Below are positions 1-64,000 of a stretch of 64,000 nt of DNA, in pieces. Under the pieces are notes generated by a model. That model was given only the letters and a program-made list of their open reading frames with translations. It was not told the origin of the DNA and searched no databases. Numbering within the stretch: position 1 is the stretch's first letter; each line of letters opens with the position of its first letter. This stretch comes from a virus. The position numbers and the translations under genes are program-made. The DNA is taken from positions 88,209 to 152,208 of IMG/VR virus record IMGVR_UViG_3300049845_000291. One strand, written 5' to 3'.

Positions 1-4
1 CTCA

Positions 5-2065
5 TCAGCCCACCTCTGTAATTTCATAGCTAGACACGAGAGCCCCGCCAAGATCGTTTCCGGCGCTTGTTGAATTGACATACCAAGTTCCAGAGCCCGC
101 ACCAATACCAACACGCATTGAGTACGTGATTTGATTAGTGGTGGCTGGACTATCAGACACCGCTAGCGTAATTGTTGTTGGGCGACCGCCACCAGTGGCG
201 TACCAGACCGCAGATCCAATGTTAAGGGACCCACGAAAGAGCGAAGCAATAACGATGCGGTTTGAGGTGCTGCTGTCAACCGTAAATGGTACCGTGAACT
301 TCATTGTTGAAGTTGACTTTGACGGCGAAATTGCGGTGCTCCAGATCTCCGATCCTTCAGTGATCGTAGGGGTAGTGTTATCGTAAGGGACAGCTGACGT
401 ACCTGAAGTCGACGGAATTATTCCCGTGTAGACCGCAAGAATACCGACGCCGCCTGAAACAACCGTGCCGATTTGATACCACTGTCCGTTTTGGTAGATT
501 TCTGTCGCATTGAGCGTGCTGTTGTACCTAATTTCGCCATTGAGCGGCACTGCTGGCCGCTCAGCTGTTGTTCCAGTTGGAACAACCACACCCTCTGTTC
601 CAGGAAGAACCGGATTTGGTGCTATGGCAACGGTTGGGTTGGCTGAGGTTCCTGCTCCATCTGCGACCGTGATCTGATTGGTCGTTCCTTGAATGGCGCG
701 GGTTGCCCATGTGTCCGCACCTGTGCGGACAGCAATACCCGTTGTGGTAAGCCCCTCAACTGCCGCTAGATCGTTAGCAAGAGCAAATGTTGGATTTCCA
801 CCAACACCAGCAGGGTGGGTGATGGTGATACCGGATGCTGGAGCCGTTAGTGAACGTGCTGCCCAAGTGTCTACATCAATTCGCGTGTAGAAACCGGTGC
901 CATTGAGCGTTTCGATGGCAGCGAGATCATTTGCAAGAGCAAAAACCAGCGTCCCGGCAGAAGTTATAGGGGCGCCAGTAATTGTCAACCCAGCTGCAGG
1001 CTGTGTCACATCTACAGAGGTAACGGTTCCATTTCCTGCTGATGCGTACTCCAAAGCAGTACCAGCGGCATTGACCCTGAGCACCTGCAGTGCTGTTCCG
1101 ATCGTTGCGAGTCCTGTTCCACCATTTGCAGTCGGAATAATGCCGCTCAGTGCAATTGTTGGGTTAGCGGTGCTACCATCAGCAACTGAGATGGTGATAT
1201 TCTGTCCACCAACTAAAGTGCGGGTTGCCCATGTGTCCGCGCCCGTACGTACCGCGATGCCCGTTGTGGTAAGCCCCTCAACTGCCGCTAGATCGTTAGC
1301 GAGCGTGAAGACCAGTGTACCAGCTGTAGTGATTGGCGAACCGCTGATCGTGAAGCCGGCTGTTGGAGCCGTTGCCGCAACCGAGGTAACGGTGCCAGTG
1401 CCACCAGTTTGGGCGCTGTTAACCCATGCCACACCGTTATATGACAGCACCTGCCCATTAGTTGGAGAGCTGATGATGACATCAGACAGGTCATCTAAAG
1501 ACAGAGAGATAGCTGCAGGTGCCACGGAGACCACACGACCAAATGTGTCAGTCGTGAAGACAGGAACCGAGTTAGCTGAACCGTAGGTTCCAGCTGCGCC
1601 GGCGGGAACCAGGTTGATTGTCGGATTGCCTGCAATCCCGTCACCATTATCGACGACAACGTTACCAGCGGTCCCGGTAAGAACGCGGGTGACCCACGTA
1701 TCAGCTCCAATCCTAGATGCGAGACCAGAACTAGACAGACCTTCTAGAGCGGCAAGGTCATTTGCCAGCGTGAATGTTAGCGTGCCAGCATTTTGAATAG
1801 GCCCACCAGAAATGGTGAGACCGGAAGATGGTTGAACAACGTTGATCTCAACGTCGCCATTTTGCAGGTGCCAATTCCAACTGGCGTCAGATTCGCCTGA
1901 CTTGATGTAAAGTTCGCCGTTGTCTCTTAGAAAGAGAGAACCACGCGGAGCTGGCGTGCCAGCTCCGACGCTTGGATCGACGTTCCCTGAAAAGATCGCG
2001 ATGTCAGTTTCAGTGAATGCAAGACCATTCTCGAACTGAAACGCTAGTGATAGATCTGTCGCCAT
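5..2065 (-). CDS. Repetitive tail fibre protein
   Basis: The 686-residue product is low in Cys and rich in Gly, Thr, Ala and Ser. It is built from degenerate repeats of the type TGIAVRTGADTWATR followed by GTVTSV and LANDLAA blocks, a pattern typical of trimeric phage tail fibres. The N terminus carries a G-S-L-F-L-R-x-N-G-x-L-Y-I motif that recurs in the other fibres of this window and probably attaches the fibre to the virion. There is no S74 chaperone domain. The start follows a weak GAAGAG ribosome site. The stop codon overlaps an ATG at 5-3, so another minus-strand gene continues beyond the window. The family assignment is firm; the receptor and exact virion position are unknown. Confidence 0.75.
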   Translation of the reverse strand: MATDLSLAFQFENGLAFTETDIAIFSGNVDPSVGAGTPAPRGSLFLRDNGELYIKSGESDASWNWHLQNGDVEINVVQPSSGLTISGGPIQNAGTLTFTLANDLAALEGLSSSGLASRIGADTWVTRVLTGTAGNVVVDNGDGIAGNPTINLVPAGAAGTYGSANSVPVFTTDTFGRVVSVAPAAISLSLDDLSDVIISSPTNGQVLSYNGVAWVNSAQTGGTGTVTSVAATAPTAGFTISGSPITTAGTLVFTLANDLAAVEGLTTTGIAVRTGADTWATRTLVGGQNITISVADGSTANPTIALSGIIPTANGGTGLATIGTALQVLRVNAAGTALEYASAGNGTVTSVDVTQPAAGLTITGAPITSAGTLVFALANDLAAIETLNGTGFYTRIDVDTWAARSLTAPASGITITHPAGVGGNPTFALANDLAAVEGLTTTGIAVRTGADTWATRAIQGTTNQITVADGAGTSANPTVAIAPNPVLPGTEGVVVPTGTTAERPAVPLNGEIRYNSTLNATEIYQNGQWYQIGTVVSGGVGILAVYTGIIPSTSGTSAVPYDNTTPTITEGSEIWSTAISPSKSTSTMKFTVPFTVDSSTSNRIVIASLFRGSLNIGSAVWYATGGGRPTTITLAVSDSPATTNQITYSMRVGIGAGSGTWYVNSTSAGNDLGGALVSSYEITEVG

Positions 2066-2090
2066 TCACAATCTCTTCAGGTGCTGTTCA

Positions 2091-3425
2091 TTAGAACGCG
2101 GCGATAGCTGAGATTCGCTGGGCCTTGACGTCAACGGCTGCGGTTGATTGGACGTTCAGCACAAGCGAACCACCCGACAGCGTAACAGTCGCTTGGAACC
2201 CAGTGATGTTTCCACCGCGGGTGAGAGCGGCAAAGATCGTCGAATCAACGCTGGTACCATTGTGCATCGCGAAGACCTTGAAGGAACGGATGCGGGTTGG
2301 GGTGGCGGTTTCACGAACGTAGACATCCCACTCGGCAGCAACTGCAGCAACGGTATCGACCGCAGAGATCGAGGTGACGTTGGTCAGCGTGGTGGTCAGG
2401 CTGGTAGCCGCGATGGCTGCGTCAAGCTTGCCAACAGCTGCGGTGACACTGTCGCCATCAACGATGTAGTTGTTGGTGCTGTAGTCAGGAGTGCCAACCC
2501 CGGCGGTCTTACCGAGATAATCGTTGATCGAGGCAACTTCACCATCTAGCGCAGTAACGTTCTGGTTGACGGTGTTGGCTGCAAGAATGACTTCGCCGTT
2601 TGCAACGGTACCGCCGATCTCAGCATCGAGCTTACCAATGGCAACTTCAAGGTTGTCACCGTCAGCGACGATGTTGACCGAGCTGTAGTCTGGCAGCTCG
2701 TTGCCAGCACCAGTCTTGCCCATGAAGGCATTGGCAAATGCCGATTCAGCATCAAGCTTACCAATGCCAGTTTCCAGGCTGTCGCTATTGGCAACTACTG
2801 TGGTGCTGGTGTAGGTTGGGAGCTCGTTACCTGGACCATCTTTACCGATGAAGGCGCGAATGAAGGCGTCCTCGTCAGAGGCGGAGCCCTGAATCCAGAT
2901 CCAGTCCGTACCGTCGTACTGGTAAGTCTTGCCAGCGTCAACACCGCCAACAACGTAGGTGGTGTCACCAGAAGATTCTGGGTTCAAGTCTTCTGTGAGA
3001 GTCCAGTTGCCAGACGTGCCGCTGACAACGAAGATGTTCTTGTTGCCGGTGACGCTTGCGCCAAGGATCCGCATACCGAGCGTGACTGGAACGCCCTGGA
3101 TCAGGTCATCGGCGTCAAGATCGGCCTTCAGGCTCGCGACATCGGTTGCCGTCGTGTCGATGACCGAAACCGGTTCACGCCAGGAAAGACCCGAAGACGC
3201 AACTGTGTTGACATAGTCCTCAGTTGCAATCTTCTTCCACTTGTCAGTGCCGACACCAGCGGCAACCTTCATGTAAAGGTCGCCGGAGGTGGTATCCGTG
3301 AAGTACGAACCGCGTGGGGCGGTGGAAGTATCACCGGAAGCGCCTGGAGCGCCTGCGCCGGTGAGGAATTGCGCTGCTTCATCGAGCTCAAGGCCACGAT
3401 AAATGCGGAAGAAATCTGCTGCCAT
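2091..3425 (-). CDS. Tail fibre or virion structural protein
   Basis: The 444-residue protein has an N-terminal region with RGSYFTDTTSGDLYMK, the same attachment-like motif seen in neighbouring fibres. The middle contains three or four imperfect repeats of about 45 residues around 'AFIGKDGPGNELP ... LETGIGKLDAE'. The C terminus is beta-rich. A strong ribosome site (GTAGGAG) lies 8 bases before the ATG, and a CTAAATA box lies about 40 bases upstream, so late expression is likely. It stands just before the 686-residue fibre gene and may form a joint or baseplate-proximal part of the same fibre. That role is inferred from position only. Confidence 0.7.
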   Translation of the reverse strand: MAADFFRIYRGLELDEAAQFLTGAGAPGASGDTSTAPRGSYFTDTTSGDLYMKVAAGVGTDKWKKIATEDYVNTVASSGLSWREPVSVIDTTATDVASLKADLDADDLIQGVPVTLGMRILGASVTGNKNIFVVSGTSGNWTLTEDLNPESSGDTTYVVGGVDAGKTYQYDGTDWIWIQGSASDEDAFIRAFIGKDGPGNELPTYTSTTVVANSDSLETGIGKLDAESAFANAFMGKTGAGNELPDYSSVNIVADGDNLEVAIGKLDAEIGGTVANGEVILAANTVNQNVTALDGEVASINDYLGKTAGVGTPDYSTNNYIVDGDSVTAAVGKLDAAIAATSLTTTLTNVTSISAVDTVAAVAAEWDVYVRETATPTRIRSFKVFAMHNGTSVDSTIFAALTRGGNITGFQATVTLSGGSLVLNVQSTAAVDVKAQRISAIAAF

Positions 3426-3469
3426 AGTGTGTCTCCTACTGGATCCTAAGGATCAATGCCTCTATTTAG

Positions 3470-4180
3470 TCAATGTTGAATGCGGGTGACAGTAACTTCG
3501 ACGTCGAATGCCTCGTCGTTCTGCCAAACCAGTCTGATCTTTTTTAGGGCCGTGTCCAACACAATGCTGGCCGTTCCCAAAAACCGGTCGCCAACTCGCG
3601 AGCTGACATTCCAAGTTCCTGATTCAAGGTCATTCAACAAGTCACCGCGGACATTGCATAGAACCTCGAAGGTTGTTGAGTTGAAGTTCGACGGCGCATA
3701 CAGCGTCACGAAGAACTTGAAGCCGCGTTTTGTCGAGCTGTAATCAGCTTCATCGACGATCGCGGTCTGTGCGCCAAGTACGGTACTTGTTGATGTTCCA
3801 CCGGGCACGTCTCCAGCACCAGTCGAAACAGGCAGCTGCATTGCGCGCTGCATCGTCTCGGCTGTGACGCGATGGTCGACAAGCGTCTCATTTCCAACGG
3901 CGCTGGACCAAGCTTGCGCCGTTGTCCCTTCCATTCCACGATCTGAAAGGCTAAAGTACAGCGTATCGCCAACGCGCTGCGTGACCTTGATGATCTCACG
4001 GGTGGTGGCCGCCTGGTCTTCAAGCGTGACTAGGAAGTACTCGCCAGGCCCTGGATTTGGGAACAGCGCACCATACCCCGCCATCACCGTCAATGACGTT
4101 GAAGTCGCGCTAATAGGTGCGGTCAGGAGGCTGACCGCGTTGTTCGAAAACAGCTGAACCTCTGAAAGCGATACTGGCAT
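3470..4180 (-). CDS. Probable virion structural protein
   Basis: The 236-residue protein is beta-rich with no membrane segment. Its N terminus (LSEVQLFSNNAVSLLTAPI) followed by a GEYFLVTLED segment resembles small tail or neck-associated proteins encoded next to fibre genes in large myoviruses. The stop sits directly against the CTAAATA box of the next fibre gene. The start overlaps the stop of the 66-residue gene by one base. No catalytic motif is visible, and the structural role rests mainly on context. Confidence 0.5.
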   Translation of the reverse strand: MPVSLSEVQLFSNNAVSLLTAPISATSTSLTVMAGYGALFPNPGPGEYFLVTLEDQAATTREIIKVTQRVGDTLYFSLSDRGMEGTTAQAWSSAVGNETLVDHRVTAETMQRAMQLPVSTGAGDVPGGTSTSTVLGAQTAIVDEADYSSTKRGFKFFVTLYAPSNFNSTTFEVLCNVRGDLLNDLESGTWNVSSRVGDRFLGTASIVLDTALKKIRLVWQNDEAFDVEVTVTRIQH

Positions 4181-4380
4181 TATGCTCTCACTTTTCCTTG
4201 GTGTTCAGCAAGAACCTGTAGGAATCGCTGCTTCGACATCGTCGAATCAACTGCTTCCTTAAAGGCATCGACCTGATCAAGAGGCACCAGCACCTCTAAA
4301 CGATCGATCCCATGTTGAATCTTAAAGACTCGAAATGGCCTTTTACTTAGCGTGTTGTTTAGGTCCGCGATGAGCTTCAT
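4180..4380 (-). CDS. Small hypothetical protein
   Basis: The 66-residue protein is not recognised. It starts MKLIADLNNTLSKRPFR, is basic in its N-terminal half and probably alpha/beta. The start overlaps the upstream stop (ATGA) and the stop overlaps the next start by one base, so it is translationally coupled inside the late-type unit that leads into the fibre genes. Confidence 0.55.
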   Translation of the reverse strand: MKLIADLNNTLSKRPFRVFKIQHGIDRLEVLVPLDQVDAFKEAVDSTMSKQRFLQVLAEHQGKVRA

Positions 4381-4838
4381 CGAGCCCCCAAGTACTCAGC
4401 GTAAGTGGAAAGTACCGCGCGAATGGAATGTCCACGCCCAGATGGTGACTCGATCTGCGTGACCTGCTTCAGCGGCAGAGTTTTCAGGTCCCCAGCCTCA
4501 TCTTCGCCATGCACCTGAAGCCCTTCGGCTAGCCTGGTCTTGACGAGCTTGTAAGCTTTGAGGCGGATCTTGAGCTGCCCGAAGAACACAATGTCGTCAG
4601 GCTGCGGAAGGTGAACCTTGCGCGAGAAGGCACCGACTGTTTCAAAGGCCCCACCATCAGGGTGAACAGGGGTCTTATTGATCCCGATGATGTCCTTGAA
4701 GGACACCGCCAAAGGCTCGGGGCCGTCCTGCTCTACGAAGACGGCTGGACTAGCACGGTACGGTGCGTACGATAGAACGCGCAAGACTTTCTTGTCTCGC
4801 GTCGTGATCGTGTCATTTTTGATTGGAACGACGAGCAT
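4377..4838 (-). CDS. Hypothetical protein, late unit
   Basis: The 153-residue protein is not recognised. It is rich in beta-forming residues and has no membrane segment or signal peptide. A purine-rich AGGAAGGA ribosome site and a TAAATA late-type box lie 20-30 bases upstream, so it appears to be the first gene of a late unit with the 66- and 236-residue genes. A structural or assembly role is plausible but is inference from neighbours. Confidence 0.55.
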   Translation of the reverse strand: MLVVPIKNDTITTRDKKVLRVLSYAPYRASPAVFVEQDGPEPLAVSFKDIIGINKTPVHPDGGAFETVGAFSRKVHLPQPDDIVFFGQLKIRLKAYKLVKTRLAEGLQVHGEDEAGDLKTLPLKQVTQIESPSGRGHSIRAVLSTYAEYLGAR

Positions 4839-4858
4839 GCTAACCTAGGTCCTTCCTG

Positions 4859-4864
4859 TATTTA
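4859..4864 (-). promoter_or_regulatory. Late-type promoter box (TAAATA) in a palindrome
   Basis: TAAATA on the minus strand sits in the centre of the palindrome CCTGTAAATACAGG (4868-4855), upstream of the 153-residue gene. It matches the CTAAATA boxes found before the fibre genes except at the first base. The palindrome could also form a short hairpin in read-through RNA. Confidence 0.45.
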
Positions 4865-4875
4865 CAGGTGCTAGG

Positions 4876-5049
4876 CTATTTCACGTTCAGCTCGTCGTCG
4901 TCATCCTTAAGGTCATCGAGCTCCTCTTCGAGTAGCTCTTCCTCTAGATCGCGCAGGTACTGCTTAAATGAAGCACGTCGCTTGCGCGCACCTTCATCAA
5001 AAACCTTGTCCTTTTTCTTGCGACTACGTGTGTCGACGTGGCTTCCCAT
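4876..5049 (-). CDS. Small charged protein, 57 aa
   Basis: The minus strand encodes 57 residues starting MGSHVDTRSRKKKDKVFDE. The N-terminal half is strongly basic; the C-terminal half is almost entirely acidic (runs of Glu, Asp and Leu, including DDDDE) and probably forms a helix. The split charge recalls small prohead-core proteins of T4-like phages such as gp67, but there is no sequence basis for equating them. A GATAAATAAGG late-type box lies about 30 bases upstream and the ribosome site is modest (GGTTGGGA). The charge pattern makes a random frame unlikely. Confidence 0.55.
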   Translation of the reverse strand: MGSHVDTRSRKKKDKVFDEGARKRRASFKQYLRDLEEELLEEELDDLKDDDDELNVK

Positions 5050-5075
5050 TCCCAACCTGCATGTTACGAGGCTCC

Positions 5076-5555
5076 TTATTTATCGCCTTCAGCAGGTGTA
5101 CGGGTGTCCAGCACCCAAAGAGTGCTGTCAGGAAGGTAGCGTGAGATCAGGGCGCTGACAACCTGCCAGTCAGCGCCGCCCAGGCCGCAGCCGATTAGTG
5201 GGTGATGGCAATCAGCAGAGGTAAGGCTCAAACCTTGCAGCTGCCAGGCCAGGGTGGCAAGTGCTTCATCGAGGGCGTCGTACGACGTGTACCGACGCTT
5301 CTCGCGGCCGTAATACCGCTGACCGAACAGGTTCGCCACGTAAAGATCGGGAGTTACCTTCAAGACCTGAACCAGACCAAGCAGCTCATGGTCTGAAAAG
5401 AGCTTGCAGCGCTCCTCGTACCGCTCCCAGACAATGGGGTACTTGGCGCGCAGCTCCTTTGCAATCCCGGAGGCCATGACTCCCTGGCAGTTCACCTGGT
5501 GCATGATGACGCCTTTGGTGACGCCTGTAACGAGATTGCCGTTCACGATCTTCAT
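5076..5555 (-). CDS. Macrodomain protein (ADP-ribose phosphatase type)
   Basis: The 159-residue protein is a complete stand-alone macrodomain. The N terminus carries the VNCQGVMASGIAKEL segment that binds the distal ribose, and IGCGLGGADW is the second ligand loop. This pattern fits the ALC1/Poa1 group, whose members remove ADP-ribose from substrates or dephosphorylate ADP-ribose-1''-phosphate. An RNA 2'-phosphotransferase, whose by-product is an ADP-ribose cyclic phosphate, lies 1.5 kb upstream in the same direction, so disposal of that product is a reasonable role. A six-codon reading frame preceded by AAGGAG ends in an ATGA overlap with this start and may couple translation. Confidence 0.85.
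   Translation of the reverse strand: MKIVNGNLVTGVTKGVIMHQVNCQGVMASGIAKELRAKYPIVWERYEERCKLFSDHELLGLVQVLKVTPDLYVANLFGQRYYGREKRRYTSYDALDEALATLAWQLQGLSLTSADCHHPLIGCGLGGADWQVVSALISRYLPDSTLWVLDTRTPAEGDK
5077..5082 (-). promoter_or_regulatory. Late-type promoter box (GATAAATAAGG)
   Basis: TAAATA on the minus strand overlaps the stop codon of the macrodomain gene and precedes the 57-residue acidic/basic protein. Sequence and position fit the late-type boxes found elsewhere in the window. Confidence 0.5.
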
Positions 5556-5642
5556 GGCGACGACCGGTGCATCCGGTCTCCTTGGTGGTTGGTACTGTGT
5601 CGGTAGCGATTCGGTGTCACCGGCGTCGTCTGGTGTCGTCGG

Positions 5643-6092
5643 TCAGGCGTCTGCATATTCCTTGGAGATTGACAGGAACTCGATTCGATCGAGCTCCCGC
5701 TGCAGCCGCTCCTCGGTCTTGACCGCGCGCTTCATGATCCTGAGCAAGGCGTACGCCAGGTCACGGTACTCGTGCCCAAGGTACTCGTGCGCCACGCTGC
5801 CGTCGCCTTTCCAGGACAAGCAGTAATCGATGACCTGCTCAATCAACAGGTGCTTGTCGGCGATGTTCTCGATCTTCGGTTCGTCAACAGCCCTGAGCGC
5901 CCGCTCATCGGCAACTCGCTTCGCGACTTCCTTGGAGAACAGCTCGTTCTCATGACAGCGTGAAAACGAGAACTTCAGGGTCTCATCGCCGTTGCGCTCA
6001 AACCGAAGACACACGCCGCCCTTTGGGTCAGTTTCGATCTCACAACGCTCAAGGTTCAGTCGAACAGGTCGTACATACCGATAGAAGATCAT
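5643..6092 (-). CDS. Hypothetical protein
   Basis: The 149-residue protein is not recognised. The first 50 residues are beta-rich (RYVRPVRLNLERCEIE); the rest is helical, and the last 40 residues (ERLQRELDRIEFLSISKEY) could form a coiled coil. It starts two bases after the thymidylate synthase stop and is therefore in that operon. Confidence 0.55.
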   Translation of the reverse strand: MIFYRYVRPVRLNLERCEIETDPKGGVCLRFERNGDETLKFSFSRCHENELFSKEVAKRVADERALRAVDEPKIENIADKHLLIEQVIDYCLSWKGDGSVAHEYLGHEYRDLAYALLRIMKRAVKTEERLQRELDRIEFLSISKEYADA

Positions 6093-6093
6093 G

Positions 6094-7026
6094 TCAAGCT
6101 GCCATTTCAGCCTTGATGGGCGGGTGGGGGTTGTAGTTCAGGACGTTGAAGTTCGCTGTCGTGAACTGGTCGAAACGCGGCACGTCGCCATTGATCTCAA
6201 TGATCGGCGGAACTCGGGTCGTCCTCCTAAGCTGCTCACGCACTTGATCAAAGTGATTGTGGTAAATGTGCGTGTCGCCCAGCACCATAATCAACCGATC
6301 AGCGATGCAGCCCGTCGTGTACGCCAACATGTACGTCAACAGGGCGTACGACGCGATGTTGAATGGCAGCCCGAGGAACGAGTCCACTGAGCGCTGGTAC
6401 ATCTGGCACGACAGCCGACGATCAGAGGTCACGAAGAACTGCGCGAACATGTGGCACGGTGGCAAGGCCATCTGGTCGAGCTCACCTGGGTTCCAGGCGC
6501 TAAGCACGATTCGGCGGTCCGTTGGGTTGTTCACAAGCTTGTCGGCGACCTGCTGCAGCTGATCGATCTGTGACTTCAGGACCTTCGCCCCGAAGTACGT
6601 CGTGCTGCCATCATCATGCGTCAGGTAGTCCTCGTACCCGTGAAGGCGGAAACTTTGCCAGTTCCGCCACTGCACACCGTACACGCGCCCCAGATCACCT
6701 TTGAAGGCCGGTTTGAAGCTCGAGCCAGAGGTGTGCTCAGCGTTCGGAGACCAGATCGTCTTCTTCTCTGGATCACGCGTCCCATGAAGCAGCTCAGCAA
6801 GGCGACGTTCGTCACCACTGCCCTCGATGAACCAAAGCAGCTCGGTCAGCACGGCCTTGAATGGCACTCGCTTCGTGGTTGCCAGCGGCAACATGCCGCC
6901 CAGCAGCTCAATCTCCAGGCGCTCACCGAACAGCGCCCTGGTTCCAACACCAGTCCGATCCATGCGGTCATCACCATGACGTAGGATCTTGTCGTACAAC
7001 GCAAGCAGTTGATCTTCCCAGAACAT
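6094..7026 (-). CDS. thyA: Thymidylate synthase
   Basis: The enzyme converts dUMP and methylene-tetrahydrofolate to dTMP and dihydrofolate. The 310-residue chain has the nucleophile Cys191 in LPPCH, the phosphate-binding arginine in YQRSVD, and Asn223 in PFNIASY, the residue that selects dUMP over dCMP. It is slightly longer than the bacterial enzyme (about 264 residues). The start overlaps the stop of the kptA-like gene by one base. It should be kept apart from the second member of this superfamily at 38417-39424, which has Asp at the position of Asn223. Confidence 0.97.
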   Translation of the reverse strand: MFWEDQLLALYDKILRHGDDRMDRTGVGTRALFGERLEIELLGGMLPLATTKRVPFKAVLTELLWFIEGSGDERRLAELLHGTRDPEKKTIWSPNAEHTSGSSFKPAFKGDLGRVYGVQWRNWQSFRLHGYEDYLTHDDGSTTYFGAKVLKSQIDQLQQVADKLVNNPTDRRIVLSAWNPGELDQMALPPCHMFAQFFVTSDRRLSCQMYQRSVDSFLGLPFNIASYALLTYMLAYTTGCIADRLIMVLGDTHIYHNHFDQVREQLRRTTRVPPIIEINGDVPRFDQFTTANFNVLNYNPHPPIKAEMAA

Positions 7027-7544
7027 TATTCGATCCTCTTAATATTGGAGATTGGGACCTCGGTGACCAACCAGACCCCGTTGTCGGCTTGATAGAACGG
7101 ACACAACATGGACCTTGTGCTGATCTCAAGCAGCACCAGATCGCGTTTACGTCGGCCCCCGACGGCCCGTGCGTCGTCTTGGTTCTCTGAGAGATGGACG
7201 TGATGCCGCCTCATGCTCCGCAGTCCCTGCTTTTGGATGGTCTCCCAGGCCTGGTCATTGGTGCCATGGAAGAGCACAGGCGGCGGGGTCTTGATCGCGT
7301 ACTTGACGCGCACCAGAGGTGTGCTGTGCCCTTGTACTGCCCGGATCTTCGTTCGATCCGCGTTCAGCGCGTACCGCTGCTTGTCGTCCTGCTCAACGAT
7401 CTGCAGGATCTCGTCCAACTGCAGCGCGGTGTTTTGCAGAAGCTGCTCGATCGACACCCAACCCTGGGTGTCGATCGAGAGGTTTGCGGCTTCGGGCTTG
7501 TGCCGCAGCAGGTACGACAGGTACTTTGACGACTCGGTAAGCAT
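7026..7544 (-). CDS. kptA: RNA 2'-phosphotransferase (Tpt1/KptA)
   Basis: KptA enzymes move an internal RNA 2'-phosphate to NAD+, giving ADP-ribose 1''-2'' cyclic phosphate and nicotinamide. The 172-residue protein has the family layout: an N-terminal winged helix with LSYLLRHKP, then the NAD-binding lobe with FHGT (residues 92-95), RRHHVHLS near 112-119 and a C-terminal NGVWLVTEVPISNI segment. The Arg-His pair of LLRH and the later arginines match the usual catalytic set. It is full length. The ATG is only six bases from a TAAAAT box, so the message may be leaderless. Macrodomain and SLOG genes close by suggest a linked NAD-derived pathway. Confidence 0.93.
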   Translation of the reverse strand: MLTESSKYLSYLLRHKPEAANLSIDTQGWVSIEQLLQNTALQLDEILQIVEQDDKQRYALNADRTKIRAVQGHSTPLVRVKYAIKTPPPVLFHGTNDQAWETIQKQGLRSMRRHHVHLSENQDDARAVGGRRKRDLVLLEISTRSMLCPFYQADNGVWLVTEVPISNIKRIE

Positions 7545-7556
7545 GCGCCGATTTTA
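7545..7556 (-). promoter_or_regulatory. Promoter -10 box six bases from kptA start
   Basis: TGCTAAAAT (extended -10 form) on the minus strand is followed by CGGCGC and then the kptA ATG. Transcription would start at or next to the ATG. No -35 match is visible. Confidence 0.5.
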
Positions 7557-7576
7557 GCATCGCGCTGCTTTCCGAG

Positions 7577-7590
7577 CCCCAACGATTGGG
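7577..7590 (-). terminator. Short hairpin after the SLOG gene
   Basis: Directly after the TAA of the YpsA-like gene the minus strand reads CCCAATCGTTGGGG, a 5-bp stem with a TCG loop. No T-run follows, so termination is uncertain; it may be an attenuator or RNA-stability element ahead of the kptA promoter. Confidence 0.3.
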
Positions 7591-8127
7591 TTATGTCATT
7601 GGATCGGCTAGCTGATCTGCTAAGCGAAGCAGTTGGATGGCCGTTCCGACGATGCCTTCCGCCACCGTGGTCATGCGCAGGTCGTCGAAGCTTTCACGGT
7701 TACCGGCGACGTTCAGCACACCGATCTTGGAGGCCACAACGAAGGTGGCAAGCTCACGTGCAGACTTGTCGACGAGGCCGGACCACACGGTCCCGCCCGT
7801 AGAGTTCTTCAGATGCTCGGAAACGTCGATCACCAGCACGGGCTTGTTCGCGCGCCTGCACTGGTTCACGGTCAAGACCGAGCCCGGCGATGAGAGCTTC
7901 CACGAGATCAGGACCGTACCGTCGGAATCCGCGATGTTCCGGATCGTACGAGAGCGCAGGTCACCGCTTGCTTTCAGGTTCAGGAGTTGCAGCAGCGGAT
8001 TCGGCCCCTTTGCCGTCTGGAACCCATCCGGTGCGGTGCCGCCGGTCGGCACGCTTTCCTTGAAGGCCGCGATCAAGCCGCCCTGGTCCGCGCCGGTCTG
8101 CCCGCCGCTGATGATCTTGCGAAGCAT
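7591..8127 (-). CDS. YpsA-like SLOG protein (putative 'molybdenum carrier' family)
   Basis: The 178-residue protein begins with IISGGQTGADQGG, the nucleotide-binding loop of the circularly permuted YpsA family in the SLOG superfamily, often labelled putative molybdenum carrier. SLOG proteins are thought to bind or process nucleotide and NAD-derived ligands. The GTVLISW and VNQCRRANKPVLVID segments are the following Rossmann-like strands. It lies between kptA and a J-domain gene, with the macrodomain in the same unit, which favours an ADP-ribose or NAD-derived ligand. A molybdenum role is not supported by any neighbour. Confidence 0.8.
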   Translation of the reverse strand: MLRKIISGGQTGADQGGLIAAFKESVPTGGTAPDGFQTAKGPNPLLQLLNLKASGDLRSRTIRNIADSDGTVLISWKLSSPGSVLTVNQCRRANKPVLVIDVSEHLKNSTGGTVWSGLVDKSARELATFVVASKIGVLNVAGNRESFDDLRMTTVAEGIVGTAIQLLRLADQLADPMT

Positions 8128-8136
8128 GAGATGCCC

Positions 8137-8973
8137 TTAGGTGTTTGACCTGGTGGCATTATACAGCTCTTCAACCTTCTTGGGATCAATTTCTGTAACG
8201 GGCTGGAAGCGTGGCACGAGTCGCAGATACAGATCTCCACGGCCGGCTGTGGAGTCGCGGTTCCAGTTCCAGTACCCTCGGCCGGCGACCTTCAGGCGCT
8301 GCGTTCGGTACTCGAACGCGCTTGGCACGCGAACCTCGAGCTCCTTGTCGAGGAAGTCCTTGACCTTGATCCAAGAACCAACCATCATGTCGATCGCGTT
8401 GACCTCGACTGGCAGCTCAAGATCGCCGCTGTAGAACATGCCGTTTGGGCTGCCCATCATGCGGAACTCAAAGGGCTCGGTCCGAATGCCGATCCGGACG
8501 ATGATACGACGAACGCGATCACCATCTGGGATTTGGTCCTCGTACGCCACCCCATGTGGCAGTCCCTGTCGAACATTGTACGACACGCTGCGCCCGTTGA
8601 TGTTGATCGGAACACTGCAGCCCTCGTACGCCATCTTGAGCGTCAGCCCAAGGGTCACGGTAGGAGTGAACTCTTGGCGGTGCGCCTCATGGAAGGCCCG
8701 CAGGATCTCGTCGATCTCGCTTGGGCTGCCAGCAAACGACCATGACCCATGTGGCCCACGTTGTGGTCCTCGCTGTGCGCGATCCGCTGCACCGCTGGTG
8801 ATCTGCTCGTACGCCTCGCTGATCTGCTTGAACTTGACCTCGGCAGCGGCCTTCTCAGCCGCGTCTGTGAACTTGTCAGGATGGTGCTTCTGTGCAGCGC
8901 GACGATAAGCTTTCTTGATGTCCTCTTCGCTGTCGCCGCGCTTGACGCCAAGGACTTCGTATGGATCAGTCAA
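8137..8973 (-). CDS. DnaJ-like co-chaperone
   Basis: The 278-residue protein has an N-terminal J domain (residues 1-65) with the HPD motif at 31-33, which would stimulate an Hsp70 ATPase. There is no zinc-finger region. Residues about 115-270 resemble the C-terminal substrate-binding domains of DnaJ/CbpA ([13 protein letters not shown], then [18 protein letters not shown] and [10 protein letters not shown]). It is thus a compact type II-like J protein. No DnaK is in the window, so it probably acts with the host Hsp70, for example in replication or virion folding. The start overlaps the upstream stop by four bases. Confidence 0.9.
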
Positions 8974-9341
8974 GCCCAGTCTCCATTTCGGTATTTCGTG
9001 ATCACGGTGAGCATCAAGTACGTTGGGATCATCAGCATGATGAACAGTGTGCTGAGACCAAAGAACGAGTTGTACAGCAGGTACGTCAAGATCCCGACGT
9101 TGATGACCACCCCGAGCGCGATTTTGCCGACCTTGGTCGGCTTACCACGCAATGCCTTGTGGATGTTTGACGTGTTGTCGGTCAGGTACATGATGAGCAG
9201 GAAGCCCAGTATGGCGCTGATCATCAGGCCAATCAGCACGATCCAGACACCGAACAGGTACAAGAAGGCGCCGTGACCAGTGACCTCATGAAGAGCCAGC
9301 AGGCTCGGCGAGACCAGGATCAGCAGATCAGACAGTTTCAT
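8970..9341 (-). CDS. Small membrane protein
   Basis: The 123-residue protein starts at [10 protein letters not shown]. Three or four hydrophobic segments are visible, around residues 4-15, 22-48 and 70-108, separated by a basic loop ([15 protein letters not shown]). A longer frame opens at 9407 but overlaps the 92-residue gene extensively; the 9341 ATG overlaps that gene by only 14 bases. Function unknown; inner-membrane location likely. Confidence 0.55.
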
Positions 9342-9606
9342 AGCACCCACCCAGCACGCCCTGCGCGTCGATCCATTCGTCAGAGCCTCGACGCAGCACG
9401 TGACCATCAGCGATGATCGTGATTTGCAGCGGCTTCAGCCAGTCCTTGTACTTGGCCTCGTCCTCATGGCGCTTGAGAAACGCCTGAAGTGCATCTCGTT
9501 CAGCTGGTAGGCTGAAGCGAGCATGGACGCTTGGTTCGTACTCATACACGCAACCAAGCGACACATTCAAGGTCTCTGGTCGATAGATGACGTACAACAA
9601 GTTCAT
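9328..9606 (-). CDS. Hypothetical protein
   Basis: The 92-residue protein is not recognised. It starts MNLLYVIYRPETLNVSL and is a mixed alpha/beta soluble protein with no motif. The start overlaps the preceding stop (ATGA). Confidence 0.5.
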   Translation of the reverse strand: MNLLYVIYRPETLNVSLGCVYEYEPSVHARFSLPAERDALQAFLKRHEDEAKYKDWLKPLQITIIADGHVLRRGSDEWIDAQGVLGGCYETV

Positions 9607-9884
9607 GCCTTCTCCTCGTACTCGATTGGGTGCCCAAGTGCGTCTAGCACCACTACCAGGTCCTGCAGGGTGAAACCAGCGTCCAGCGACTTATACAGCA
9701 GCAGCTCTTCTGGGTACGGCCAGACAGCTTCTTGCACGATGGAGAGCGTGGGTGGGTCGATCACTCGATCGACCGTGATCTTGATCATCGGGCCGGCGTG
9801 GCCACCAAGATCCTCTAGGTTTGGGGCTACAACCGTATCCCCATCGTTGATCTCGTTGCCTTTACGGCTTGAAAGAGTTCCCAT
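9603..9884 (-). CDS. Hypothetical protein
   Basis: The 93-residue acidic protein is not recognised. GDTVVAPNLEDLGGHAG near the N terminus could be a small beta-barrel start. A GGGGACC ribosome site lies 4-10 bases before the ATG, and a TAAGAT box in the 65-base gap upstream (9885-9949) is a possible promoter, so this may be the first gene of a short unit that includes the next two genes. Confidence 0.5.
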   Translation of the reverse strand: MGTLSSRKGNEINDGDTVVAPNLEDLGGHAGPMIKITVDRVIDPPTLSIVQEAVWPYPEELLLYKSLDAGFTLQDLVVVLDALGHPIEYEEKA

Positions 9885-9949
9885 GTTCGGTCCCCGTCGT
9901 CATGCCGTATCTTACGCATCGACGACGAGAACTTACAGGAAACAGAGGA

Positions 9950-10495
9950 TCAGTACGAGATCAGCTGATCGTACGCGTCAGTCTTTCGGTCCTTGAACTG
10001 TAGGAAGAAGAACCGCAGGACGTCATGCATCACCTTCTGGACAGCTGGCGGCAGGCTCTTGTACTGCTCCAGGTTGTTCAGCGGCATGGCGTCGACGTTG
10101 AACACCGCGGCCACGAACTCGCGCTCGGCCACCGCTGTGATCCTGAGCTGGCCTTGCTTGAACAGCATCAGGAGCGTCGGCTCACGGTTCACGAGCACGC
10201 AGTACTCGACGAAGTCCATGCAGTCGTCGGCCTCAGTGATCGTGATCTTCGAGTTGACCTTGATCCCTTCAGTCCGACCAGAGACGTATCCCCAACCCAT
10301 GAACTTGACCGGTGTCTCCACCTTAGGGATGCGTTGCCACGGGACCAAGGAACGCAACGAGTACGCGTGCGCCTTGAGCAGGGTGATCGCGGCGGTGAGC
10401 TCGCCGTCCGACATAGTGGCCTTAGGCGGTGGCGGCTTCGGTGTCGCCGGCGTCGCCTCGTGTCGCCGGAACAGTGCCAGAAAGTTCTTGAGCAT
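9950..10495 (-). CDS. Hypothetical protein
   Basis: The 181-residue protein is not recognised. A proline-rich linker (residues 14-24, ATPKPPPP) follows a short hydrophobic/basic N terminus (MLKNFLALFRR). The rest is alpha/beta. The ATG at 10495 starts one base after the topoisomerase stop; an upstream in-frame start would overlap the topoisomerase gene and is less likely. Confidence 0.5.
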   Translation of the reverse strand: MLKNFLALFRRHEATPATPKPPPPKATMSDGELTAAITLLKAHAYSLRSLVPWQRIPKVETPVKFMGWGYVSGRTEGIKVNSKITITEADDCMDFVEYCVLVNREPTLLMLFKQGQLRITAVAEREFVAAVFNVDAMPLNNLEQYKSLPPAVQKVMHDVLRFFFLQFKDRKTDAYDQLISY

Positions 10496-10496
10496 G

Positions 10497-11840
10497 TTAG
10501 AACGGCAGCTTGAGCGCCTTGAGCTCACGTTTGAACATCTCGACCGCGCTGTCGTTCTGCAGGCCGGCCAGGTCTTGCTTCAGGTTCTCGACGTCCTGCT
10601 CGAGCTCCTTGATCTTGTCGTGTGTCAGGTTCCGCATCGGCATGGCCAGCAGCTCGTCGTGCCGTTCAAACCCCTCGTTCACCAACCGCGCGACCAGCTC
10701 CTTGTTCGGTGTGTCACGGAAGAACTTGTAGTTCGCCAGGTAGAACCGAATGAAGCGGATCTTGAGCGAGGCCCAGGCGATGTCAGCCGAGATCTTGCGT
10801 AGCAGCGCCTGCCGACGGTCCTCGTACCGAGCGGTACGCCACTCAGTCCAGTGCTTGAGCAGGTCCTCGACGCTCTCAAACCTGGTCAGGATCCCTTCGC
10901 CGTCCCACACCGTCAGGTTCTCGGTCGCGCGTGACACGAGCTTGAAGAGCTTCTTAAGCTCCTCATCGGTCTTCTGCAGCGTGCTGCGCGGCACGCGGAT
11001 CACGAACTCGAACCCGTTCTTGTCTGACAGGTTGTCGTAATCGGTGATGACGCCACGATCTTCGAGCTTGTCGAGATGTGCCTTGTACTGGTCGCTCTGC
11101 AAGCCAATCGGGAGCTCGGTCACCGTGATGGTGCAGGTCCGACCTTCCTTGACGGTGTACTTGCCTTCGATCACGACCTGACCAGTCTCGCGATCGCGAC
11201 TGATGGTCCCAGCAAACCCGCGCCACCATGGCGTCAGGGTGTGCGGCTTCAGCGCCCGCCCGTCAAGAACCTTGAGGATTGCGGCGCGCAGCTCCTCTGG
11301 GTTGTACGCCAGGATGTTGGTGCTGTGCCCGGTGCCCATGCCCTCGGCCCCGTTCACCAGGACCAGCGGGAGAATGGGACAGAAGAACCGTGGCTCGACG
11401 GCCATGCCGTTCGACATCACGTGCTCGAAGATCAGGTCATCGTCCTTGCGGATGAGCTGGCGAAACCATGGGGCGAGCTTGGTCTTGATGTACCGTGAAG
11501 CTGAGGCGCGCTTGTTCAGCCGATCACCGAACTGACCGAACTTCTCGAACAACGGGATGTTGTTGCTGCCAGCGAAGTCCTGCGCCAGACCAACGATCGT
11601 GCCCTCGAGCGACCCGACGCCATGGTGGTAATCGGTGGTGCTGGCCGCGGCGGCCGCGATGCGCTCGACAGTGTCCTTGTCGACGTTCTCACCGCGCTTC
11701 ATCATGCCCCAGACCGCCTTGCGGTGCGCCTGCTTCATGCCGTCCCCGATGAAGGGGATGCCACGCACGTTCGAGTGCGCGCTGTACAGGCGCAGCTTGT
11801 CGTCGATGAACTCCGACGCGGAGAGTACTTGATGGGTCAT
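10497..11840 (-). CDS. 52: DNA topoisomerase II medium subunit (gp52 type)
   Basis: This is the DNA-cleaving subunit of the T4-type split topoisomerase II. The 447-residue chain contains RASASRY with the catalytic Tyr at about residue 117 (T4 gp52 has AAASRY), the winged-helix region before it, and a C-terminal coiled coil (KIKELEQDVENLKQDLAG). Length matches T4 gp52 (442). I chose the ATG at 11840 because a TACAAT box ends five bases upstream, like other leaderless starts here. An ATG at 11855 overlapping the previous stop (ATGA) would add five residues. It works with the large subunit at 12560-14449. Confidence 0.93.
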   Translation of the reverse strand: MTHQVLSASEFIDDKLRLYSAHSNVRGIPFIGDGMKQAHRKAVWGMMKRGENVDKDTVERIAAAAASTTDYHHGVGSLEGTIVGLAQDFAGSNNIPLFEKFGQFGDRLNKRASASRYIKTKLAPWFRQLIRKDDDLIFEHVMSNGMAVEPRFFCPILPLVLVNGAEGMGTGHSTNILAYNPEELRAAILKVLDGRALKPHTLTPWWRGFAGTISRDRETGQVVIEGKYTVKEGRTCTITVTELPIGLQSDQYKAHLDKLEDRGVITDYDNLSDKNGFEFVIRVPRSTLQKTDEELKKLFKLVSRATENLTVWDGEGILTRFESVEDLLKHWTEWRTARYEDRRQALLRKISADIAWASLKIRFIRFYLANYKFFRDTPNKELVARLVNEGFERHDELLAMPMRNLTHDKIKELEQDVENLKQDLAGLQNDSAVEMFKRELKALKLPF

Positions 11841-11845
11841 AGTTG

Positions 11846-11851
11846 ATTGTA
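11846..11851 (-). promoter_or_regulatory. Promoter -10 box (TGATACAAT) five bases from gene 52 start
   Basis: TACAAT on the minus strand, preceded by TGA (extended -10), lies five bases before the ATG at 11840. It matches a recurrent leaderless arrangement in this window. No -35 box is obvious. Confidence 0.45.
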
Positions 11852-12115
11852 TCATCGCATCGTTGTAGGGGTCAGCACGCACGGCACGATCTCGAGAACC
11901 GGAGAGACCTGGCTGTTCGAGCGCTCAACGCGACGACCAAGGTTCCACCAGATCGGAGTACGCCGAAGCAAGTCATTCATGCGGTCAAGTGCCTCTTGCG
12001 CCTGGATGCTTGTATGGAAGATGTGTGCGGTGTCAAAGGTCCCTAGTGCCACCCACCGAGTGGACTCAAGCCAGCTACCGCTGACCGCGTCTCGAATGGC
12101 GTACATGTGTCTCAT
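11852..12115 (-). CDS. Hypothetical protein
   Basis: The 87-residue protein is not recognised. It starts MRHMYAIRDAVSGSWLES, giving a beta-rich N terminus followed by a helix (SIQAQEALDRMNDLL). The start overlaps the stop of a 27-codon frame (ATGA), and the stop overlaps a possible topoisomerase start. A longer frame up to 12262 would run into the previous gene and is rejected. Confidence 0.5.
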   Translation of the reverse strand: MRHMYAIRDAVSGSWLESTRWVALGTFDTAHIFHTSIQAQEALDRMNDLLRRTPIWWNLGRRVERSNSQVSPVLEIVPCVLTPTTMR

Positions 12116-12195
12116 ACCGTTCCTCGGTACTGGCCGCAGGCCGCACAGAACCTGAGCTCCTTCATGTTCAGCTCTGACGGCAGCGGAAAGATCAT
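12112..12195 (-). CDS. Possible 27-residue coupled microprotein
   Basis: The reading frame starts at an ATG overlapping the stop of the 121-residue gene (TGATG) and ends in an ATGA overlap with the 87-residue gene. It encodes MIFPLPSELNMKELRFCAAC then eight more residues ending RGTV. The CxxC pair resembles half of a zinc ribbon. The perfect start and stop coupling suggests it is translated, either as a real microprotein or as a coupling leader. Confidence 0.4.
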   Translation of the reverse strand: MIFPLPSELNMKELRFCAACGQYRGTV

Positions 12196-12560
12196 CACTT
12201 CGACTCCTTCTTGGCCTTGACCTTCTTTTCGCGTTCGTTGAAGAACTGAGAGCACAGATCATCGGTCAAGGAGTTCATGTGTGAGATCAGCGACAGCACG
12301 TCGCGGATCTCACCAGCGATGAAGAACTCCTTGACCTTCATGGAGCTCGTCTGCAGCAGCCTGATGGTGGCGCCGCGACGCTCACCAAGCGAAACGCGTC
12401 GGCCAGTCGTGACGTTGATCGAGTACAGGTACTCAGTTGACGAGAGCTTTGGATAGACCTTGAAGCTCTCATCACCAGCCACGACGTGCGTGCCGTCATC
12501 GCTTAGCGAGTACTCCTTGAGCACCCGACCGTTTGGTGCGCGAACGGTGCCGGCTCGCAT
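12195..12560 (-). CDS. Hypothetical protein between topoisomerase genes
   Basis: The 121-residue protein is not recognised. The N-terminal 70 residues are beta-rich; the last 20 are very basic (REKKVKAKKESK). It lies between the two topoisomerase subunit genes. A GGAGGAG ribosome site precedes the ATG, which overlaps the large-subunit stop (TGATG). Nucleic-acid binding is possible from the basic tail. Confidence 0.5.
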   Translation of the reverse strand: MRAGTVRAPNGRVLKEYSLSDDGTHVVAGDESFKVYPKLSSTEYLYSINVTTGRRVSLGERRGATIRLLQTSSMKVKEFFIAGEIRDVLSLISHMNSLTDDLCSQFFNEREKKVKAKKESK

Positions 12561-14449
12561 CACTCCTCCACGTGGAAGTACCGGATGTTTTCCAGCCAGA
12601 CCTTGCGCTCGTCTTGGAAGGTGTTGCCGAACACGAGCTCGAACTTCTCGAGGTCAGCGGCCTCGAGCTCCGTGACGCGGACCAGGTACCTCTCGCGATT
12701 CTCAAGGAAGCGCTCGAAGATCTCGGTGTCGAAGCCGCCAAGACCCTTGTAGTACTCGGCCTTGTGCTTCGGCGCCTTGAGGGCCCAGGCCTTGTATTCG
12801 TCCTCGGTGAAGAACTCGTGGATCTCACCGCGGCCCGTTGTTGCGATGTACAGCGGGGTGTTCATGCGGTAGATCACGCCGAGCTTAAACAGCTCAGGCC
12901 AGTACTTGGCCCAGAACGACAGCAACAGCGATGAGATGTGGAAGCCATCGAGGTCCTGGTCACTTAGGATCACGAGCTTGCCGAACCGCAGCTGCGTGAC
13001 CGAGTGCACCGTTTCGCCGATCTGCAAACCAGTGACCGTGAGCATGTTCGCGATCTCGTTGTTCGCGATCACCTCCTTGATCTCGGCATCGTACACATTC
13101 AGCGGCTTGCCTCGCAAGCTGAACGAGCCGATGTACTTGTTCTTGCCGCGTGCGGACTGGATGGAGTTCCGAGCTGAGTCACCCTCGGTGAAGTACAGCT
13201 CGCACAGGTGCCGATCGCGCTTCTCGACCGCGTCATCGAACTTGTCGACACGCTTTGGGTTCGTCTTGGCCGCTTCCTTGTTCAGCTTCCGCAGCTCAGC
13301 CAGCTCAGCCGCCTTCTGCTTGGCCTCCACCCAGTCCAGCACCGCTTGGATGATCGGGGACTTGATCAACTTCTTGACCATAGCCTCGGGCACGGACCAC
13401 GTGGTCTTGTACGTGCCAGGCTGGCTGATCATGTTCTCCTTGGTCTGCGACGAGAACTTCGGGCGGTTGATGTTCGCGCTGATGTACACGCGGATGTGAT
13501 TCCGAATGTCAGCAGGCTTGACCTCGACCTTATGCTTTTTCTTGATGTACTCGCGCACCGCTTCCGTGATCTGGTCGGTGACGTACCAGACATGCGTGCC
13601 ACCTTGGTAGGTCTCGACGGAGTTCACGAAGCTGACCTGCTCGAAGCCGTCGCTGTGTGACACGCCGACCTTCCAGTCCTCGGTGTCATCGTACACGTAC
13701 TCGTCGGTGTACAGCGCGATGTAGTCCCCGAAGTCGCGAATCAGGATGCGCTCGCCGTTCACGTAGAACTTGACCTTTGGATTGCACGCCGCGGCGTCGG
13801 CAATCTTCTTGGTCATCTTGAGCGCATGATCGGCGTCGAGCCCCTTGAGCTTGAAGAACGTGTAATCGGGCACGAACGAGATCTTCGTGCGGTTCTTCCC
13901 GTCAGGCTTGATCTTCGGCTCGGTGCGCTCGCGCATACCGTTGAAGAAATCCTGAGTGAGGACCTTCTTGCCGTCGCAGCTCTCGACGCGAAAGTGCGTG
14001 CTCAGGATGTTGGTGAGCGTGCTGCCGACACCGTTCGTGCCGATGAGCTGCTGGTCTTCGGCGTCGTTGAAGTTCGAGCCAGCCCGTAGGTTCGAGAACA
14101 CGGTCTCGGCGACGTACGTACCGGTCTGCGGGTGCTTCTCAACCGGGATACCGCGACCGTTGTCGGTCACACTGATCATGCCGCTCTGATCGAAGTCCAC
14201 GCGAATCGAATCGAGCACGGTTGGTGCGCGGCGATGCTCGTCAATCGCGTTGTCGAGAATCTCGCTGAAGATCTTGACGAGCGCCGGGATGTACGAGATC
14301 CGACGCTTAACCATCTTCTTCGCGGCTGGATCGTACACCCACTCCTCGGAGGTGCTGAGCTCGGTCGAGCCGGCGTACATGCCTGTGCGACGGCGTACGT
14401 GCTCAATCTCGTCGAGCACCTGATATGTTTGGGCGATGTGCTTGGTCAT
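12560..14449 (-). CDS. 39: DNA topoisomerase II large subunit (gp39/gp60 type)
   Basis: This is the ATPase and metal-binding subunit of phage topoisomerase II. The 629-residue chain has the GHKL ATP site (EILDNAIDEH at 63-72, DNGRGIPV at 96-103, GTNGVGS at 137-143), a transducer region, and a TOPRIM domain with TEGDSA at 421-426 and DQDLDG at 497-502. It is uninterrupted, unlike T4 where this region is split into genes 39 and 60. Together with gene 52 it should form the complete enzyme used in phage replication. A perfect TATAAT box ends six bases from the ATG. Confidence 0.96.
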   Translation of the reverse strand: MTKHIAQTYQVLDEIEHVRRRTGMYAGSTELSTSEEWVYDPAAKKMVKRRISYIPALVKIFSEILDNAIDEHRRAPTVLDSIRVDFDQSGMISVTDNGRGIPVEKHPQTGTYVAETVFSNLRAGSNFNDAEDQQLIGTNGVGSTLTNILSTHFRVESCDGKKVLTQDFFNGMRERTEPKIKPDGKNRTKISFVPDYTFFKLKGLDADHALKMTKKIADAAACNPKVKFYVNGERILIRDFGDYIALYTDEYVYDDTEDWKVGVSHSDGFEQVSFVNSVETYQGGTHVWYVTDQITEAVREYIKKKHKVEVKPADIRNHIRVYISANINRPKFSSQTKENMISQPGTYKTTWSVPEAMVKKLIKSPIIQAVLDWVEAKQKAAELAELRKLNKEAAKTNPKRVDKFDDAVEKRDRHLCELYFTEGDSARNSIQSARGKNKYIGSFSLRGKPLNVYDAEIKEVIANNEIANMLTVTGLQIGETVHSVTQLRFGKLVILSDQDLDGFHISSLLLSFWAKYWPELFKLGVIYRMNTPLYIATTGRGEIHEFFTEDEYKAWALKAPKHKAEYYKGLGGFDTEIFERFLENRERYLVRVTELEAADLEKFELVFGNTFQDERKVWLENIRYFHVEE

Positions 14450-14455
14450 GAGGCT

Positions 14456-14461
14456 ATTATA
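14456..14461 (-). promoter_or_regulatory. Promoter -10 box (TATAAT) six bases from gene 39 start
   Basis: A perfect consensus TATAAT on the minus strand is followed by AGCCTC and the ATG at 14449. Spacing equals that of the boxes at 7551, 29423 and 35729, so a leaderless message is predicted. Confidence 0.55.
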
Positions 14462-14464
14462 GCG

Positions 14465-14740
14465 TCAGCGCTCGAGCTCGCTTAGTTGCCTGATGTGCAC
14501 TCGGGAGGCCTTGGTGACCTCGAGCATCCGTTGAAACTCGAGGCCAACTGCCCGATAACCGACGTGAGAGTACGACTCGTACTCGTCAGGCACCGGTCCC
14601 GTGCGCCCCGCAAGTTCCCTGGTAAGAAATTGATCCGCGGCGGCCTTGTTCTCGAAGATGTAGTACCCATCAGGCCGCACGCCCCAACCACGCTCGTGCT
14701 CGGTGATCTCAAGCACGTACACCGACGAGGTCGGTGTCAT
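14465..14740 (-). CDS. Hypothetical protein
   Basis: The 91-residue protein is not recognised. It is an alpha/beta protein with two strands in the first 30 residues (VYVLEITEHERGWGV) and a helix starting FENKAAADQFLTREL. It starts at a TGATG overlap with the YqeY-like gene and ends 15 bases before the gene 39 start, just upstream of its promoter box. Confidence 0.5.
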   Translation of the reverse strand: MTPTSSVYVLEITEHERGWGVRPDGYYIFENKAAADQFLTRELAGRTGPVPDEYESYSHVGYRAVGLEFQRMLEVTKASRVHIRQLSELER

Positions 14741-15165
14741 CAGAACCTCGCCTTGACGAGCGTGCTGGCCATGGCGCCGTCGTACTGGCCGCCGGCCCGT
14801 TCCTTGAGAAGCTTCATGATCTCACCGACGCTCTTGGCGCCGTTCTGCACGAGCTGGTCGATCAGCGCTCCCAGCGCCGCTTCATCGAGCTGCTGTGGGA
14901 GGTACCGCAGCAAGACGTGCTTCTCGTACTCGAGATCGAGCTCGCGGTCGTCGGCACGACCGGCTAGGACCTTCAGGGACTCGTCGATGTTCTTGACGGT
15001 TTTCTTGACGGCCGCCACGACCTCGGCATCAGTTGGCTCGTGTCCCGTGTTCTTGGCTTGGGTTTCGAGCTCACCGATCAAGGTTGTCAAGGTGGCGGCG
15101 GTCTTGTGCTGGCGGGCCTTCCTTGCGGTCAGCGCGTCAGCCTTGATGGTGCTCAGCAGGCTCAT
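14740..15165 (-). CDS. YqeY-like (GatB tail domain) protein
   Basis: The 141-residue helical protein begins MSLLSTIKADALTARKARQ and carries the YqeY signature YEKHVLLRYLPQQL, then a C-terminal GEIMKLLKERAGGQYDGAM segment. YqeY proteins share the tail domain of GatB, a subunit of the tRNA-dependent amidotransferase; their own function is poorly known. An ATG at 15177 is in frame, but GGAGG lies five bases before 15165, so that start is preferred. Confidence 0.85.
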   Translation of the reverse strand: MSLLSTIKADALTARKARQHKTAATLTTLIGELETQAKNTGHEPTDAEVVAAVKKTVKNIDESLKVLAGRADDRELDLEYEKHVLLRYLPQQLDEAALGALIDQLVQNGAKSVGEIMKLLKERAGGQYDGAMASTLVKARF

Positions 15166-15225
15166 TGGCTCCTCCATTGGTGTCGTTGAACAATAACACC
15201 TGTGTGCACCATCTGGTGCCTGATC
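15166..15225 (-). promoter_or_regulatory. Intergenic hairpin and possible promoter
   Basis: After the glycosylase stop the minus strand has GCACCAGATGGTGC, a 6-bp stem, then ACAGGTGTTATTGTTC with a TATTGT box, then GGAGG and the YqeY start. It could separate the two units by weak termination plus a new start. Neither is strong. Confidence 0.3.
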
Positions 15226-16044
15226 CTAGGACGATGTCACCAGGTCTTTGACACGACTCGGCGCCCACCACACGGTTCGACCGTGCCGGTCGGAGTACGA
15301 CTCCACCGGCTCGCCGTAGTGCCCACGCTGTTGGCCGTAGCACACGTTCCGGTACGAGGCGCCGTTGATCAACGGATGGCGGTCCTCGAGTGCCGAGTGG
15401 CTCAGGTCGTACAGCGCACACCAGATCTTGACGCGCTCGGTGCCAGTGATGCTTGTTGCGGCCCGGCGCGGATCGATCTGAGCCATGTACAGTCCATCGG
15501 CCCGCAGGTAGTTCCCACAGCCGGCGGCAATCCGCTGGTCGAGCAGCGCCTCGGCGATGGTCACGTTCTTGCCGAACCGGTTCAGCCGTTCCTCGAACTG
15601 CGGGATGCACAGCTGAAGCTGTTCTGCCGGGGTCATGATGTCCGGCCCGAGCTCGTTCAGCTTGCGCTTCGCCTCAGCGAGGGACACGACCTTGAACGTG
15701 CCAAAGTTCCGCGGGTCACAGAAGCACAGGAACTGCGGGCTGCCCTCGAGCTCGAGCTCGATCCGCAGGTGCTGCAGCGAGTTCGTGTGCTCCAGGTACC
15801 ACCAGCCCGTCATGCCGAGGGTGCTGAGCACCGCGAAGCGCTCGTTCCCCTTCATGAAGTACAGCACGATCAGCTTGCCCTTGACCTTGATGCGCTCCAG
15901 GAAAGCGCCCTCGATGTTCGAGATCTCGGGGATGGGGGCGCGCATGTACCGACCGCTCTTGATCGACACACGCTTCACAGTGCGGCCAATGACCGGTTGC
16001 ACGTGAGTTCGTGCCACGTGCAGCACCTCAGGTCCTTCGGGCAT
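15226..16044 (-). CDS. Fpg/Nei family DNA glycosylase, zincless type
   Basis: The enzyme removes oxidised bases and cuts the abasic site. From MPEGPEV the 272-residue chain has the N-terminal catalytic Pro, Glu3, Lys57 in VKGKL, and the helix-two-turn-helix with GNYLRAD at 177-183. Length fits Fpg. The C-terminal finger keeps its shape and DNA-binding Arg (HGRTVWW) but the four zinc cysteines are absent, as in zincless NEIL1-type enzymes. An in-frame ATG at 16086 overlaps the previous stop and would add 14 residues that block the N-terminal proline; GGAAG seven bases before 16044 supports the shorter, active form. Confidence 0.9.
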   Translation of the reverse strand: MPEGPEVLHVARTHVQPVIGRTVKRVSIKSGRYMRAPIPEISNIEGAFLERIKVKGKLIVLYFMKGNERFAVLSTLGMTGWWYLEHTNSLQHLRIELELEGSPQFLCFCDPRNFGTFKVVSLAEAKRKLNELGPDIMTPAEQLQLCIPQFEERLNRFGKNVTIAEALLDQRIAAGCGNYLRADGLYMAQIDPRRAATSITGTERVKIWCALYDLSHSALEDRHPLINGASYRNVCYGQQRGHYGEPVESYSDRHGRTVWWAPSRVKDLVTSS

Positions 16045-16082
16045 GGGATCTTCCAGGTTCTTGATGAGCTCGAGAAATTCGG

Positions 16083-16301
16083 TCATATGAGGTACCACAG
16101 GGTGTCGGCGGCCGCGACCAACAGGCCAAGAACTCCCAGGGTCAGCATCACGTTTCGGAGGAAATCTGAACTTTGGTCCCCGCCAAAGATGGTCTCGTGG
16201 CTTTTCACGTGTGTACGGTGCGCGAAGAACGCGATGCCAAAGCACATGAGCGGCCAGATCCAGGATGCCAGGACCTTGATGAGCTCGTGGTCGATGTCCA
16301 T
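16083..16301 (-). CDS. Small membrane protein
   Basis: The 72-residue protein has two hydrophobic segments (about residues 9-26 and 51-70) separated by a polar loop with several His (HRTHVKSHE). It starts at the ATG overlapping the preceding stop (TGATG). Function unknown; probably an inner-membrane hairpin. Confidence 0.5.
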   Translation of the reverse strand: MDIDHELIKVLASWIWPLMCFGIAFFAHRTHVKSHETIFGGDQSSDFLRNVMLTLGVLGLLVAAADTLWYLI

Positions 16302-16576
16302 CACGCTCGATGCTCCTTGAGGTAACGGTTCTTGGCAGGCACCAACGGCACGAAACCGGGCTTGATGGCCGGCAGATGCATCTTCAGCGCGAGCTGGTTG
16401 TCAGCGAAGTGCTCGTGCAGGAAGTGCACGAGCCGGTCCTTGGCCGCGAGCAACCGAACCGTGGTCAGATCGGACTTGGGGACCTTGAGGAAGATCTGCA
16501 CGTCGACGCCGTGCGGCTTGGCGCGCTTCGTGAAGGTCCCAACGTGCCCGTGAATGGAGATGTCGATGTAGCTCAT
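16301..16576 (-). CDS. Hypothetical protein
   Basis: The 91-residue protein is not recognised. It has a beta-rich N terminus (YIDISIHGHVGTFTKR), a helix with HFLHEHFADNQLALK and a basic C terminus. Part of the run of small coupled genes upstream of the DNA glycosylase. Confidence 0.5.
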   Translation of the reverse strand: MSYIDISIHGHVGTFTKRAKPHGVDVQIFLKVPKSDLTTVRLLAAKDRLVHFLHEHFADNQLALKMHLPAIKPGFVPLVPAKNRYLKEHRA

Positions 16577-16595
16577 TGCTTGCAGCCAAAGCCCA

Positions 16596-16880
16596 TCAGA
16601 ACCCCAGGCGCTTCAGGTCGGCGTTCAGGTACCTGCCCATGACCTGCGAGCCGTCGAACGTGACGTACTCGACATCGTGCACATCACGGACGACCTGCGG
16701 GTTGGTCCACGCGGCACCGGCGTTGATCGCACGGACGAGACGCTCGGCCAGCAGTCGGCTCTTGCCGCAGCTCATGCCGAACCTGGTGCTCAGCTCCGGA
16801 CGCTCGTTGCATTTGGACTCGACGACGAAATGGCCGTCGTCGGCAGTCTTGATGAAGGCGGTGAGGGTCAGCGTGCTCAT
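16596..16880 (-). CDS. Hypothetical protein, first gene of a unit
   Basis: The 94-residue protein is not recognised. It starts MSTLTLTAFIKTADDGHFVV; a helix with SRLLAERLVRAINAG follows. The ATG at 16880 is seven bases from a TATGAT box, the same arrangement and near-identical sequence as the helicase start at 25961, so this start is chosen over one four codons upstream. A perfect hairpin precedes the promoter. Confidence 0.55.
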   Translation of the reverse strand: MSTLTLTAFIKTADDGHFVVESKCNERPELSTRFGMSCGKSRLLAERLVRAINAGAAWTNPQVVRDVHDVEYVTFDGSQVMGRYLNADLKRLGF

Positions 16881-16887
16881 GCCTTGC

Positions 16888-16893
16888 ATCATA
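16888..16893 (-). promoter_or_regulatory. Promoter -10 box (TGATATGAT) seven bases from a start
   Basis: TATGAT then GCAAGGC then ATG on the minus strand. The helicase gene at 25961 has TATGAT, GCAGGTC, ATG. In both cases CGTTACAGGTT occurs upstream, within an inverted repeat. Confidence 0.5.
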
Positions 16894-16899
16894 TCATGA

Positions 16900-16930
16900 A
16901 CCTGTAACGACCGGTTTGGTCGTTACAGGT
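16900..16930. repeat. Perfect 13-bp inverted repeat
   Basis: ACCTGTAACGACC and GGTCGTTACAGGT flank a five-base loop (GGTTT on the plus strand). It lies between the nucleotidyltransferase/kinase stop and the TATGAT promoter. No T-run follows on either strand, so it may be a regulator site or an mRNA-end hairpin. Related GTAACG...CGTTAC repeats occur near 26006 and 29456. Confidence 0.6.
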
Positions 16931-16931
16931 G

Positions 16932-18557
16932 TCACGTGGTGTACTGTGTGTCTGAGAACACCTCGTTCGGCGTCAAGCCCTGCAACAGGAGCTGACCAAT
17001 GGACAACCCGTGGTAGTGCGCCGCCACTGACTTCACTGGATCGTTCTTGATGTACTGCGCCAAGCCGATCCAGATCACCGCCAGCCAGAGGTAATGCACC
17101 TCGGTGAAGCGCTCCATGAGCAAAGCACAGCCGCCCAAATCCGGCTTGGGGATCTTGAACTTCATCCCCCAGCTCGCACCGTGAACGCCATTGTGGTCCA
17201 GATGGAACTCACGCGAGTAGTTGAACAGGTCGTACCCGCTGAGCGCGTACGCCAGCTTTGCGATGTCGTACTCTGGTACGCCGTACGTCTTGGTCTGACC
17301 AAAGTACCCGCGTGGATCGATCAGCGTGATCTCCAGCGTGTCGGGATCGATCATGCTGTTCGACATCTGCAGGTCACCATGGATCATGCTCATGGTGTTG
17401 ACGCCTTGGTAGTGCTTGGCGAGCTTCTCATACAGCCCGTTAATGATCTCCAGCGGAGACATGCGTAGGTACAGTCCATTGACGTTCTGAACCGGGCCGA
17501 AGGCATCGATGACGCCAGCAATCTCACGGTACCGATTCAGGAGCTTCTCATGCGCCTCGATCTTGACATCACGCTGCACGATCTCGGTGGTGAACTCTTC
17601 CTTGATGCTGTGCAGCCTATCTGCTTGGTCAAAAAGGCGGCGCAGCACGAGGCGTCTGTTCTCAGCATCAAGGGTCCCCCAGTGCTGCCAGACTGGGACA
17701 CCTTTGACCTTGCTCATCACGAACGAGTCGCGGTCCATCGACACCCAGACCTTTGGCCGGCGGACCAATGTCCGCCGACGGTCGAGTTCCTCGTACCACG
17801 CGATCTCTTTCTTGATGAGCTGCTCGCCTTGGGTGTTCAACGCGCGCTTGAGCACCAGGTCTCCATGGATCTCAACCGAGTTGAACGAACGAGCGGCGTC
17901 GGCCGTTGAGCGAACGCGCTCAAGCTTTGGCTTGTCACCCCAGTCAATGATCGACGGCATGGGGAGCTGGAACACACCGTCCTTGGAGTACTGTGTAAGC
18001 AGCTCGACAAAGTCTTGGCCCTTGGTGTACGGCTTCGGGTGGTACTCAGCCACCGCGTACACACCGAAAAGCCCGCCACGACCGTCCTCTCGCAGCACTG
18101 GGACCTTGTGCTTGACACCGGGTCGATCAGCAAGATCGTATCGGTTTGGGTGATCGTAGTTCGTGAACGCGACGGCCTCGTGCCCAACAAGATCCTCTGG
18201 GCGGAAGTGCTCACCAGGCAGCACATCACACCAGGTGAAGAGCACTGGACTGCCTTCAAGATGCTGGCATGAGCTGAAGATCGCGTGCGCCGAGCCATGC
18301 GCGCCATCGACTGTCACAACATGAAAGGGCAGCTCTGGTTGCGACGCCCCAAAGTACATGTTGTAGTACTCGCGGACCAGCGTCCGGTAGCTGGAGTGCA
18401 CGATCACCGTGATTGAACTGGCGTACTGCGTCCAGTACTCGATCTGCTTGACAAAGCCAGTTTCCTTCCCGATGTTCACGAAGAACTTTGGGATGTGGTT
18501 CGTGAGGGGAGCAAGGCGGCTTCCAAGCCCGCCGGCGACGATGACGACGTTCATCAT
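16932..18557 (-). CDS. Sugar nucleotidyltransferase fused to a sugar/choline-type kinase
   Basis: The 541-residue protein has two domains. Residues 1-230 form a nucleotidyltransferase like those that make NDP-sugars, with GGLGSRLAPLTNHIPK at 9-24 and the metal-binding Asp in TWCDVLPGE near 111. Residues about 240-520 form an aminoglycoside-phosphotransferase or choline-kinase fold, with HGDLQMSN at 393-400 (catalytic Asp and Asn) and IDPRG at 413-417. One chain could therefore phosphorylate a small molecule and activate it with a nucleotide. The start overlaps the stop of the sugar-phosphate isomerase gene (ATGA). Together they suggest synthesis of an activated sugar; substrate and nucleotide are not evident. 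Confidence 0.85.
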   Translation of the reverse strand: MMNVVIVAGGLGSRLAPLTNHIPKFFVNIGKETGFVKQIEYWTQYASSITVIVHSSYRTLVREYYNMYFGASQPELPFHVVTVDGAHGSAHAIFSSCQHLEGSPVLFTWCDVLPGEHFRPEDLVGHEAVAFTNYDHPNRYDLADRPGVKHKVPVLREDGRGGLFGVYAVAEYHPKPYTKGQDFVELLTQYSKDGVFQLPMPSIIDWGDKPKLERVRSTADAARSFNSVEIHGDLVLKRALNTQGEQLIKKEIAWYEELDRRRTLVRRPKVWVSMDRDSFVMSKVKGVPVWQHWGTLDAENRRLVLRRLFDQADRLHSIKEEFTTEIVQRDVKIEAHEKLLNRYREIAGVIDAFGPVQNVNGLYLRMSPLEIINGLYEKLAKHYQGVNTMSMIHGDLQMSNSMIDPDTLEITLIDPRGYFGQTKTYGVPEYDIAKLAYALSGYDLFNYSREFHLDHNGVHGASWGMKFKIPKPDLGGCALLMERFTEVHYLWLAVIWIGLAQYIKNDPVKSVAAHYHGLSIGQLLLQGLTPNEVFSDTQYTT

Positions 18558-19177
18558 GCCACCCCACTTTCGGCCTTGAGCATCGCCCCAAGGGCACCGT
18601 CAGGGTGCAGCTTGAGGAAGTCCATGCGCTGGAAGTTCAGCCCATGCGAAACTTGGACCGCAATGCAGTCCAAGATGCACAGCAACGCGGTGGTGCTGGT
18701 AGTGGGAGCCAGCCCGTGCTCATCGCCCTCGACGACCGCTCCGATGCACAGCTCGCGGTGCACATGCGGATTTCGAGGCTTTGTTGGCTTGCAGTGAATC
18801 AGGATCTGCTTGACGTTCGGTCGAATGACCGTCACGTGCTGGATCGTCTCTAGCATCTCTCGAGTTGTGCCAGAACGCGAGATGTGGATAATCAGATCCT
18901 CATGCCCGATATGACCGTAATCTCCGTGTCCGGTATGGGCGGTGTTTAGGTACAGAGACGGGATACCTAGGCTCGCCATGGTTTCGCTGATTTTGGCAGC
19001 GATGTTGGCGTTCTTGCCAACACCCGTGATGATCACACGAGCTCGATATTCTTTACGGGCCGTCTCGAGGACGTCTTGAACAATTGCTTCGTATTCTGCT
19101 GAAGCAACGACAGGCTTCAGCGCCAAGAGCGCTGAAGCCTGTCGTTCAATGTTTGTAAGAGCTAGACTGTTACCCAT
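18554..19177 (-). CDS. SIS-domain sugar-phosphate isomerase (KdsD/KpsF type)
   Basis: The 207-residue protein is a single SIS domain. GVGKNANIAAKIS (52-64), HGDYGHI (84-90) and SRSGTTREM (100-108) match the phosphosugar-binding loops of D-arabinose-5-phosphate isomerases (KdsD, GutQ, KpsF); the CBS pair of the bacterial enzymes is missing. The likely reaction is ribulose 5-phosphate to arabinose 5-phosphate, though related SIS isomerases use other sugars. Start at 19177 is set by AGGAGG five bases upstream; that ribosome site lies in an inverted repeat. It is coupled to the nucleotidyltransferase/kinase gene downstream. Confidence 0.85.
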   Translation of the reverse strand: MGNSLALTNIERQASALLALKPVVASAEYEAIVQDVLETARKEYRARVIITGVGKNANIAAKISETMASLGIPSLYLNTAHTGHGDYGHIGHEDLIIHISRSGTTREMLETIQHVTVIRPNVKQILIHCKPTKPRNPHVHRELCIGAVVEGDEHGLAPTTSTTALLCILDCIAVQVSHGLNFQRMDFLKLHPDGALGAMLKAESGVA

Positions 19178-19178
19178 G

Positions 19179-19201
19179 TTGCCTCCTAATCTAGGAGGCA
19201 A
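19179..19201 (-). promoter_or_regulatory. Inverted repeat covering the SIS gene ribosome site
   Basis: TTGCCTCCTA-GAT-TAGGAGGCAA on the minus strand is a perfect 10-bp inverted repeat; its second arm contains the AGGAGG ribosome site of the isomerase gene. RNA reading through from upstream would hide the site, whereas RNA from the promoter that overlaps the first arm would lack most of that arm. Confidence 0.6.
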
Positions 19202-19228
19202 TTGTAACCGAGACTAGCTCTCTATCAA
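19201..19228 (-). promoter_or_regulatory. Sigma70-like promoter (TTGATA-N16-TACAAT)
   Basis: On the minus strand TTGATA (19228-19223) and TACAAT (19206-19201) are separated by 16 bases, upstream of the isomerase/activation operon. It is the best -35/-10 pair I found in the window. The CGGTTACAATTG core recurs before the hydroxymethylase gene. Confidence 0.6.
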
Positions 19229-19265
19229 CTCAATTCTCGGATCAAGAAGTGCGAGGACTGGCGCT

Positions 19266-20009
19266 TCATTTGCGCTCGAACCTCGACAAGATGTCCTTCC
19301 TGAACTTTTCCTCGGTGGAGCTCATCCACGACGCAGGCGCCACCCCGTCAGGTTCCAGGTACTCCATGATCGACATGTTGTGCGATCGGTTCAGGTACCA
19401 ACCGGCGGCCAGGTGCTTCGCCTCCTCGATCGCGTCGCCGCCCAACAGGATCGCGAACATCATGATCTCGCGGTTGAAGTGCGAGAGCTGCTCGTGCAGG
19501 TGGTCGCTGAGCTGATGCCAGGCCTCGACGTTGTCGACGCTCGCCAGCACCATGACCGTGTACAGGGTGACCAATCTGGACTGGATGACGGCGGCATTGC
19601 GTTTGGCCTGGCGGAACGCGCCCTCAACTGTGTTGGTCTCCGTTTTGTACGGTTGCTTGGTGCAACCGGCGCCCTTCAGGCGGTCCAGGGCGGCCTTCGG
19701 CATGTCGAAGTACGGGAGCGCGGTGCTCTTCGAGCCGTGAATCAACAGCTCGTCGAGCCACTCGTCGATGAACTGCATGTACGGGTCAGTTTCGTCCTTC
19801 ATGAACTTGGCGGGCCAATCGACCGAATTCATGATGGCATGACCTGAGACTGCGGCCAGCGAGTGCCGAGCCTTGAGCGCGAACTCCGGCAAGTTCCGTC
19901 GACCGACAAGATGCACACCGTTCAGGACGAACTTGAGCGCCTCGGACAGCAGGACGCAGCGGCCGATCAGCACCTGCCGATCGACCTGAGAGTTCAGGTA
20001 CTCGTTCAT
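19266..20009 (-). CDS. Hypothetical protein
   Basis: The 247-residue, mainly helical protein is not recognised. No membrane segment or clear catalytic motif is seen; a His-containing stretch (AWHQLSDHLHEQLSHFNRE) lies near residue 170. It is coupled to the DUF4262-like gene by an ATGA overlap. About 60 bases follow its stop before the isomerase promoter. Confidence 0.5.
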   Translation of the reverse strand: MNEYLNSQVDRQVLIGRCVLLSEALKFVLNGVHLVGRRNLPEFALKARHSLAAVSGHAIMNSVDWPAKFMKDETDPYMQFIDEWLDELLIHGSKSTALPYFDMPKAALDRLKGAGCTKQPYKTETNTVEGAFRQAKRNAAVIQSRLVTLYTVMVLASVDNVEAWHQLSDHLHEQLSHFNREIMMFAILLGGDAIEEAKHLAAGWYLNRSHNMSIMEYLEPDGVAPASWMSSTEEKFRKDILSRFERK

Positions 20010-20464
20010 GCGGCGACCTTGAAGAACAGCGGTTGTCGCGGGTCCATGTACTCGGTGTCGTACTTCTCGTCACCAGGGAAGTTGCCCTCCTTGTCAGGCA
20101 TCACGATCTGCACAACCGGTACCGTGGTGCCGTAGTACTGATCAGCCTGCACGAAGTACTCCGTGCGCATGAGATCCTCGTTCTCGTTCGTGCGCTTGAA
20201 CAGCACGGGGAGATTCGCCCAGCGCTCGTCCGGCAGATCGAACTGCAACGGCCAACCGTCACGGATCTTGGAGGCAACCTCGTTGATGATCACGCACGCC
20301 AGGTCGGGGCGCAGGCCGACGATCATGAGCTCGAAGCCGAAGGCCTTGTCGCTGAACAGCCCGATCGTGTACGCGAACGGGTGCTTGCCATCGGCAACCC
20401 CGATCACCGTGTGCCCGTAGGAGCTGATGTCTTCGAGAATCTTGGCCAAGAGTCGGTCGTGCAT
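20006..20464 (-). CDS. DUF4262-like protein
   Basis: The 152-residue protein contains KHPFAYTIGLFSD near residue 27, then ELMIVGLRPDLACVIINEVA, the pattern of the DUF4262 family found in phages and bacteria. Function of that family is unknown. The start lies two bases after the preceding stop and the stop overlaps the next start. Confidence 0.7.
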   Translation of the reverse strand: MHDRLLAKILEDISSYGHTVIGVADGKHPFAYTIGLFSDKAFGFELMIVGLRPDLACVIINEVASKIRDGWPLQFDLPDERWANLPVLFKRTNENEDLMRTEYFVQADQYYGTTVPVVQIVMPDKEGNFPGDEKYDTEYMDPRQPLFFKVAA

Positions 20465-20466
20465 GA

Positions 20467-20817
20467 TCAGTTCTCCGTCAAAAAGTCGACCAAAAAGTGC
20501 GCGTCATCAGCCGTCAGCATCACCATGTTGCCGCGCGCGGCCTTGGCTAAGCTGATCAAGGTGATGGCGCGCTCGGAACGAAACGCTGACGCCAGCTCAA
20601 TGTGCTTCAGGTCAGAGTTCCCGTTGCTCTTCATCCAGGAGTAGGCCTGCTCCCAGGTCTTGAAGCGGTTGCCGAACAAGGTGATTCGAGTCCCGACCAT
20701 GCTCTCGCACAGCTGTCTGACCTCAACCTCAGCGCTGGCTCGCTCCTCGGCGAGATAACGCTCGCAGGCCGCCCGCAGTCGCTCGGGCTCGATCACGGTG
20801 AAGCTCTTGATTCCCAT
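20467..20817 (-). CDS. Hypothetical protein
   Basis: The 116-residue protein is not recognised. It starts MGIKSFTVIEPERLRAA and is mostly helical, with a basic middle (NRFKTWEQAYSWMKSNG). The ATG overlaps the previous stop (ATGA); longer frames reach into the neighbour and are rejected. Confidence 0.5.
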   Translation of the reverse strand: MGIKSFTVIEPERLRAACERYLAEERASAEVEVRQLCESMVGTRITLFGNRFKTWEQAYSWMKSNGNSDLKHIELASAFRSERAITLISLAKAARGNMVMLTADDAHFLVDFLTEN

Positions 20818-21287
20818 CACGCCAACCTGAAGGACTTGAGGAGCTTGATGAAGCTGTACTCGCTGGAACCTTGACCCCAGTTCCTGTTGGCGGCTGGGTT
20901 GTCGACGTTCACGTGCTCGTACGCCTCCGGAATGTTGGTCAGGCCATCCATGATCGGGCGAACATCGTACAGCTCGGCGGGCACGACCACCGCCACTGCC
21001 GTGGTGGCGCACGCCAAGGACGGTCCATCTTCCTTGAAACGCACGACGGGCAGGGTGAGGGCGTTCTCGGCCAACACCTGCAGAGCGGTGTACAGGCCGT
21101 CCAGCTCCATGCTGTTCCCGCCGTTGCAGATGATGATGGTCTTGTGCTCATACGCCCAGCGCAGCGCCAGCTGTCGCTGGACCGTACGGTCCTCGTACTT
21201 GGTCAACATCTCGGAGACACAGTGCGCGGTCTGCAAACCGAGCTGCAGCTGCGACAGGTAGTAATTGGTGAAGGAGTACAGGCGCAT
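20817..21287 (-). CDS. Hypothetical protein, weakly like peptidyl-tRNA hydrolase 2
   Basis: The 156-residue protein starts MRLYSFTNYYLSQLQLG. The order of a QTAHCVSEML helix, a central TIIICNGGNS strand-loop and a VVRFKEDGPSLACATTAVAV segment is reminiscent of Pth2-type folds, but the match is weak and catalytic residues cannot be assigned. The ATG overlaps the stop of the membrane-protein gene. Confidence 0.45.
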   Translation of the reverse strand: MRLYSFTNYYLSQLQLGLQTAHCVSEMLTKYEDRTVQRQLALRWAYEHKTIIICNGGNSMELDGLYTALQVLAENALTLPVVRFKEDGPSLACATTAVAVVVPAELYDVRPIMDGLTNIPEAYEHVNVDNPAANRNWGQGSSEYSFIKLLKSFRLA

Positions 21288-21736
21288 CACTTGTCCAGTT
21301 GTTGTTTCAAAGCTCGCTCTTGAATCTTTTGACGTTCGATCTTTTCCCACATGTCGGCGCAGTCGCTTTGGGTTTGCTTGATGTCGCCGACCGTGATTGG
21401 TCGTTGCCATTGCGCGGCACGGCGCACGATCGTGTTGTCAAAGCACGAGTCGGCCAGACGGGCTGCACGAATCTCCTCAGGCGTCGCATCACGTGTGAGA
21501 TGCCAGTTCCACATGAAAATGGAACCAAAGAAGAACACGATGACCTGTAAAATGGTGCCGCCCCAGAAACCGTCACTGCTCTTGTTCGCAAAGGTTCTAA
21601 ACCAAGCGCGATAGAACCAGAAGACCCAGACCGGCGGCAGCAGGTACATGATGAAAGTTAGCACCTTCGTGATGACCAGCATCAGCCGCCTGGATCGTCT
21701 GATCCAGAGACGCTGGGTTGCAATCGACATCGACAT
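21287..21736 (-). CDS. Membrane protein
   Basis: The 149-residue protein begins MSMSIATQRLWIRRSRR. Two hydrophobic segments (about residues 19-40 and 58-75) are followed by a soluble C-terminal helix rich in Gln, Lys and Glu. A basic N terminus suggests N-in topology. It overlaps the neighbouring 60-residue membrane protein gene by one base, so the two may work together at the inner membrane. Confidence 0.5.
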   Translation of the reverse strand: MSMSIATQRLWIRRSRRLMLVITKVLTFIMYLLPPVWVFWFYRAWFRTFANKSSDGFWGGTILQVIVFFFGSIFMWNWHLTRDATPEEIRAARLADSCFDNTIVRRAAQWQRPITVGDIKQTQSDCADMWEKIERQKIQERALKQQLDK

Positions 21737-21918
21737 CACTTGTCCTTGAAGAACTTCGTGCCAAGCAGCGCGTTCACGGCAATCGATGCCACGATGATCA
21801 CGAAGGCCACCAGTGCGCCAAGGAGCATTCCATGTACAGGTCGACCGAAGACCAAGCCGGCCACACCGGTCAGCACCATCCAAAGGACAACGAAGGCGGT
21901 GATGAACGTGCGGTTCAC
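21736..21918 (-). CDS. Small two-segment membrane protein
   Basis: The 60-residue protein starts at GTG and has two hydrophobic segments (residues 5-24 and 31-52) and a basic C terminus (KFFKDK). Size and coupling with the next membrane gene resemble phage envelope-acting pairs, but no lysis role can be claimed. Confidence 0.45.
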   Translation of the reverse strand: MNRTFITAFVVLWMVLTGVAGLVFGRPVHGMLLGALVAFVIIVASIAVNALLGTKFFKDK

Positions 21919-21919
21919 A

Positions 21920-22246
21920 TCAGTCTCCCGAGTCGATGTCGAAAGTCGAGTGACAATGCTTGCATGTGTACACCGTGTAGCACCTGCCAGCGCTGCGACC
22001 CGTGTATTCGTGCAGACAGCCTTGGTCTGTCCCTGGCCTGGTCTTGGTGTACCCCAAGGCCTTCATGGACATGGTCTGTCCGCCGCAGTTGTCGCAGGTC
22101 TTGGTGTCGGTATCGGGATCGTAGTATGACAGACCGCCCTTCCAGGTCCGCATCCAGGCGTCGCCATCCGCCAACTTGACGCGCGTCGTGCCATTGCACG
22201 CAGGACAGACCGAGCAGCCTTTGGGGATTTCCAGGTTCGGGTTCAT
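21920..22246 (-). CDS. Zinc-ribbon-type protein
   Basis: The 108-residue protein has three clustered CxxC motifs: CSVCPAC near residue 11, CDNC near 51 and CKHC near 95, with an additional Cys. This suggests two zinc sites, as in DnaJ-like or RNA-polymerase-associated ribbons. It starts at an ATGA overlap with the 463-residue gene. Function unknown. Confidence 0.6.
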   Translation of the reverse strand: MNPNLEIPKGCSVCPACNGTTRVKLADGDAWMRTWKGGLSYYDPDTDTKTCDNCGGQTMSMKALGYTKTRPGTDQGCLHEYTGRSAGRCYTVYTCKHCHSTFDIDSGD

Positions 22247-23634
22247 TCGGTCACCACCACGTCAAAGATCGCATGGTCATTGTACAGCTGCTTGAAGAAC
22301 CAGTGGTACTCTTCAGGGGTTCGAGCTTCGAGGACCCTCGCGTGAATCGGGTCAGGGTAGCGATTGCTCGTGTACTGCTGGTGTCCACCATACGTATTCG
22401 TGAATGAGGTCTCAAAGTCGTGGTTGACGGCGACAGCCCTGAGGGAGTTTTCCTCGAGAATCGCCGGCAGCGCGTACGCGACCTTACGCCGCCAACCTCG
22501 GAAGGTACTGCCACCAAGCGTTCCCATGTCGCTGTACAGTTGGTCCTGGATCACGAAGACGGCACCAGCACTCGGCCACCAGCCATAGTCTGACCAGTTG
22601 TCATGCGGCAGCTTTGCCATGGCGGCCTGCACGCGCTTCCAGCGCTCTTCCGTCCACGGTCGGAGCTTGAGCACTGGGTTCTTGATCGGCTTGGCGGACA
22701 AGGTGACCCAAGCCGCGGTGGTTGCCGAGCTCGCAAAGAACACCGAGCACTCGTGTAGCCTTGCGATGTTTGGCGCGCCATTGAGTACCAGGTCATTTGC
22801 CGGGGGTGCTTCATCGAGCTCCTTGGCAAATGATGCTTGTCGGTAAAGTACCACCGCCGGCGTCTCACCGATCTCACGCTGGTCATTCACATCCTCGCTC
22901 AAGCGCACGATGGCCTCGTACTTGACACTGGGTTTGGCCGCGTACTTGTACATCCAGGCGGTGGCTGGCCGGAGCTGCTTGGCGCCATCGATCTCTGGGA
23001 AATGGACCTTAGCCTCGGCCACGTCCTTGTCGACGTAGTTCACGATGGAGGCATGGACCTCGCCGATGAACAGCGCCACCGTGCCGTCCTGCATTAGGTA
23101 CAGCTTGCCGGGTTGACGGGTCTTCAGGTTCGCCGGGCGCTTGAGCTCCTCAGCGGCCTTGATGGCGTTCTGGTACTCCTCGGAGTTCTCGTGCAGCAGC
23201 ACGTTGTCGCCACCCGACCTGGCCAGGATGCACTTGCCGGGGATCAAGCCGCCCGCCTGCAGACCACAGGTCTGGATCAGCGCCATCAGGTTTCGAGACT
23301 GGATCTCGAGCTCGTACCCCAGCGGATCCATGACACGCCAGACCACGTTCCCTCCACCCCAGTACGTGCGCTTGATGTCGTCGGTGATGACCCATCCCGC
23401 ACGCAGCTCGTTGTCCAGGACCTTGAGCTCGCCGTTCTTGGCCTGTTGACCCCAACCCAAGGTCCAGTTCTTGACGGTCTCCTGGCGCTTGCGACCCGCG
23501 GCGTTGTCCTCATACGGGGTCGCAAACCCAAGCGGTGCCTCTCCCGCGTTGTGCTTGATCCCCACATAGAGCTTGGAGAAGATCTTGAGCGCGGCATTGC
23601 GCTCGTACTGGAAGCTGTACAGAACTTGCGTCAT
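22243..23634 (-). CDS. Large hypothetical protein
   Basis: The 463-residue soluble protein is not recognised. No nucleotide-binding loop or membrane segment is visible. The central region is alpha/beta; several Trp-rich stretches (NWSDYGWWPSAG) lie near residue 365. The ATG at 23634 is preferred over a TTG eleven codons upstream, although neither has a strong ribosome site. The 40-base gap upstream could hold a promoter. Confidence 0.5.
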   Translation of the reverse strand: MTQVLYSFQYERNAALKIFSKLYVGIKHNAGEAPLGFATPYEDNAAGRKRQETVKNWTLGWGQQAKNGELKVLDNELRAGWVITDDIKRTYWGGGNVVWRVMDPLGYELEIQSRNLMALIQTCGLQAGGLIPGKCILARSGGDNVLLHENSEEYQNAIKAAEELKRPANLKTRQPGKLYLMQDGTVALFIGEVHASIVNYVDKDVAEAKVHFPEIDGAKQLRPATAWMYKYAAKPSVKYEAIVRLSEDVNDQREIGETPAVVLYRQASFAKELDEAPPANDLVLNGAPNIARLHECSVFFASSATTAAWVTLSAKPIKNPVLKLRPWTEERWKRVQAAMAKLPHDNWSDYGWWPSAGAVFVIQDQLYSDMGTLGGSTFRGWRRKVAYALPAILEENSLRAVAVNHDFETSFTNTYGGHQQYTSNRYPDPIHARVLEARTPEEYHWFFKQLYNDHAIFDVVVTE

Positions 23635-23674
23635 GAGTGGGCGAAGAATACAGGCATTAGGTGACAAATAGCGT

Positions 23675-24220
23675 TCAGAGCGGCCGTAGGGTCAGTGGCC
23701 GCTCGTCTTCTGGCTTGCTGTTCAGCAACACGTACGGGGCCAGTTTTGGGGGCGGCTCGGACGGCTCCTCGGCGACGATAGGGGCCTCAGGCGACACCGA
23801 ACCGACGACGGTGATAGGGCCCTCATCGGCCGAGCTGGTGTCACCGGCCCACTCCAGGTACACGTCGAAATCGACGTACGACCCATCACGCGGCAGCAGC
23901 TCGTCCGGGATCTCGTCCGGTGTCAGCTCCTGGCCCTCGGTCACGTCGTACACGAACTGGTTGGCTTGGACCTTGAAGACCTGCCGGGCCGTGAGGATCG
24001 CGTTACGCAAGGTGATGGCCTCGTCCAGCTTCTTGGACAGGACCTTGACGAGCGTCTCATGCGTCACGGGCACGACCAGCCAGGTCACGAACTCCGTGGT
24101 CTCGTCCTGCCAGATCATCAGAAAGTTCTGCTCGATCGTGGGATCGACCCAGTGCTCGAGCAGTGGTCGATCGTAGTACGACAGCGTCTCAACGTGCTTC
24201 AGGGTTTCAGCGAACTTCAT
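23675..24220 (-). CDS. Hypothetical protein (DUF6575-like)
   Basis: The 181-residue acidic protein starts MKFAETLKHVETLSYYDRP. The SYYDRPLLEHW segment and a following QNFLMIWQDE strand recall small phage proteins of the DUF6575 type; this is a tentative match. The C-terminal third is Pro- and Glu-rich and likely disordered. The start overlaps the previous stop. Confidence 0.5.
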   Translation of the reverse strand: MKFAETLKHVETLSYYDRPLLEHWVDPTIEQNFLMIWQDETTEFVTWLVVPVTHETLVKVLSKKLDEAITLRNAILTARQVFKVQANQFVYDVTEGQELTPDEIPDELLPRDGSYVDFDVYLEWAGDTSSADEGPITVVGSVSPEAPIVAEEPSEPPPKLAPYVLLNSKPEDERPLTLRPL

Positions 24221-24429
24221 GTGATCTCCACCGTCCTCATGCACAGCGCCAGGACCTCATCGTACGACCTGCACTTCAGCGCCGCCGCGGAGAACTCCTT
24301 GGCCGCTTCCTTGTGGCCGGCGCGCTTGAGCGCCATGCTCACGGTGCCGATGATCGAGAACACGTTCCCGTCAGAGTTCGAGAGCTGGACCTCGATGTCA
24401 GGGAACTTGATGTCGGTGCTGTCACTCAC
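24217..24429 (-). CDS. Small hypothetical protein
   Basis: The 70-residue protein starts at a GTG that overlaps the helicase stop (GTGA). It has a beta N terminus (DIEVQLSNSDGNVFSI) followed by two helices (ALKRAGHKEAAKEFSAAAL). Small proteins of this layout are common in large phages; function unknown. Confidence 0.55.
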   Translation of the reverse strand: MSDSTDIKFPDIEVQLSNSDGNVFSIIGTVSMALKRAGHKEAAKEFSAAALKCRSYDEVLALCMRTVEIT

Positions 24430-25961
24430 TTGGACTCCTTCTTCGGCAGCTCGATCAACACGAGCTCAGACTTCGCGCGGGTTGCCGCAACGTAGCACAG
24501 GTTGTTTTCCTGCTCGACCTCCCAGGCCTGACGAGCCCAGGCGCTGGGGCCAGATTGCAGCCACACAACGCGGTTCCACTCGCGGCCCTTGCTCTTGTGG
24601 ATCGAGCTGAACAGCACGGCCTTGGCGTCACCTTCCTCGGTGAAGATCGCGTCGATCTCTTGGCAGACACGGTCGACGGGGTTGGCGCAGTCCGGATCGA
24701 TGGCCAGCACTCGATTCACGATCGTGACCAGGCAGTTCACCTTGTCCTCGACCGCGGCGGCCTTGGCCTCCTGCTCCTTGACACGGTACTTGGCGGACTC
24801 GCGCTCCGAGTACGTGGCGAGCTTATCCAGCAGCGCGGTCAGCTTCTTGACCTTCCAGCGACGCGCCAGAACCTTCAGCCCGTTCCCGATCTCGCGGCCT
24901 TCGACCTTGGCGGGGATGCCAGCGGCGATGAACTTGTACACGTACTCGAGCAGCGGCGCGTTGAAGCGGCACAGGATGGCATCACCAGGCGTCGCGACAT
25001 TCGACAGGTTCTCGATCGTGTCGGTCTTGACGGTGCCGTCCGGCGCGCTGTCGGCGGCTTGGATGTGGTTCACCCACTGTTGAGCGTACGTGACGACGCT
25101 CTTGGGGCAGCGGAACGTCGTGGTCAGCGGCAGCTGCTTGGCGTTCACGGCCTTGGCGATCAGATCGAGGCTGTCGGCGTCGGCACCGGTGAAGCCGTAG
25201 ATCGCTTGGTGACGATCACCGACAGCGACCAGGCGGCCGCCTCGCTTCAGCATCCGCAGGGCGAGCAGGCGACGCGTCTCGTTCGTGTCCTGGGCTTCGT
25301 CGATCAGCACCCAGTCATGTTCGAACATGCGCACGTTGTGCACGAGCGGCGCGTAGATCATGTCGTCGAAGTCCACGACCTCGGTGTCGCGCTCGATCGA
25401 GCGCGCCAGGGTCTTGCGCGCGAGCTGGATGATCAGGCGGGAGTTGTCGACACCGGTGTCCTCATCGTACACCTCGACGTCGAAGTGCTCGACCAGGTCC
25501 ATCCAGACGTTGAAGTCCTCGGCACGCTTGGTCAGACCGACACCGGCTTGCTTGGCCAGCGAGACCAGCTGCAGGACGGGGCCTTCGAAGTTCTTGTACC
25601 CGGCTTCGGGGTTGCGCTCGCACGCGGCGCGGAAGATCTCGCGGCACTTGTACCCGTCGACCTGCACCTTCGGTGCAGCGCGGCGCCAGGCCTTGAAACC
25701 GGCGGCGTGCATCGTGCTGATGAACAGGCCTTGACGCTGCGGCGCACGGGCTTGGATCTCCTCGGCGATCTTCTTGTTGTACGCACCGAAGAAGATCGAG
25801 CCGTTCATCAGGCTCAGACCGTGGATCAGGGTGCTGGTCTTACCAGCACCAGCGACCGCTTCGAGGATGCAGGACCCGATGCCGTTGATGATCCAGTCGA
25901 AGAAGACCGACTGCTGCGGCGAGGGTTGGAAGACTGCGGCGATGGCGTTCGGCGTATGCAT
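24426..25961 (-). CDS. UvrD-like superfamily 1 DNA helicase
   Basis: The 511-residue ATP-dependent DNA translocase has motif I GAGKTS at 38-43, motif II DEAQD at 221-225, motif III GDRHQAIYGF, motif IV region TTFRCPKSV, and motif VI YVAATRAK near the C terminus. A charged linker with Lys/Glu/Ala repeats splits the second RecA domain. The overall plan is UvrD/Pif1-like and may serve recombination-dependent replication as Dda and UvsW do in T4, though it is not an orthologue I can name. The ATG at 25961 lies seven bases from a TATGAT box. Confidence 0.92.
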   Translation of the reverse strand: MHTPNAIAAVFQPSPQQSVFFDWIINGIGSCILEAVAGAGKTSTLIHGLSLMNGSIFFGAYNKKIAEEIQARAPQRQGLFISTMHAAGFKAWRRAAPKVQVDGYKCREIFRAACERNPEAGYKNFEGPVLQLVSLAKQAGVGLTKRAEDFNVWMDLVEHFDVEVYDEDTGVDNSRLIIQLARKTLARSIERDTEVVDFDDMIYAPLVHNVRMFEHDWVLIDEAQDTNETRRLLALRMLKRGGRLVAVGDRHQAIYGFTGADADSLDLIAKAVNAKQLPLTTTFRCPKSVVTYAQQWVNHIQAADSAPDGTVKTDTIENLSNVATPGDAILCRFNAPLLEYVYKFIAAGIPAKVEGREIGNGLKVLARRWKVKKLTALLDKLATYSERESAKYRVKEQEAKAAAVEDKVNCLVTIVNRVLAIDPDCANPVDRVCQEIDAIFTEEGDAKAVLFSSIHKSKGREWNRVVWLQSGPSAWARQAWEVEQENNLCYVAATRAKSELVLIELPKKESK

Positions 25962-25968
25962 GACCTGC

Positions 25969-25974
25969 ATCATA
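25969..25974 (-). promoter_or_regulatory. Promoter -10 box (TGGTATGAT) seven bases from helicase start
   Basis: TATGAT, GCAGGTC, then ATG on the minus strand. It is nearly identical to the box at 16888. An inverted GTAACG/CGTTAC repeat lies upstream. Confidence 0.5.
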
Positions 25975-25993
25975 CCACGCCGGTCGGTCAACC

Positions 25994-26018
25994 TGTAACG
26001 ACTCCCCGGCCGTTACAA
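25994..26018. repeat. TGTAACG/CGTTACA inverted repeat
   Basis: On the minus strand TGTAACG and CGTTACA flank about ten bases, overlapping the TAA stop of the 176-residue gene, upstream of the helicase promoter. The right arm with its flank (CGTTACAGGTT) equals that of the hairpin at 16900-16930. Confidence 0.5.
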
Positions 26019-26543
26019 CTTGACGGTGTTGTGCAGCGAGGCGGCGCGACGATCGAAGTAGTACGCGTCTTTGCCGGTTTTGATTGGTCGCCCCGGTGCG
26101 TTCAAGAGCTTCTTGAACGAGATCGCGCCCTTGTACTTAACCTCCTGATGCGAGGGGCTCGTGTACTCGAAGGAATGGATCAAGACGTCGCCACCGTCCT
26201 TCACGATGTTGCTCCAGCACACATGCTCGTCCCAGGCGATGGTGTGGGTGCCGCTCAAGATGAGCTTTCCTCCCTGGCAGAACCAAGTCGCGGCCTTGTC
26301 GTCTTCAAGGATGCCATTCACGATACGGTCGTAGTTCGCCTTGCCAAACGACGGCTCAAAGGGCACCCCACGCCTGATGAGCTCCATGCTGTGCTCGTAC
26401 TCAACGGCGAGACCCAATCGCCAGCGACCTTTGCGCTCCTCGTTCAAGATCCTGTGCGCTTGAGCCCAGAGCTCAGTTTCTTCGTTCGCGAGCTCTACCG
26501 CATCGTTGGTGATCGGCAGGATTTCGTTGTACTGCAGCCTCAC
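26013..26543 (-). CDS. Hypothetical protein beside methyltransferase
   Basis: The 176-residue protein is not recognised. It starts at a GTG overlapping the methyltransferase stop (GTGA). Two halves are visible: a helical N terminus (VELANEETELWAQAHRIL) and a beta-rich C-terminal half (KLILSGTHTIAWDEH). The tight coupling suggests that it works with the methyltransferase. Confidence 0.5.
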   Translation of the reverse strand: MRLQYNEILPITNDAVELANEETELWAQAHRILNEERKGRWRLGLAVEYEHSMELIRRGVPFEPSFGKANYDRIVNGILEDDKAATWFCQGGKLILSGTHTIAWDEHVCWSNIVKDGGDVLIHSFEYTSPSHQEVKYKGAISFKKLLNAPGRPIKTGKDAYYFDRRAASLHNTVKL

Positions 26544-27358
26544 GCTTGAGCTCGACGGCGCCAGATCTTTGGCATCCGATTGAAGCCGTCAAAGACCTTG
26601 TCGAAATGCATCTCGATCGCCTTAGTGGTGATACGGCGGGCCTGTCGAAAGCCAACCAATCCATGCCCCTCGATATCGTACGTGTCGAAGTGCCCGATGT
26701 TTTCCGAGCTGCCATTAAAGCCGGAGCTCTCGGCCAAGTAACCACCAGGCTTCACGAGCCTGAGCAGCTCTCTCACGTGTGCCAGAGGATCGGTGTAGTG
26801 CTCAAGCACCTCGAATGACAACACCAGGTCGTATTGCTTCTCTGGAAAGGTGCTGTGCAGCTTAACGGGTGGCAGTCCGAAAAACTGCAGGGCGTGCTGC
26901 ATGTACCTCGCCTGCGCCTCGTTATCGTTGAAAGCCTCGATTTTCTCGAAGCCATTGAGCTTCATGTGCGCCGTCGTAAGACCGCAACCGTTATACATGT
27001 CTAGCACGTCCATCTCGGCCGGCTTTGCCCCCTCGTACCAGATCCCTTGAGTCACCCTGGTGTCAATAACACGGCCACCAATGACGTTTCCAGGCTTGTG
27101 GCGCCCGAAGTACTTGATTACCCCACCTGTGCAGGCCTTCGACTTCTCGAAGCAATGGATGCCCTCGTAGTTGTACTGCGGATCTCGATACACCGAGTAG
27201 TCCGGCCGACCTGACTTCAGGGACGCGGTCCATTGGTCATGCAGGCGACTCTTGATCGTGAACATGTCGTCCTCAAGGTCAGCGTAAGTCTCGTACGACG
27301 TTCCTTCGAACGCGTTTGTGAGCTCGACGATTTCCTTCGGCGAGATGTTCGTTGTCAT
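26540..27358 (-). CDS. Class I SAM-dependent methyltransferase
   Basis: In the 272-residue protein the SAM-binding motif I is VLDMYNGCGLT (118-128), followed by an acidic motif (IEAFNDN) and DLVLSFEVLEHYTDP, the motif IV/post-IV region of UbiE/Coq5-like small-molecule or sugar methyltransferases. No DNA methyltransferase catalytic motif (DPPY or PC) is seen, so DNA methylation is unlikely. The N-terminal 110 residues are an extra domain with three Cys/His candidates (IHCFEKSKACTGG). The substrate is unknown; a modified nucleotide, sugar or tRNA base are options. Confidence 0.85.
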   Translation of the reverse strand: MTTNISPKEIVELTNAFEGTSYETYADLEDDMFTIKSRLHDQWTASLKSGRPDYSVYRDPQYNYEGIHCFEKSKACTGGVIKYFGRHKPGNVIGGRVIDTRVTQGIWYEGAKPAEMDVLDMYNGCGLTTAHMKLNGFEKIEAFNDNEAQARYMQHALQFFGLPPVKLHSTFPEKQYDLVLSFEVLEHYTDPLAHVRELLRLVKPGGYLAESSGFNGSSENIGHFDTYDIEGHGLVGFRQARRITTKAIEMHFDKVFDGFNRMPKIWRRRAQA

Positions 27359-27360
27359 AG

Positions 27361-27768
27361 TCAGCGTCTTTGGAAGGTTGGTGCAGCCAGCTTCATCTTT
27401 GGCAGCTTAGCTTGCAGCTTCAGGATGTGGCGCTCCATCTCGAGAATCAGATCTTCCTTGGTCTGCACGCCGTAGAACCGCATCAAGCGCTCGAGGTCAC
27501 GGTCCTCGAGTGTCGGCCCGATGAGCTCTTCGTTCTGGATCGTGTTCGTTTCTGGGGTGCCTTCGATCGGATCGATGTACCAGATCTTCGATACCCCTGG
27601 CCCATCGGGGACCGCCAAGCACTCCGTCTCGTACGTGCCGTACATGGAGCGGTGATAGAACGTGTGCGTGCTCTGCACCAGGTGCAGCTGGTCCAGATGC
27701 ACACGACGCTCAACCTCACCAGAGTCGTACTGATCGGGCGATCGAACGATAGCAAAGCCGCCCTCCAA
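27361..27768 (-). CDS. Hypothetical protein, start uncertain (possible frameshift)
   Basis: The 135-residue frame is open from a TTG at 27768 with GAGG eight bases upstream. The C-terminal half has helices (LERLMRFYGVQTKEDLILEM). The upstream gene's stop, however, overlaps an ATG (27800/27797) in another frame encoding MDELLIEVDR, with typical codon use for about ten codons before it degenerates. A -1 shift near 27768 would join MDELLIEVDR to LEGGFAIV. So this is either a TTG start, a programmed shift or an indel. Function unknown. Confidence 0.5.
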   Translation of the reverse strand: MEGGFAIVRSPDQYDSGEVERRVHLDQLHLVQSTHTFYHRSMYGTYETECLAVPDGPGVSKIWYIDPIEGTPETNTIQNEELIGPTLEDRDLERLMRFYGVQTKEDLILEMERHILKLQAKLPKMKLAAPTFQRR

Positions 27769-27796
27769 CGATCGACCTCGATGAGCAGCTCGTCCA

Positions 27797-28051
27797 TCAT
27801 CCCAGGATCTCGTTGAACTCAAAGAGCTCGAAGGTCTCATGTCCACGACAGCGCTGGTTCACGAACCCAGCGATTTCTCTTCTTGCGTGGTTTAACCGCC
27901 CGCCATCGAGGAACCGATTGACATTCTTACGTAGCTCCACCAGCTCGTGGCCGATGCCCCATCCTTCGGTGACCTTCTCGATGTTCTCGACGATCTTGAG
28001 CAGCTCTTCCCGCCCACTGGCTCGGTACAGCCTCACGTTCCCATACGACAT
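27797..28051 (-). CDS. Hypothetical protein
   Basis: The 84-residue helical protein is not recognised. It starts MSYGNVRLYRASGREELLK; a GTG start 24 bases upstream is possible. The stop overlaps an ATG that probably belongs to the following gene. Confidence 0.45.
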   Translation of the reverse strand: MSYGNVRLYRASGREELLKIVENIEKVTEGWGIGHELVELRKNVNRFLDGGRLNHARREIAGFVNQRCRGHETFELFEFNEILG

Positions 28052-28062
28052 CCAGACCAGGA

Positions 28063-28629
28063 TCAATTGAACCACCTCGGACGCTTAGAGTCACCAGTCA
28101 TGCGGTTCCACTGACGGAACCACCCCTCAACCTGAACCATCAGAACACGATCGTTCTGGTTATGAGCTTGTGATTCGAGCTCGGTCATCATCGTCCAGAA
28201 CGAGCTGATCACGTCCTTATGCATGGACGGTTTGATCTTGTTCAGCTCGATCGCACCACCCTGCCGGCCTTGAACCAAGAGGAACTGCGATGCGTTCAGC
28301 CACTTGGTGACGCGAATCGCGCGTTCGGCGATCGGCAGGATCTGTGATCCCCGCAGCTTCTTGCCCTGATGCCATTGATCATTGTCCATGCGGAGCGCGA
28401 TCCAGACGTCAAACGACTCATCTTCCTGATTGAAGGTCTGGAACGATTTGAAGTACTTTGCGGGGTGCCAATCTCTGGTCCAGTCATTGATCCTGACGAT
28501 GTCGCTCGTGAGACGGCGGTCAATTGTGCCAAGAAGACGCAGCATGATCACCCCGTACTGCTGGTGATGGAACTGCTTCAGCGGCGCCGCGTCACCAACC
28601 AACCGCTCCTCGGCCAGCCCGGTGTTCAC
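28063..28629 (-). CDS. Hypothetical protein
   Basis: The 188-residue protein is not recognised. The start is a GTG in a GTGA overlap with the previous stop. It is mainly helical with several Trp (SFWTMMTELESQ, WFRQWNRMTGD) and no catalytic motif. Confidence 0.5.
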   Translation of the reverse strand: MNTGLAEERLVGDAAPLKQFHHQQYGVIMLRLLGTIDRRLTSDIVRINDWTRDWHPAKYFKSFQTFNQEDESFDVWIALRMDNDQWHQGKKLRGSQILPIAERAIRVTKWLNASQFLLVQGRQGGAIELNKIKPSMHKDVISSFWTMMTELESQAHNQNDRVLMVQVEGWFRQWNRMTGDSKRPRWFN

Positions 28630-29132
28630 AGCAGCTCCTGCAGCTCAGCGACCAGGCTCTCGATGCGCAGCGCATTCCTCGAGCGCAGCGCCTTCGTGGG
28701 GTACACGACCTTCTCCTTGGAGACCAGGATCGATCCCTCGGGCGGCGTCAGGAAGTCTACCAGGTCGAGCGCGCAGTCGTACACGTCCTGCAGCCCAGCG
28801 GCGTGGCCTTCGGACCAGGCCTTCGAGTACAGCAGCTCTCGCATCGGGTGCTGCTCGATGTCGAGGTCCTTGAAGAGATCATGCTTGAAGCGTTCGTACA
28901 TCTCGCGCTCCAGCGTCGCGTACTTCTCGCGCGCGGCCTTGAAGGCCTGCTCGTCGACGACGGTCTCGACGACGCAGTGCTTCAGGTCCGGGCCGAGGGT
29001 CTGCTTGCGCACCGGGACCTTGTCGCCGGGGTTCTGTTGCCAGCACAGCACGCCGCGGTTGTACCAGTACTTGGTCTGGAAGGCCGACTTGGACGGGTAG
29101 TCCATCGGGACCTTGTAGTCCTTGAAGTTCAT
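28626..29132 (-). CDS. Hypothetical protein
   Basis: The 168-residue protein starts MNFKDYKVPMDYPSKSAF. An N-terminal basic, Tyr/Trp-rich region (FQTKYWYNRGVLCWQQ) is followed by a long helical region (REKYATLEREMYERFKHDL). The ATG overlaps the previous stop (ATGA); the longer open frame reaches into the neighbour and is rejected. Not recognised. Confidence 0.5.
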   Translation of the reverse strand: MNFKDYKVPMDYPSKSAFQTKYWYNRGVLCWQQNPGDKVPVRKQTLGPDLKHCVVETVVDEQAFKAAREKYATLEREMYERFKHDLFKDLDIEQHPMRELLYSKAWSEGHAAGLQDVYDCALDLVDFLTPPEGSILVSKEKVVYPTKALRSRNALRIESLVAELQELL

Positions 29133-29416
29133 CCTTGCTCTCCGTTGGCATCTGTGTAGAAGAACCACTCGTCGATGGTCCAGATGTCCGGCGGAAAGTA
29201 CTGGTCCTTGCCGCCGACACGATGGAAGAAGTCGGACGTGTCGAACGACCGGTTCAGGTACGAGAAGGTGCCAACCTTCGCGGCCCATGCCGCCTCAGCC
29301 GCCTCCTGGAATTCCAGGAGCGCATCCTCTTTCGAGGGGTGGACGATCGGCACGACGCGCTCACATGAGTACGTGCAACCATCGCCAATGGTGTGGATCA
29401 GGACCAGCTTGCTCAT
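29129..29416 (-). CDS. Hypothetical protein, predicted leaderless
   Basis: The 95-residue protein is not recognised. It starts MSKLVLIHTIGDGCTYSC and ends with a Trp/Phe-rich acidic tail (IWTIDEWFFYTDANG). TACAAT lies six bases before the ATG with no ribosome site between, so the message may start at the ATG. Confidence 0.5.
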   Translation of the reverse strand: MSKLVLIHTIGDGCTYSCERVVPIVHPSKEDALLEFQEAAEAAWAAKVGTFSYLNRSFDTSDFFHRVGGKDQYFPPDIWTIDEWFFYTDANGEQG

Positions 29417-29422
29417 GTGAGC

Positions 29423-29428
29423 ATTGTA
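29423..29428 (-). promoter_or_regulatory. Promoter -10 box (TACAAT) six bases from a start
   Basis: GTACAATGCTCAC then ATG on the minus strand. The same GTACAATGCTCA string precedes the AAA+ ATPase gene at 35722. An ACCCC/GGGGT inverted repeat (29428-29443) abuts it. Confidence 0.55.
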
Positions 29429-29447
29429 CCCCGATCTAGGGGTGACC

Positions 29448-29463
29448 TTGTAACGTGTTACGA
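29448..29463. repeat. GTAAC/GTTAC inverted repeat
   Basis: CTTGTAACGTGTTACGAG on the plus strand is a near-perfect short palindrome that includes the TAA stop of the ParB-like gene. It lies 20 bases upstream of a -10 box, as do the related repeats at 16900 and 25994. Confidence 0.45.
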
Positions 29464-30129
29464 GAGCACGATGTACTTTGCGGTCTTGTCGCCTCGAGCC
29501 AGCAGCGCGGCGAAGCGGTGGTACCCGTCAATCAGACGCGGCGAGCCGTCAGGGCGGCGGTGAACAACGCCGACGGGAATTCCCGCCGCGAACTCGTACT
29601 GCGTGCCGCGTTTGGCGCGCATGTACTCATCATTCCCCACGAGCCCATCGAGTGCCAGTTCTTCGATCTCGACGTTCTTGCACTCGTTGATCACGTCGAG
29701 CACGAAGGAGTACTCAGCCTCCAGGACCTTGCGGATCTTTTGGAGGTCGCTCTCCAGGTTCAAGATCTCGTTGATTGCTGGCAACAGGTCGTGTGCACCC
29801 TCAAAGGTGATGTCGTCGATCTCTTCGCCGTAGTACCCACCCGTCACGGAGATGGAGAACTTTTCTGGCTCGTACGCCTTGTGCAGACGGAGCAGACGGT
29901 CGATGCAGTACATCTCAATCGTGCTGGCCGTGTCATGCACGAAACGGAGGCGCTTTCCTCCAGTCTGCTTTTGGACCTCGATCAGCCCCTCAAGATTTAC
30001 TGAGGTGGTGCGCAGGTTCTCGTACCGACCACAGCGACAGATCGAGTCACAACCAGCTTCTTCGCAGTTCGTCACGTACTCATAGTCGTACTCGACCGCG
30101 TACCGGGCCTGAAGGGACGCCAACCTCAT
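29458..30129 (-). CDS. Protein with C-terminal ParB/Srx-like motif
   Basis: In the 223-residue protein the C terminus carries IPVGVVHRRPDGSPRLIDGYHRFAAL in two parts, with the LIDGYHRFAAL box typical of ParB/sulfiredoxin-like domains (nucleotide binding or nuclease). The N terminus has a four-Cys cluster (CEEAGC ... CRCG) that may bind zinc. The middle is helical (LNLESDLQKIRKVLE). Exact activity unknown. The ATG overlaps the stop of the deoxyribosyltransferase-like gene. Confidence 0.6.
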   Translation of the reverse strand: MRLASLQARYAVEYDYEYVTNCEEAGCDSICRCGRYENLRTTSVNLEGLIEVQKQTGGKRLRFVHDTASTIEMYCIDRLLRLHKAYEPEKFSISVTGGYYGEEIDDITFEGAHDLLPAINEILNLESDLQKIRKVLEAEYSFVLDVINECKNVEIEELALDGLVGNDEYMRAKRGTQYEFAAGIPVGVVHRRPDGSPRLIDGYHRFAALLARGDKTAKYIVLS

Positions 30130-30605
30130 CGAATTCCCCTTGGATGCAGCATGATGGCCTTGATTCGCTCGATGCCAAGATCAAGATCATCAAAGAGCTC
30201 CAGATGTTGGAACATCGAGCACAGCACCTGGACATTCCCGCGCCGCCAAAAGCCAGGTGGGCAGACCACCACCGTCCGTACCCCAACGCCAGCCAGAAGC
30301 CCAAGCTCCAGCAGTGAGATCGGTGATTGGGTGCCAGGCTGCAAGTACATCAGCACTGCCGTGCTGGTGCGAATGTAGTCCAGCTCCCACCGCACCTGGG
30401 TCTCAAACTCCTTGTTTGTGATGTCTTGGACCCATGACGCGTTCCACACCGGCCGGCGAGGATTCAAGACCGTGCAGTCAAGATCTGCTAGCTCGCTGAT
30501 GACGCGTGCTTGCCAGTCTACAGCTAGGCCCTGTTCAATCGAACCGGCCAAGAACACAGCCGGCGGCGACACCGCGCCGCGCTCTGGAGCGACTAGGACC
30601 TTCAT
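30126..30605 (-). CDS. Nucleoside 2-deoxyribosyltransferase-like protein
   Basis: The 159-residue protein has VFLAGSIEQG (17-26), VLNPRR (46-51), TQVRWEL near 69-75 and SPISLLELGLLAG (94-106), which together define the nucleoside deoxyribosyltransferase-like family related to SLOG/TIR-type nucleotide-processing folds. The Glu in LLELGL corresponds to the usual nucleophile region. Possible jobs are base exchange on deoxynucleosides or cleavage of a modified nucleotide; the family also includes uncharacterised phage members. Confidence 0.75.
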   Translation of the reverse strand: MKVLVAPERGAVSPPAVFLAGSIEQGLAVDWQARVISELADLDCTVLNPRRPVWNASWVQDITNKEFETQVRWELDYIRTSTAVLMYLQPGTQSPISLLELGLLAGVGVRTVVVCPPGFWRRGNVQVLCSMFQHLELFDDLDLGIERIKAIMLHPRGIR

Positions 30606-30883
30606 CCAAAGCGCTTCTCAAGCAGCTCGGCGGCAGCAGCCAGCCCACGCTTGTACAGGGTCTTTGGGGTGCTGGCAAAGACCTGGCGGGCAACGTACTC
30701 GTTGCTCAGCACGGCGCCGCTGGCGGTGATCTTGTACGACACCGGCTGACGCTTGATGCGGCCACGTAGCACAATGGTGCCGTTCTTGACCTGACGGCCA
30801 GAGCTTGTGAACTTCAGTCCACGATTCAGGAGCTCCTGCGCCTCTTTGGTTTGCAGGGCCGCGAGCACGTTCTTGACAGTCAT
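30602..30883 (-). CDS. Hypothetical basic protein
   Basis: The 93-residue protein is not recognised. It is strongly basic (GRQVKNGTIVLRGRIKRQ), a beta core between two helices, perhaps nucleic-acid binding. The start overlaps the stop of the 74-residue gene. Confidence 0.5.
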   Translation of the reverse strand: MTVKNVLAALQTKEAQELLNRGLKFTSSGRQVKNGTIVLRGRIKRQPVSYKITASGAVLSNEYVARQVFASTPKTLYKRGLAAAAELLEKRFG

Positions 30884-31104
30884 GATGACCTCACTTGACT
30901 TTGTTCAACGATTTGAAGGAGCGCCTTCAGCCGCTCCGCGAACTGACCAATCTCTTCAGGATTGATCGACCAGCGTTGTGTTTGCAGCACGATGTACGGA
31001 CCGCCTCCTGCATCGGCGATCTCAACGTGCAGCTCATGAATAGGTTCATTGCTGCAGCTGTCAGGATCTTGCGTCAGCAGGAACTTGGCACCATCTATCC
31101 TCAT
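30880..31104 (-). CDS. Small hypothetical protein
   Basis: The 74-residue acidic protein is not recognised: two or three strands (IHELHVEIADAGGGPYIVL) then one helix (EEIGQFAERLKALLQIVE). Coupled on both sides by ATGA overlaps. Confidence 0.5.
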   Translation of the reverse strand: MRIDGAKFLLTQDPDSCSNEPIHELHVEIADAGGGPYIVLQTQRWSINPEEIGQFAERLKALLQIVEQSQVRSS

Positions 31105-31778
31105 CGATAGATCTCCGAACGGTTGTTGCGGATCACAACAACCTGCTGGAAATCAGTGAGCGCCTTGTCCAGGTCTTCACCTGAGAGGACCCCGTCCCAG
31201 ATCATGCCATTGCCCCAGCCCCGTTCCTCATCGAGGACTGATTTGAGACGCTTGTTGTTGGTGTCGACTATCTTGCGAATCCTGGCCGTGAGCGACCGCA
31301 TGGAGCACTCCCCGAGCTCCCCGTAGATCGCGCGAATGATCTCTTGAGAGGTGCGATCGGTCAGCCGCTGAAGCCTGACCGGTTCAGGTGTGCTCACGTA
31401 CAACGTCACCATCTGCCAGCCCTTGGAGCCACAGTACTTGCGGTAGATCTCAAGGCCATTGGGCTCCAAGATCACGATTGGGGGAGGAAGACCGGGTGCC
31501 AGCTTCGACTCCATCTCCTTGTGTGTCACCCCGTACCGCACACCGTTGAAGGTCACCAGCTCGGCAAAGAGCCCCTCAGCCTCCATTTCACGAGAGCGAT
31601 CGGTCGTGATGAAGAAGTAATCAACGCCTTCACGCTCATCGACACGAGGCATGCGGTCCGTTGTGCTGACGATTCGTTCACACCCAAGCTTCGTGACCAG
31701 CGCCTCAAGGAGGTAGCTCTTTCCAGAGCAAGTTGGTGCGGTGATCGTGATTAGGGTCGGGTACTTGAATTTGATCAT
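31101..31778 (-). CDS. Guanylate-kinase-like nucleotide kinase
   Basis: The 225-residue protein has the P-loop APTCSGKS at 14-21, STTDRMPRVDEREGVDYFF at 38-56 (the GMP-binding region of Gmk) and LVTFNGVRYGVT near 75-86. The family phosphorylates GMP or dGMP. The C-terminal half is longer and diverges from bacterial Gmk, so substrate choice may differ. Such a kinase would feed phage DNA synthesis. A CACGAGG ribosome site precedes the start; an AACAAT box overlapping the previous stop may be its promoter. Confidence 0.83.
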   Translation of the reverse strand: MIKFKYPTLITITAPTCSGKSYLLEALVTKLGCERIVSTTDRMPRVDEREGVDYFFITTDRSREMEAEGLFAELVTFNGVRYGVTHKEMESKLAPGLPPPIVILEPNGLEIYRKYCGSKGWQMVTLYVSTPEPVRLQRLTDRTSQEIIRAIYGELGECSMRSLTARIRKIVDTNNKRLKSVLDEERGWGNGMIWDGVLSGEDLDKALTDFQQVVVIRNNRSEIYR

Positions 31779-31807
31779 AGACAGCCTCGTGAGTACATGA
31801 TGAATTG

Positions 31808-32290
31808 TTACATTTGCTTGGGCTGCAGGAACTTGATCAGGGGATAAGGATCACGGGCGTGAAACCGTTTCCAGGCTTGGGGGTGATGGACTTGGAGAAC
31901 GTCGATACCAGCACCTTTGGCCCACTTGGAGGCGTTTGCCCCCAAGCAGATCCGCCGCCCCCATGGCAGGTCCAAGTACCTTGAATCGGTGTCATTGCCG
32001 TTGAAGTCAGCTGCGTTCAACCAGCCAAGCTGATCTTCAGGCACGCCGGCTCGCTCAAGTTGAATGTTCAGCCACAGTGAGCAGTTTTCAAGGGCGCCAA
32101 ACGGAGTGTAATGAAAGTTCGGATCGTTCGGAGCAGATGGTGCTGGGCGATCACCAATCAGCAGCAGCTGTCCTTTCGGAACCCACTGACCTGCTTGCAT
32201 CGCGAGAAATCGCCTCTTTCGGAAGGCGACCCGCATGATAAGGGCATGCTGCAGGTCTGGATCGAGGCGCTTGAAGGCGTTCAGTGCCAT
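31808..32290 (-). CDS. Uracil-DNA-glycosylase-superfamily-like protein
   Basis: In the 160-residue protein LLLIGDRPAP near residue 42 corresponds to the first strand and motif A region of UDG folds, ICLGANASKWAKGAG to the central strand, and VHHPQAWKRFH to the motif B region with a His pair. Catalytic Asp or Asn cannot be fixed by eye, and the protein is shorter than true UDGs. Similar proteins in phages may bind or process bases. It lies 233 bases after the DNA glucosyltransferase gene, separated only by the coupled 86-residue gene, so a link to modified DNA is possible. Confidence 0.55.
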   Translation of the reverse strand: MALNAFKRLDPDLQHALIMRVAFRKRRFLAMQAGQWVPKGQLLLIGDRPAPSAPNDPNFHYTPFGALENCSLWLNIQLERAGVPEDQLGWLNAADFNGNDTDSRYLDLPWGRRICLGANASKWAKGAGIDVLQVHHPQAWKRFHARDPYPLIKFLQPKQM

Positions 32291-32550
32291 CAGTCGTACT
32301 CGTGCAGCTCTTCATCTTCGTCGTCGCCACCGCGCATCGCGCTCTTGATCTCGGCATCAGACATCGGCTGGAAGCCAACGACGGTGCCGCAATCTAGGCA
32401 GATCTCCATGTCAATGTAGTCACCGCCACAGACACCAGTGATGTCAGGCGGATAGTCGTCGCGCTCGAGCCGCAGGTGCGGCACAGACGTGAAGCACAGG
32501 TCGTTGACCTTGCCGTTGATGCTCAGAACTCGGGTGTGGTTGCAGGCCAT
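32290..32550 (-). CDS. Small protein with zinc-ribbon-like C terminus
   Basis: The 86-residue protein has a Cys near residue 3, a CGGD segment and CLDCGTVVGF near 52-61, suggesting one zinc site. The C terminus is very acidic (DDEDEELHEYD). The start overlaps the end of the glucosyltransferase gene by 28 bases in another frame. Function unknown. Confidence 0.6.
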   Translation of the reverse strand: MACNHTRVLSINGKVNDLCFTSVPHLRLERDDYPPDITGVCGGDYIDMEICLDCGTVVGFQPMSDAEIKSAMRGGDDEDEELHEYD

Positions 32551-33668
32551 TTGAAGGTGCTCAGGGTGTTGACGAAGTTCTCGCAGAACTGAACTGGATC
32601 CCAGCCAAGGGCCAGCCGCTGTTCCTCGATGATGGTTTGACGGGTCTCCGGCGAGCTCTTGATCAACCGTAGCAGGTCAACCAGCATCGCCTGGTCCCTG
32701 ACGTACAGATACTCATGCGCCGCGGTGCCTTTCGGGTAGATCCGTCGGCTCTTGTCGATGTTGGCGTCGATGAACACGATGTTCCCAGCGGCGATGCACT
32801 CGGCAACGCGCTGTGGAATCAGATCGAGGCTCTCGTACGATGGGTCACCAGTCACCAGATGCGCCAGCGCGCCTTGCATCTTTGGCAGTACGTCGCCGTA
32901 CTTCACCATACCAGTGAACTGCGGGTACCGCTTGACAGGAAGCTTGCCGATCTTCGGATGCTTCTCGAAGTCGGTCTCGTCGATCTTACCGAAGATCTCA
33001 ACGCTGATGTCGTCTGGCAGACCACAGTACCACTTGTACAGGTTTGGGATGCGCCGGCCGCCGCGTGCGGTTCCGCCGTACATCAGGTCAACGGTGGGGT
33101 GCTCAGCAGGCGGCAGCCACGGGTTGAGCAGCGGGAATCGATCCATTGGGTAGTGCACGATCTGCCCAAGGGGGACGCCTTTCTTTGGCCAGTCCGCCTT
33201 CACGGCGAGCAGCGCGTACGGTTGCGAGACCAAGTGGATCGGCTTCTGGATCAGGATCTCGTCTTTGGTGTACTTCGTGCCCCACGGCTTCTTCTCGACG
33301 TTCTCCCAGATCTGAACGAACGGCAGCTCCGGATCACACATCAAGTACACCACCGGGCCAGTGAACGTGTTGATCAGCCGGTAGTTCGCGATCTGCTCGG
33401 CGTCCTCAGCGCCACCGAAGAAGTTCACGTTCCCGTTGATGACGCACAACACATCCAGCTGCTGCAGCACCGATGGATCTGTCTCCATGATCTGGTGCCA
33501 GTGCAGGCTCTCGTGCAGAGTGTCCTTCTTCAGGATTTTGGTGAACACGTGCACCTCAGCGCCACCATTTCGCAGGGCCTTGCAGATGCTGATGGCCTCA
33601 CCCGAGGTCACTGAGTTGTCAAGGTCCCACAGAATGCGGGCACCCAGCTTCAAAACACCGATCTTCAT
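32523..33668 (-). CDS. DNA beta-glucosyltransferase homologue (T4 BGT-like)
   Basis: The 381-residue glycosyltransferase parallels T4 beta-glucosyltransferase along its length. VNFFGG (81-86), CDPELPF (111-117; Asp112 fits the T4 catalytic Asp100), YTKDEILIQKPIHLVSQ (133-149), YGGTARGGRR (197-206), VTGDPSY near 272 and PQRVAE near 285 all have counterparts in the T4 enzyme, which moves glucose from UDP-glucose to 5-hydroxymethylcytosine in DNA. The sugar used here cannot be told from sequence. It overlaps the dNMP-kinase-like gene by one base, and a hydroxymethylase lies 4.7 kb away in the same orientation. Confidence 0.88.
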   Translation of the reverse strand: MKIGVLKLGARILWDLDNSVTSGEAISICKALRNGGAEVHVFTKILKKDTLHESLHWHQIMETDPSVLQQLDVLCVINGNVNFFGGAEDAEQIANYRLINTFTGPVVYLMCDPELPFVQIWENVEKKPWGTKYTKDEILIQKPIHLVSQPYALLAVKADWPKKGVPLGQIVHYPMDRFPLLNPWLPPAEHPTVDLMYGGTARGGRRIPNLYKWYCGLPDDISVEIFGKIDETDFEKHPKIGKLPVKRYPQFTGMVKYGDVLPKMQGALAHLVTGDPSYESLDLIPQRVAECIAAGNIVFIDANIDKSRRIYPKGTAAHEYLYVRDQAMLVDLLRLIKSSPETRQTIIEEQRLALGWDPVQFCENFVNTLSTFKWPATTPEF

Positions 33669-34267
33669 CAGTTCTCCAGGGCCTCAGCAATGATGTCTTC
33701 TTTGCGGCGGAAACCACCAACGCCGCGATCAGTGACACACACGACGCGCTTGTCGCGGATGATCGAGCTCTCGAAGGCCGCCATGAACAGCTCTTGCTCT
33801 TTCTCGCGCTTCGTGATGTCAAAGGACTCGCCATCATCAACGAAATGCGATGAGACCGAGAAGTCCTCAGTCAACAGGATCAGCCGGATGCTGCCAACCT
33901 CATGCAACCGGAAGGCCCGCTCGAGCTCAAACACGTACGCGCCGTCATACCCACGGTACAGCGGTGCGTACACGTTCTCACCGAGATGCGCTCGGTTGCA
34001 GATCATGTGCGCGTACGGGGCCGAGGACAGCATCGTGAACAGGTTCCTGAACGAGCGTTCCTGGTACTCGCGCAGGGCGTACATGCGCTCCTCGGTCTCG
34101 TTCAGGTTCTGACGATGGTACGGACCACCAAGATAGCAGCTCAGGACCTTGGGCTTCGAGAAATGCAGGACCTCGTGGTACCCACGCTTGTGCAGGATCC
34201 CGTCAATCAGGGTGTCCTTGCCAAGACGGTCCAGGCCCTCAATCAGGTACTTGTTCACGACACTCAT
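33668..34267 (-). CDS. Deoxynucleoside monophosphate kinase-like protein
   Basis: The 199-residue P-loop kinase has GLDRLGKDTL at 11-20, the thymidylate-kinase form of Walker A, and CNRAHLGENVYAPLYRG near 90-106, resembling the DR(Y/H) region of thymidylate kinases. Placement directly upstream of the DNA glycosyltransferase gene suggests that it may phosphorylate the modified deoxycytidylate, as T4 gene 1 kinase does. That specificity is inference. Confidence 0.75.
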   Translation of the reverse strand: MSVVNKYLIEGLDRLGKDTLIDGILHKRGYHEVLHFSKPKVLSCYLGGPYHRQNLNETEERMYALREYQERSFRNLFTMLSSAPYAHMICNRAHLGENVYAPLYRGYDGAYVFELERAFRLHEVGSIRLILLTEDFSVSSHFVDDGESFDITKREKEQELFMAAFESSIIRDKRVVCVTDRGVGGFRRKEDIIAEALEN

Positions 34268-34560
34268 GGGATGGTGATCTCCAGAAAGTTATGAGACACG
34301 CGGTCGATGCGGTTCCCGTTTGCGTCCATGATCTCGACGTGGAAGTCGACCGTGTCACATGCCGCCAGCATGAACTTGTCGTCTCTGATGTTCTCGATCT
34401 TATCAATGAGCTGGAACGCTGCTTCCCGGTACTTGTTCCCACGCCCAAGACGAATGCAGCACACCAGCGCCGAGATCAACTCAAGCTCCTCAACCGAGAG
34501 GGCATGCAGCGACAGCGTGCCCTCTTCCTCATCGGGCCTGGAGCTGATGACCCGAGTCAT
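34264..34560 (-). CDS. Hypothetical protein
   Basis: The 98-residue protein is not recognised. It starts MTRVISSRPDEEEG one base after the ATPase stop. Helices in the first half (VEELELISALVCCIRLGRG) lead into a beta-rich end (VDFHVEIMDANGN). It stands in the kinase/glycosyltransferase operon. Confidence 0.5.
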   Translation of the reverse strand: MTRVISSRPDEEEGTLSLHALSVEELELISALVCCIRLGRGNKYREAAFQLIDKIENIRDDKFMLAACDTVDFHVEIMDANGNRIDRVSHNFLEITIP

Positions 34561-34561
34561 G

Positions 34562-35722
34562 TCAGAAGCCGATTTTCCTGGTACGACGCTGCACGCTGAC
34601 GCGCTGACCGAAGATCTCAGCCAACGTGAACTCCGAGCCATCACGCAGGTCGATGCCAACGTCCGACGCCACGTTCAAGGCCTCAGCGCGAGTCATTGGC
34701 CGGAACTCGACCACATCGAAGCAACGACCCGGACGCATGAGCGCCTCGTCGATGTCACGGATCGACGGCAGGTTCGTGCTGAACACGAGCTTCTTGCCTT
34801 CAGCGCTGATCAGACCATCAGACACGTTCAGGAACCGGTGCATCATCGTGTTCCCATCAGTGCGCGCCTTGAGGAACGTGTCTGCGTCCTCCATGATCAT
34901 GAACCTGGTATCGCTCTCGATGAAGTTCGCGAAGATCCCGTCGCTGTTCATGACGCGCTCATCGTACGTGACCTTGGCATCGCCACCTGAGCGGTGGATC
35001 AGGTTCTTGATGAAGGTCGTCTTGCCGGTGCCAGGCGGGCCGATCAAGATCAGCACACTGGCCGAGCTGTTCAGGTACTCGTCGATGTACTCGGGCAGCG
35101 GCTTCGGCAGCCACGGGTACGCCGAGTTGATCGCCGGGCGGAAGTTCAGCGGCACGTTGATGCTGTTTCCGCGCTCGTTGTACACCCACTCGATCAGGTT
35201 CTCGGCACGCTTGTACATGCCGTCCATGCGCTCAACGAAGGCCTTGACCTCCTTTGGGTCGCCGTTGAGCTCCAGATCAAGCTTGCCACGCTGCAGGGCA
35301 GCCTCAACCATGCCCCAAGGGAACAGCATGACCGCACGGTTTGGCGAGAAGAAGTTGTACCGCTCCGTCAGGTCGGTGACCCAGTCACGAAGCTGGATCG
35401 TGACATCGATCATCCATGTACCCTCTTGCGCCAAGGTGTTACGGTTGTTCTCGAGCGAGCTCCGCATGAACGAGGAAGCCAGCCACTCATCCGGACCGTA
35501 CGCGCCAAAGATCACGCCGGTGTCGATGTTGTTTTCATTCATGAGATGTGCATCATCCATGCAGGTGTCAAGATGGTCTCTATTGATCAGAGGACGTTCA
35601 CGTTTGATTCGACGACGGCGCTTATCAACGCGTCTGACAGCCTGTAAACCTGTGGTTTTAGTGCTTCGCCTGATTCGACCGAGATCAACTGGGTCGAGGT
35701 CGATGTCATCATCGTCATCCAT
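34562..35722 (-). CDS. AAA+ ATPase
   Basis: The 386-residue protein has Walker A GPPGTGKTT (228-236), Walker B FMIMEDAD (274-281), sensor 1 STN (315-317) and an arginine-finger-like MRPGR (329-333), the pattern of classic AAA ATPases of the BCS1/SpoVK type. The first 220 residues are a phage-specific domain with a highly acidic start (MDDDDDIDLD) and a basic patch (KRRRRIKRE). Such ATPases are common in T4-like phages of unknown remodelling function. TACAAT lies six bases before the ATG. Confidence 0.87.
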   Translation of the reverse strand: MDDDDDIDLDPVDLGRIRRSTKTTGLQAVRRVDKRRRRIKRERPLINRDHLDTCMDDAHLMNENNIDTGVIFGAYGPDEWLASSFMRSSLENNRNTLAQEGTWMIDVTIQLRDWVTDLTERYNFFSPNRAVMLFPWGMVEAALQRGKLDLELNGDPKEVKAFVERMDGMYKRAENLIEWVYNERGNSINVPLNFRPAINSAYPWLPKPLPEYIDEYLNSSASVLILIGPPGTGKTTFIKNLIHRSGGDAKVTYDERVMNSDGIFANFIESDTRFMIMEDADTFLKARTDGNTMMHRFLNVSDGLISAEGKKLVFSTNLPSIRDIDEALMRPGRCFDVVEFRPMTRAEALNVASDVGIDLRDGSEFTLAEIFGQRVSVQRRTRKIGF

Positions 35723-35728
35723 TTGAGC

Positions 35729-35734
35729 ATTGTA
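35729..35734 (-). promoter_or_regulatory. Promoter -10 box (TACAAT) six bases from ATPase start
   Basis: GTACAATGCTCAA then ATG on the minus strand, matching the box at 29423 over 12 bases. A weak -35 (TTCCAG) is 16 bases upstream. It would drive the ATPase, kinase, glycosyltransferase and UDG-like genes. Confidence 0.55.
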
Positions 35735-35763
35735 CGCGATCGACTTTGTTCTGGAACTTGAAT

Positions 35764-37503
35764 TTAGGTTCCAAGCATGGACACAAACCGGGTATCGAAC
35801 TCGTCACTCCACTCGTTATTCTTTGCTGTCCACAAGCGTTGGATGTTTGTGTCCAGGAAGTACGTGGTGGCCCAGTCCTCAGGCGACCGAACCGAGCGAC
35901 CAGCGCCCTGGACCAGCTTCATGGTGCACAGCAGGTTGTAGATGTCTGGCCATTTGTCGAGGATCTCTTTCATGCGCGCTTCACCCAGCGATCCAAATGG
36001 GGCCTTGACGATGATCTGGTACCTGCTCAGATCACCAGCAAGGTCAAGGCCCTCAAAGCCACTTGGCGTCAGCAGGATCGCCGGGCCCTTGTGGTTCTTG
36101 AAGGTCTGCAGTACGTCGGCCAGCTTCTGGCCACGCTGGTGCTCAACGAGCCGGGTGTTGAGCCCCATGCCTTGGAGCATCTGCGCGATGCCCTCGGTCA
36201 GCGCAAACGACGGCGCCAGCACGATGCCGCGCTCGCCCTTGTCCGTGTGGTGCTTTGCGATCTCATACACCGTGGCTTGAAGCTTCTTGACGACTGATGG
36301 CTCCTTGAGTGTGCTGTAGCTCAGGTTCTGCGGCTTGTAGAACAGGACCTTCTTGTTCTCACGTGGAAAGGTCGGTGGCAGGCGCACGTGCTTAGCATTA
36401 TCGAGGGTCAGCGTGCGACGCGCGTACTGCTCGCTGAGCGTGGCGCTCATCAGCAGGTTGTACCGAGCGTTGATCAGGTTCTCGAACATGTCGCCAACGA
36501 AGATCGGCTTGACGCTGACCTCGTGCTCGTGCTGCCCGTATTTTGGCTCCTTCGGCTTGTACTCGAAGGCGTGCGGGTACCCGTACTCGATCAGGTCGTT
36601 GATCTTGCACCCGAGGCCATGGTACTTCTTGGACAGCCGAGACAGCTCTAGGTACTTCTTCTGGTTGTGGATCGCCCTTTCGGCTTGGTTTCGCGCGGCC
36701 TCATGAACTTGGCCGTACGCATCAGCCAAGGCCATCAGGTGCTGCATGTAATTGTCACGTGTGATGTCACCCGAGATCAGATCGCCGGCCACGTTCCGCA
36801 GGATCTTGAAGACCTCGGTGCTGCCAAGGGTCAACGTCTGGTTGATCTCCTCCGCCATCTTCTTGAGCCGAGAGTCGCTGAAGTAGATCGCGTTGTGCTC
36901 AGTGAACAGGTCGTTCAGCATGTGTGCTTCATCGAACACGCACACCGTGCGAGCCGGAAGCATCTGCGTGAACATCCGGTCGATGAAGTAATAGGAATAG
37001 TTCGTGATCAGGTGCCGAGCCTTGTCACGCATCCGCTTCTGGAGCGCGAAATCGCAGCCGTCACAGAAGATCTTGATCTGCTCATCCATACCCTCCTTCT
37101 GGAACAGACGGAGGGCACAGACCTCAGCGGTCTGAACCTCAGATGGCGTGCTCAGGGCGGCGCACTCGAAGTTCCCAGCGCCCTTGAACATCCTGAACCG
37201 GGTATCAAGCGGATCACGTCCTTCTTGGAAGGTCCGATGGTACTGCTCACTGAGCACGTTCGTCGGTGTCAACAAGAAGCTGGCGCCGACGTGGGCATCT
37301 GGGTGGTGCAGTCGATGCAGTGCCTCGGCAACCACCGCGCCGATGATGGACTTGCCAGTGCCAGTTGGCGCTGATAGGATCACGGTCTTGTGTCCCTCAT
37401 CGAGGAACGACGTCAGGATGGTGTTGATGTCCTGCACCTGTCTTCCGCGCGGCTTGTACCCGACCGCGTCATAGGCCTCAATGATTTGCTTTTCGTATTT
37501 CAT
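35764..37503 (-). CDS. XPD/DinG-like superfamily 2 helicase
   Basis: The 579-residue DNA helicase has motif I APTGTGKS (45-52), DEAH box VFDEAHML (189-196), LMSATLSE as motif III, and QGAGRSVRS as motif VI near the C terminus. Between motifs I and II are Cys114, Cys129, Cys147 and Cys150, placed as in the iron-sulfur domain of XPD and DinG. Probable 5'-to-3' helicase in phage DNA repair or recombination. The start overlaps the small upstream gene by one base. Confidence 0.9.
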   Translation of the reverse strand: MKYEKQIIEAYDAVGYKPRGRQVQDINTILTSFLDEGHKTVILSAPTGTGKSIIGAVVAEALHRLHHPDAHVGASFLLTPTNVLSEQYHRTFQEGRDPLDTRFRMFKGAGNFECAALSTPSEVQTAEVCALRLFQKEGMDEQIKIFCDGCDFALQKRMRDKARHLITNYSYYFIDRMFTQMLPARTVCVFDEAHMLNDLFTEHNAIYFSDSRLKKMAEEINQTLTLGSTEVFKILRNVAGDLISGDITRDNYMQHLMALADAYGQVHEAARNQAERAIHNQKKYLELSRLSKKYHGLGCKINDLIEYGYPHAFEYKPKEPKYGQHEHEVSVKPIFVGDMFENLINARYNLLMSATLSEQYARRTLTLDNAKHVRLPPTFPRENKKVLFYKPQNLSYSTLKEPSVVKKLQATVYEIAKHHTDKGERGIVLAPSFALTEGIAQMLQGMGLNTRLVEHQRGQKLADVLQTFKNHKGPAILLTPSGFEGLDLAGDLSRYQIIVKAPFGSLGEARMKEILDKWPDIYNLLCTMKLVQGAGRSVRSPEDWATTYFLDTNIQRLWTAKNNEWSDEFDTRFVSMLGT

Positions 37504-37742
37504 CAGATGGCCCGAATTTCGGCGATGAAGGTGTCAGCCCCAGTGTCGCCACTAAAGAGCCATTCTACCTCCTTCATCACCAGTGCCATTTCACGCGCGC
37601 GGCTCACGATCACCTCGAGTTCCTCGAGCACCTCAGGGCCGAAGTCCTGAACCCACTCCTTGTCGCCACGTAGGTCGCGTTCCAGCTCGTCTGCGAACTG
37701 GTGCACGCGCATGTACGCGTAATCAAAGTGCCCACCGCTCAT
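37503..37742 (-). CDS. Small conserved-type phage protein (MSGGHFDY)
   Basis: The 79-residue protein begins MSGGHFDYAYMRVHQFADE, an opening recurrent among small phage and bacterial proteins of unknown function. It is acidic and mostly helical. The ATG at 37742 has AAGGGG nine bases upstream; a longer frame from 37769 is less likely. Confidence 0.6.
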   Translation of the reverse strand: MSGGHFDYAYMRVHQFADELERDLRGDKEWVQDFGPEVLEELEVIVSRAREMALVMKEVEWLFSGDTGADTFIAEIRAI

Positions 37743-37756
37743 GAAAGCCCCTTGTG

Positions 37757-37763
37757 CTAAATA
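37757..37763 (+). promoter_or_regulatory. Late-type promoter box (GCTAAATAGG)
   Basis: CTAAATA followed 13 bases later by the ATG of the homing endonuclease. It is the same box as before the fibre genes, so the endonuclease is probably made late and from its own promoter. Confidence 0.55.
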
Positions 37764-37776
37764 GGCCATAATCTAT

Positions 37777-38460
37777 ATGACCGTCACTATGAACCACTAC
37801 ACCTATTGTATTGTTTTCCCAGCTATTCCACGACTTTATATCGGGGTTAGGTCTTACAATGGCCCGCCAACTCAGGACGACTACCGCTCTTCATCGAAGA
37901 AAGTGAAGGCTCTCATCAAGGAAGGTTTTCAATATACCATCTCCATAATCGCCACACACGCCACTCGTGCAGAAGCAGAGGCTGAAGAGATTGCTCTCCA
38001 TGATATTTTCGATGTTGCGCGTAATCCATATTTCCTGAATGGCGCCAAGGCCAGACATGGAGGCTTCACACGCGCTGGGGTTCCTTCTGATCAGAAAGGC
38101 CGAACTTATGAGGAACTCTTCGGCATCGAAGAGGCGGCGCGTAAGAGACTCAACTTACAGCAAAAGTTGAGGAACAGGGTCTTCTCGAAAAAGACTAAGG
38201 CCAAAATGGCTGCCTCACACGCAGATGTATCAGGCCCACTAAACCCTCGTGCTATTTCTGGAGCCTTGGAACTTTCTGGCAAGATCCTTTTGGAATATCA
38301 GACAAAAGCTGAACTTGTTCGGTGGTGCCTTGACAATGATGTTCCGCACCGCCCTATCCTAAGGCTTAGGACAGGCGATGCTTATCTGCCCAACATCACC
38401 CCGCGTAATGCGAAGTTCAAGCGTTGGTTTGGTCTTCGTGTTCTGGAACCCCAAAGATAA
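37777..38460 (+). CDS. GIY-YIG homing endonuclease (Seg-like)
   Basis: The 227-residue protein has the GIY-YIG nuclease start (YTYCIVF ... LYIGVRS), then SSSKKVKALIKEG and a helix with AEAEEIALHD, as in T4 Seg proteins. The C-terminal half contains KKTKAKMAASH, a NUMOD3-type DNA-binding repeat. The gene is on the plus strand inside a minus-strand block, has visibly higher A/T than its neighbours and overlaps the 3' end of the hydroxymethylase gene by 44 bases. It is a free-standing mobile endonuclease; a second ATG at 37789 is possible. Confidence 0.9.
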   Translation: MTVTMNHYTYCIVFPAIPRLYIGVRSYNGPPTQDDYRSSSKKVKALIKEGFQYTISIIATHATRAEAEAEEIALHDIFDVARNPYFLNGAKARHGGFTRAGVPSDQKGRTYEELFGIEEAARKRLNLQQKLRNRVFSKKTKAKMAASHADVSGPLNPRAISGALELSGKILLEYQTKAELVRWCLDNDVPHRPILRLRTGDAYLPNITPRNAKFKRWFGLRVLEPQR

Positions 38461-39424
38461 CGTGCATGGCTTCATCACGTTCACCAAAACACATTAGCAC
38501 GAGATTCTGCCAATAAGGTGTAAGCAATTCCCATGCGCCAACGTCCTCAAACGCGAAATCCTTGCTGGCACCGGCAGCCTGCCAAGCAGCTTCAATTCCA
38601 ACAAGCCCCGTGAGAATTTCATCTGAAAAAACGTCCATCTTGATCATCGGCATCTCAAGTGCGCGTTCGTCTTTGATGATGGCCTCAGCCATAGAAAAAT
38701 GGCGCGAGTAAATGTGCATCGAGCCAGCGTTGTGGTAGTACACGCCAAGCTCCAGATCAGGCCAGTGCCGACGAAGCTCGAGCATCATGGCCTCCTGCAG
38801 CATGGTGAACTGGAAGACATCGTTCGTGAACCCGAGGATGATGTCGTTCGATCGCATGTTCACGATCAGGTGCAGCCGGTTCTCACGAATCAACCACTGC
38901 AGCGTGAAGGTGCAGGGCACGTCCTTGTTGCCCACGTGCCGATCACTCGGCACGTGGATGCTCATCACGGCTTGACGGGTGTCCTTGTCGCGGGCCAGGG
39001 CCAGGATGGTCTCCTGCCACTGGTTGATGGGCTCAGGCTTGGACAGCGTGCTGGCTTTGGTGCTGAATGCAGGCAGCTTACTGTGTCCGAACAGCCGGGT
39101 GCCGTAGTTCGAGTTCACGGTACCGGCGGGATAGAGCTCATTGTCACCTAGGTTCCGAATGCCGTCCCAGAACTTGGCGTACGGCAGAATGCCGGCTGGG
39201 TCGTTTGAGCCGCTGATGTACCAGATGAACTCGCCAAGCAAGTACTTCAGGCTGGTCTTGCGGTCGGCATAGTTGATGATCCGATTTCGTGGATCACCGA
39301 GCGTGATGTTGTAGTTCAGGAGCTCCTTCGTCGTGGTGCCCCGTGGGTGCGATTCCATACCGTGATGCATCAGATGCATCAGGCAGGTGCGAAAGTCATG
39401 ATTGAGTTGGTTGTTTTGCTGCAT
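38417..39424 (-). CDS. 42: Deoxycytidylate hydroxymethylase-like (T4 gp42 type)
   Basis: The 335-residue member of the thymidylate synthase superfamily carries the nucleophile Cys171 in DVPCTFTLQW, VNMRSNDIILGF (188-199) and SMHIYSRH (235-242), all close to T4 gp42. Where thymidylate synthases have Asn (FNIA), this protein has Asp202 in GFTND, the residue that gives gp42 its dCMP preference. It should therefore add a hydroxymethyl group to dCMP using methylene-tetrahydrofolate. It is longer than gp42 (246). A GAGG site precedes the start and a GGTTACAATTG promoter box lies 26 bases further up. Confidence 0.88.
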   Translation of the reverse strand: MQQNNQLNHDFRTCLMHLMHHGMESHPRGTTTKELLNYNITLGDPRNRIINYADRKTSLKYLLGEFIWYISGSNDPAGILPYAKFWDGIRNLGDNELYPAGTVNSNYGTRLFGHSKLPAFSTKASTLSKPEPINQWQETILALARDKDTRQAVMSIHVPSDRHVGNKDVPCTFTLQWLIRENRLHLIVNMRSNDIILGFTNDVFQFTMLQEAMMLELRRHWPDLELGVYYHNAGSMHIYSRHFSMAEAIIKDERALEMPMIKMDVFSDEILTGLVGIEAAWQAAGASKDFAFEDVGAWELLTPYWQNLVLMCFGERDEAMHVIFGVPEHEDQTNA

Positions 39425-39450
39425 GGTGATACCTCATGAGATTTTTGTCA

Positions 39451-39456
39451 ATTGTA
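39451..39456 (-). promoter_or_regulatory. Promoter -10 box (CGGTTACAATTG) for hydroxymethylase
   Basis: TACAAT on the minus strand in the same CGGTTACAATTG context as the isomerase promoter at 19201. The two genes proposed to act in one DNA-modification route thus share a promoter core. No clear -35 box. Confidence 0.5.
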
Positions 39457-39498
39457 ACCGATCTGGAGTCCAACTCGCCCTTGAGTAAGGATCAGCGT

Positions 39499-39505
39499 CT
39501 AAATA
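39499..39505 (+). promoter_or_regulatory. Late-type promoter box (TCTAAATAGG)
   Basis: CTAAATA 28 bases before the ATG of the first plus-strand tail fibre, with a GGAG ribosome site between. It fits the T4 late box (TATAAATA) except at the first bases. Confidence 0.6.
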
Positions 39506-39533
39506 GGTGAAACCAACTCCACTCGGAGCGCAA

Positions 39534-42500
39534 ATGTCATTCAAGAACCTGACCGGTACCGCCCTGATCGGATACGGCCCAAATCTCCCGAGCTCCACGG
39601 CAACTCCTGATGGCAGCTTGTTCTACAAGACCGTGACCAATGTTGAGGGATCACGCGGGTTGTATGTGTTCGGCTTCATTCCAGACAATGACGCGGTCAC
39701 ACCCGGCGGACAGGTAGCACAGGGATGGACCCTGGCCGTGAACACCGCAGGTCTTGACGCAGACACCCTGGACGGCCAGGACAGCTCCGCTTTCCAGCCG
39801 GCCGACAGCGATTTGAGCGCGCTGGCAGGCACCAGCACCACCGGTTTCTACGTTCGGACTGGAACCGGCACCTCAGCAACAAGAACCCTGACTTTCGGTG
39901 CGGGTCTTTCTAGCACAAACGCCGCGGGTCTGTCAGGAAATCCGCTGATCTCGATTGACCAAGCCTCGTTGTCGCTTGGTAGCATTGGTGGTACACTACC
40001 TGTCACCAAGGGTGGAACTGGGTTGACGGCCGCGGTCGCTGGCGGCATTCTGTACGGCACAAGCACCTCGGCTGTTGCTTTCTTCCCGGCTGGCACTGCG
40101 ACCCAGGTGCTCACGAGCACAGGTTCGGGCTTGCTGTGGCAGGACCAATCTAACCTGGCGGTTGGTTCAGCGACAACCGCCAGCACCGCAACGTCCGCGA
40201 CCAGCGCAAACAACGCCGCGACGCTGACAACGACACGCACGTTCAACCTGTCCGGTGTCACGACAGGCGGCGCTCAGAACTTCAACGGTTCGCAGAACGT
40301 GACCATCACGATCACCGCGGTGCCAGCAAGCTTGCTGACTGGCACAATTGCAAGTGACCGGCTGTCGGGTACGTACACAAACGCCTCAATTGGTGGGTCA
40401 GCAGGTTCCGCAGCACAGCTCTCAACAGCGCGAACGATCTCGATCACTGGTGGTGTTTCAGGTTCGGCAACCTTCGATGGATCAGCAAACATCACGATCA
40501 ACACCACGCTGGATGGCGCGAACCACACGCACAGCCAGTACGCGGCGCTTGCTGGCGCCGACTTTACCGGTCCTGTTGACGTAGGTGCAAACATCATCTT
40601 GTCGGCATCAGCTGGTTCAGGCACCTTTACGCGGCTGATCGCCACCGAGGGAACCTCGGGTGCGGCAGCTGCTGACTCAGCAGCAGATACCCTGGTGTTG
40701 GAAAGCAACACAAGCGCCGGCATAACTTTCCGCACACCAAACGCGCAGTACGGAGCGCTGTACTTTGCTGACACCGGTTCAGCATCCTCTGGTCAACTGC
40801 GGTACACTCACAGCACAGATGCGTTCACCCTGTACACGGGTGGCTCATCGCGCTTTACCTTGAGCAACACGCTGCTTGATCTTTCGGTACCACTGACAAG
40901 CTCTGGCACCGTCACGGGTAGTAACCTGACCACGACGGGTGCTGTTACCGCTGGTTCTGTGAGTACGACAGGGGCCATCTCTGGTGGAAGTGTTTCAACA
41001 ACGGGTGCAGTGAGTGGTGGCACGGTGACAGCCACCACCTCGATCAGCACTGGCACGATCTCCCTGACGAGCTCTAACGGCCAAATCAGCGCAACGCGCA
41101 TGGTTCTGAGTGAAGGAGCATCAGGCTCAGTTACCCCATCAACAGCCGCTGATACGCTGGTAATCGAAAGTAGCGGCACTGTTGGTATGACCTTTAGGAC
41201 GCCAACGTCAACATCTGGCACCGACCACTTTGGCGCCATTTACTGGGCCGATCCAGCCTCTGCAGCTGCTGGTCAGATTCGGTACACCCACACCCCTGAC
41301 GCGTTCACAATGTACACGAACGGCGGTCTGCGTCTGACATTGAACAGCACAACTCTGCACACCACCGTGCCGATCGGCATTGGTACCGACTCGCCAGCAC
41401 GCGCGCTTGACGCTCGTTCTGGTTCGTTTGCCTCGAACCAGAACTTCGGCCTGCAGATCGCGAGCCCTGCGGCACAGTGGCGTGCGCAGTTCAACATCAA
41501 GTCCGATGGTGTTGGTTCTCCACGCACCACTATTGACGCAGTTGGTGGTAACTCGAGCGAGTTGAACGAGGTTGTAGCCTTCAACTCATCTGGTCGCATG
41601 CTGCTCCCGATGAATATCCCATCAACTACCACAAACACCGGTACGTTGGTGGTGACTGGCGGGGTTGGCATCTCTGAGAACCTCAGAGTTGGCGGTAACA
41701 TTTTTGGCAACGGTGCAAACATCACGTCGCTCGATGCAGACAACCTAACCACAGGCACCGTGGCCAACGAACGAATTTCGGGAGCGTACAACGGTTTCTC
41801 TGTCGTGACAGCTTCAACCGCGTTCATTGGGCCAGCGGGCGATAACAGCAACCCAACCTTTAGATTCTCAGGAGATGCCAATACGGGCATCTACCGCTCC
41901 GCTGCTAACACGATTGGATTTGCTAGCGCTGGCACACTGGTCGCAAGTATTGCTTCTGGTGGCAACATGACGCTCAATGGTCGAATCTTGGTTGGGCTAG
42001 GATCCAACTCGTTGCCATCTATCTCGTTTGGATCTGACGACAACACCGGCTTCTACCGAACAGGAACGGCTGACACCATCGGCGCGTCAGTTGGTGGTAC
42101 TCAGGTAGCGACCTTCAATGCGGCTGGCCTTTCAGTCGGCGGCACGACAGGTCTTACTGTGTCCGGGAAGGTGCTCGCGGCTATTGGTGATGCCACGGCT
42201 CCAACGATCTCCTTTAGTACAGACGATGACACTGGTTTCTTCAGGCCAGCCACAGCCAACACCATTGGTGTCACGGTGGGTGGAGCCCTGGAGGCAACCT
42301 TTAGCGCCACTGGACTTGACGTCAGTGGTAAGGTGCTCGTTGCAAACGGACTAGCCACTGCCCCGACTTTGACCTTTACGAACGACGACAACACGGGGTT
42401 CTTCCGACCAACCACGGCTGACACCCTTGGTGTCACGACAGGTGGCACCCTGGCCGCAACATTTGATGCAACGGGGAACTTCACGGCCGTTGGCAACGTC

Positions 42501-42797
42501 ACCGCTTACTCGGATCGGCGACTGAAGAAAGACATCGAGACCATTAGCTCGCCACTTAACCGCGTCAACACACTTCGTGGTGTGAACTTCACTCGTGTTG
42601 ATGGCGGCAAGCGTGGCACGGGTCTCATTGCTCAAGATGTCCAGAAGGTCCTGCCTGAGGCCGTGTTGACCGATGAAGAAGGCATGCTATCCGTCGCGTA
42701 CGGCAACATGGTTGGTCTGCTCGTTGAGGCCATCAAGGAACAGCAGCGTCAGATCGAAGAGCTGAAAGACCAAGTCGCCCAGCTTGCCCGAGGTTGA
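39534..42797 (+). CDS. Tail fibre with C-terminal S74 chaperone domain
   Basis: The 1087-residue protein has an N-terminal GSLFYKT-type attachment motif. The shaft is made of Gly/Thr/Ala/Ser repeats, with several copies of a module around FSTDDDTGFFRPATANTIGV. The C-terminal 100 residues are a peptidase S74 intramolecular chaperone: AYSDRRLKKDIE includes the Ser and Lys of the self-cleavage site, then GLIAQDVQKVLPEAV and a coiled coil (EQQRQIEELKDQVAQ). The chaperone trimerises the fibre and is then cut off. Start chosen at 39534 (GGAG upstream); a GTG at 39507 overlaps the promoter box. Confidence 0.88.
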   Translation: MSFKNLTGTALIGYGPNLPSSTATPDGSLFYKTVTNVEGSRGLYVFGFIPDNDAVTPGGQVAQGWTLAVNTAGLDADTLDGQDSSAFQPADSDLSALAGTSTTGFYVRTGTGTSATRTLTFGAGLSSTNAAGLSGNPLISIDQASLSLGSIGGTLPVTKGGTGLTAAVAGGILYGTSTSAVAFFPAGTATQVLTSTGSGLLWQDQSNLAVGSATTASTATSATSANNAATLTTTRTFNLSGVTTGGAQNFNGSQNVTITITAVPASLLTGTIASDRLSGTYTNASIGGSAGSAAQLSTARTISITGGVSGSATFDGSANITINTTLDGANHTHSQYAALAGADFTGPVDVGANIILSASAGSGTFTRLIATEGTSGAAAADSAADTLVLESNTSAGITFRTPNAQYGALYFADTGSASSGQLRYTHSTDAFTLYTGGSSRFTLSNTLLDLSVPLTSSGTVTGSNLTTTGAVTAGSVSTTGAISGGSVSTTGAVSGGTVTATTSISTGTISLTSSNGQISATRMVLSEGASGSVTPSTAADTLVIESSGTVGMTFRTPTSTSGTDHFGAIYWADPASAAAGQIRYTHTPDAFTMYTNGGLRLTLNSTTLHTTVPIGIGTDSPARALDARSGSFASNQNFGLQIASPAAQWRAQFNIKSDGVGSPRTTIDAVGGNSSELNEVVAFNSSGRMLLPMNIPSTTTNTGTLVVTGGVGISENLRVGGNIFGNGANITSLDADNLTTGTVANERISGAYNGFSVVTASTAFIGPAGDNSNPTFRFSGDANTGIYRSAANTIGFASAGTLVASIASGGNMTLNGRILVGLGSNSLPSISFGSDDNTGFYRTGTADTIGASVGGTQVATFNAAGLSVGGTTGLTVSGKVLAAIGDATAPTISFSTDDDTGFFRPATANTIGVTVGGALEATFSATGLDVSGKVLVANGLATAPTLTFTNDDNTGFFRPTTADTLGVTTGGTLAATFDATGNFTAVGNVTAYSDRRLKKDIETISSPLNRVNTLRGVNFTRVDGGKRGTGLIAQDVQKVLPEAVLTDEEGMLSVAYGNMVGLLVEAIKEQQRQIEELKDQVAQLARG

Positions 42798-42813
42798 GGT
42801 CGGCGACACCAGA

Positions 42814-42846
42814 ATCACCCGAGGGAGCTTGAAGCTCCCTCGGTGA
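42814..42846. terminator. Bidirectional hairpin between convergent genes
   Basis: ATCACCCGAGGGAGC and GCTCCCTCGGTGAT form a 14-bp stem with one bulged C and a TTGAA loop, between the ends of the convergent fibre gene and the minus-strand nucleotidyltransferase-like gene. Position and strength suit a two-way terminator, although the flanking T-runs are poor. Confidence 0.65.
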
Positions 42847-42880
42847 TATGTCTTGTGTCCGAAGCTCCGGGTGTCACCGG

Positions 42881-43774
42881 TCACTCGTACGACTTCAGCT
42901 CGTCTGGGACCTTGAACTTCAGGCGCTTGATGTTACGAACGGCGTCCTTGAAGATCGCAGGCGCCTCGTCCTTCCGATGTCGCTTGATCAGCTCGATCAG
43001 TGACTCGACGCTCATGAGCTGGTTGGCATTGACCTTACCACCGAACAGGAGCTTAGCAAACTTCTCAGGATCACGAATGACATCAGGAGACTTGTCGAAA
43101 GTTTCCTTGCGCCCAAGTTCCTTGATGACCTGTTCTACCTGGTCTGGGTCGACCTTCTCAACACCCTTGACCCGGCCCTTGCCGTCCTTACGCTTAGGTG
43201 CGACCTTGAAGATCCGCTCAACCCCATCAATCAGCTTGTACGAGCGTGAAGCTCGAGCCACGTCATTTCCGTTCTCATCCTTGATGCGCACATCCTTGCC
43301 AGGCTCCATTGAGAACTTCAGCAGGCTGTGCAGCAGCTCGTTTCGAACGCCGCTCTTGTGCTTCGAGAACTCGGACGAGTGATGGGAGAACTTGGCCCAC
43401 TTCAGGTCAGGCACAAACATCAGATCGACCTGAACCTTCCTGCCATCAAAGGTCGGCACGGCAAATGAGTACGTGTTCCCACCGATCTCAACTGGCTTTG
43501 CGCCTGTGAGCTCGGTGAGCTTGTCTAATACGATCTGCCGATCGATCTCATCGGTCTGGATCGCAAGATCGACGTCTCCGCTCTCGTCCTGATGGCCATT
43601 GTACGTCAGACGTCCGGATCCTAGCAGCCGATCCTTCAGCTGCTCGACAGGCAAACCGGTGGCGGCTGACACGTGCTTGAAAGCCGCCACCATATCGCGT
43701 TTGGTAGCTGGCACGGTGCCAAGGCTCTTGGTTGCCTTGCCACCTTCTAACAGGAACTGTTTGAACGTGATCAT
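42881..43774 (-). CDS. Nucleotidyltransferase-fold protein with capsid-targeting N terminus
   Basis: The 297-residue protein begins MITFKQFLLEGG, which resembles the T4 capsid-targeting sequence of internal head proteins (MKTYQEFIAEA in T4), and LLE-G fits the cleavage rule of the T4 head protease. After that, GSGRLTY (52-58), DVDLA (67-71) and VQVDLMFV (114-121) give the three-acid pattern of a Pol-beta-type nucleotidyltransferase. The C-terminal half is basic and helical. It has its own late-type box six bases before the ATG. Best guess: a protein packed in the head and injected to modify a host target; that role is inferred. Confidence 0.65.
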   Translation of the reverse strand: MITFKQFLLEGGKATKSLGTVPATKRDMVAAFKHVSAATGLPVEQLKDRLLGSGRLTYNGHQDESGDVDLAIQTDEIDRQIVLDKLTELTGAKPVEIGGNTYSFAVPTFDGRKVQVDLMFVPDLKWAKFSHHSSEFSKHKSGVRNELLHSLLKFSMEPGKDVRIKDENGNDVARASRSYKLIDGVERIFKVAPKRKDGKGRVKGVEKVDPDQVEQVIKELGRKETFDKSPDVIRDPEKFAKLLFGGKVNANQLMSVESLIELIKRHRKDEAPAIFKDAVRNIKRLKFKVPDELKSYE

Positions 43775-43780
43775 GGTTCC

Positions 43781-43787
43781 TATTTAG
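43781..43787 (-). promoter_or_regulatory. Late-type promoter box (CTAAATAGG) six bases from a start
   Basis: CTAAATA then GGAACC then the ATG at 43774 on the minus strand. It is divergent from the box at 43810. By T4 late-promoter geometry the message would begin at or near the ATG. Confidence 0.55.
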
Positions 43788-43809
43788 AGGGGACCAGATT
43801 GACCGTGCA

Positions 43810-43816
43810 CTAAATA
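43810..43816 (+). promoter_or_regulatory. Late-type promoter box (CTAAATAC)
   Basis: CTAAATA 25 bases before the ATG of the 1005-residue fibre gene; GGAAAG is the ribosome site. Confidence 0.55.
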
Positions 43817-43841
43817 CAAGGTACCACAGCTCGGAAAGCTC

Positions 43842-46800
43842 ATGAAGATCTTCGGCATTCGTCTCCAAGAAGGCACCCAGATCACCAATTTGACGGTGGG
43901 CTCTGGAACCTCATTTCCCACCTCCCCGAATGAGGGTGAGCTCTTCTTTAGGTCAGATGCTAGTCTGCTGACTCGAGGTCTTTGGCTGTATGTTGGAGGA
44001 AACTGGGATCGAATTGCAAGCACTGACAGCTTGACTGTCCCGAACGGTGCTTCTCTTCCTGCGCAAGCCCAGGAAGGTGACATCTTCTTCAGGAACTCGA
44101 ACGACTCGAACGAGGGCCTGTACGTGTACTCCAACGGCGCTTGGGGTACCGTTGGCACGTCCGCAAATGAGCTTGAAGCCGAGATCTCAAAGTCAGTTCC
44201 TCCCGGTTCGATTGGGCAGGTACCATTCATCTCGGTTGATGGTACCCGTGAAACCGAGCAAGGGTACACGGTCATCCCTGGGCAGTTCATCGAAAGTGAC
44301 GCAGAGCTGACGGAAGCACAGACACGGATCGTCAGTCAAGAAGACATCTTCAATGAGTGGTACCGGTTCTCGCACCAAGCAAGCGCTGGCGGCACCCTGA
44401 CAAGAACCGCAAACGTTTCAAGATTCCAATTCACCTCATCGAATCTTGCAACAGTTTCTGCATCATTCCCAGTTGGTTCAACGATCCAAGTTGTCTCGGT
44501 AGGTAACCCAAGCTTCAACGGAACGTGGACGGTTAGCGCTGTTTCTGCTTCAGGCCAGAACCACGTGGTGTTCTGGAACCAGGAAGCGGCAGATGCAACC
44601 TCGGTAACTGGCATCATTCAGCTCGATAGCCTACAACCCGCTTACCCTGCCGAACTCACAGCATGGAGCTATGACGCGATCAATGATCGTGTTGTGTGTA
44701 CTGTCAACAGCGATTCTCACCTTGGTTTTATCAGCCAAAATCGCTTCTCATCGTACGAGCACGAGGTTGTACTGCGCTCAACCAATTCCGATGATGATAG
44801 CATTGGTGTCGTTCTGGCGTGGGCGGTTGTTGGTGGTCGAGAGTACACGCTGACTGCAATTCGCAGCACAGGTGGCCAGGGCTTTACGTGGCGGGTTGTT
44901 TACAACTTCAGTCGATCAGATTCGATTACCGTTCAAGACAAGACCACAGAGGTTAAGTGGGGCAACGGTGGATATGGCGCTACTGCTGGCGCGGCCGGGT
45001 ATGTCGCGAACGCAGCACTAGGTGGCTGGGATGATTTTCCAGCCGGCACACGAGTCAAGATCACACGCGACAACGATATCTTCACTGTCCAGACCTCTGA
45101 CCTTGGAGAAAGCACATACGTCTCGGCGGCGACAATTACCGTCGATTTGACTTCGGCGGCGTACCTTGAGAAGTTCCGTGGTCCGCGTGAGATTGGTTAC
45201 TCCACAAGCTCACAAGCCAGCAGCTCATTCGAGATCCTGAGCTTCAGTGACAGTGCGAACGACATCTACGACATTCGAAATGGCAACGTCTACAGGTACG
45301 TTGTTGACTCCTGGGAGCTGCAGCCATTCACCCTCACCGAGGCTATTGGCCCTGGTAAGCTGCTGTACGACATCTATACTGAGAAGCTGTTTTGGATGGA
45401 TCCGATTCTTGGCGCGACCAAGATCGGTGATCGATACGTGGCGCGCCATGGCGACACGATGGATGGACCATTGGTCGTCACCACCAATACCACGGAAACG
45501 GCTGTTAGGATCACACAGACAGGCGCAGGCGCAGCACTTCTTGTCGAGGATTCGGCCAACCCCGATAGCACCCCGTTCACTGTGTTGTCTGATGGCAAGG
45601 TGCTAATCGGATCTGACACAGTCAGGACCGCAAGCTCTGGTATTGTGCCTCAGTTGCAGTTGAACACAAACAACACGAACATTGGCGCCGCGTTCAACAT
45701 CTTTGGCACGACTGCTCTAGGTTCGGCGCTGTACTTCTTGAAGACCAGAAGCACTGTTCCAAGTGATCATTCTGCCGTGCTTTCAAATGACGCGCTTGGT
45801 AGCTTGATCTTTGAAGGATCTGACGGTGTTGGATTCTTCCGTGGTGCCTTGATTCAATCGGTCGTTGACGCCACGCCAGCAACCGGATCAGTTCCAGCTG
45901 CACTGGTGTTTAGCACGACGGCTGCTGGCGATGCATCTCCAACTGAACGCCTGCGGATCTCTTCAGCTGGTGCGCTTCGTGTCTCGAGCAGCTTTGGTAT
46001 TGCGGGACAGGTTCTGACAAGCCAAGGAAGCTCGGCTCCACCCCAATGGACCACACCACCTGGATCGGGCACCGTTACCTCAGTTGCGATCGAACCAGCT
46101 GGCGTTGGCATCTCAGTTAGCGGCTCTCCGATCACGAGCTCTGGCACGATCACCATCACGTCGAATGCGACGAACAGCAACACACCAAGCACCATTGTTG
46201 CTCGAGATGGATCTGGGAACTTCAGTGCTGGCGTCGTCACGGTCGGTCAGCTTTCACTCCCGTCGAATGCCAGCATTAGGACTTTCAGCTCCGGCGATCC
46301 AATCGTCAACGGTCTAACAACCAACTCCGATTTTGGTCTATTGATTGATGGCGTGTCCAATGGACACGTTGTGGTCGCGCTTGATTCGAACGACGATGAA
46401 GAGTCGTTCTACGTGATGTCGTACACCACCGACAACAGCACGTCAGCTAACAAAGCTATGACGAACGTGGCGCTGCGCGTCACGCGTCAGGGCAACATGA
46501 CCGTGTCAGGCTCAATGACCGGTACACAGGTCAATCTGCCAGTTTCTCAGACCGCAACCGCAACACTGACCACGAGCACCACGGCCGCTGGTCAAGTCCT
46601 GGCAACGTTCCCATCGGCTACATATCGAAGCGCCAAGTTCCTGGTTCAGATCTCATCTGGTACATCGCACCAGATCACTGAGCTGAACATGGTTCACAAT
46701 GGAACAACGGTGTTCATGACCGAATTCGGTACAGTGAACACCAGCAGCGATCTGGCAAGCTTTGCCGCTGACGTATCAGGTGGCAATGTTCGTCTTCTCA

Positions 46801-46859
46801 CGACGCCGGCCAACGCCGTCACAACTTACAAGGTGGTTCGCACGTCGATCACCGCTTAA
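43842..46859 (+). CDS. Tail fibre / adhesin with lectin-like middle
   Basis: The 1005-residue protein begins MKIFGIRLQEGTQITN. Two N-terminal repeats of the type GELFFRSDASLLTRGLWLYV and GDIFFRNSNDSNEGLYVYS match attachment motifs of the other fibres. Residues about 170-450 are a non-repetitive beta-rich region (SSYEHEVVLRSTNSDDDSIG ...) that resembles laminin-G or concanavalin-like folds and may bind a glycan. The rest has fibre repeats (GVGISVSGSPITSSGTITI). There is no S74 domain. CTAAATA and GGAAAG precede the start. Confidence 0.78.
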   Translation: MKIFGIRLQEGTQITNLTVGSGTSFPTSPNEGELFFRSDASLLTRGLWLYVGGNWDRIASTDSLTVPNGASLPAQAQEGDIFFRNSNDSNEGLYVYSNGAWGTVGTSANELEAEISKSVPPGSIGQVPFISVDGTRETEQGYTVIPGQFIESDAELTEAQTRIVSQEDIFNEWYRFSHQASAGGTLTRTANVSRFQFTSSNLATVSASFPVGSTIQVVSVGNPSFNGTWTVSAVSASGQNHVVFWNQEAADATSVTGIIQLDSLQPAYPAELTAWSYDAINDRVVCTVNSDSHLGFISQNRFSSYEHEVVLRSTNSDDDSIGVVLAWAVVGGREYTLTAIRSTGGQGFTWRVVYNFSRSDSITVQDKTTEVKWGNGGYGATAGAAGYVANAALGGWDDFPAGTRVKITRDNDIFTVQTSDLGESTYVSAATITVDLTSAAYLEKFRGPREIGYSTSSQASSSFEILSFSDSANDIYDIRNGNVYRYVVDSWELQPFTLTEAIGPGKLLYDIYTEKLFWMDPILGATKIGDRYVARHGDTMDGPLVVTTNTTETAVRITQTGAGAALLVEDSANPDSTPFTVLSDGKVLIGSDTVRTASSGIVPQLQLNTNNTNIGAAFNIFGTTALGSALYFLKTRSTVPSDHSAVLSNDALGSLIFEGSDGVGFFRGALIQSVVDATPATGSVPAALVFSTTAAGDASPTERLRISSAGALRVSSSFGIAGQVLTSQGSSAPPQWTTPPGSGTVTSVAIEPAGVGISVSGSPITSSGTITITSNATNSNTPSTIVARDGSGNFSAGVVTVGQLSLPSNASIRTFSSGDPIVNGLTTNSDFGLLIDGVSNGHVVVALDSNDDEESFYVMSYTTDNSTSANKAMTNVALRVTRQGNMTVSGSMTGTQVNLPVSQTATATLTTSTTAAGQVLATFPSATYRSAKFLVQISSGTSHQITELNMVHNGTTVFMTEFGTVNTSSDLASFAADVSGGNVRLLTTPANAVTTYKVVRTSITA

Positions 46860-46888
46860 TTCAAGCTTGCTATAGAGGAAAGTGAATC

Positions 46889-49800
46889 ATGGCAACAAAC
46901 CGCAGCTTCGTCGCTAAGAACGGCCTTGACAACAACGGCAACCCGATCACCGGTGCCGGTACAGTCGGGTCATCGCTTCAGGTCTCAGGCGCTCACGCGC
47001 TGACCTTCACCCTTGCTGGTCCAACCACTGTCTCGCTGCCCACATCTGGCACCCTGGTCACGAGCACGCAGATCTCCGCGCTCTCAACTGCCACATCAGC
47101 GAACACACCGAACACCATTGTTCAGCGTGACGGCTCTGGGAACTTTAGTGCTGGCACTGTGACATTGACTGGCCTGACGACATCGGCCTTGTCAGTCAGC
47201 ACATCTGGCATTCCTCTGTTCAGCCACCCAACAGCCATCCAGCTTGAGCTGCGTGAGGGTGATCAAACGCTACCAGCTGGTCGTTGGCGCTTCACGGTTG
47301 ACGGCGACATCCTGAGTGTTCGACACAACACAGCGGTCGCTGGGGACTTCACCACTTACGTCTCCCCGATCTCGTTCAGCAGCACGAACAACGTCACCAT
47401 CCCAAACAACTTGCTGGTTAGTGGCACGATCACTGGCACCCTGTCAGGGAACGCCAGCACCGCAACCGCCCTACAGACCGGACGTACGTTCTCTGTTTCT
47501 GGTGACGCCACTGGCACGTCAACCGCCTTCACTGGAACGGCCGACGCCACAATCCCGGTAACTCTGGCGACGGTGAACAGCAACGTCGGCTCGTTTGGCA
47601 CCGCGTCTCAAGTCAGCACCTTCACGGTGAACGCGAAAGGCCTGATCACCGCGGCCTCGAACACCAACATCGCGATTGCTGCTGGTGCAGTCACGTCTGG
47701 CACCTTCGCCGATGCTCGCATTGCTGCTTCCAATGTGACGCAGCACCAGGCGGCGCTGACCATCGCTGAGACGCAGATCACCGACGGCGCGCTCTTGGCT
47801 CGCAACGCCGGCAACGAGACCATCTCGGGCACGTGGACCTTCAGCAACAACGTCACCGTGCCGTTGGTACCAACGGCTGACAGCCACGCGGCTTCGAAGC
47901 AGTACGTTGACAACATGGCCGCTGGCGTTGCGCCACAGGAATCGGTACGCGCCGCAACGACGGCTGCCATCACCCTGTCTGGCACACAGACAGTTGACGG
48001 TGTGGCGCTGATCGCTGGTGATCGCGTGCTGGTTAAGGACCAGGGCACCGCGTCACAGAACGGCATCTATGTCGTAGCGGCCGGCGCTTGGACACGCGCT
48101 ACTGACTTTGACGGCTCACCGACTAACGAGGTCACTCAAGGCGATCTGATCTTCGTTGAACTTGGAACCGTGAACGCAAACACCTCATGGGTGTTGTTGA
48201 CGGCTAACCCAATCACTGTTGGCACGAGCGCGCTGAACTTCTCGATCTTCAGTCGTTCTGCTGACCTGAACGCCGGCAACGGCCTGACGCGTTCAGGTAA
48301 CACCATCAACGTTGTCACGGCCTCCACCGCTCGCATCGTTGTCAACGCCGACAACATCGATCTGGCAACCGCTGGTACGGCTGGCACCTATCGTTCGGTG
48401 ACGACCGATGCATACGGCCGCGTCACGGCCGGTACTAACCCAACGACGCTGTCTGGATACGGCATCACGGACGCGCAACCTCTTGACGCCGATCTGACCG
48501 CCATTGCTGGTCTTGTTGGTACCTCTGGTTTGCTTCGTAAGGTGGGCACGGATTCTTGGTCACTTGACACCGCCACGTACCTGACTGGTAACCAGTCGAT
48601 CAGCTTGACGGGTGATGCAACTGGTACTGGCGCAACCTCCATCGCGGTAACACTGGCCAACACGGCAGTGACGCCAGCTTCTTATGGCTCGGCCACCCAG
48701 GTCGGTACCTTCACTGTTGACTCGAAGGGCCGTCTGACGGCCGCATCGAACACGACGATCGCGATTCCAACCTCTGCTGTCACATCTGGCACCTTCGCTA
48801 ATGCGCGCATTGCTGCCTCGAACGTCACGCAACACCAAGCTGCGCTGACCATTGCTGAGACGCAGATCACTGACGGCGCGTTGCTCGCTCGTGTTGGTGA
48901 CGACGAGACAATTTCCGGGAACTGGGCGTTCAGCAACAACGTCACCGTGCCGCTGGTGCCAACCGCGCTGGCGCACGCCGCTTCTAAGCAGTACGTTGAC
49001 AACTCGCTGCAGGGCCTGCAAAGCAAGCCATCAGTTCGCGCCGCCACAACCGCCAACCTGACCGCTACGTACTCGAACGGTAGCGCTGGTGTTGGTGCCA
49101 CCCTGACTGGTACTGGCACGCTGCCGACCATTGATGGTGTGACCCTGACAACTGGAGACGGGGTGCTGGTCAAGAACCAGACGGCATCGCTGCAAAACGG
49201 CCGATACAACGTCACGACCGTTTCTCCGAACTGGGTGCTGACCCGCTGCGGCCTGTGCGATGAGAACGACGAGATCCCTGGTGCTTACATCTTTGTCACG
49301 GATGGCAGTACGCTCAAGAACACTGGTTGGGTGCTATCGGTCGCAAGCCCGTCAACATTCGTAGTTGGCACCGACGCCATCACTGTGGTTCAGTTCTCTG
49401 GGGCAGGAGAATACACTGCGGGTGCAGGCCTTGCGCTGTTTGGTAATACCTTCAGCGTCGGCACAGCGTCAGCAGCTCGCATCGTGGTCAACGCGGACAC
49501 CATCGACCTGGCAACTGTTGGTACCGCGGGCACCTATCGCTCTGTCACGACTGACGCATATGGTCGTGTCACGGCTGGCACGAACCCAACGACGTTGTCT
49601 GGATATGGCATCACGGATGCGCAACCTCTTGATGCCGACCTGACCTCCATCGCAGGTCTTGCTGGTACCTCTGGTTTGTTGCGCAAGACCGCAGCAAATA
49701 CCTGGTCGCTGGACACCAATACGTACATCACCGGTAACGAGACCATCACCCTGTCAGGTGATGTCACCGGGTCTGGCAGCACTGCGATTACCGCCACGTT

Positions 49801-52800
49801 GGCTAACACAGCTGTCACGGCTGGGTCTTACGGAACTGCATCACAAGTCCCAACGATCACTGTTGACTCGAAAGGCCGCTTGACCGCGGCGTCGAACACC
49901 GCCATCGCCATCGCGGCAACCGCCGTAACGTCAGGCACGTTCAACAACGCACGAATTGCCGCTTCAAACGTCACCCAACACCAGGCAGCACTCACGATTC
50001 TGGAGAGCCAGATCACCGACGGCACTGTGTTGGCCCGTAATGCAGGTGATGAGGCGATCTCCGGGAACTGGACGTTCAACAACAACGTCGCGGTGCCGCT
50101 TGTACCGACGGCCGACGGCCACGCCGCTTCCAAGCAGTACGTTGACAACGCGATCACCGGCCTGGACATGAAGCAGTCGGTGCATGCGGCCACCACCGCG
50201 AACATCACGCTGTCTGGCACACAAACGGTTGACGGCGTTGCTCTTATTGCCGGCGATCGAGTGCTGGTCAAGAACCAGACAACCGCTTCACAGAACGGAA
50301 TCTACGTTGTTTCAGCCGGGTCTTGGACCCGCTCAATTGATGCCGATGATGCTGCTGAAGTGACCTCAGGTCTGTATGTCTTCGTTGAAGAAGGCACGGC
50401 AAACGGTGATACTGGTTGGGTCCTGAGCACCAATGACCCGATCACGATCGGCACCACCGCCCTGACCTTTGTCCAATTCAGCGGCCTTGGTCAGGTTACC
50501 GCTGGAGCCGGCATGACCAAGACCGGTAACACGCTGGATGTTGGCACAGCTTCTACGGCTCGCATTGTTGTCAACGCGGACAACATCGACCTGGCAACTG
50601 TCACCGATGGTGGCGGTGGTTCATTCCTGAAGTTCACGCGTGACACCTATGGTCGTGTCACTGGCACCAGCGCTGTAGTCGCGGCAGACATCAACAGCCT
50701 GGTTAGCACGACGTATGTCACTCGCTCTGCTGACACGATGACTGGCGCGCTTGGTGTGGTTGCTGGTACCGCTGGCGCTCCTGGTCTTTACATCGTTGGC
50801 GACACCAACACCGGTATCAACCAAGCAACGGGGGCTGACACCCTGGCTATCAGCACTGGTGGAACAAACCGCCTTGTTGTAAACAGCATCGGCACCGCCA
50901 TCAATGCATCTGGAAACGCTGCTACCCGTGTTCAGTTCGAGCTTGGTGGCAACCAGCTCTTGACAGGTTCTGCCGGATCGTACATCGGTATCGGGGCGTA
51001 CTGGGACACGGGGTGGAAGAACTCGGTCACTGGCAACGGCGGCATCGTCATCCGAAATGAAAGTGGCGGCACGATGCAGTTCATGACGGGCGACTCAACT
51101 GAAGTTGCAGGCACCGTCATTCCCGGATTCACGACAAGGATGGCGATCAACGGAGCTGGACAAGTTTCGATCTCCAGCGCAGCTGCTTCAACATCCACAG
51201 CCACCGGCGCCCTTACGGTTGCGGGTGGTGTTGGTGTTGGCGGTGCGATCTATGCAGCTAGCTTCAACGGCCCGCTGACGGGCAACGTCACTGGCAACGT
51301 GACAGGCACGGTCAGCGGCAACGCTGGCAGCGCCACTGTGCTGCAGACAACTCGCACGTTCAACCTGTCTGGTGTCACTACGGGTGGTGCCCAGAACTTT
51401 AACGGCTCGCAGAACGTCGTCATCAACGTGACGGCCGTTCCAACCTCGCTGCTGACTGGCGTCATTGCTGATGCTCAGATCTCCGGTGCATACTCTGGCA
51501 TCACGAACTTGAGCATGTCAGGCAACCTGACAATTACCTCGAGCTCCGCGTCGCAGATCTTCATGAACAGCCCAACTGTTCAAGGGGCATATCAGTTCAC
51601 GCAGGTCGGCGGCTTGAACCGTTGGGTTTGGGGCGCAAATAGCACCGCCGAAACAGGTTCCAACGCAGGTTCGAACTTCTTCATCCAGCGGTACACTGAC
51701 GCTGGCGCCATCATCGACGTGCCGCTGAGCATCACGCGCTCGTCTGGCCAGGTCGTGATTCCAAACGGCTCTGGTATCGCGCAGCTGAACGCTTCAAACC
51801 TGTCAAGCGGCACCGTTGCTGATGCGCGTTTGTCATCAAACGTGGCGTTGCTAAACGCCACCCAGACCTTCACAGGACAGAAGACCTTCAACCAGGCGTT
51901 GTTGATGGGCTCAACAACGCTCTTCAACATCAACGGCTCTACTCCCGGTGGCCAGATCAACGGTCTGTATGTTGCCGATCTTGGTGGCACGGTCGGCACA
52001 ACGAACAACCCAACCTTTACCGCCGCGATTGCCGGTCAGATCGATTCGAGCCGCTCAGTGGCCGTATCTGTTGACGGCGCTGGTAATCTCTGGGGCTTCC
52101 GCTCGCACTCCAGTGCTGGCACCTATGTCTGGAACTCGAAGGTCGTCAACGCTGATCAACTCACAACGGCCCGCACTATTGCGCTGTCGGGTGCTGCAAC
52201 CGGTACTGCAACCTCGTTCAACGGCTCAGCAAACATCACGATCCCAGTAACGGCGCTGAACGCGTCGAACCTGACAACCGGTACGGTCCCAACCGCACGT
52301 CTTGGCACCGGAACTGCTGACAGCACCACGTACCTGCGTGGTGACGGCACGTGGGCAGCTGGTATCGCTGGAGTGACGAGCATCACGATCGCCGGCTCTA
52401 ACGGCATCGGTGTTTCGAACCCAACGATCACCAGCACCGGCACGGTGACGCTGTCGCTTGGCGACATCACGCCGACCACGGTTCGTGTGCCTGATGGCAC
52501 TGTGGCGCTGCCATCCATCACCTTTGCTTCCGACCTCGACACCGGCATCTATCGTTCTGGTACCAACATCCTGGCCTTCACGACTGGTGGTACGCAGGCC
52601 ATGACGCTCGACGCGTCAGGAAACACGAACATCATTGGTCGTCTGGGTGTGCTTGATGGCACACCAAACACCAGCGTGGTCGCCAACCTTGCCGGTACCT
52701 TCACTGCAAATGCCGGGCGCTATGGCATTCAGAACCTTGTTACGCTCACCAATGAGGCGTTGACAACGGATCGCACCTCATTTGGTGCTTTCAACCGCAT

Positions 52801-55800
52801 TGAGACGCAAGTTCAAAACGGGGTCGCATTCTCACTGAACATTGAAGGTGCCCGAAACCTGGCGCAGACAAGTGCCGCCGGCGGAAACTCGATTGATGGT
52901 GAAGGCGCGCTGATTGGCGCCACAAACTACGCGCTGCACCAAACCGCGGATGTTACCTTCACGCGTATGGAGAACGTGTACGGTGCTCAGAACCTGGCAA
53001 TTGTTTCTGGTGCTACCGCAATTGGTGATAACACATACGGCTCAGTCAACACAGCGCAAGCTTCAGGTGCTGGAAGCATAATTACAACGGCGATGGGTGT
53101 CCGTTCTCGTGTCATTGCAAGCAACGCAACTTCCAGCATCACGACCGGACACCTGTTCTACGGTGACATGTCAGCCACCGGCACGATCACTAACCGATAC
53201 GGCCTGTACATCGCCACCGCAATCAACAACTACGTCGCTGGTGGCTTCCAGATCGCCGGCACCGCAGCAACTGGCACCAACACGCATGGTCTTGGTGTTG
53301 GTATCGCTCCATCCGGAACCACTGGCACGATTCGCACGTCAAGCCAGATTTTTACGTACGCGTCAGATACTGTGTCGGCCCCTGGTTACTCTTGGGACGG
53401 CGACCCCAACACTGGCATGTTCCGCCCGGCTGAAGATATTCTTGCGTTCACGGCAGGTGGAACAGAGACCATGCGTCTTGAACCAACGCAGGTGCTGATC
53501 GGTGCAACGACCGGTCAGGTGACCGCCGGTACTGATTCTCGTGTGCAAATCCATGGTTTGACAAACGCGCTTAGCTCGTTGTCGATCGCCCGGCACAATG
53601 CTGATGCTTCGGGCGCGCTGCTCTATCTTGGCAAGTCTCGTGCAACATCAGTTGGCGGAATCACCGCTGTCGTCGCAAACGACATTCTTGGCAACATCAT
53701 TTGGGCCGGTGGTGACAACGCCGCAATGTCTTCTGGTGCAACAATCCGGGCAGTTGCAACTCAAACGTGGAGTACCACGGCCCGCGGTACAGCGCTGGAA
53801 TTGCAGACTACTGCTGACAGCACTACAACGCAGGTTACCAGGTTGCAAGTCTTGCAAACTGGTCAGATCACGATGCCCGCAAACATTGCGGCAACATCAA
53901 CAACGACTGGTACGCTGGTCGTAACTGGTGGTGTTGGTGTTAGTGGCACGATCCACGCTGGTGCGTTTGACGGCGACTTGACTGGCAATGCAACAACGGC
54001 CACCACCCTGCAGACAACTCGTTCGATTGGCTTGTCTGGTGTCACTGCAACGGCACAGAACTTCAACGGTTCAGCGAACATCACGATTCCTATCACCGCA
54101 GTTCCGGCCTCTTTGCTGACCGGCACGATCGCTGATGCTCGTATCAGCGGCTCGTATACTGGCTTGACAAACCTGACCGGCACTGGCACTGTTGACTTCT
54201 CACGCTTCATCGGAAATGGCGCAGACAGTGCTTCGGCCCCATCGTTCTCATGGACCGGTGACCTGGACACCGGCATCTATACCCCGGCTGCCAACCAGGT
54301 TGCGGTCAGCACTGGCAACAGTCAAGCAGCGCTGTTTACTTCCAGCCGTGTCACTGTGACGCCATTGCTGCAGGCCTCAAACGGTGTTGCAATGGGCAGC
54401 GCCGTAAACCCAGTGTACGAGATCAACCTGGACTTTGGCTCTGATGTGGCAGGCACGTGGCGCAAGATTATCGGTGCGACCCTACAAGATACTCAGTTCT
54501 CGACGCACGGATTCGTGATCGAGATCGAGGATCCAGGTTCTAACATCGCTTCAGCGAACACCGTGAACTCAATTGAGCGCGAACGGTTCTATGTTGCGAT
54601 GGTTCGTGCTGAAAGCACGACGCTCAACACACCAGATGCCTGCTACGTAACTGGCCCAAGTAATCGTATCCGTGCCATCAAGACGGCGATCGGCACGTAT
54701 GAGGTGCAAATCCAGAACGATTCGCAGTTCCGTGAGTACCGCGTCAGCATCTCAACCTACGCGTCAAACGGCTCGCACACGATCACGTACTTTGATGGTA
54801 CTGCTGGTGGTACCGCCACGGGCACCTATGCTGCAACTGTAGGCACTGCAACTGAGTGGTTCCAGCAGGTCAAGCTTGCTTCGACAACGGCTTCATCTTC
54901 AACGACAACTGGCGCCCTCACGGTGGCAGGTGGTGTTGGGGTCGCTGGACAAGTCACAGCTGCTACCTTCTCCGGCTCCGGTGCCGCGCTAACATCTCTG
55001 AACGCGTCGAACTTGTCGTCTGGTACCGTTCCAAATGCACGTATCTCTGGTTCATATGATGGTATTGATGTTCTAACAGCCAACGACTTCATTGCAGCAT
55101 CTGGAGGTGTGGCGCTTCGCATGAAGGACAGCACTGGTGCAACAGGTGTTGCAACGCTGGTCTATTCTGATGGCGCAGATTTCTACTTCCTGTTGACGAA
55201 CAGTGGTGACGCCAACGGCACCTGGAACACGCTCCGTCCGTTTAGGTTCAGCAAGACCACCGGTTTGGTCCAGATGGCCCACGGTTTAACTGTGACAGGC
55301 ACGGTGACTGGCACTACCTTCTCTGGTTCTGGTGCTTCGTTGACCTCGCTGAACGCGTCGAACCTGTCAACAGGCACGGTTGGCACGGCCCGTCTTGGTA
55401 GTGGCACCGCGAATAGCACAACCTTCCTGCGTGGCGACGGCACTTGGGCGGTTCCAACAGCATCGGGCGATCTGACACCGACATCAGTGACATCATCCGG
55501 CTCAATCATTGGCACCACGAACCTAATTGCGCGTGGTGGTGGCACTGGTGCTGAAGGTGGTCAGCTCGTTCTCGGGTACGGCAACAACTTGGCCACGGCC
55601 ATCACCGGACAGGCAAACAACACCTGGAACCTGGACGTCGTCACCAGCGACTTCCGCATCTTCCGCTTGAACAGCGCCGGCACGGCTTTGACGGCCGTTC
55701 AAATCTCTGAGGCAGGCAGCGCCGCGTTCCAAGGGAACATCGCGTCGACCACGACTGGAACCGGTACGATTGTTGTGACTGGTGGTGTTGGTGTCAGCGG

Positions 55801-56977
55801 ACAGGTTACGGCCGGTGCCTTCTCTGGTTCTGGCGCTTCGCTGACGTCTCTGAACGCGTCGAACCTTGGATCTGGTACGGTACCAGATGCACGGATCTCT
55901 GGTGCGTACTCGGGTATCACGACGTTGACGCTGACCTCTGGCTTGATCCTCCCAGATGGATCGGCCGCGACCCCCGCGATCCGATTCACCAATGACACTG
56001 ACACTGGTATCTGGCTTGGTGCTGTTGGTGACATGCGCTTCTCAGTTGGCGGGTCAGCTCGGATGACGATGACGGCTACCGAGATCTCAACGGCTAACGG
56101 AGCCGCATGGACCGGTAACGGCTCTGGCCTGGCGAACCTGAATGCGTCGAACTTGACATCTGGCACTATCCCAGATGCACGGATCTCTGGTGCGTACACT
56201 GGTATCACGACCCTTTCTATCACCAGCAACCTGACAGTTCAGCCAAGTACCACGACGCATGGGTACACGCAGATCGTTCCCGGTAACGCCACTAACTCTG
56301 GCTACATCGCCTTCCATGCCTTCACTTCAGGGGTTCGTCAGGGCTACATCGGGTATTCAGCTACGAACTCGACACTGGACGCCGGCACCATCCCATATGT
56401 TGCAGGAACGCACGCCTTTACCGGCACGATCAGCGGCAACGGCTCAGGTCTTACCACCTTGAACGCGTCGAACTTATCATCGGGAACAGTCCCAGATGCA
56501 CGGATCTCTGGTGCGTACTCGGGTATCACGACGTTGACGCTGACCTCTGGCTTGATCCTCCCAGATGGCACAAGTGGAACGCCAGCTATTCGCTTCACGT
56601 CTGACACGAACTGCGGTATCTATCGACACACCACCGACACAGTCGGTGTGAACACCGCGTTGTACGTGAACGGCGAAATCACGGCGTTCTCTGATCGTCG
56701 TGTTAAGACGAACGTCGAGTCGGTGCCAGATGCGCTGCTTAAGGTGCAGGCTATCCGAGGCGTCACATACGAGCGGACCGACCTGGAAGATGGCAAGCGC
56801 TACGCTGGTGTGATTGCTCAAGAAGTTGAGCAGGTCTTGCCAGAGGTTGTCCGCACTGGTGATGATGGCATGAAGTCCGTGAACTACGACGGTCTGTCTG
56901 CCCTGTTGATCGAGGCTATCAAGGAGCTGTCCGACAAGGTCAAGGCCCTTGAAGCCAAACTTGCAAAGTACGAGTAA
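46889..56977 (+). CDS. Giant tail fibre, 3362 residues, with S74 chaperone domain
   Basis: This is the longest gene in the window. It begins MATNRSFVAKNGLDNNGNP and includes at least three copies of a module of about 300 residues (TVDGVALIAGDRVLVK, SQNGIYVV, then TAGTYRSVTTDAYGRVTAG and SGYGITDAQPLDADL). Many shorter Gly/Thr/Ser blocks and repeats around DTGIYRS and SGTVPDARISGAYSG follow. The C terminus is an S74 chaperone with FSDRRVKTNVES (Ser, Lys), GVIAQEVEQVLPEVV and a coiled-coil end. AGAGGAAAG is the ribosome site. It overlaps no gene and is followed after three bases by a 200-residue gene. Probably a long side or central fibre for host adsorption. Confidence 0.88.
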   Translation: MATNRSFVAKNGLDNNGNPITGAGTVGSSLQVSGAHALTFTLAGPTTVSLPTSGTLVTSTQISALSTATSANTPNTIVQRDGSGNFSAGTVTLTGLTTSALSVSTSGIPLFSHPTAIQLELREGDQTLPAGRWRFTVDGDILSVRHNTAVAGDFTTYVSPISFSSTNNVTIPNNLLVSGTITGTLSGNASTATALQTGRTFSVSGDATGTSTAFTGTADATIPVTLATVNSNVGSFGTASQVSTFTVNAKGLITAASNTNIAIAAGAVTSGTFADARIAASNVTQHQAALTIAETQITDGALLARNAGNETISGTWTFSNNVTVPLVPTADSHAASKQYVDNMAAGVAPQESVRAATTAAITLSGTQTVDGVALIAGDRVLVKDQGTASQNGIYVVAAGAWTRATDFDGSPTNEVTQGDLIFVELGTVNANTSWVLLTANPITVGTSALNFSIFSRSADLNAGNGLTRSGNTINVVTASTARIVVNADNIDLATAGTAGTYRSVTTDAYGRVTAGTNPTTLSGYGITDAQPLDADLTAIAGLVGTSGLLRKVGTDSWSLDTATYLTGNQSISLTGDATGTGATSIAVTLANTAVTPASYGSATQVGTFTVDSKGRLTAASNTTIAIPTSAVTSGTFANARIAASNVTQHQAALTIAETQITDGALLARVGDDETISGNWAFSNNVTVPLVPTALAHAASKQYVDNSLQGLQSKPSVRAATTANLTATYSNGSAGVGATLTGTGTLPTIDGVTLTTGDGVLVKNQTASLQNGRYNVTTVSPNWVLTRCGLCDENDEIPGAYIFVTDGSTLKNTGWVLSVASPSTFVVGTDAITVVQFSGAGEYTAGAGLALFGNTFSVGTASAARIVVNADTIDLATVGTAGTYRSVTTDAYGRVTAGTNPTTLSGYGITDAQPLDADLTSIAGLAGTSGLLRKTAANTWSLDTNTYITGNETITLSGDVTGSGSTAITATLANTAVTAGSYGTASQVPTITVDSKGRLTAASNTAIAIAATAVTSGTFNNARIAASNVTQHQAALTILESQITDGTVLARNAGDEAISGNWTFNNNVAVPLVPTADGHAASKQYVDNAITGLDMKQSVHAATTANITLSGTQTVDGVALIAGDRVLVKNQTTASQNGIYVVSAGSWTRSIDADDAAEVTSGLYVFVEEGTANGDTGWVLSTNDPITIGTTALTFVQFSGLGQVTAGAGMTKTGNTLDVGTASTARIVVNADNIDLATVTDGGGGSFLKFTRDTYGRVTGTSAVVAADINSLVSTTYVTRSADTMTGALGVVAGTAGAPGLYIVGDTNTGINQATGADTLAISTGGTNRLVVNSIGTAINASGNAATRVQFELGGNQLLTGSAGSYIGIGAYWDTGWKNSVTGNGGIVIRNESGGTMQFMTGDSTEVAGTVIPGFTTRMAINGAGQVSISSAAASTSTATGALTVAGGVGVGGAIYAASFNGPLTGNVTGNVTGTVSGNAGSATVLQTTRTFNLSGVTTGGAQNFNGSQNVVINVTAVPTSLLTGVIADAQISGAYSGITNLSMSGNLTITSSSASQIFMNSPTVQGAYQFTQVGGLNRWVWGANSTAETGSNAGSNFFIQRYTDAGAIIDVPLSITRSSGQVVIPNGSGIAQLNASNLSSGTVADARLSSNVALLNATQTFTGQKTFNQALLMGSTTLFNINGSTPGGQINGLYVADLGGTVGTTNNPTFTAAIAGQIDSSRSVAVSVDGAGNLWGFRSHSSAGTYVWNSKVVNADQLTTARTIALSGAATGTATSFNGSANITIPVTALNASNLTTGTVPTARLGTGTADSTTYLRGDGTWAAGIAGVTSITIAGSNGIGVSNPTITSTGTVTLSLGDITPTTVRVPDGTVALPSITFASDLDTGIYRSGTNILAFTTGGTQAMTLDASGNTNIIGRLGVLDGTPNTSVVANLAGTFTANAGRYGIQNLVTLTNEALTTDRTSFGAFNRIETQVQNGVAFSLNIEGARNLAQTSAAGGNSIDGEGALIGATNYALHQTADVTFTRMENVYGAQNLAIVSGATAIGDNTYGSVNTAQASGAGSIITTAMGVRSRVIASNATSSITTGHLFYGDMSATGTITNRYGLYIATAINNYVAGGFQIAGTAATGTNTHGLGVGIAPSGTTGTIRTSSQIFTYASDTVSAPGYSWDGDPNTGMFRPAEDILAFTAGGTETMRLEPTQVLIGATTGQVTAGTDSRVQIHGLTNALSSLSIARHNADASGALLYLGKSRATSVGGITAVVANDILGNIIWAGGDNAAMSSGATIRAVATQTWSTTARGTALELQTTADSTTTQVTRLQVLQTGQITMPANIAATSTTTGTLVVTGGVGVSGTIHAGAFDGDLTGNATTATTLQTTRSIGLSGVTATAQNFNGSANITIPITAVPASLLTGTIADARISGSYTGLTNLTGTGTVDFSRFIGNGADSASAPSFSWTGDLDTGIYTPAANQVAVSTGNSQAALFTSSRVTVTPLLQASNGVAMGSAVNPVYEINLDFGSDVAGTWRKIIGATLQDTQFSTHGFVIEIEDPGSNIASANTVNSIERERFYVAMVRAESTTLNTPDACYVTGPSNRIRAIKTAIGTYEVQIQNDSQFREYRVSISTYASNGSHTITYFDGTAGGTATGTYAATVGTATEWFQQVKLASTTASSSTTTGALTVAGGVGVAGQVTAATFSGSGAALTSLNASNLSSGTVPNARISGSYDGIDVLTANDFIAASGGVALRMKDSTGATGVATLVYSDGADFYFLLTNSGDANGTWNTLRPFRFSKTTGLVQMAHGLTVTGTVTGTTFSGSGASLTSLNASNLSTGTVGTARLGSGTANSTTFLRGDGTWAVPTASGDLTPTSVTSSGSIIGTTNLIARGGGTGAEGGQLVLGYGNNLATAITGQANNTWNLDVVTSDFRIFRLNSAGTALTAVQISEAGSAAFQGNIASTTTGTGTIVVTGGVGVSGQVTAGAFSGSGASLTSLNASNLGSGTVPDARISGAYSGITTLTLTSGLILPDGSAATPAIRFTNDTDTGIWLGAVGDMRFSVGGSARMTMTATEISTANGAAWTGNGSGLANLNASNLTSGTIPDARISGAYTGITTLSITSNLTVQPSTTTHGYTQIVPGNATNSGYIAFHAFTSGVRQGYIGYSATNSTLDAGTIPYVAGTHAFTGTISGNGSGLTTLNASNLSSGTVPDARISGAYSGITTLTLTSGLILPDGTSGTPAIRFTSDTNCGIYRHTTDTVGVNTALYVNGEITAFSDRRVKTNVESVPDALLKVQAIRGVTYERTDLEDGKRYAGVIAQEVEQVLPEVVRTGDDGMKSVNYDGLSALLIEAIKELSDKVKALEAKLAKYE
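55530..55810 (+). repeat. Fibre module shared with 62020-62300
   Basis: The segment encoding GEGGQLVLGYGNNLA through FRIFRLNSAGTALTAVQ and GTIVVTGGVGVSGQV is nearly repeated in the 1992-residue fibre at about 62020-62300, at both DNA and protein level. It is a duplicated or exchanged module between the two fibre genes. Confidence 0.65.
55883..55959 (+). repeat. 77-bp direct repeat, copy 1
   Basis: Identical by eye to 56492-56568 in the same gene and frame; it encodes PDARISGAYSGITTLTLTSG and a few more residues. Absence of silent differences points to recent duplication or gene conversion. Confidence 0.7.
56492..56568 (+). repeat. 77-bp direct repeat, copy 2
   Basis: Second copy of the segment at 55883-55959, 609 bases downstream in the giant fibre gene, just before the final fibre module and the S74 domain. 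Confidence 0.7.
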
Positions 56978-56980
56978 GCC

Positions 56981-57583
56981 ATGCCAGTACCAACCACAAA
57001 CGTGACCTTCAGCTCAATTCAGACTGAGTTTGGGGGTTCCAATCCGATCTCCATCAGTGAGTACTACCGAGGTGGGGCTTTGGTGCCAGCCGGCACTGCC
57101 ACCTCGGCAACTGACGGAACCCCCATTTCAACCTCGGGGTTGATTCGAGTTGGGATGTTTAGAGGAACCAGTGCGGCCCCAACGGGCATGATTCCAAGCT
57201 CTTATGGCACTATCTTCCACAACACCATCTCACCAGTCAATGCTTTTGCAGCACTTAGATTCAACTCGAGTGGGCAGGCCTTTGAGTTGATTGGGGCATC
57301 TCCTGCGGTGGCTGCCCCAAACTGGTATGAACCCACAACCACCGGAATCGGAAACTCGTACTGGATCAGGATACGTCGGGTCAGTGGGTCCGCAACAGGT
57401 TACGTTGGGGCCACCGTAAACACCTGGCTGCAGATGAGCAGCACTCGTGAGATTGGGCATCTTATCGATGGCCCCTCAGATTTCATTACGGCACTTTACG
57501 AGATTGATTTTTCCACATCATCCGGTGGCACGCCTATCGTCGGGGTATCTGACGTTGAGATCAACGTGATCAAGGAGTTCTAA
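56981..57583 (+). CDS. Small virion protein paired with fibre
   Basis: The 200-residue protein begins MPVPTTNVTFSSIQTEFGG, followed by NPISISEYYRGGALVPAG. The same opening plan (xxIQxEFGGxxPISxxxYxRGG) occurs in the partial gene at 63627, also directly after an S74 fibre. It starts three bases after the giant fibre stop, so the two are co-expressed. It may be a tip, adaptor or collar protein; the role is inferred from position. Confidence 0.6.
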   Translation: MPVPTTNVTFSSIQTEFGGSNPISISEYYRGGALVPAGTATSATDGTPISTSGLIRVGMFRGTSAAPTGMIPSSYGTIFHNTISPVNAFAALRFNSSGQAFELIGASPAVAAPNWYEPTTTGIGNSYWIRIRRVSGSATGYVGATVNTWLQMSSTREIGHLIDGPSDFITALYEIDFSTSSGGTPIVGVSDVEINVIKEF

Positions 57584-57603
57584 GTTGACCTAGGACCTTC
57601 AGA

Positions 57604-57610
57604 CTAAATA
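57604..57610 (+). promoter_or_regulatory. Late-type promoter box (GACTAAATAGG)
   Basis: CTAAATA 25 bases before the ATG of the 1992-residue fibre gene. Same sequence class as the boxes at 39499 and 43810. Confidence 0.6.
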
Positions 57611-57635
57611 GGACGTTGAATCAAGGTCGCATCCC

Positions 57636-60600
57636 ATGTTCATTGATCGTCCAAATATCGTAGAAGGCTCCTTCATCCTGAACGCTACGGTGCAGAGCGG
57701 AAACGCTTCTGCTCAAGCCGCGCTGAACCCAACCCCAGGTGAGCTGTTCTTTAGAACTGATACGGGTGTCCTGCAGATCTATGGTGCCAGCTTCACGTGG
57801 GAAACGATCTCCACTAGTGGGACTCTGACAACTCATGTCAATGACACAGCACTGCACCTGACGTCGGCCCAAAACACGTTGTTGGACGGCTTGGCCTCCA
57901 CGTTGACGGCAACCGAGCTGAACTACGTCGATGGCGTGACATCACCGATCCAGACGCAGCTAAATGCGCTTGCTGAACACACGACCGATGCCACAATCCA
58001 CGTCACATCAGCTCAGAAAACGTTGCTTGACGGGCTTGCCGCCGGACTGACGGCAACCGAGCTGAACTACGTCGACGGTGTCACATCATCAATTCAGACA
58101 CAGCTCAACAACCGGATCTTGAAGTCTGGTGGTGATACGGTCACCGGCACCCTGACATTCAGCTCTGGCGCTAAGGTCACCGGCCTGCCTGCGCCAACGG
58201 CAGATACCGATGCCGCTAACAAGGCATACGTTGACGCGCTTGCCGGCGGCATCGACTGGAAACAAGCTGTCAAGGCCGCCACCACGGCTGCCATCACTCT
58301 GTCCGGACTGCAAACGATCGACGGCATCACGTTAATTGCTGGTGATCGTGTCCTGGTGAAGAATCAAGGCACGCTGTCGCAGAACGGTATCTACCTCGCC
58401 TCATCATCAGCCTGGACTCGTGCGGCAGACTACGATACCGCTCTGAAGGTCAGCCAAAGCGCGGTGTACGTGCTGGCTGGTGGCACGGTCAACGGACGTG
58501 GCTCCTTTGTCATGCCGAACACGATCAGTACCTTCCCTGGTGATGCGATCGAGTTCTTCCCGTTCAGCGGCCCTGTAATCAACACGGCTGGCAGCGGCAT
58601 CGACTTGGCAATCAACGGAACAGTGTCGGCGAAGATTTCCCGTGGACTGACCTTTGACGCTGGCGGCAACATCGAGATTCGCCCATATTCTGGACACCTA
58701 CTGCTGACCCTTGACGGAACGACCACCAGCACGAACGCCACGGCGCAGCTTGGTTTGGCCAACTCGGGCGTGACCGCAGGAACGTATCGTTCCGTGACCG
58801 TCGACGTCAAAGGCCGCGTTACTGCTGGATCAAACCCGACGACACTTGCTGGGTATGGCATCACGGACGCCCAAGCATCGAGCAACGACCTGTCTGCGAT
58901 TGCCGCACTTTCAACCACCGGAATCATGGTTCGGACTGGCACGGCTACGTACGCCACAAGAACCATTGCGCAAGGCACTGGGATCTCGATCACAAATGGG
59001 AACGGTGTCACGAACAGCGACATCACGATCGCCACCAATGGGACGGCCGCTAGCACCGCTAACACGCTCGTGCTGCGTGATAACAGCTCAAACTTCAGTG
59101 CAAACCAGATCACGTTGACTGGTGGCCTGTTGTTTGGTGGGAGCTTGGTGAACAACACGAGCACTGGTGACTGGGTACTTGGTGGAACCGCCACGACGTC
59201 TGGCACTGACACCGGACGTCTGATTCTTCGACCAACGTCAACCACCACAGTCGCTCGTGGGGCGTACATCATTTTGGCTGGTAATCAGGCTGTTACTGAT
59301 CCAGGTAGATTGACTCTGGCATCTGGTGACTCTGGCATTGTGTCGATCAACGGTGGTACCTTGGGCACCACGATCAGCGGCGCAGGTGGTCTGACGGTCA
59401 GCGGTGGTGTGATCACCGGCAACGGCTCTGGTCTGACGAACTTGGACGCAGGCGATCTGTCAACAGGGACGGTGCCTGTTGCTCGCCTTGGATCTGGTAC
59501 CGCGAACAGCGGCACCTTCTTGCGCGGTGACAACACATGGCAACCTGTCGGTGACGGCAGCGTGTCGACTGTTTCGGTCGTGACAGCGAACGGGATCTCA
59601 GGTACTGTCGCAAACGCGAGCTCAACACCAGCTATCACACTGACGCTTGGCGCCATCACGCCGACATCAGTTGCTGCAACGACCACAATCTCAGGCACTT
59701 CGATCTCCAGCTCGGTGCAGTTCCTTGCTATTGGAACTGATTCGGAAACGGTCCCAGGCTATTCCTGGACAGGTGACACAAATTGCGGCATGTTCAGGCC
59801 GGCAGCTGACACCATTGGTTTCACGACTGCTGGCACAGAGGCATTGCGCATTACCAGCACGAATCAGGTGCTGTTTGGTCATACCGCCCCCATCATTGCT
59901 CGCACTGGCACCACGGACTTCACGCCAACGGTTCAAAGCCCAGGCACAACCGGTGCCGCATCCAGCATCCTGCTGGCTCGTTACTCCGCAAACACCGGTG
60001 CGCCAGTTCTGTACCTCGGCAAGTCTCGAGGCGCAACTGTTGGAACTGCCGCGGCGGTGCTGAGCGGTGACGTGCTTGGCATGGTTTCGTTCCAGGCTGA
60101 TGATTCAGTTCGCCTGGCCGAAGCCGCACGGATCTCTTCGATTGCCACGGCAACTGGGCTTGTCGACGCGGTGTCAGCCCGTCTTGAGTTCTCCACTACC
60201 AATGCAGGGCAGACGCCAACGGCGCGCATGCGAATCGACGCCGATGGTGAGGTCACGATGCTGGCGGGCCTTGCTAGCACGACAGCCGGAACCGGTACCT
60301 TGGTGGTGACTGGTGGCGTTGGCGTGTCGGGCCAGGTTACGGCTGGCACGTTCAGCGGGAACGGTGCCGCGATCACGAACATCAACGCTGGTAACATCGC
60401 AACCGGCACGATTGCAAACGCCCGCACCACTGGAACGTCGACAAACGACATCAACACGCTGGTGCTGCGTGACGGTACTGGGAACTTTAGTGCCGGAACA
60501 ATCACGGCTACTGCCTTCTCTGGAGCTGGTGGATCGCTCACAAATTTGAACGCGTCGAACCTGGGATCAGGCACGGTTCCAGATGCTCGCATCAGCGGCT

Positions 60601-63600
60601 CATACACCGGGTTCACCGGCATCAGCATGACTGGCACGCTGACCAACGGCAGTGGTACCAACGGTCGCGTGCTGCTGCAGTCTGGAAATGCCACGAACTC
60701 TGGGTACATCGCCTTTCACTCGTTCACGAACAACATCCGTCAGGGATACATCGGGTACTCTGCTACCAGCGTTGCGACAGCTGACACAGGCACGATCCCA
60801 TACGTAGCCGGCATTCATGCCTTCACGGGCACGATCAGCGGCAACGGTGGGTCAATCACGAACTTGAGCGCTTCGAACTTGGCATCGGGCACCGTGCCCG
60901 ATGCCCGACTGTCTGGTTCGTACACCGGCCTGGCGAACATGACGGGTACTGGAAACGCATCATTTGATCGCTTCCTTGGCGACCCAACATCGCCACTCGC
61001 CACCTCCCCAACGTTCTCGTGGACCGGTGATGACAACACTGGCATGTACGCTCCAGGAGCTGACACCATTGGTTTCACGACTGCTGGAACTGAACGAGTT
61101 CGAATCACCAGCACAGGTACCGTTGGAATTGGAACTGGCACGAACGCACCAGATCGTGCACTTGACGTTAGGTCTGGTTCATTTGCATCGAGCCAGAACT
61201 TTGGCTTGCAGATCGCGAGCCCTGCAGGTCAGTGGCGCGCACAGTTCAACATCAAGTCCGACGCAGGTGGCGCACCTCGCACCACAATTGACGCGGTAGC
61301 TGGAAACTCTGGTACGCTGATCGAGGCAATCGCCATCAACAGCTCAGGCCGCGTGGCCATGCCCGCGGCCATCACTGCAACGAGCACGACGACTGGCACA
61401 CTGGTCGTCACTGGGGGTGCTGGATTCTCTGGTGATGTGTACGCAAGCAGTTTCAACGGCAGTGTTGCCGCCTCTAACCTGACGGGCACCATTGCTGACG
61501 CTCGCATTTCTGGCGCTTACAGCGGCATCACAACGTTGACACTGACCAGCGGACTGATTTTGCCAGACGGCTCGGCATCTGCCCCAGCTATTCGTTTCAC
61601 AAACGACGTCGACACCGGCATCTGGCTGCCAGCTGTAGGTGAGATTCGCATCGGCATTGCATCAGCCGGCCGTCTTGGGATCACCGAGACGGCGATCAGC
61701 GCATTGAACGGTGCGATCTTCACTGGCAACGGCTCTGGCCTGACGAACTTGGATGCAGGTAATCTGTCAACCGGCACGGTGTCAACGGCGCGCCTTGGAT
61801 CTGGCACCGCGAACAGCACAACCTTCCTGCGAGGTGACGGCACCTGGGCAACTGTTGGCGGCGGTAGTGTCTCATCCGTCTCGGTGGTTACCGCAAACGG
61901 CATCTCCGGCACGGTTGCAACGGCCACCACCACACCAGCCATCACGCTGAGCCTTGGGAACATCACGCCGACCTCTGTCACCAGCTCTGGCGACATCATC
62001 GCGACCAATGAGATGGTTGTGCGCGGCGGCGGAGTTGGAGGCGAAGGTGGTCAGCTTGTCCTTGGCTATGGCAACAACCTTGCTAGCGCGATCTCCGGTC
62101 AAGCAAACAACACCTGGAACCTGGACGTTGTCACCAGCGACTTCCGTATCTTCCGCTTGAACAGTGCTGGTACAGCGCTGACGGCCGTTCAGATCTCTGA
62201 GGCAGGTCGTGTCGATTTCCAAGGGAACATCGCGTCAACCACGACGGGAACTGGCACCATCGTCGTGACTGGTGGCGTTGGTGTGTCTGGTCAGGTCACA
62301 GCTAACTCTTTCTCAGGCACCACGCAGACCTTGAGCAGTGGGCTGATCCTGCCAGATGGAACTGTGTCGGCACCTGCGCTGCGCTTCACAAACGACTCGA
62401 ACACTGGCTTCTGGCTTGGCGGTGACGACGATCTTCGGATCGCAATTGGTGGCGCCTCGCGTGTCACTATGACTGCGTCAGCCATCTCGGTGGCAAACGG
62501 CGCGATCTGGACAGGCAATGGCTCGGGGTTGACACAGCTGAACGCGACGAACCTGTCTACCGGCACGGTCAACAACGCGCGAATCTCTGGTGCATATGAT
62601 GGCTTCACGACCGTCACCGTCAGCTCAGGCGTGATTCTTCCAGACGGCGGAGCCGGTACCCCATCCCTCAGGTTTACCAATGATGTGGACACCGGCATCT
62701 GGTTGCCAGCGGTTGGCGATATGCGTGTTGCGGTCGGCGGCGCCGGTCGTCTTGGGATCACTGAGACCGCGATCAGCGCGCTGAATGGAGCCGTTTTCAC
62801 AGGCAATGGTTCTGGCTTGACAACCTTGGATGCGGGGAACCTGTCATCTGGCACGGTGCCAAATGCTCGCATCTCTGGCGCATACTCAGGGATCACGACA
62901 CTTGACATCACCAGCAACCTGACTGTTCGCCCAACGACGAGCACGCACGGGTACACACAGCTCGTACCTGGAACGGCAGCCAACTCCGGGTACATCGCGT
63001 TCTTCTCTCATACCGGCGGAGTGCGTCAGGGGTACATTGGCTTCTCTGGCACTAACGCCGTCACTATCGACACGGGAACCATCCCATACGTCGCTGGCAC
63101 GCACTCATTCACTGGTGCAGTGACAGGAAATGGAAATGCTGGGTTCTTGACACTTCGTGCAAGCAACGGCGCCGCCGATGCTCCTACGATCTCATTCACC
63201 AACGATGACGATACAGGCCTGTTCAGGTCAGGCGCAAACGTGCTTGGTGTCACAACTGGCGGGACACTGGCCGCTACCTTTGACGCTGTTGGAAACTTCA
63301 CTGCCGTTGGCAACGTCACAGCGTACTCAGACCGGCGTCTCAAGAAAGACATTGAGCCGGTGTACAACGCGCTCCATAAGGTCGAGCAGCTCAATGGTGT
63401 GACCTTCAAACGCATCGACAACGATGAGTACGGTGTTGGTCTGATTGCACAAGAGGTTCAAGCTGTGGTGCCAGAGGCCGTCAAGACTGATGAGGACGGT
63501 ATGCTGTCTGTCGCTTACGGCAACCTGGTTGGTCTGCTCGTTGAGGCGATCAAGGACCTAAATAATGAGGTCAAGCTCCTGAAAGCGCAACTTGCTGCCA

Positions 63601-63614
63601 AGGACTCTAACTAA
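57636..63614 (+). CDS. Tail fibre, 1992 residues, with S74 chaperone domain
   Basis: The N terminus has GELFFRTDTGVLQIYG, the attachment-like motif. Two copies of TATELNYVDGVTS follow, then one copy of the GDRVLVK/QNGIYL module that is repeated in the giant fibre, then many shaft repeats (DARISGAYSGITTLTL, DTGIWLPAVG). The end is an S74 chaperone: AYSDRRLKKDIE identical to the first S74 fibre, GVGLIAQEVQAVVPEAV and a coiled coil. Shared modules with the 1087- and 3362-residue fibres show exchange between genes. Probably trimeric and self-processed. Confidence 0.88.
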   Translation: MFIDRPNIVEGSFILNATVQSGNASAQAALNPTPGELFFRTDTGVLQIYGASFTWETISTSGTLTTHVNDTALHLTSAQNTLLDGLASTLTATELNYVDGVTSPIQTQLNALAEHTTDATIHVTSAQKTLLDGLAAGLTATELNYVDGVTSSIQTQLNNRILKSGGDTVTGTLTFSSGAKVTGLPAPTADTDAANKAYVDALAGGIDWKQAVKAATTAAITLSGLQTIDGITLIAGDRVLVKNQGTLSQNGIYLASSSAWTRAADYDTALKVSQSAVYVLAGGTVNGRGSFVMPNTISTFPGDAIEFFPFSGPVINTAGSGIDLAINGTVSAKISRGLTFDAGGNIEIRPYSGHLLLTLDGTTTSTNATAQLGLANSGVTAGTYRSVTVDVKGRVTAGSNPTTLAGYGITDAQASSNDLSAIAALSTTGIMVRTGTATYATRTIAQGTGISITNGNGVTNSDITIATNGTAASTANTLVLRDNSSNFSANQITLTGGLLFGGSLVNNTSTGDWVLGGTATTSGTDTGRLILRPTSTTTVARGAYIILAGNQAVTDPGRLTLASGDSGIVSINGGTLGTTISGAGGLTVSGGVITGNGSGLTNLDAGDLSTGTVPVARLGSGTANSGTFLRGDNTWQPVGDGSVSTVSVVTANGISGTVANASSTPAITLTLGAITPTSVAATTTISGTSISSSVQFLAIGTDSETVPGYSWTGDTNCGMFRPAADTIGFTTAGTEALRITSTNQVLFGHTAPIIARTGTTDFTPTVQSPGTTGAASSILLARYSANTGAPVLYLGKSRGATVGTAAAVLSGDVLGMVSFQADDSVRLAEAARISSIATATGLVDAVSARLEFSTTNAGQTPTARMRIDADGEVTMLAGLASTTAGTGTLVVTGGVGVSGQVTAGTFSGNGAAITNINAGNIATGTIANARTTGTSTNDINTLVLRDGTGNFSAGTITATAFSGAGGSLTNLNASNLGSGTVPDARISGSYTGFTGISMTGTLTNGSGTNGRVLLQSGNATNSGYIAFHSFTNNIRQGYIGYSATSVATADTGTIPYVAGIHAFTGTISGNGGSITNLSASNLASGTVPDARLSGSYTGLANMTGTGNASFDRFLGDPTSPLATSPTFSWTGDDNTGMYAPGADTIGFTTAGTERVRITSTGTVGIGTGTNAPDRALDVRSGSFASSQNFGLQIASPAGQWRAQFNIKSDAGGAPRTTIDAVAGNSGTLIEAIAINSSGRVAMPAAITATSTTTGTLVVTGGAGFSGDVYASSFNGSVAASNLTGTIADARISGAYSGITTLTLTSGLILPDGSASAPAIRFTNDVDTGIWLPAVGEIRIGIASAGRLGITETAISALNGAIFTGNGSGLTNLDAGNLSTGTVSTARLGSGTANSTTFLRGDGTWATVGGGSVSSVSVVTANGISGTVATATTTPAITLSLGNITPTSVTSSGDIIATNEMVVRGGGVGGEGGQLVLGYGNNLASAISGQANNTWNLDVVTSDFRIFRLNSAGTALTAVQISEAGRVDFQGNIASTTTGTGTIVVTGGVGVSGQVTANSFSGTTQTLSSGLILPDGTVSAPALRFTNDSNTGFWLGGDDDLRIAIGGASRVTMTASAISVANGAIWTGNGSGLTQLNATNLSTGTVNNARISGAYDGFTTVTVSSGVILPDGGAGTPSLRFTNDVDTGIWLPAVGDMRVAVGGAGRLGITETAISALNGAVFTGNGSGLTTLDAGNLSSGTVPNARISGAYSGITTLDITSNLTVRPTTSTHGYTQLVPGTAANSGYIAFFSHTGGVRQGYIGFSGTNAVTIDTGTIPYVAGTHSFTGAVTGNGNAGFLTLRASNGAADAPTISFTNDDDTGLFRSGANVLGVTTGGTLAATFDAVGNFTAVGNVTAYSDRRLKKDIEPVYNALHKVEQLNGVTFKRIDNDEYGVGLIAQEVQAVVPEAVKTDEDGMLSVAYGNLVGLLVEAIKDLNNEVKLLKAQLAAKDSN
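62020..62300 (+). repeat. Fibre module shared with 55530-55810
   Basis: Second copy of the module described at 55530-55810, with scattered mostly silent differences. Confidence 0.65.
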
Positions 63615-63626
63615 ACGGGTACGACA

Positions 63627-64000
63627 TGCCACTTCAGACAACAGGCTCAATTTCTCTGCTGAACATTCAGGGAGAGTTCGGCGGCCCGGCCTCACCAATC
63701 TCACTTGGTTCATACAACCGAGGCGGCGCCAACGTGCCAGCTGGTACAGTCATTGGCACGGGTTCATTTCAGACTACACCGCTGACCCCAGCAAGCAACG
63801 TACAGATCACAGCAACAGCTGGCGCCACAATCCAGCTGTCAATGTTCTATGGCACCACCAAGCAAACCGTGACAGTGTACACGTCCAGCGGAACCTACAC
63901 TGTGCCGCTGGGTGTGACGTCGATTCAGGTTCTGATGGTCGGGGGCGGTGGTGGTGGCGGTGGCCCGATTGAGAACACTCGTGAGGGAGGTGGTGGTGGC
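63627..64000 (+). CDS. Partial virion protein with Gly-rich run
   Basis: At least 124 residues, truncated by the window end. It begins MPLQTTGSISLLNIQGEFGG, then PASPISLGSYNRGGANVPAG, like the 200-residue gene at 56981. After about residue 80 come VTVYTSSGTYTVPLGV and a long glycine run (VGGGGGGGG), a pattern seen in glycine-rich tip proteins of phage fibres. It starts 12 bases after the S74 fibre stop and is probably co-expressed. The remainder lies outside the window. Confidence 0.7.

Follow-up and report, generated by a model that had tools for sequence, protein, structure and literature searches.

The window, a 64,000-nucleotide stretch of the virus record IMGVR_UViG_3300049845_000291, carries on one strand a set of genes predicted to act in cytosine modification, sugar activation and sugar transfer. 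The genes discussed here, with the basis of each assignment, are as follows.

38417..39424, minus strand: dCMP 5-hydroxymethylase of the gp42 type, thymidylate synthase superfamily (PF00303, motif, PDB sequence matches)
33668..34267, minus strand: nucleotide kinase resembling thymidylate kinase, proposed to act on hmdCMP (P-loop, weak Pfam and PHROG matches, gene position)
32523..33668, minus strand: BGT-family DNA glycosyltransferase (PF09198, T4 BGT match, conserved residues)
18554..19177, minus strand: single-domain SIS isomerase of the D-arabinose-5-phosphate isomerase type (PF01380, phrog_5670, RB69ORF055c)
16932..18557, minus strand: fusion of a sugar-phosphate nucleotidyltransferase (N-terminal) and an APH-type kinase (C-terminal) (PF00483, PF01636, phrog_4098)
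31101..31778, minus strand: guanylate-kinase-like gene that lies in this cluster, perhaps another dNMP kinase (PF00625, 1.2e-12)
6094..7026, minus strand: ordinary thymidylate synthase, distinct from the hydroxymethylase (PF00303, 1.9e-89; PPCH and FLGLPFN motifs)

The first-pass annotation had placed the first five of these genes in one pathway, and all five reading frames are open at these coordinates, each with an ATG start and a TGA stop. One base is shared by the kinase and BGT genes (TGATG), and four are shared by the SIS and fusion genes (ATGA), an arrangement as in operons. All five genes recur on one strand in three related records (G001, G004 and G005), which argues that the gene set is not random. 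From sequence comparison, the BGT, the gp42-type hydroxymethylase, the KdsD/KpsF-type SIS protein and the nucleotidyltransferase-APH fusion are firmly assigned to their families, and the dNMP-kinase-like gene weakly.

The hydroxymethylase belongs to the thymidylate synthase fold family (PF00303, 3e-24, 86 bits against a cut-off of 24.3), and its best PDB matches by sequence are the CMP hydroxymethylase MilA (2.5e-24) and T4 dCMP hydroxymethylase (2e-15). Its motif MRSNDIILGFTND has Asp at the site of T4 Asp179, where thymidylate synthase has Asn, and its VPCT motif contains the catalytic Cys; roles for Asp179 and Cys148 in the T4 enzyme are given in PMC5175136. The T4 gp42 signature is present, in agreement with the earlier reading of this gene as gp42-like, and the base-making enzyme is of the gp42 type in all six records of the clade described below. 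Both the cytosine-selecting Asp and a second Asp, which we take to lie on the folate side, occur in the window enzyme and in all 25 entries from BGT phages; the latter residue is missing from all 25 entries (21 distinct sequences) from phages with the fusion and no BGT. In 5-hydroxy-dCMP synthases of the RB69 type, the motif reads MRS[QE]N in 25 of 25 entries: Asn stands in place of the folate-side Asp, and Gly is replaced by Val. MRS[QE]N is absent from the window enzyme, which has MRSNDIILGFTND instead, and no RB69-type base-making enzyme was found in the window's own record (G000, a 152 kb fragment) or in G001, G004 and G005 (311–336 kb), hereafter the four records. Because the window enzyme groups with gp42 by motif, its phage is predicted to belong with those that use gp42-type enzymes, with 5-hydroxymethylcytosine (hmC) as the product.

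The BGT-like gene is a true BGT relative, as had been proposed, with matches to PF09198 (4.6e-26, 91.9 bits against a cut-off of 27), to phrog_7922 (3.9e-49) and, over residues 1–350, to the sequence of the T4 BGT structure (1.8e-34). T4 Glu22, Asp100, Arg191, Arg195, Asp258, Tyr261, Arg269 and Glu272 are all conserved. We take Asp100, Arg191, Arg195 and Arg269 to be catalytic; no paper on residue contacts in the T4 BGT donor pocket was found among the literature matches listed. Two residues ahead of Asp258, Thr replaces T4 Ile256 in all six BGTs of the clade and in none of 17 others. Neither an RB69-type nor an Acj61-type transferase was found in the four records, and no other glycosyltransferase common to the clade was found in the families and records searched, a scope outside which G009, G024 and the GT-A families (PF00535) lie. 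PF00534, run against 15 records, gave matches below the Pfam cut-off; among the clade members covered, these were confined to G001 and G005, which have one further GT-B gene each, unrelated to each other by eye.

The thymidylate-kinase-like gene carries a P-loop (EGLDRLGKDT), but its matches to Pfam Thymidylate_kin (0.12) and phrog_761 (0.008) are weak, and the T4 gp1 dNMP kinase as query matched neither this gene nor any other part of G000. Its homologues in relatives lie near the hydroxymethylase, most of them near the BGT too. Its structure model (pLDDT 53.6, built from two sequences) is too poor for fold comparison. Within the clade, and in L078 and L087 as well, homologues of the guanylate-kinase-like gene lie close to the BGT or to the fusion. 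With T4 gp56 as the single query, no dCTPase match was found.

The SIS protein matches PF01380 (2.2e-10) and phrog_5670, "arabinose 5-phosphate isomerase" (2e-72), and shares 52% identity with RB69ORF055c, all three comparisons having been made with a 215-residue frame that starts from a TTG at 19201. It also matches KdsD (2XHZ, 5.8e-17). Alignments to 3ETN, 5UQI and 2XHZ, together with the sequence, indicate that the Lys corresponding to KdsD Lys59, both Glu residues and the C-terminal His are kept; these presumably have the catalytic roles of their KdsD-type counterparts. The scores against the NCBIfam kpsF/KdsD models, which describe longer proteins of 268–328 positions, stay far below the curated cut-offs (102.7 bits against 203.7, and 95.9 bits against 505). 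In the fusion protein, NTP_transferase (PF00483, residues 4–119) and APH (PF01636, residues 220–437) are both above cut-off, and the whole matches phrog_4098 (6.9e-107). In its structure model (pLDDT 83.9), the N-terminal domain resembles RmlA, GlmU and HddC (Z about 19–20), with MurU ranking high in Foldseek, and the kinase half is hardly covered by the fold-search results. In line with the earlier description of this pair, both proteins are homologues of RB69 genes for which a role in making activated arabinose has been proposed. The four records yielded no counterpart of the HAD phosphatase in the RB69 cassette, so that conversion of arabinose 5-phosphate to arabinose 1-phosphate would be incomplete or host-aided.

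The DNA of RB69 and its relative NP carries arabinose, according to PMC6024577 and PMC13390438; in the latter, the assignment as arabinosyl-hmC is described as erroneous: the base that bears the sugar is 5-hydroxycytosine, the product of another thymidylate-synthase homologue. RB69 had been cited in the first-pass annotation as the precedent for arabinosylated hmC and can no longer serve as one, since its base is now reported as arabinosyl-5-hydroxycytosine (PMC13390438; the content of Mahler 2025 and Lee 2025 is cited here via PMC13390438, PMC12838424 and PMC13216743). The RB69/Mosigvirus module shares with the window homologous SIS (ORF055c) and fusion (ORF053_052c) genes but has another base-making enzyme. 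The window clade has a BGT, and the HAD, ORF003c and 047/046 genes of that module were not found in the four records. HAD and 047/046-type genes occur in none of nine jumbo-phage fusion loci, against 25 of 25 entries with the fusion and no BGT, and in none of the four records. PMC12838424 describes for Shewanella phage Thanatos a fusion-type homologue of RB69 ORF053_052c (TH1_060); Thanatos differs in placing a deoxypentose on oxygen at C5 of cytosine and in having a separate UDP-xylose pyrophosphorylase (TH1_063). With T4 (gp42, b-gt) the window phage shares a gp42-type hydroxymethylase and a BGT-family transferase with conserved catalytic residues; it differs in adding its own sugar isomerase and activation enzyme, and in having no gp1 or gp56 match. 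No paper on this gene combination was found among the literature matches listed, nor was it met in passages of PMC11780129, PMC8670742 and PMC13216743.

Both the BGT and the fusion are present in six of the 46 records searched, and these six form a single jumbo-phage clade (the window's own record is 152 kb, the others 190–343 kb). SIS is present in all nine fusion loci of the jumbo clade. In the BGT tree, the six sequences with SIS and fusion form one clade (100/100) nested in a clade of 13 (100/99). The remaining seven have a CofD-HAD gene in the locus, six of them with a nucleotidyltransferase too, although five of these seven records are fragments of 19–109 kb in which a fusion could be missed. 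Each of the 13 BGTs comes with one or the other cassette, and none was seen with both. These CofD-HAD jumbo phages (LR756500, G010 and fragments L078–L082) have the closest BGTs, the D-type hydroxymethylase motif and the kinase homologue, and differ in carrying another activation cassette instead of SIS and fusion. The nesting of the clade among them suggests that the donors for jumbo-phage BGTs are phage-made and exchangeable. The tree omits L092 and L018, which duplicate parts of L074 and L076, as well as L002 (= L087) and L052 (from the phage represented by L086), and the BGTs of L080 and L081 are identical. L050 (AB1I1M-1) is labelled as having neither cassette, its match to the CofD-HAD model being a 249-residue gene annotated as a hydrolase; where the NTP3 model hit the fusion itself (G000, and L074, where it is cut at the end) or RB69 ORF053, no CofD cassette was scored. 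A quick-method tree of 48 fusion sequences separates 9 from jumbo phages, 23 from T4-like phages and 16 from bacteria and archaea, with a program warning of long branches meeting, and no conclusion is drawn from it here. BGT-bearing GenBank records number 119 (40 among the matches listed, plus 60 spread entries), fusion-bearing records 369 and SIS-bearing records 272 (60 of each among the matches listed); co-occurrence of BGT and fusion in GenBank phages was checked on representatives, and a phage with both is possible.

The SIS-fusion pair lies 8–14 kb from the BGT in the clade, unlike the CofD cassettes, which start within about 1.5 kb of the BGT in six of the seven; this distance counts against a joint pathway.

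Taken as one pathway, the genes would act in five steps. The gp42-type enzyme would convert dCMP to hmdCMP, as its family and diagnostic residues indicate. One or both small kinases, to judge from position and weak similarity, may carry hmdCMP towards hmdCTP, which the polymerase would insert. By homology to the RB69 cassette, SIS would convert ribulose 5-phosphate to arabinose 5-phosphate, and the fusion would phosphorylate the sugar at C1 and activate it to an NDP-arabinose. The BGT relative, again by family and diagnostic residues, would transfer the sugar onto hmC in DNA. We hold it about evenly balanced whether cytosine in this phage is replaced by hmC that is then glycosylated with a phage-made sugar, most likely D-arabinose; on this reading the DNA would contain pentosyl-hmC, probably as arabinosyl-hmC. 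The joining of the SIS-fusion cassette to the BGT is drawn from the cassette exchange in the BGT lineage, and the tree shows that exchange just once, which leaves room for a coincidental link. More tentatively, jumbo BGTs may be a platform for donor cassettes that are encoded by the phage and can be exchanged, on which this clade swapped an ancestral CofD-HAD and nucleotidyltransferase cassette for an arabinose cassette to make true arabinosyl-hmC, the sister CofD phages making a further hmC adduct. The gene combination suggests a so far undescribed coating of the DNA.

The earlier proposal of a non-glucose sugar gains support from the cassettes of the relatives. The T4 BGT residues compared are kept. 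Since T4, with the same residues, uses host UDP-glucose, glucose stays a candidate donor: the BGT may add it to hmC as in T4, with SIS and fusion otherwise used, for example for a second sugar on top or for another molecule. This reading is plausible yet doubtful. BGT phages in which the fusion was not found (T4, Muldoon and vipetofem among them) and the distance of the cassette from the BGT speak for it, whereas a second clade-wide glycosyltransferase was not found within the scope given above, and every BGT of the jumbo subclade comes with exactly one of the two cassettes. It is unlikely that the SIS-fusion product is instead a sugar for the host envelope or a virion protein. Bacteria and archaea widely carry the pair (44 of 80 fusion loci there include SIS), with surface glycans as the likely use, and the SIS family takes in a capsule enzyme as well as KdsD; the pairing itself also counts for the arabinose pathway set out above. 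The phage homologues examined, however, lie in DNA-modification modules, the window pair sits among early genes (topoisomerase, helicases), and the searches made found no clade-wide glycosyltransferase besides the BGT. An RB69-type product, arabinosyl-5-hydroxycytosine, is very improbable despite the homologous SIS and fusion, given the gp42-type enzyme in all six clade records, the absence of the hodCMP-synthase-type motif, and an RB69-type HAD, transferases (047/046, ORF003c) and U32 gene that were not found in the four records.

If arabinosyl-hmC is made, pentosyl-hmC, claimed for RB69 and then withdrawn, would become a DNA base after all, and BGT-type enzymes would not need to rely on host UDP-glucose. 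The motif of the thymidylate-synthase-family enzyme and the cassette type would together give a simple genomic rule for predicting phage cytosine chemistry. Which defences confront a phage, among restriction, CRISPR and glycosylase systems, depends on such bases, and a BGT that takes another donor would be of use for labelling hmC.

Several further candidates were considered and set aside. The gene at 20817–21410, GmhA-like by eye, is unsupported as a second sugar isomerase (PTH2, 0.12; phrog_3668, "hydrolase"). The U32 gene is not a general marker of hydroxycytosine phages, occurring in 4 of 18 records, Acj61 and PspYZU05 not among them, and in 12 of 25 entries with the fusion and no BGT. An ORF003c-type transferase is not a universal partner of the fusion (only 2 of 18 records). 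The transferase commonly met is of the 047/046 (A2) family, found in all 25 entries with the fusion and no BGT, as well as in the BGT phages L083 and L084; in a separate search it was found in 4 of 15 records, one being the BGT phage Muldoon (3.5e-21).

The window (G000:C1:88209-152208) lies inside a 152,208-base virus record (G000). Four relatives have record sizes of 311–343 kb; therefore, G000 probably represents only a fragment. The five genes that the first-pass annotation had joined into one route to glycosylated 5-hydroxymethylcytosine (hmC) are all open reading frames on the minus strand. Four of the assignments are firm, with Pfam or PHROG matches, while the kinase has weak library matches.

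38417–39424, minus strand: hydroxymethylase resembling gp42, the T4 dCMP hydroxymethylase (PF00303, 3e-24)
33668–34267, minus strand: P-loop thymidylate-kinase-like gene (library matches weak)
32523–33668, minus strand: T4-type beta-glucosyltransferase, BGT (PF09198, 4.6e-26)
18554–19177, minus strand: KdsD/KpsF-type sugar isomerase, SIS (PF01380, 2.2e-10; phrog_5670 'arabinose 5-phosphate isomerase', 2e-72)
16932–18557, minus strand: fusion of nucleotidyltransferase and APH-type kinase (NTP_transferase and APH both above cut-off; phrog_4098, 6.9e-107)
31101–31778: guanylate-kinase-like gene, near the kinase at 33668–34267
L008:12864–13451, same record, outside the window: third kinase (phrog_2107, 3.2e-10; phrog_139 'deoxynucleoside monophosphate kinase', 0.00043)
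6094–7026: normal thymidylate synthase (TS)

Because a normal TS is encoded separately, the gp42-like gene cannot simply be taken for the phage's TS. An RNA 2'-phosphotransferase Tpt1/KptA gene (7026–7544; PF01885, 6.3e-45) adjoins this TS, and a macro domain (5076–5555) was matched below the cut-off (0.00055).

The TS-family alignment comprised 50 sequences: those of 48 loci plus two from the window, the gp42-like gene and the ordinary TS. The motif MRS[NQ]D...G...D occurs in all 23 rows from BGT phages, the window and T4 among them (20 distinct sequences). In all 25 rows from fusion phages without BGT (21 distinct), Asn replaces the first Asp and Val replaces the Gly. Two further BGT phages, G024 and G010, match the motif, and with them the check covered all 21 BGT records among the 46 compared. 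Neither count includes the row of phage G (L004, no BGT match), which also shows the D-type motif; no TS row came from three fragments of the clade, G002, G003 and G025. The gp42-type motif is present in 6/6 records with both BGT and fusion. The first Asp is presumably folate-binding, judging from E. coli TS. For the last Asp, a role in selecting cytosine has been proposed in T4 gp42 (PMC5175136). From the motif shared with BGT phages, the window enzyme is predicted to make hmdCMP, and we consider it very likely that the phage makes hmC and glycosylates it. This agrees with the hmC base proposed at first. The appeal to RB69 as a precedent for arabinosyl-hmC does not hold: according to a later study, RB69-type phages carry their arabinose on 5-hydroxycytosine, the product of a TS-superfamily enzyme unlike gp42, and the earlier assignment (PMC6024577) was erroneous (PMC13390438).

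A U32 gene (PF01136) is frequent in RB69-type modules (4/18 records, 12/25 rows; e.g., L003:10920–12325 and L054:4894–6302), and in Entb_45 it adjoins a gene annotated as chorismate mutase. Since the U32 proteins RlhA and TrhP make 5-hydroxypyrimidines in RNA with prephenate, U32 proteins may, by analogy, take part in making 5-hydroxycytosine.

The 46 records comprise the IMG/VR matches of the scans for BGT and for the fusion, together with LR756500 and the window's own record. Among them, 31 carry the fusion, 21 BGT and six both (G000; G001, 332 kb; G004, 336 kb; G005, 311 kb; G009, 343 kb; G024, 190 kb), with 8–14 kb between BGT and fusion. Three fusion-only fragments (G002, 114 kb; G003, 7 kb; G025, 27 kb) encode fusions 45–59% identical to that of the window. 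Across every stretch of G000, G001, G004 and G005, profile searches found no RB69 ORF003c, Acj61_079/RB69_047-046, UDP-galactopyranose mutase or ba-gt; of the families covered by the searches, BGT is thus the one DNA-glycosyltransferase candidate found in common across the clade. G001 and G005 each have one extra, apparently unrelated GT-B gene under the Pfam cut-off.

The window BGT keeps counterparts of T4 Glu22, Asp100, Arg191, Arg195, Asp258, Tyr261, Arg269 and Glu272, residues with presumed active-site roles in T4. A phage-made pentose, most likely arabinose, has about an even chance of being the donor. Against it count the retention of the T4 residues, the position of the cassette, which is not adjacent to BGT, its lack of a HAD step and an SIS below the curated KdsD/KpsF cut-offs. 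In the main rival reading, glucose is the donor and the SIS+fusion cassette has a separate role; we regard this as possible but doubtful. At twelve positions, all six clade BGTs share a residue that none of the other 17 has; one of these residues is a Thr two places ahead of Asp258, at T4 position 256, which is a candidate for donor choice.

The best identities to GenBank-phage homologues, among the matches listed, are at least 52% for SIS and at least 36% for the fusion. In T4-like phages, a HAD gene and an Acj61_079-type gene accompany the fusion in 25/25 rows (duplicates included), and SIS does so in 18/25 within the stretch examined. The remaining phages (L107–L111, L113 and L114) have no SIS within that stretch, and a host isomerase may suffice there. 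In the jumbo clade, SIS is present in 9/9 fusion loci and a HAD or Acj61_079 gene in 0/9. The fusion is also common in bacteria and archaea (352 of 399 stretches confirmed). Of 80 such loci kept and examined, some cut by contig ends, 44 have SIS, 35 as a separate frame (25 with a gap <200 bp) and nine in the same frame; a phage-type HAD was found in none. SIS and fusion can therefore form a module of two genes by themselves. The N-domain of the fusion structure model (pLDDT 83.9) resembles RmlA, UDP-glucose pyrophosphorylase, GlmU and HddC (Z 19–20, rmsd mostly about 3 Å, about 215 residues), with MurU as the second Foldseek match. This resemblance to sugar nucleotidyltransferases suggests that a C1 kinase step would precede nucleotidyl transfer. 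SIS runs in frame into a GIY-YIG-like domain, recognized by eye, at L016:451–1608 and L017:8599–9798, and probably, by length only, at L093:5600–6802.

The closest BGTs outside the clade belong to records that gave no fusion match and whose BGT locus holds another gene pair, a CofD (PF01933)-HAD fusion of about 550–650 residues and a MobA/IspD-like nucleotidyltransferase.

CofD-HAD loci near BGT, from BGT records in which SIS+fusion was not found:
L077:12601–15272
L078:11861–14537
L079:11107–13044
L080:9589–11841
L082:11116–14241
L087:2265–6081

The NTP_transf_3/IspD-like partner is near BGT in all of these except L079, where it was not detected at 1e-5; in L082 a GmhA-like SIS sits between the two genes. 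An unknown hmC adduct is possible in these phages. G010 (345 kb) has the CofD pair, with SIS/fusion not found; all stretches of G000, G001, G004 and G005 have SIS/fusion, with the CofD pair not found. G009 and G024 were checked at loci only, and 5/7 CofD records are fragments (19–109 kb). In the BGT tree (23 rows, 22 distinct), the six SIS+fusion rows group together (100/100), and with seven CofD rows they make up a larger clade of 13 (100/99). Mapping the CofD cassette onto this clade takes two changes, so that SIS+fusion is nested among the CofD rows (branch support 93/91, under the program's star). Read most simply, the CofD cassette would have been replaced once by SIS+fusion; as a single event, this cannot prove a functional link statistically. 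Lactobacillus phage ATCCB (L053:5162–7392), whose BGT is on a long branch, provides a third example of BGT with an adjoining sugar-nucleotide gene: a UDP-galactopyranose mutase gene lies directly 3' of BGT, suggesting a galactofuranosyl donor.

Glycosylated modified cytosine is a kind of modification already known. No description of the present combination was found in the literature searched, as far as the sources were accessible, though two key 2025 studies may treat it.

Other genes were also observed. An Fpg/MutM-like DNA glycosylase (15226–16245; PF01149, 7e-18; PF06831, 1.6e-09) has homologues close to the cassette in L015 and L017–L020. Right 3' of the fusion in G005, a 208-residue frame (L018:12041–12667) without a match in the Pfam search contains HTD...H...R, by eye like 2-oxoglutarate dioxygenases. 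The window also encodes a nucleoside deoxyribosyltransferase-like gene (30126–30605; PF15891, 9.7e-30) and a 3,362-residue protein (46889–56977) with tail-fibre and head-decoration PHROG matches.

Follow-up and report, generated by a model that had tools for sequence, protein, structure and literature searches.

Because internal proteins share little besides their tags, the cargo of phage heads is hard to recognise. The gene studied here raises the question of whether a small nucleotidyltransferase with a T4-style N terminus is carried in the phage head and injected, and on what it would then act. The stretch of DNA analysed, here called the window, makes up the rightmost 64 kb of a virus record 152,208 bp long, the DNA polymerase of which is closest to those of the XacN1, Stenotrophomonas, and Phosso jumbo phages (~31-34% identity). 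The 152-kb source record, which seems to be a fragment, yielded neither an S77 protease nor head genes. The open reading frame begins with ATG and encodes 297 amino acids, with the N terminus MITFKQFLLEGGKATKSLG / MITFKQFLLEGGKATK onward. Its features in window coordinates, each with its basis, are as follows:

42881..43774 (-): tagged family X-like nucleotidyltransferase gene (ORF, 52-member alignment, AF2 model, PDB fold matches)
43745..43774 (-): codons 1-10, MITFKQFLLE, presumed capsid-targeting propeptide, presumably cut after Glu10 (T4 IPIII rule, family [LI]xE rule, low model confidence)
43739..43744 (-): codons 11-12, Gly-Gly, conserved mature start (alignment; M-GG or M-SG starts in untagged members)
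43568..43621 (-): codons 52-69, G-S ... S-G-D-V-D nucleotide-binding and catalytic motif, with D67 and D69 (alignment)
43424..43432 (-): codons 115-117, Q-V-D, third catalytic aspartate D117 and Gln115 (invariant, 52/52)
43781..43786 (-): T4-like late promoter box TAAATA, CTAAATAG (motif statistics; boxes upstream of relatives' starts)

With the single protein as query, tblastn, Pfam, PHROG, and PDB searches gave nothing useful, and a degenerate DNA pattern search returned no match. A profile search run genome by genome over reference phages recovered Phosso 447 (E 5e-15) and Paride_0028 (E 5e-4). Searching with an alignment that included the Atu_ph07, PA5oct, and Lak copies yielded 139 relatives in viral contigs, from which 80 loci were retained. 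Identity to the window protein is 40-46% in the nearest ones (L042-L047). Pfam contains no family for the nucleotidyltransferase domain.

The Pol-beta-type GS...DVD...D pattern claimed in a first-pass annotation of this DNA was confirmed by comparison of these relatives. The pattern GS...SGDVDLAI...VQVDLMF is present, with GS at residues 52-53, SGDVD at 65-69, and the last aspartate at 117. The three catalytic aspartates, together with the GS...SGDxD signature of family X DNA polymerases, are present and invariant in the 52 aligned members; the invariant positions are G52, G60, G66, D67, D69, Q115, and D117, and S53, S65, and K140 are nearly so. An AF2 model built from a 49-sequence alignment had a mean pLDDT of 95 and a pTM of 0.90, and residues 1-10 were its only poorly modelled part (mean pLDDT 55). 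A single-sequence model was poor (pLDDT 40) and was dropped. All 27 PDB fold matches at E<=0.001 were to DNA polymerase lambda or beta, a Pol-beta-superfamily fold. The likeness to Pol lambda is local (TM 0.34) and TM-scores overall lie near 0.3, so it is the palm that matches and not the entire chain; the best viral fold match was the Atu_ph07 homologue (TM 0.75). A profile search of PDB sequences gave chance matches only. Since no family X profile was matched in Pfam or PDB profile searches, we label the protein "family X-like" and do not assign it to family X. Neither sequence nor fold searches matched the MNT, AbiEii, KNT, or ADP-ribosyltransferase families. The enzyme is predicted, from its sequence and model, to be a minimal family X polymerase-like nucleotidyltransferase. 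With family X polymerases (Pol beta and lambda, ASFV Pol X) it shares the GS...SGD[IV]D...D motif and the palm fold; it differs from them in having no evident 8-kDa lyase domain and in possessing a C-terminal part of its own and a phage head tag.

In T4 IPIII, targeting relies on residues 4 and 7, and processing on residues 8 and 10 (PMC9026906). MITFKQFLLE fits this plan at all four positions, which bears out the first-pass reading of an internal-protein tag. The plan M-x-T-[FY]-x-x-F-[IL]-x-E would be expected 0.00017 times among the record's 173 ORF starts, given N-terminal composition. A looser DNA plan, with position 3 free, was run against 12 phage records and found three T4 gene starts, the window gene, and scattered matches elsewhere, while its reversed control gave 6 matches in total and none in T4 or in the source record. 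The window gene resembles those of T4 IPI-IPIII and Alt in its ten-residue tag (aromatic residue 4, Phe 7, Ile/Leu 8, Glu 10), its predicted late box, and its basic internal-protein logic, in a system where T4 uses a capsid-targeting sequence, cleavage by gp21, and injection. Its mature part differs, being a nucleotidyltransferase unrelated to the IPs or to Alt; an ADP-ribosyltransferase domain of the T4 Alt type was absent by sequence and fold search. As a side observation, T4 gene 61.1 (NC_000866 18966-19130 (-)) starts with the CTS-like MKTFKEFIKE.

The proposed head-protease site, [LI]-x-E, proved to be kept family-wide. At P1, the residue before the mature start, 46 of the relatives' 49 distinct N termini have Glu and the other 3 have Met; three loci had no clear boundary. 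Within these 46, Leu or Ile occupies P3 in 44 (the remaining two have Val and Phe), and P1' is Gly in 40, Ala in 4, and Asn in 2; binomial statistics on these counts take no account of relatedness. P3 is fixed while P2, P4-P7, and tag length vary, as seen in the leaders MTVTFKQFLLE, MKTFKQLINE, MLRFKEFIKE, MKIAELLFE, MILLE, and MKLKQLFE, all of which end in [LI]xE. The mature start is usually Gly-Gly, with Gly12 present in 51 of 52 aligned members. The untagged Phosso, Atu_ph07, PA5oct, and Lak copies begin M-GG or M-SG. In general, an initiator Met is removed before Gly or Ser, which would give these copies an N terminus similar to that of the tagged form after cleavage. In some members the leader ahead of Gly-Gly is just 5-7 residues long, which is less than a complete T4-type targeting sequence needs. 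Across the source record, [LI]xE near N termini is weakly enriched (7/162 versus a 2.5% background).

The gene had also been credited with a private late box beside fibre genes, and this box was found and recurs upstream of the start in several relatives. By motif statistics, TAAATA is a real box in the source record: in this GC-rich sequence it lies within 45 nt upstream of 24 ORF starts, compared to 3 for the reversed motif. Its distance to the start codon is mostly 26-34 nt. In the window gene, the first T lies 12 nt before the ATG, and four boxes in all are spaced at only 10-12 nt:

record 131994 (-), 40270 (-), 49127 (-), 64302 (+): short-spaced TAAATA boxes (10-12 nt)

By T4 geometry, a box at this spacing would give leaderless mRNAs. 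Three of the four precede the nucleotidyltransferase gene, a second tagged gene, and the ligase-like gene described below, and the 10-12 nt spacing also occurs at loci L052, L061, L064, and L066. In L042, L044, L045, and L047, the nucleotidyltransferase gene likewise lies among fibre-like genes on the opposite strand, close to a gene resembling window ORF 38417-39424, which by inspection we take to encode thymidylate synthase.

A search for the same tag on other genes of this phage found one further gene, at record 39652-40260 (-) (L004:1652-2260), encoding 202 amino acids and starting MRHITFKSFLAE. It belongs to no known family and is unrelated to the nucleotidyltransferase, yet bears the same tag; a relative at L129:1438-2289 (+) starts MQTFKQFLTE. 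In L043 and L044, adjacent genes carry the tag type of the local nucleotidyltransferase. The PA5oct homologue EST35_0231 (QCG76112.1), which has no tag, is annotated in its record as "structural protein, ESI-MS/MS." An S77 head protease was present in 14 of 19 searched records with a relative, namely 11 of 16 relatives' contigs together with Phosso, Paride, and Atu_ph07. Packaging and cleavage give the best account of the tag rule together with the virion annotation and the protease; from this we infer that the tagged enzyme is probably packaged in the capsid and cut there, a well-supported reading.

A frequent companion of the nucleotidyltransferase is a KxDG ligase-like family, which matches DUF6267 in 10 of 15 members and Pfam RNA_ligase in 5 of 15 (best 1.6e-5, the match of the phage's own copy falling below the cut-off). 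No DNA ligase family in Pfam was matched, and hhalign of the family against T4 RnlB and gp30 was insignificant. The domain, known as DUF6267 or phrog_455 in T4-like cyanophages, is KxDG ligase-like and not of Pol-beta type. Of the 80 loci, 14 carry it as a fusion with the nucleotidyltransferase and another 24 have it close by. The phage's own partner (record 46792-49116 (-), 774 aa) starts MPVLLE|SVTHIEDL, is homologous to Phosso 446, and carries the RNA/DNA ligase-type motifs EKLDG, EGIV, and LKIVDRD; the idea that it fuses homologues of Phosso 446 and 448 was confirmed for 446 and not for 448. The 746-aa protein encoded at record 44555-46795 (-) contains ~13 AEGD repeats in a row and matched no family. 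The PA5oct EST35_0231 / Paride_0028, Phosso 447, and Atu_ph07 AUZ94877 homologues have the same active site as the window protein, but start MSG or MGG without a tag and adjoin helicase and ligase-like genes instead of fibre genes.

An [LI]xE end directly ahead of a conserved HxED start is likewise seen in many partner genes (in L100, MRTFRQFILE|AKNTHLLHIDQ). In a first set of phages, nucleotidyltransferase and partner were both tagged in 13 cases and both untagged in 5, with 0 exceptions. Five further phages contained 4 exceptions (three of the closest relatives and the L090 phage), which rules out that the two tags always occur together. Overall, tag state was concordant in 14 + 5 cases and mixed in 4 (Fisher p ~0.009, uncorrected for relatedness). 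Given that these three relatives have an untagged ligase-like protein, the two enzymes are not bound to travel together. In fused members such as L118, L088, and L121, [LIV]xE sites also occur between the nucleotidyltransferase and DUF6267 domains, and the two might be separated by cleavage in the head. Locus L109:4253-6913 (+) encodes a triple fusion of nucleotidyltransferase, DUF6267, and a cytidylyltransferase-like domain (phrog_3041).

Taken as a whole, the locus is best explained, with modest confidence, by a family X-like repair enzyme that is made late, packed in the head, cleaved, and injected. The gene would be expressed late from its own TAAATA box, and the ten-residue tag would bring the product into the assembling head, where the protease would cut after Leu-Leu-Glu. 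The mature enzyme, Gly-Gly first, would leave the head with the DNA, enter the host cell, and most likely add nucleotides to nucleic-acid gaps or ends soon afterwards; in many phages the ligase-like partner would join in, and the incoming genome (or damaged RNA) would be patched. One point against this explanation is that the sole homologue with virion evidence is untagged. The product could alternatively be an ordinary late enzyme that never enters the virion, the [LI]xE-GG start being its own uncut N terminus. The very short leaders of some members would agree with this, and E-GG could be a conserved feature of the fold. We nevertheless judge it improbable, because P3 is fixed amid variable neighbours, there are untagged M-GG members, only the ten tag residues are poorly modelled, the PA5oct homologue carries a virion annotation, and unrelated genes bear the same tag.

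The enzyme's substrate is more likely than not nucleic acid, DNA being slightly ahead of RNA. The first-pass annotation had favoured an Alt-like effector, and such a protein would transfer NMP to a host protein or tRNA during host takeover. The delivery route is that of Alt, and Pol-beta-superfamily enzymes outside family X modify tRNA and proteins. This role was not specifically supported; with an SGDxD signature as in family X and none of the effector families matched, we regard it as unlikely. Given that the nearest fold is family X and the frequent partner is ligase-like, end or gap processing of nucleic acid is at least as likely as modification of tRNA or host protein. Slightly less unlikely than the effector is injected RNA repair, in which the enzyme would restore RNA ends after cleavage by host defence nucleases, to be sealed by the partner. 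Although the partner's RNA_ligase matches and its want of any DNA ligase family point this way, the closest folds are DNA polymerases, the comparison with RnlB was insignificant, and the partner lacks a tag in the closest relatives.

ASFV packages Pol X and a DNA ligase, presumably for genome repair before replication (PMC12172490), and the likeness to the preferred reading, an injected repair enzyme, is one of analogy and not of homology. Tentatively, the relatives may form a large family of family X-like polymerases carried in the capsid, frequently paired or fused with a ligase-like enzyme as an injected repair kit, in which the mature Gly-Gly is reached through the head protease or Met removal. 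If the enzyme is injected, tailed phages would supply a polymerase-like activity along with the genome, ahead of any phage gene expression. The tag and cut-site rule is displayed here by one enzyme family with >100 viral relatives, and a search for [LI]xE immediately ahead of a conserved mature start could uncover further head cargo in phages that encode an S77 protease. Beside the homologue in L039:7582-12514 (+) and Atu_ph07, tandem genes start MRLFQLLE, MRWHQLIE, MKWHQLTE, and MRWDQLTE and share a YRG-type sequence that by eye we take to be ADP-ribosyltransferase-like; these genes are a possible battery of tagged head proteins.
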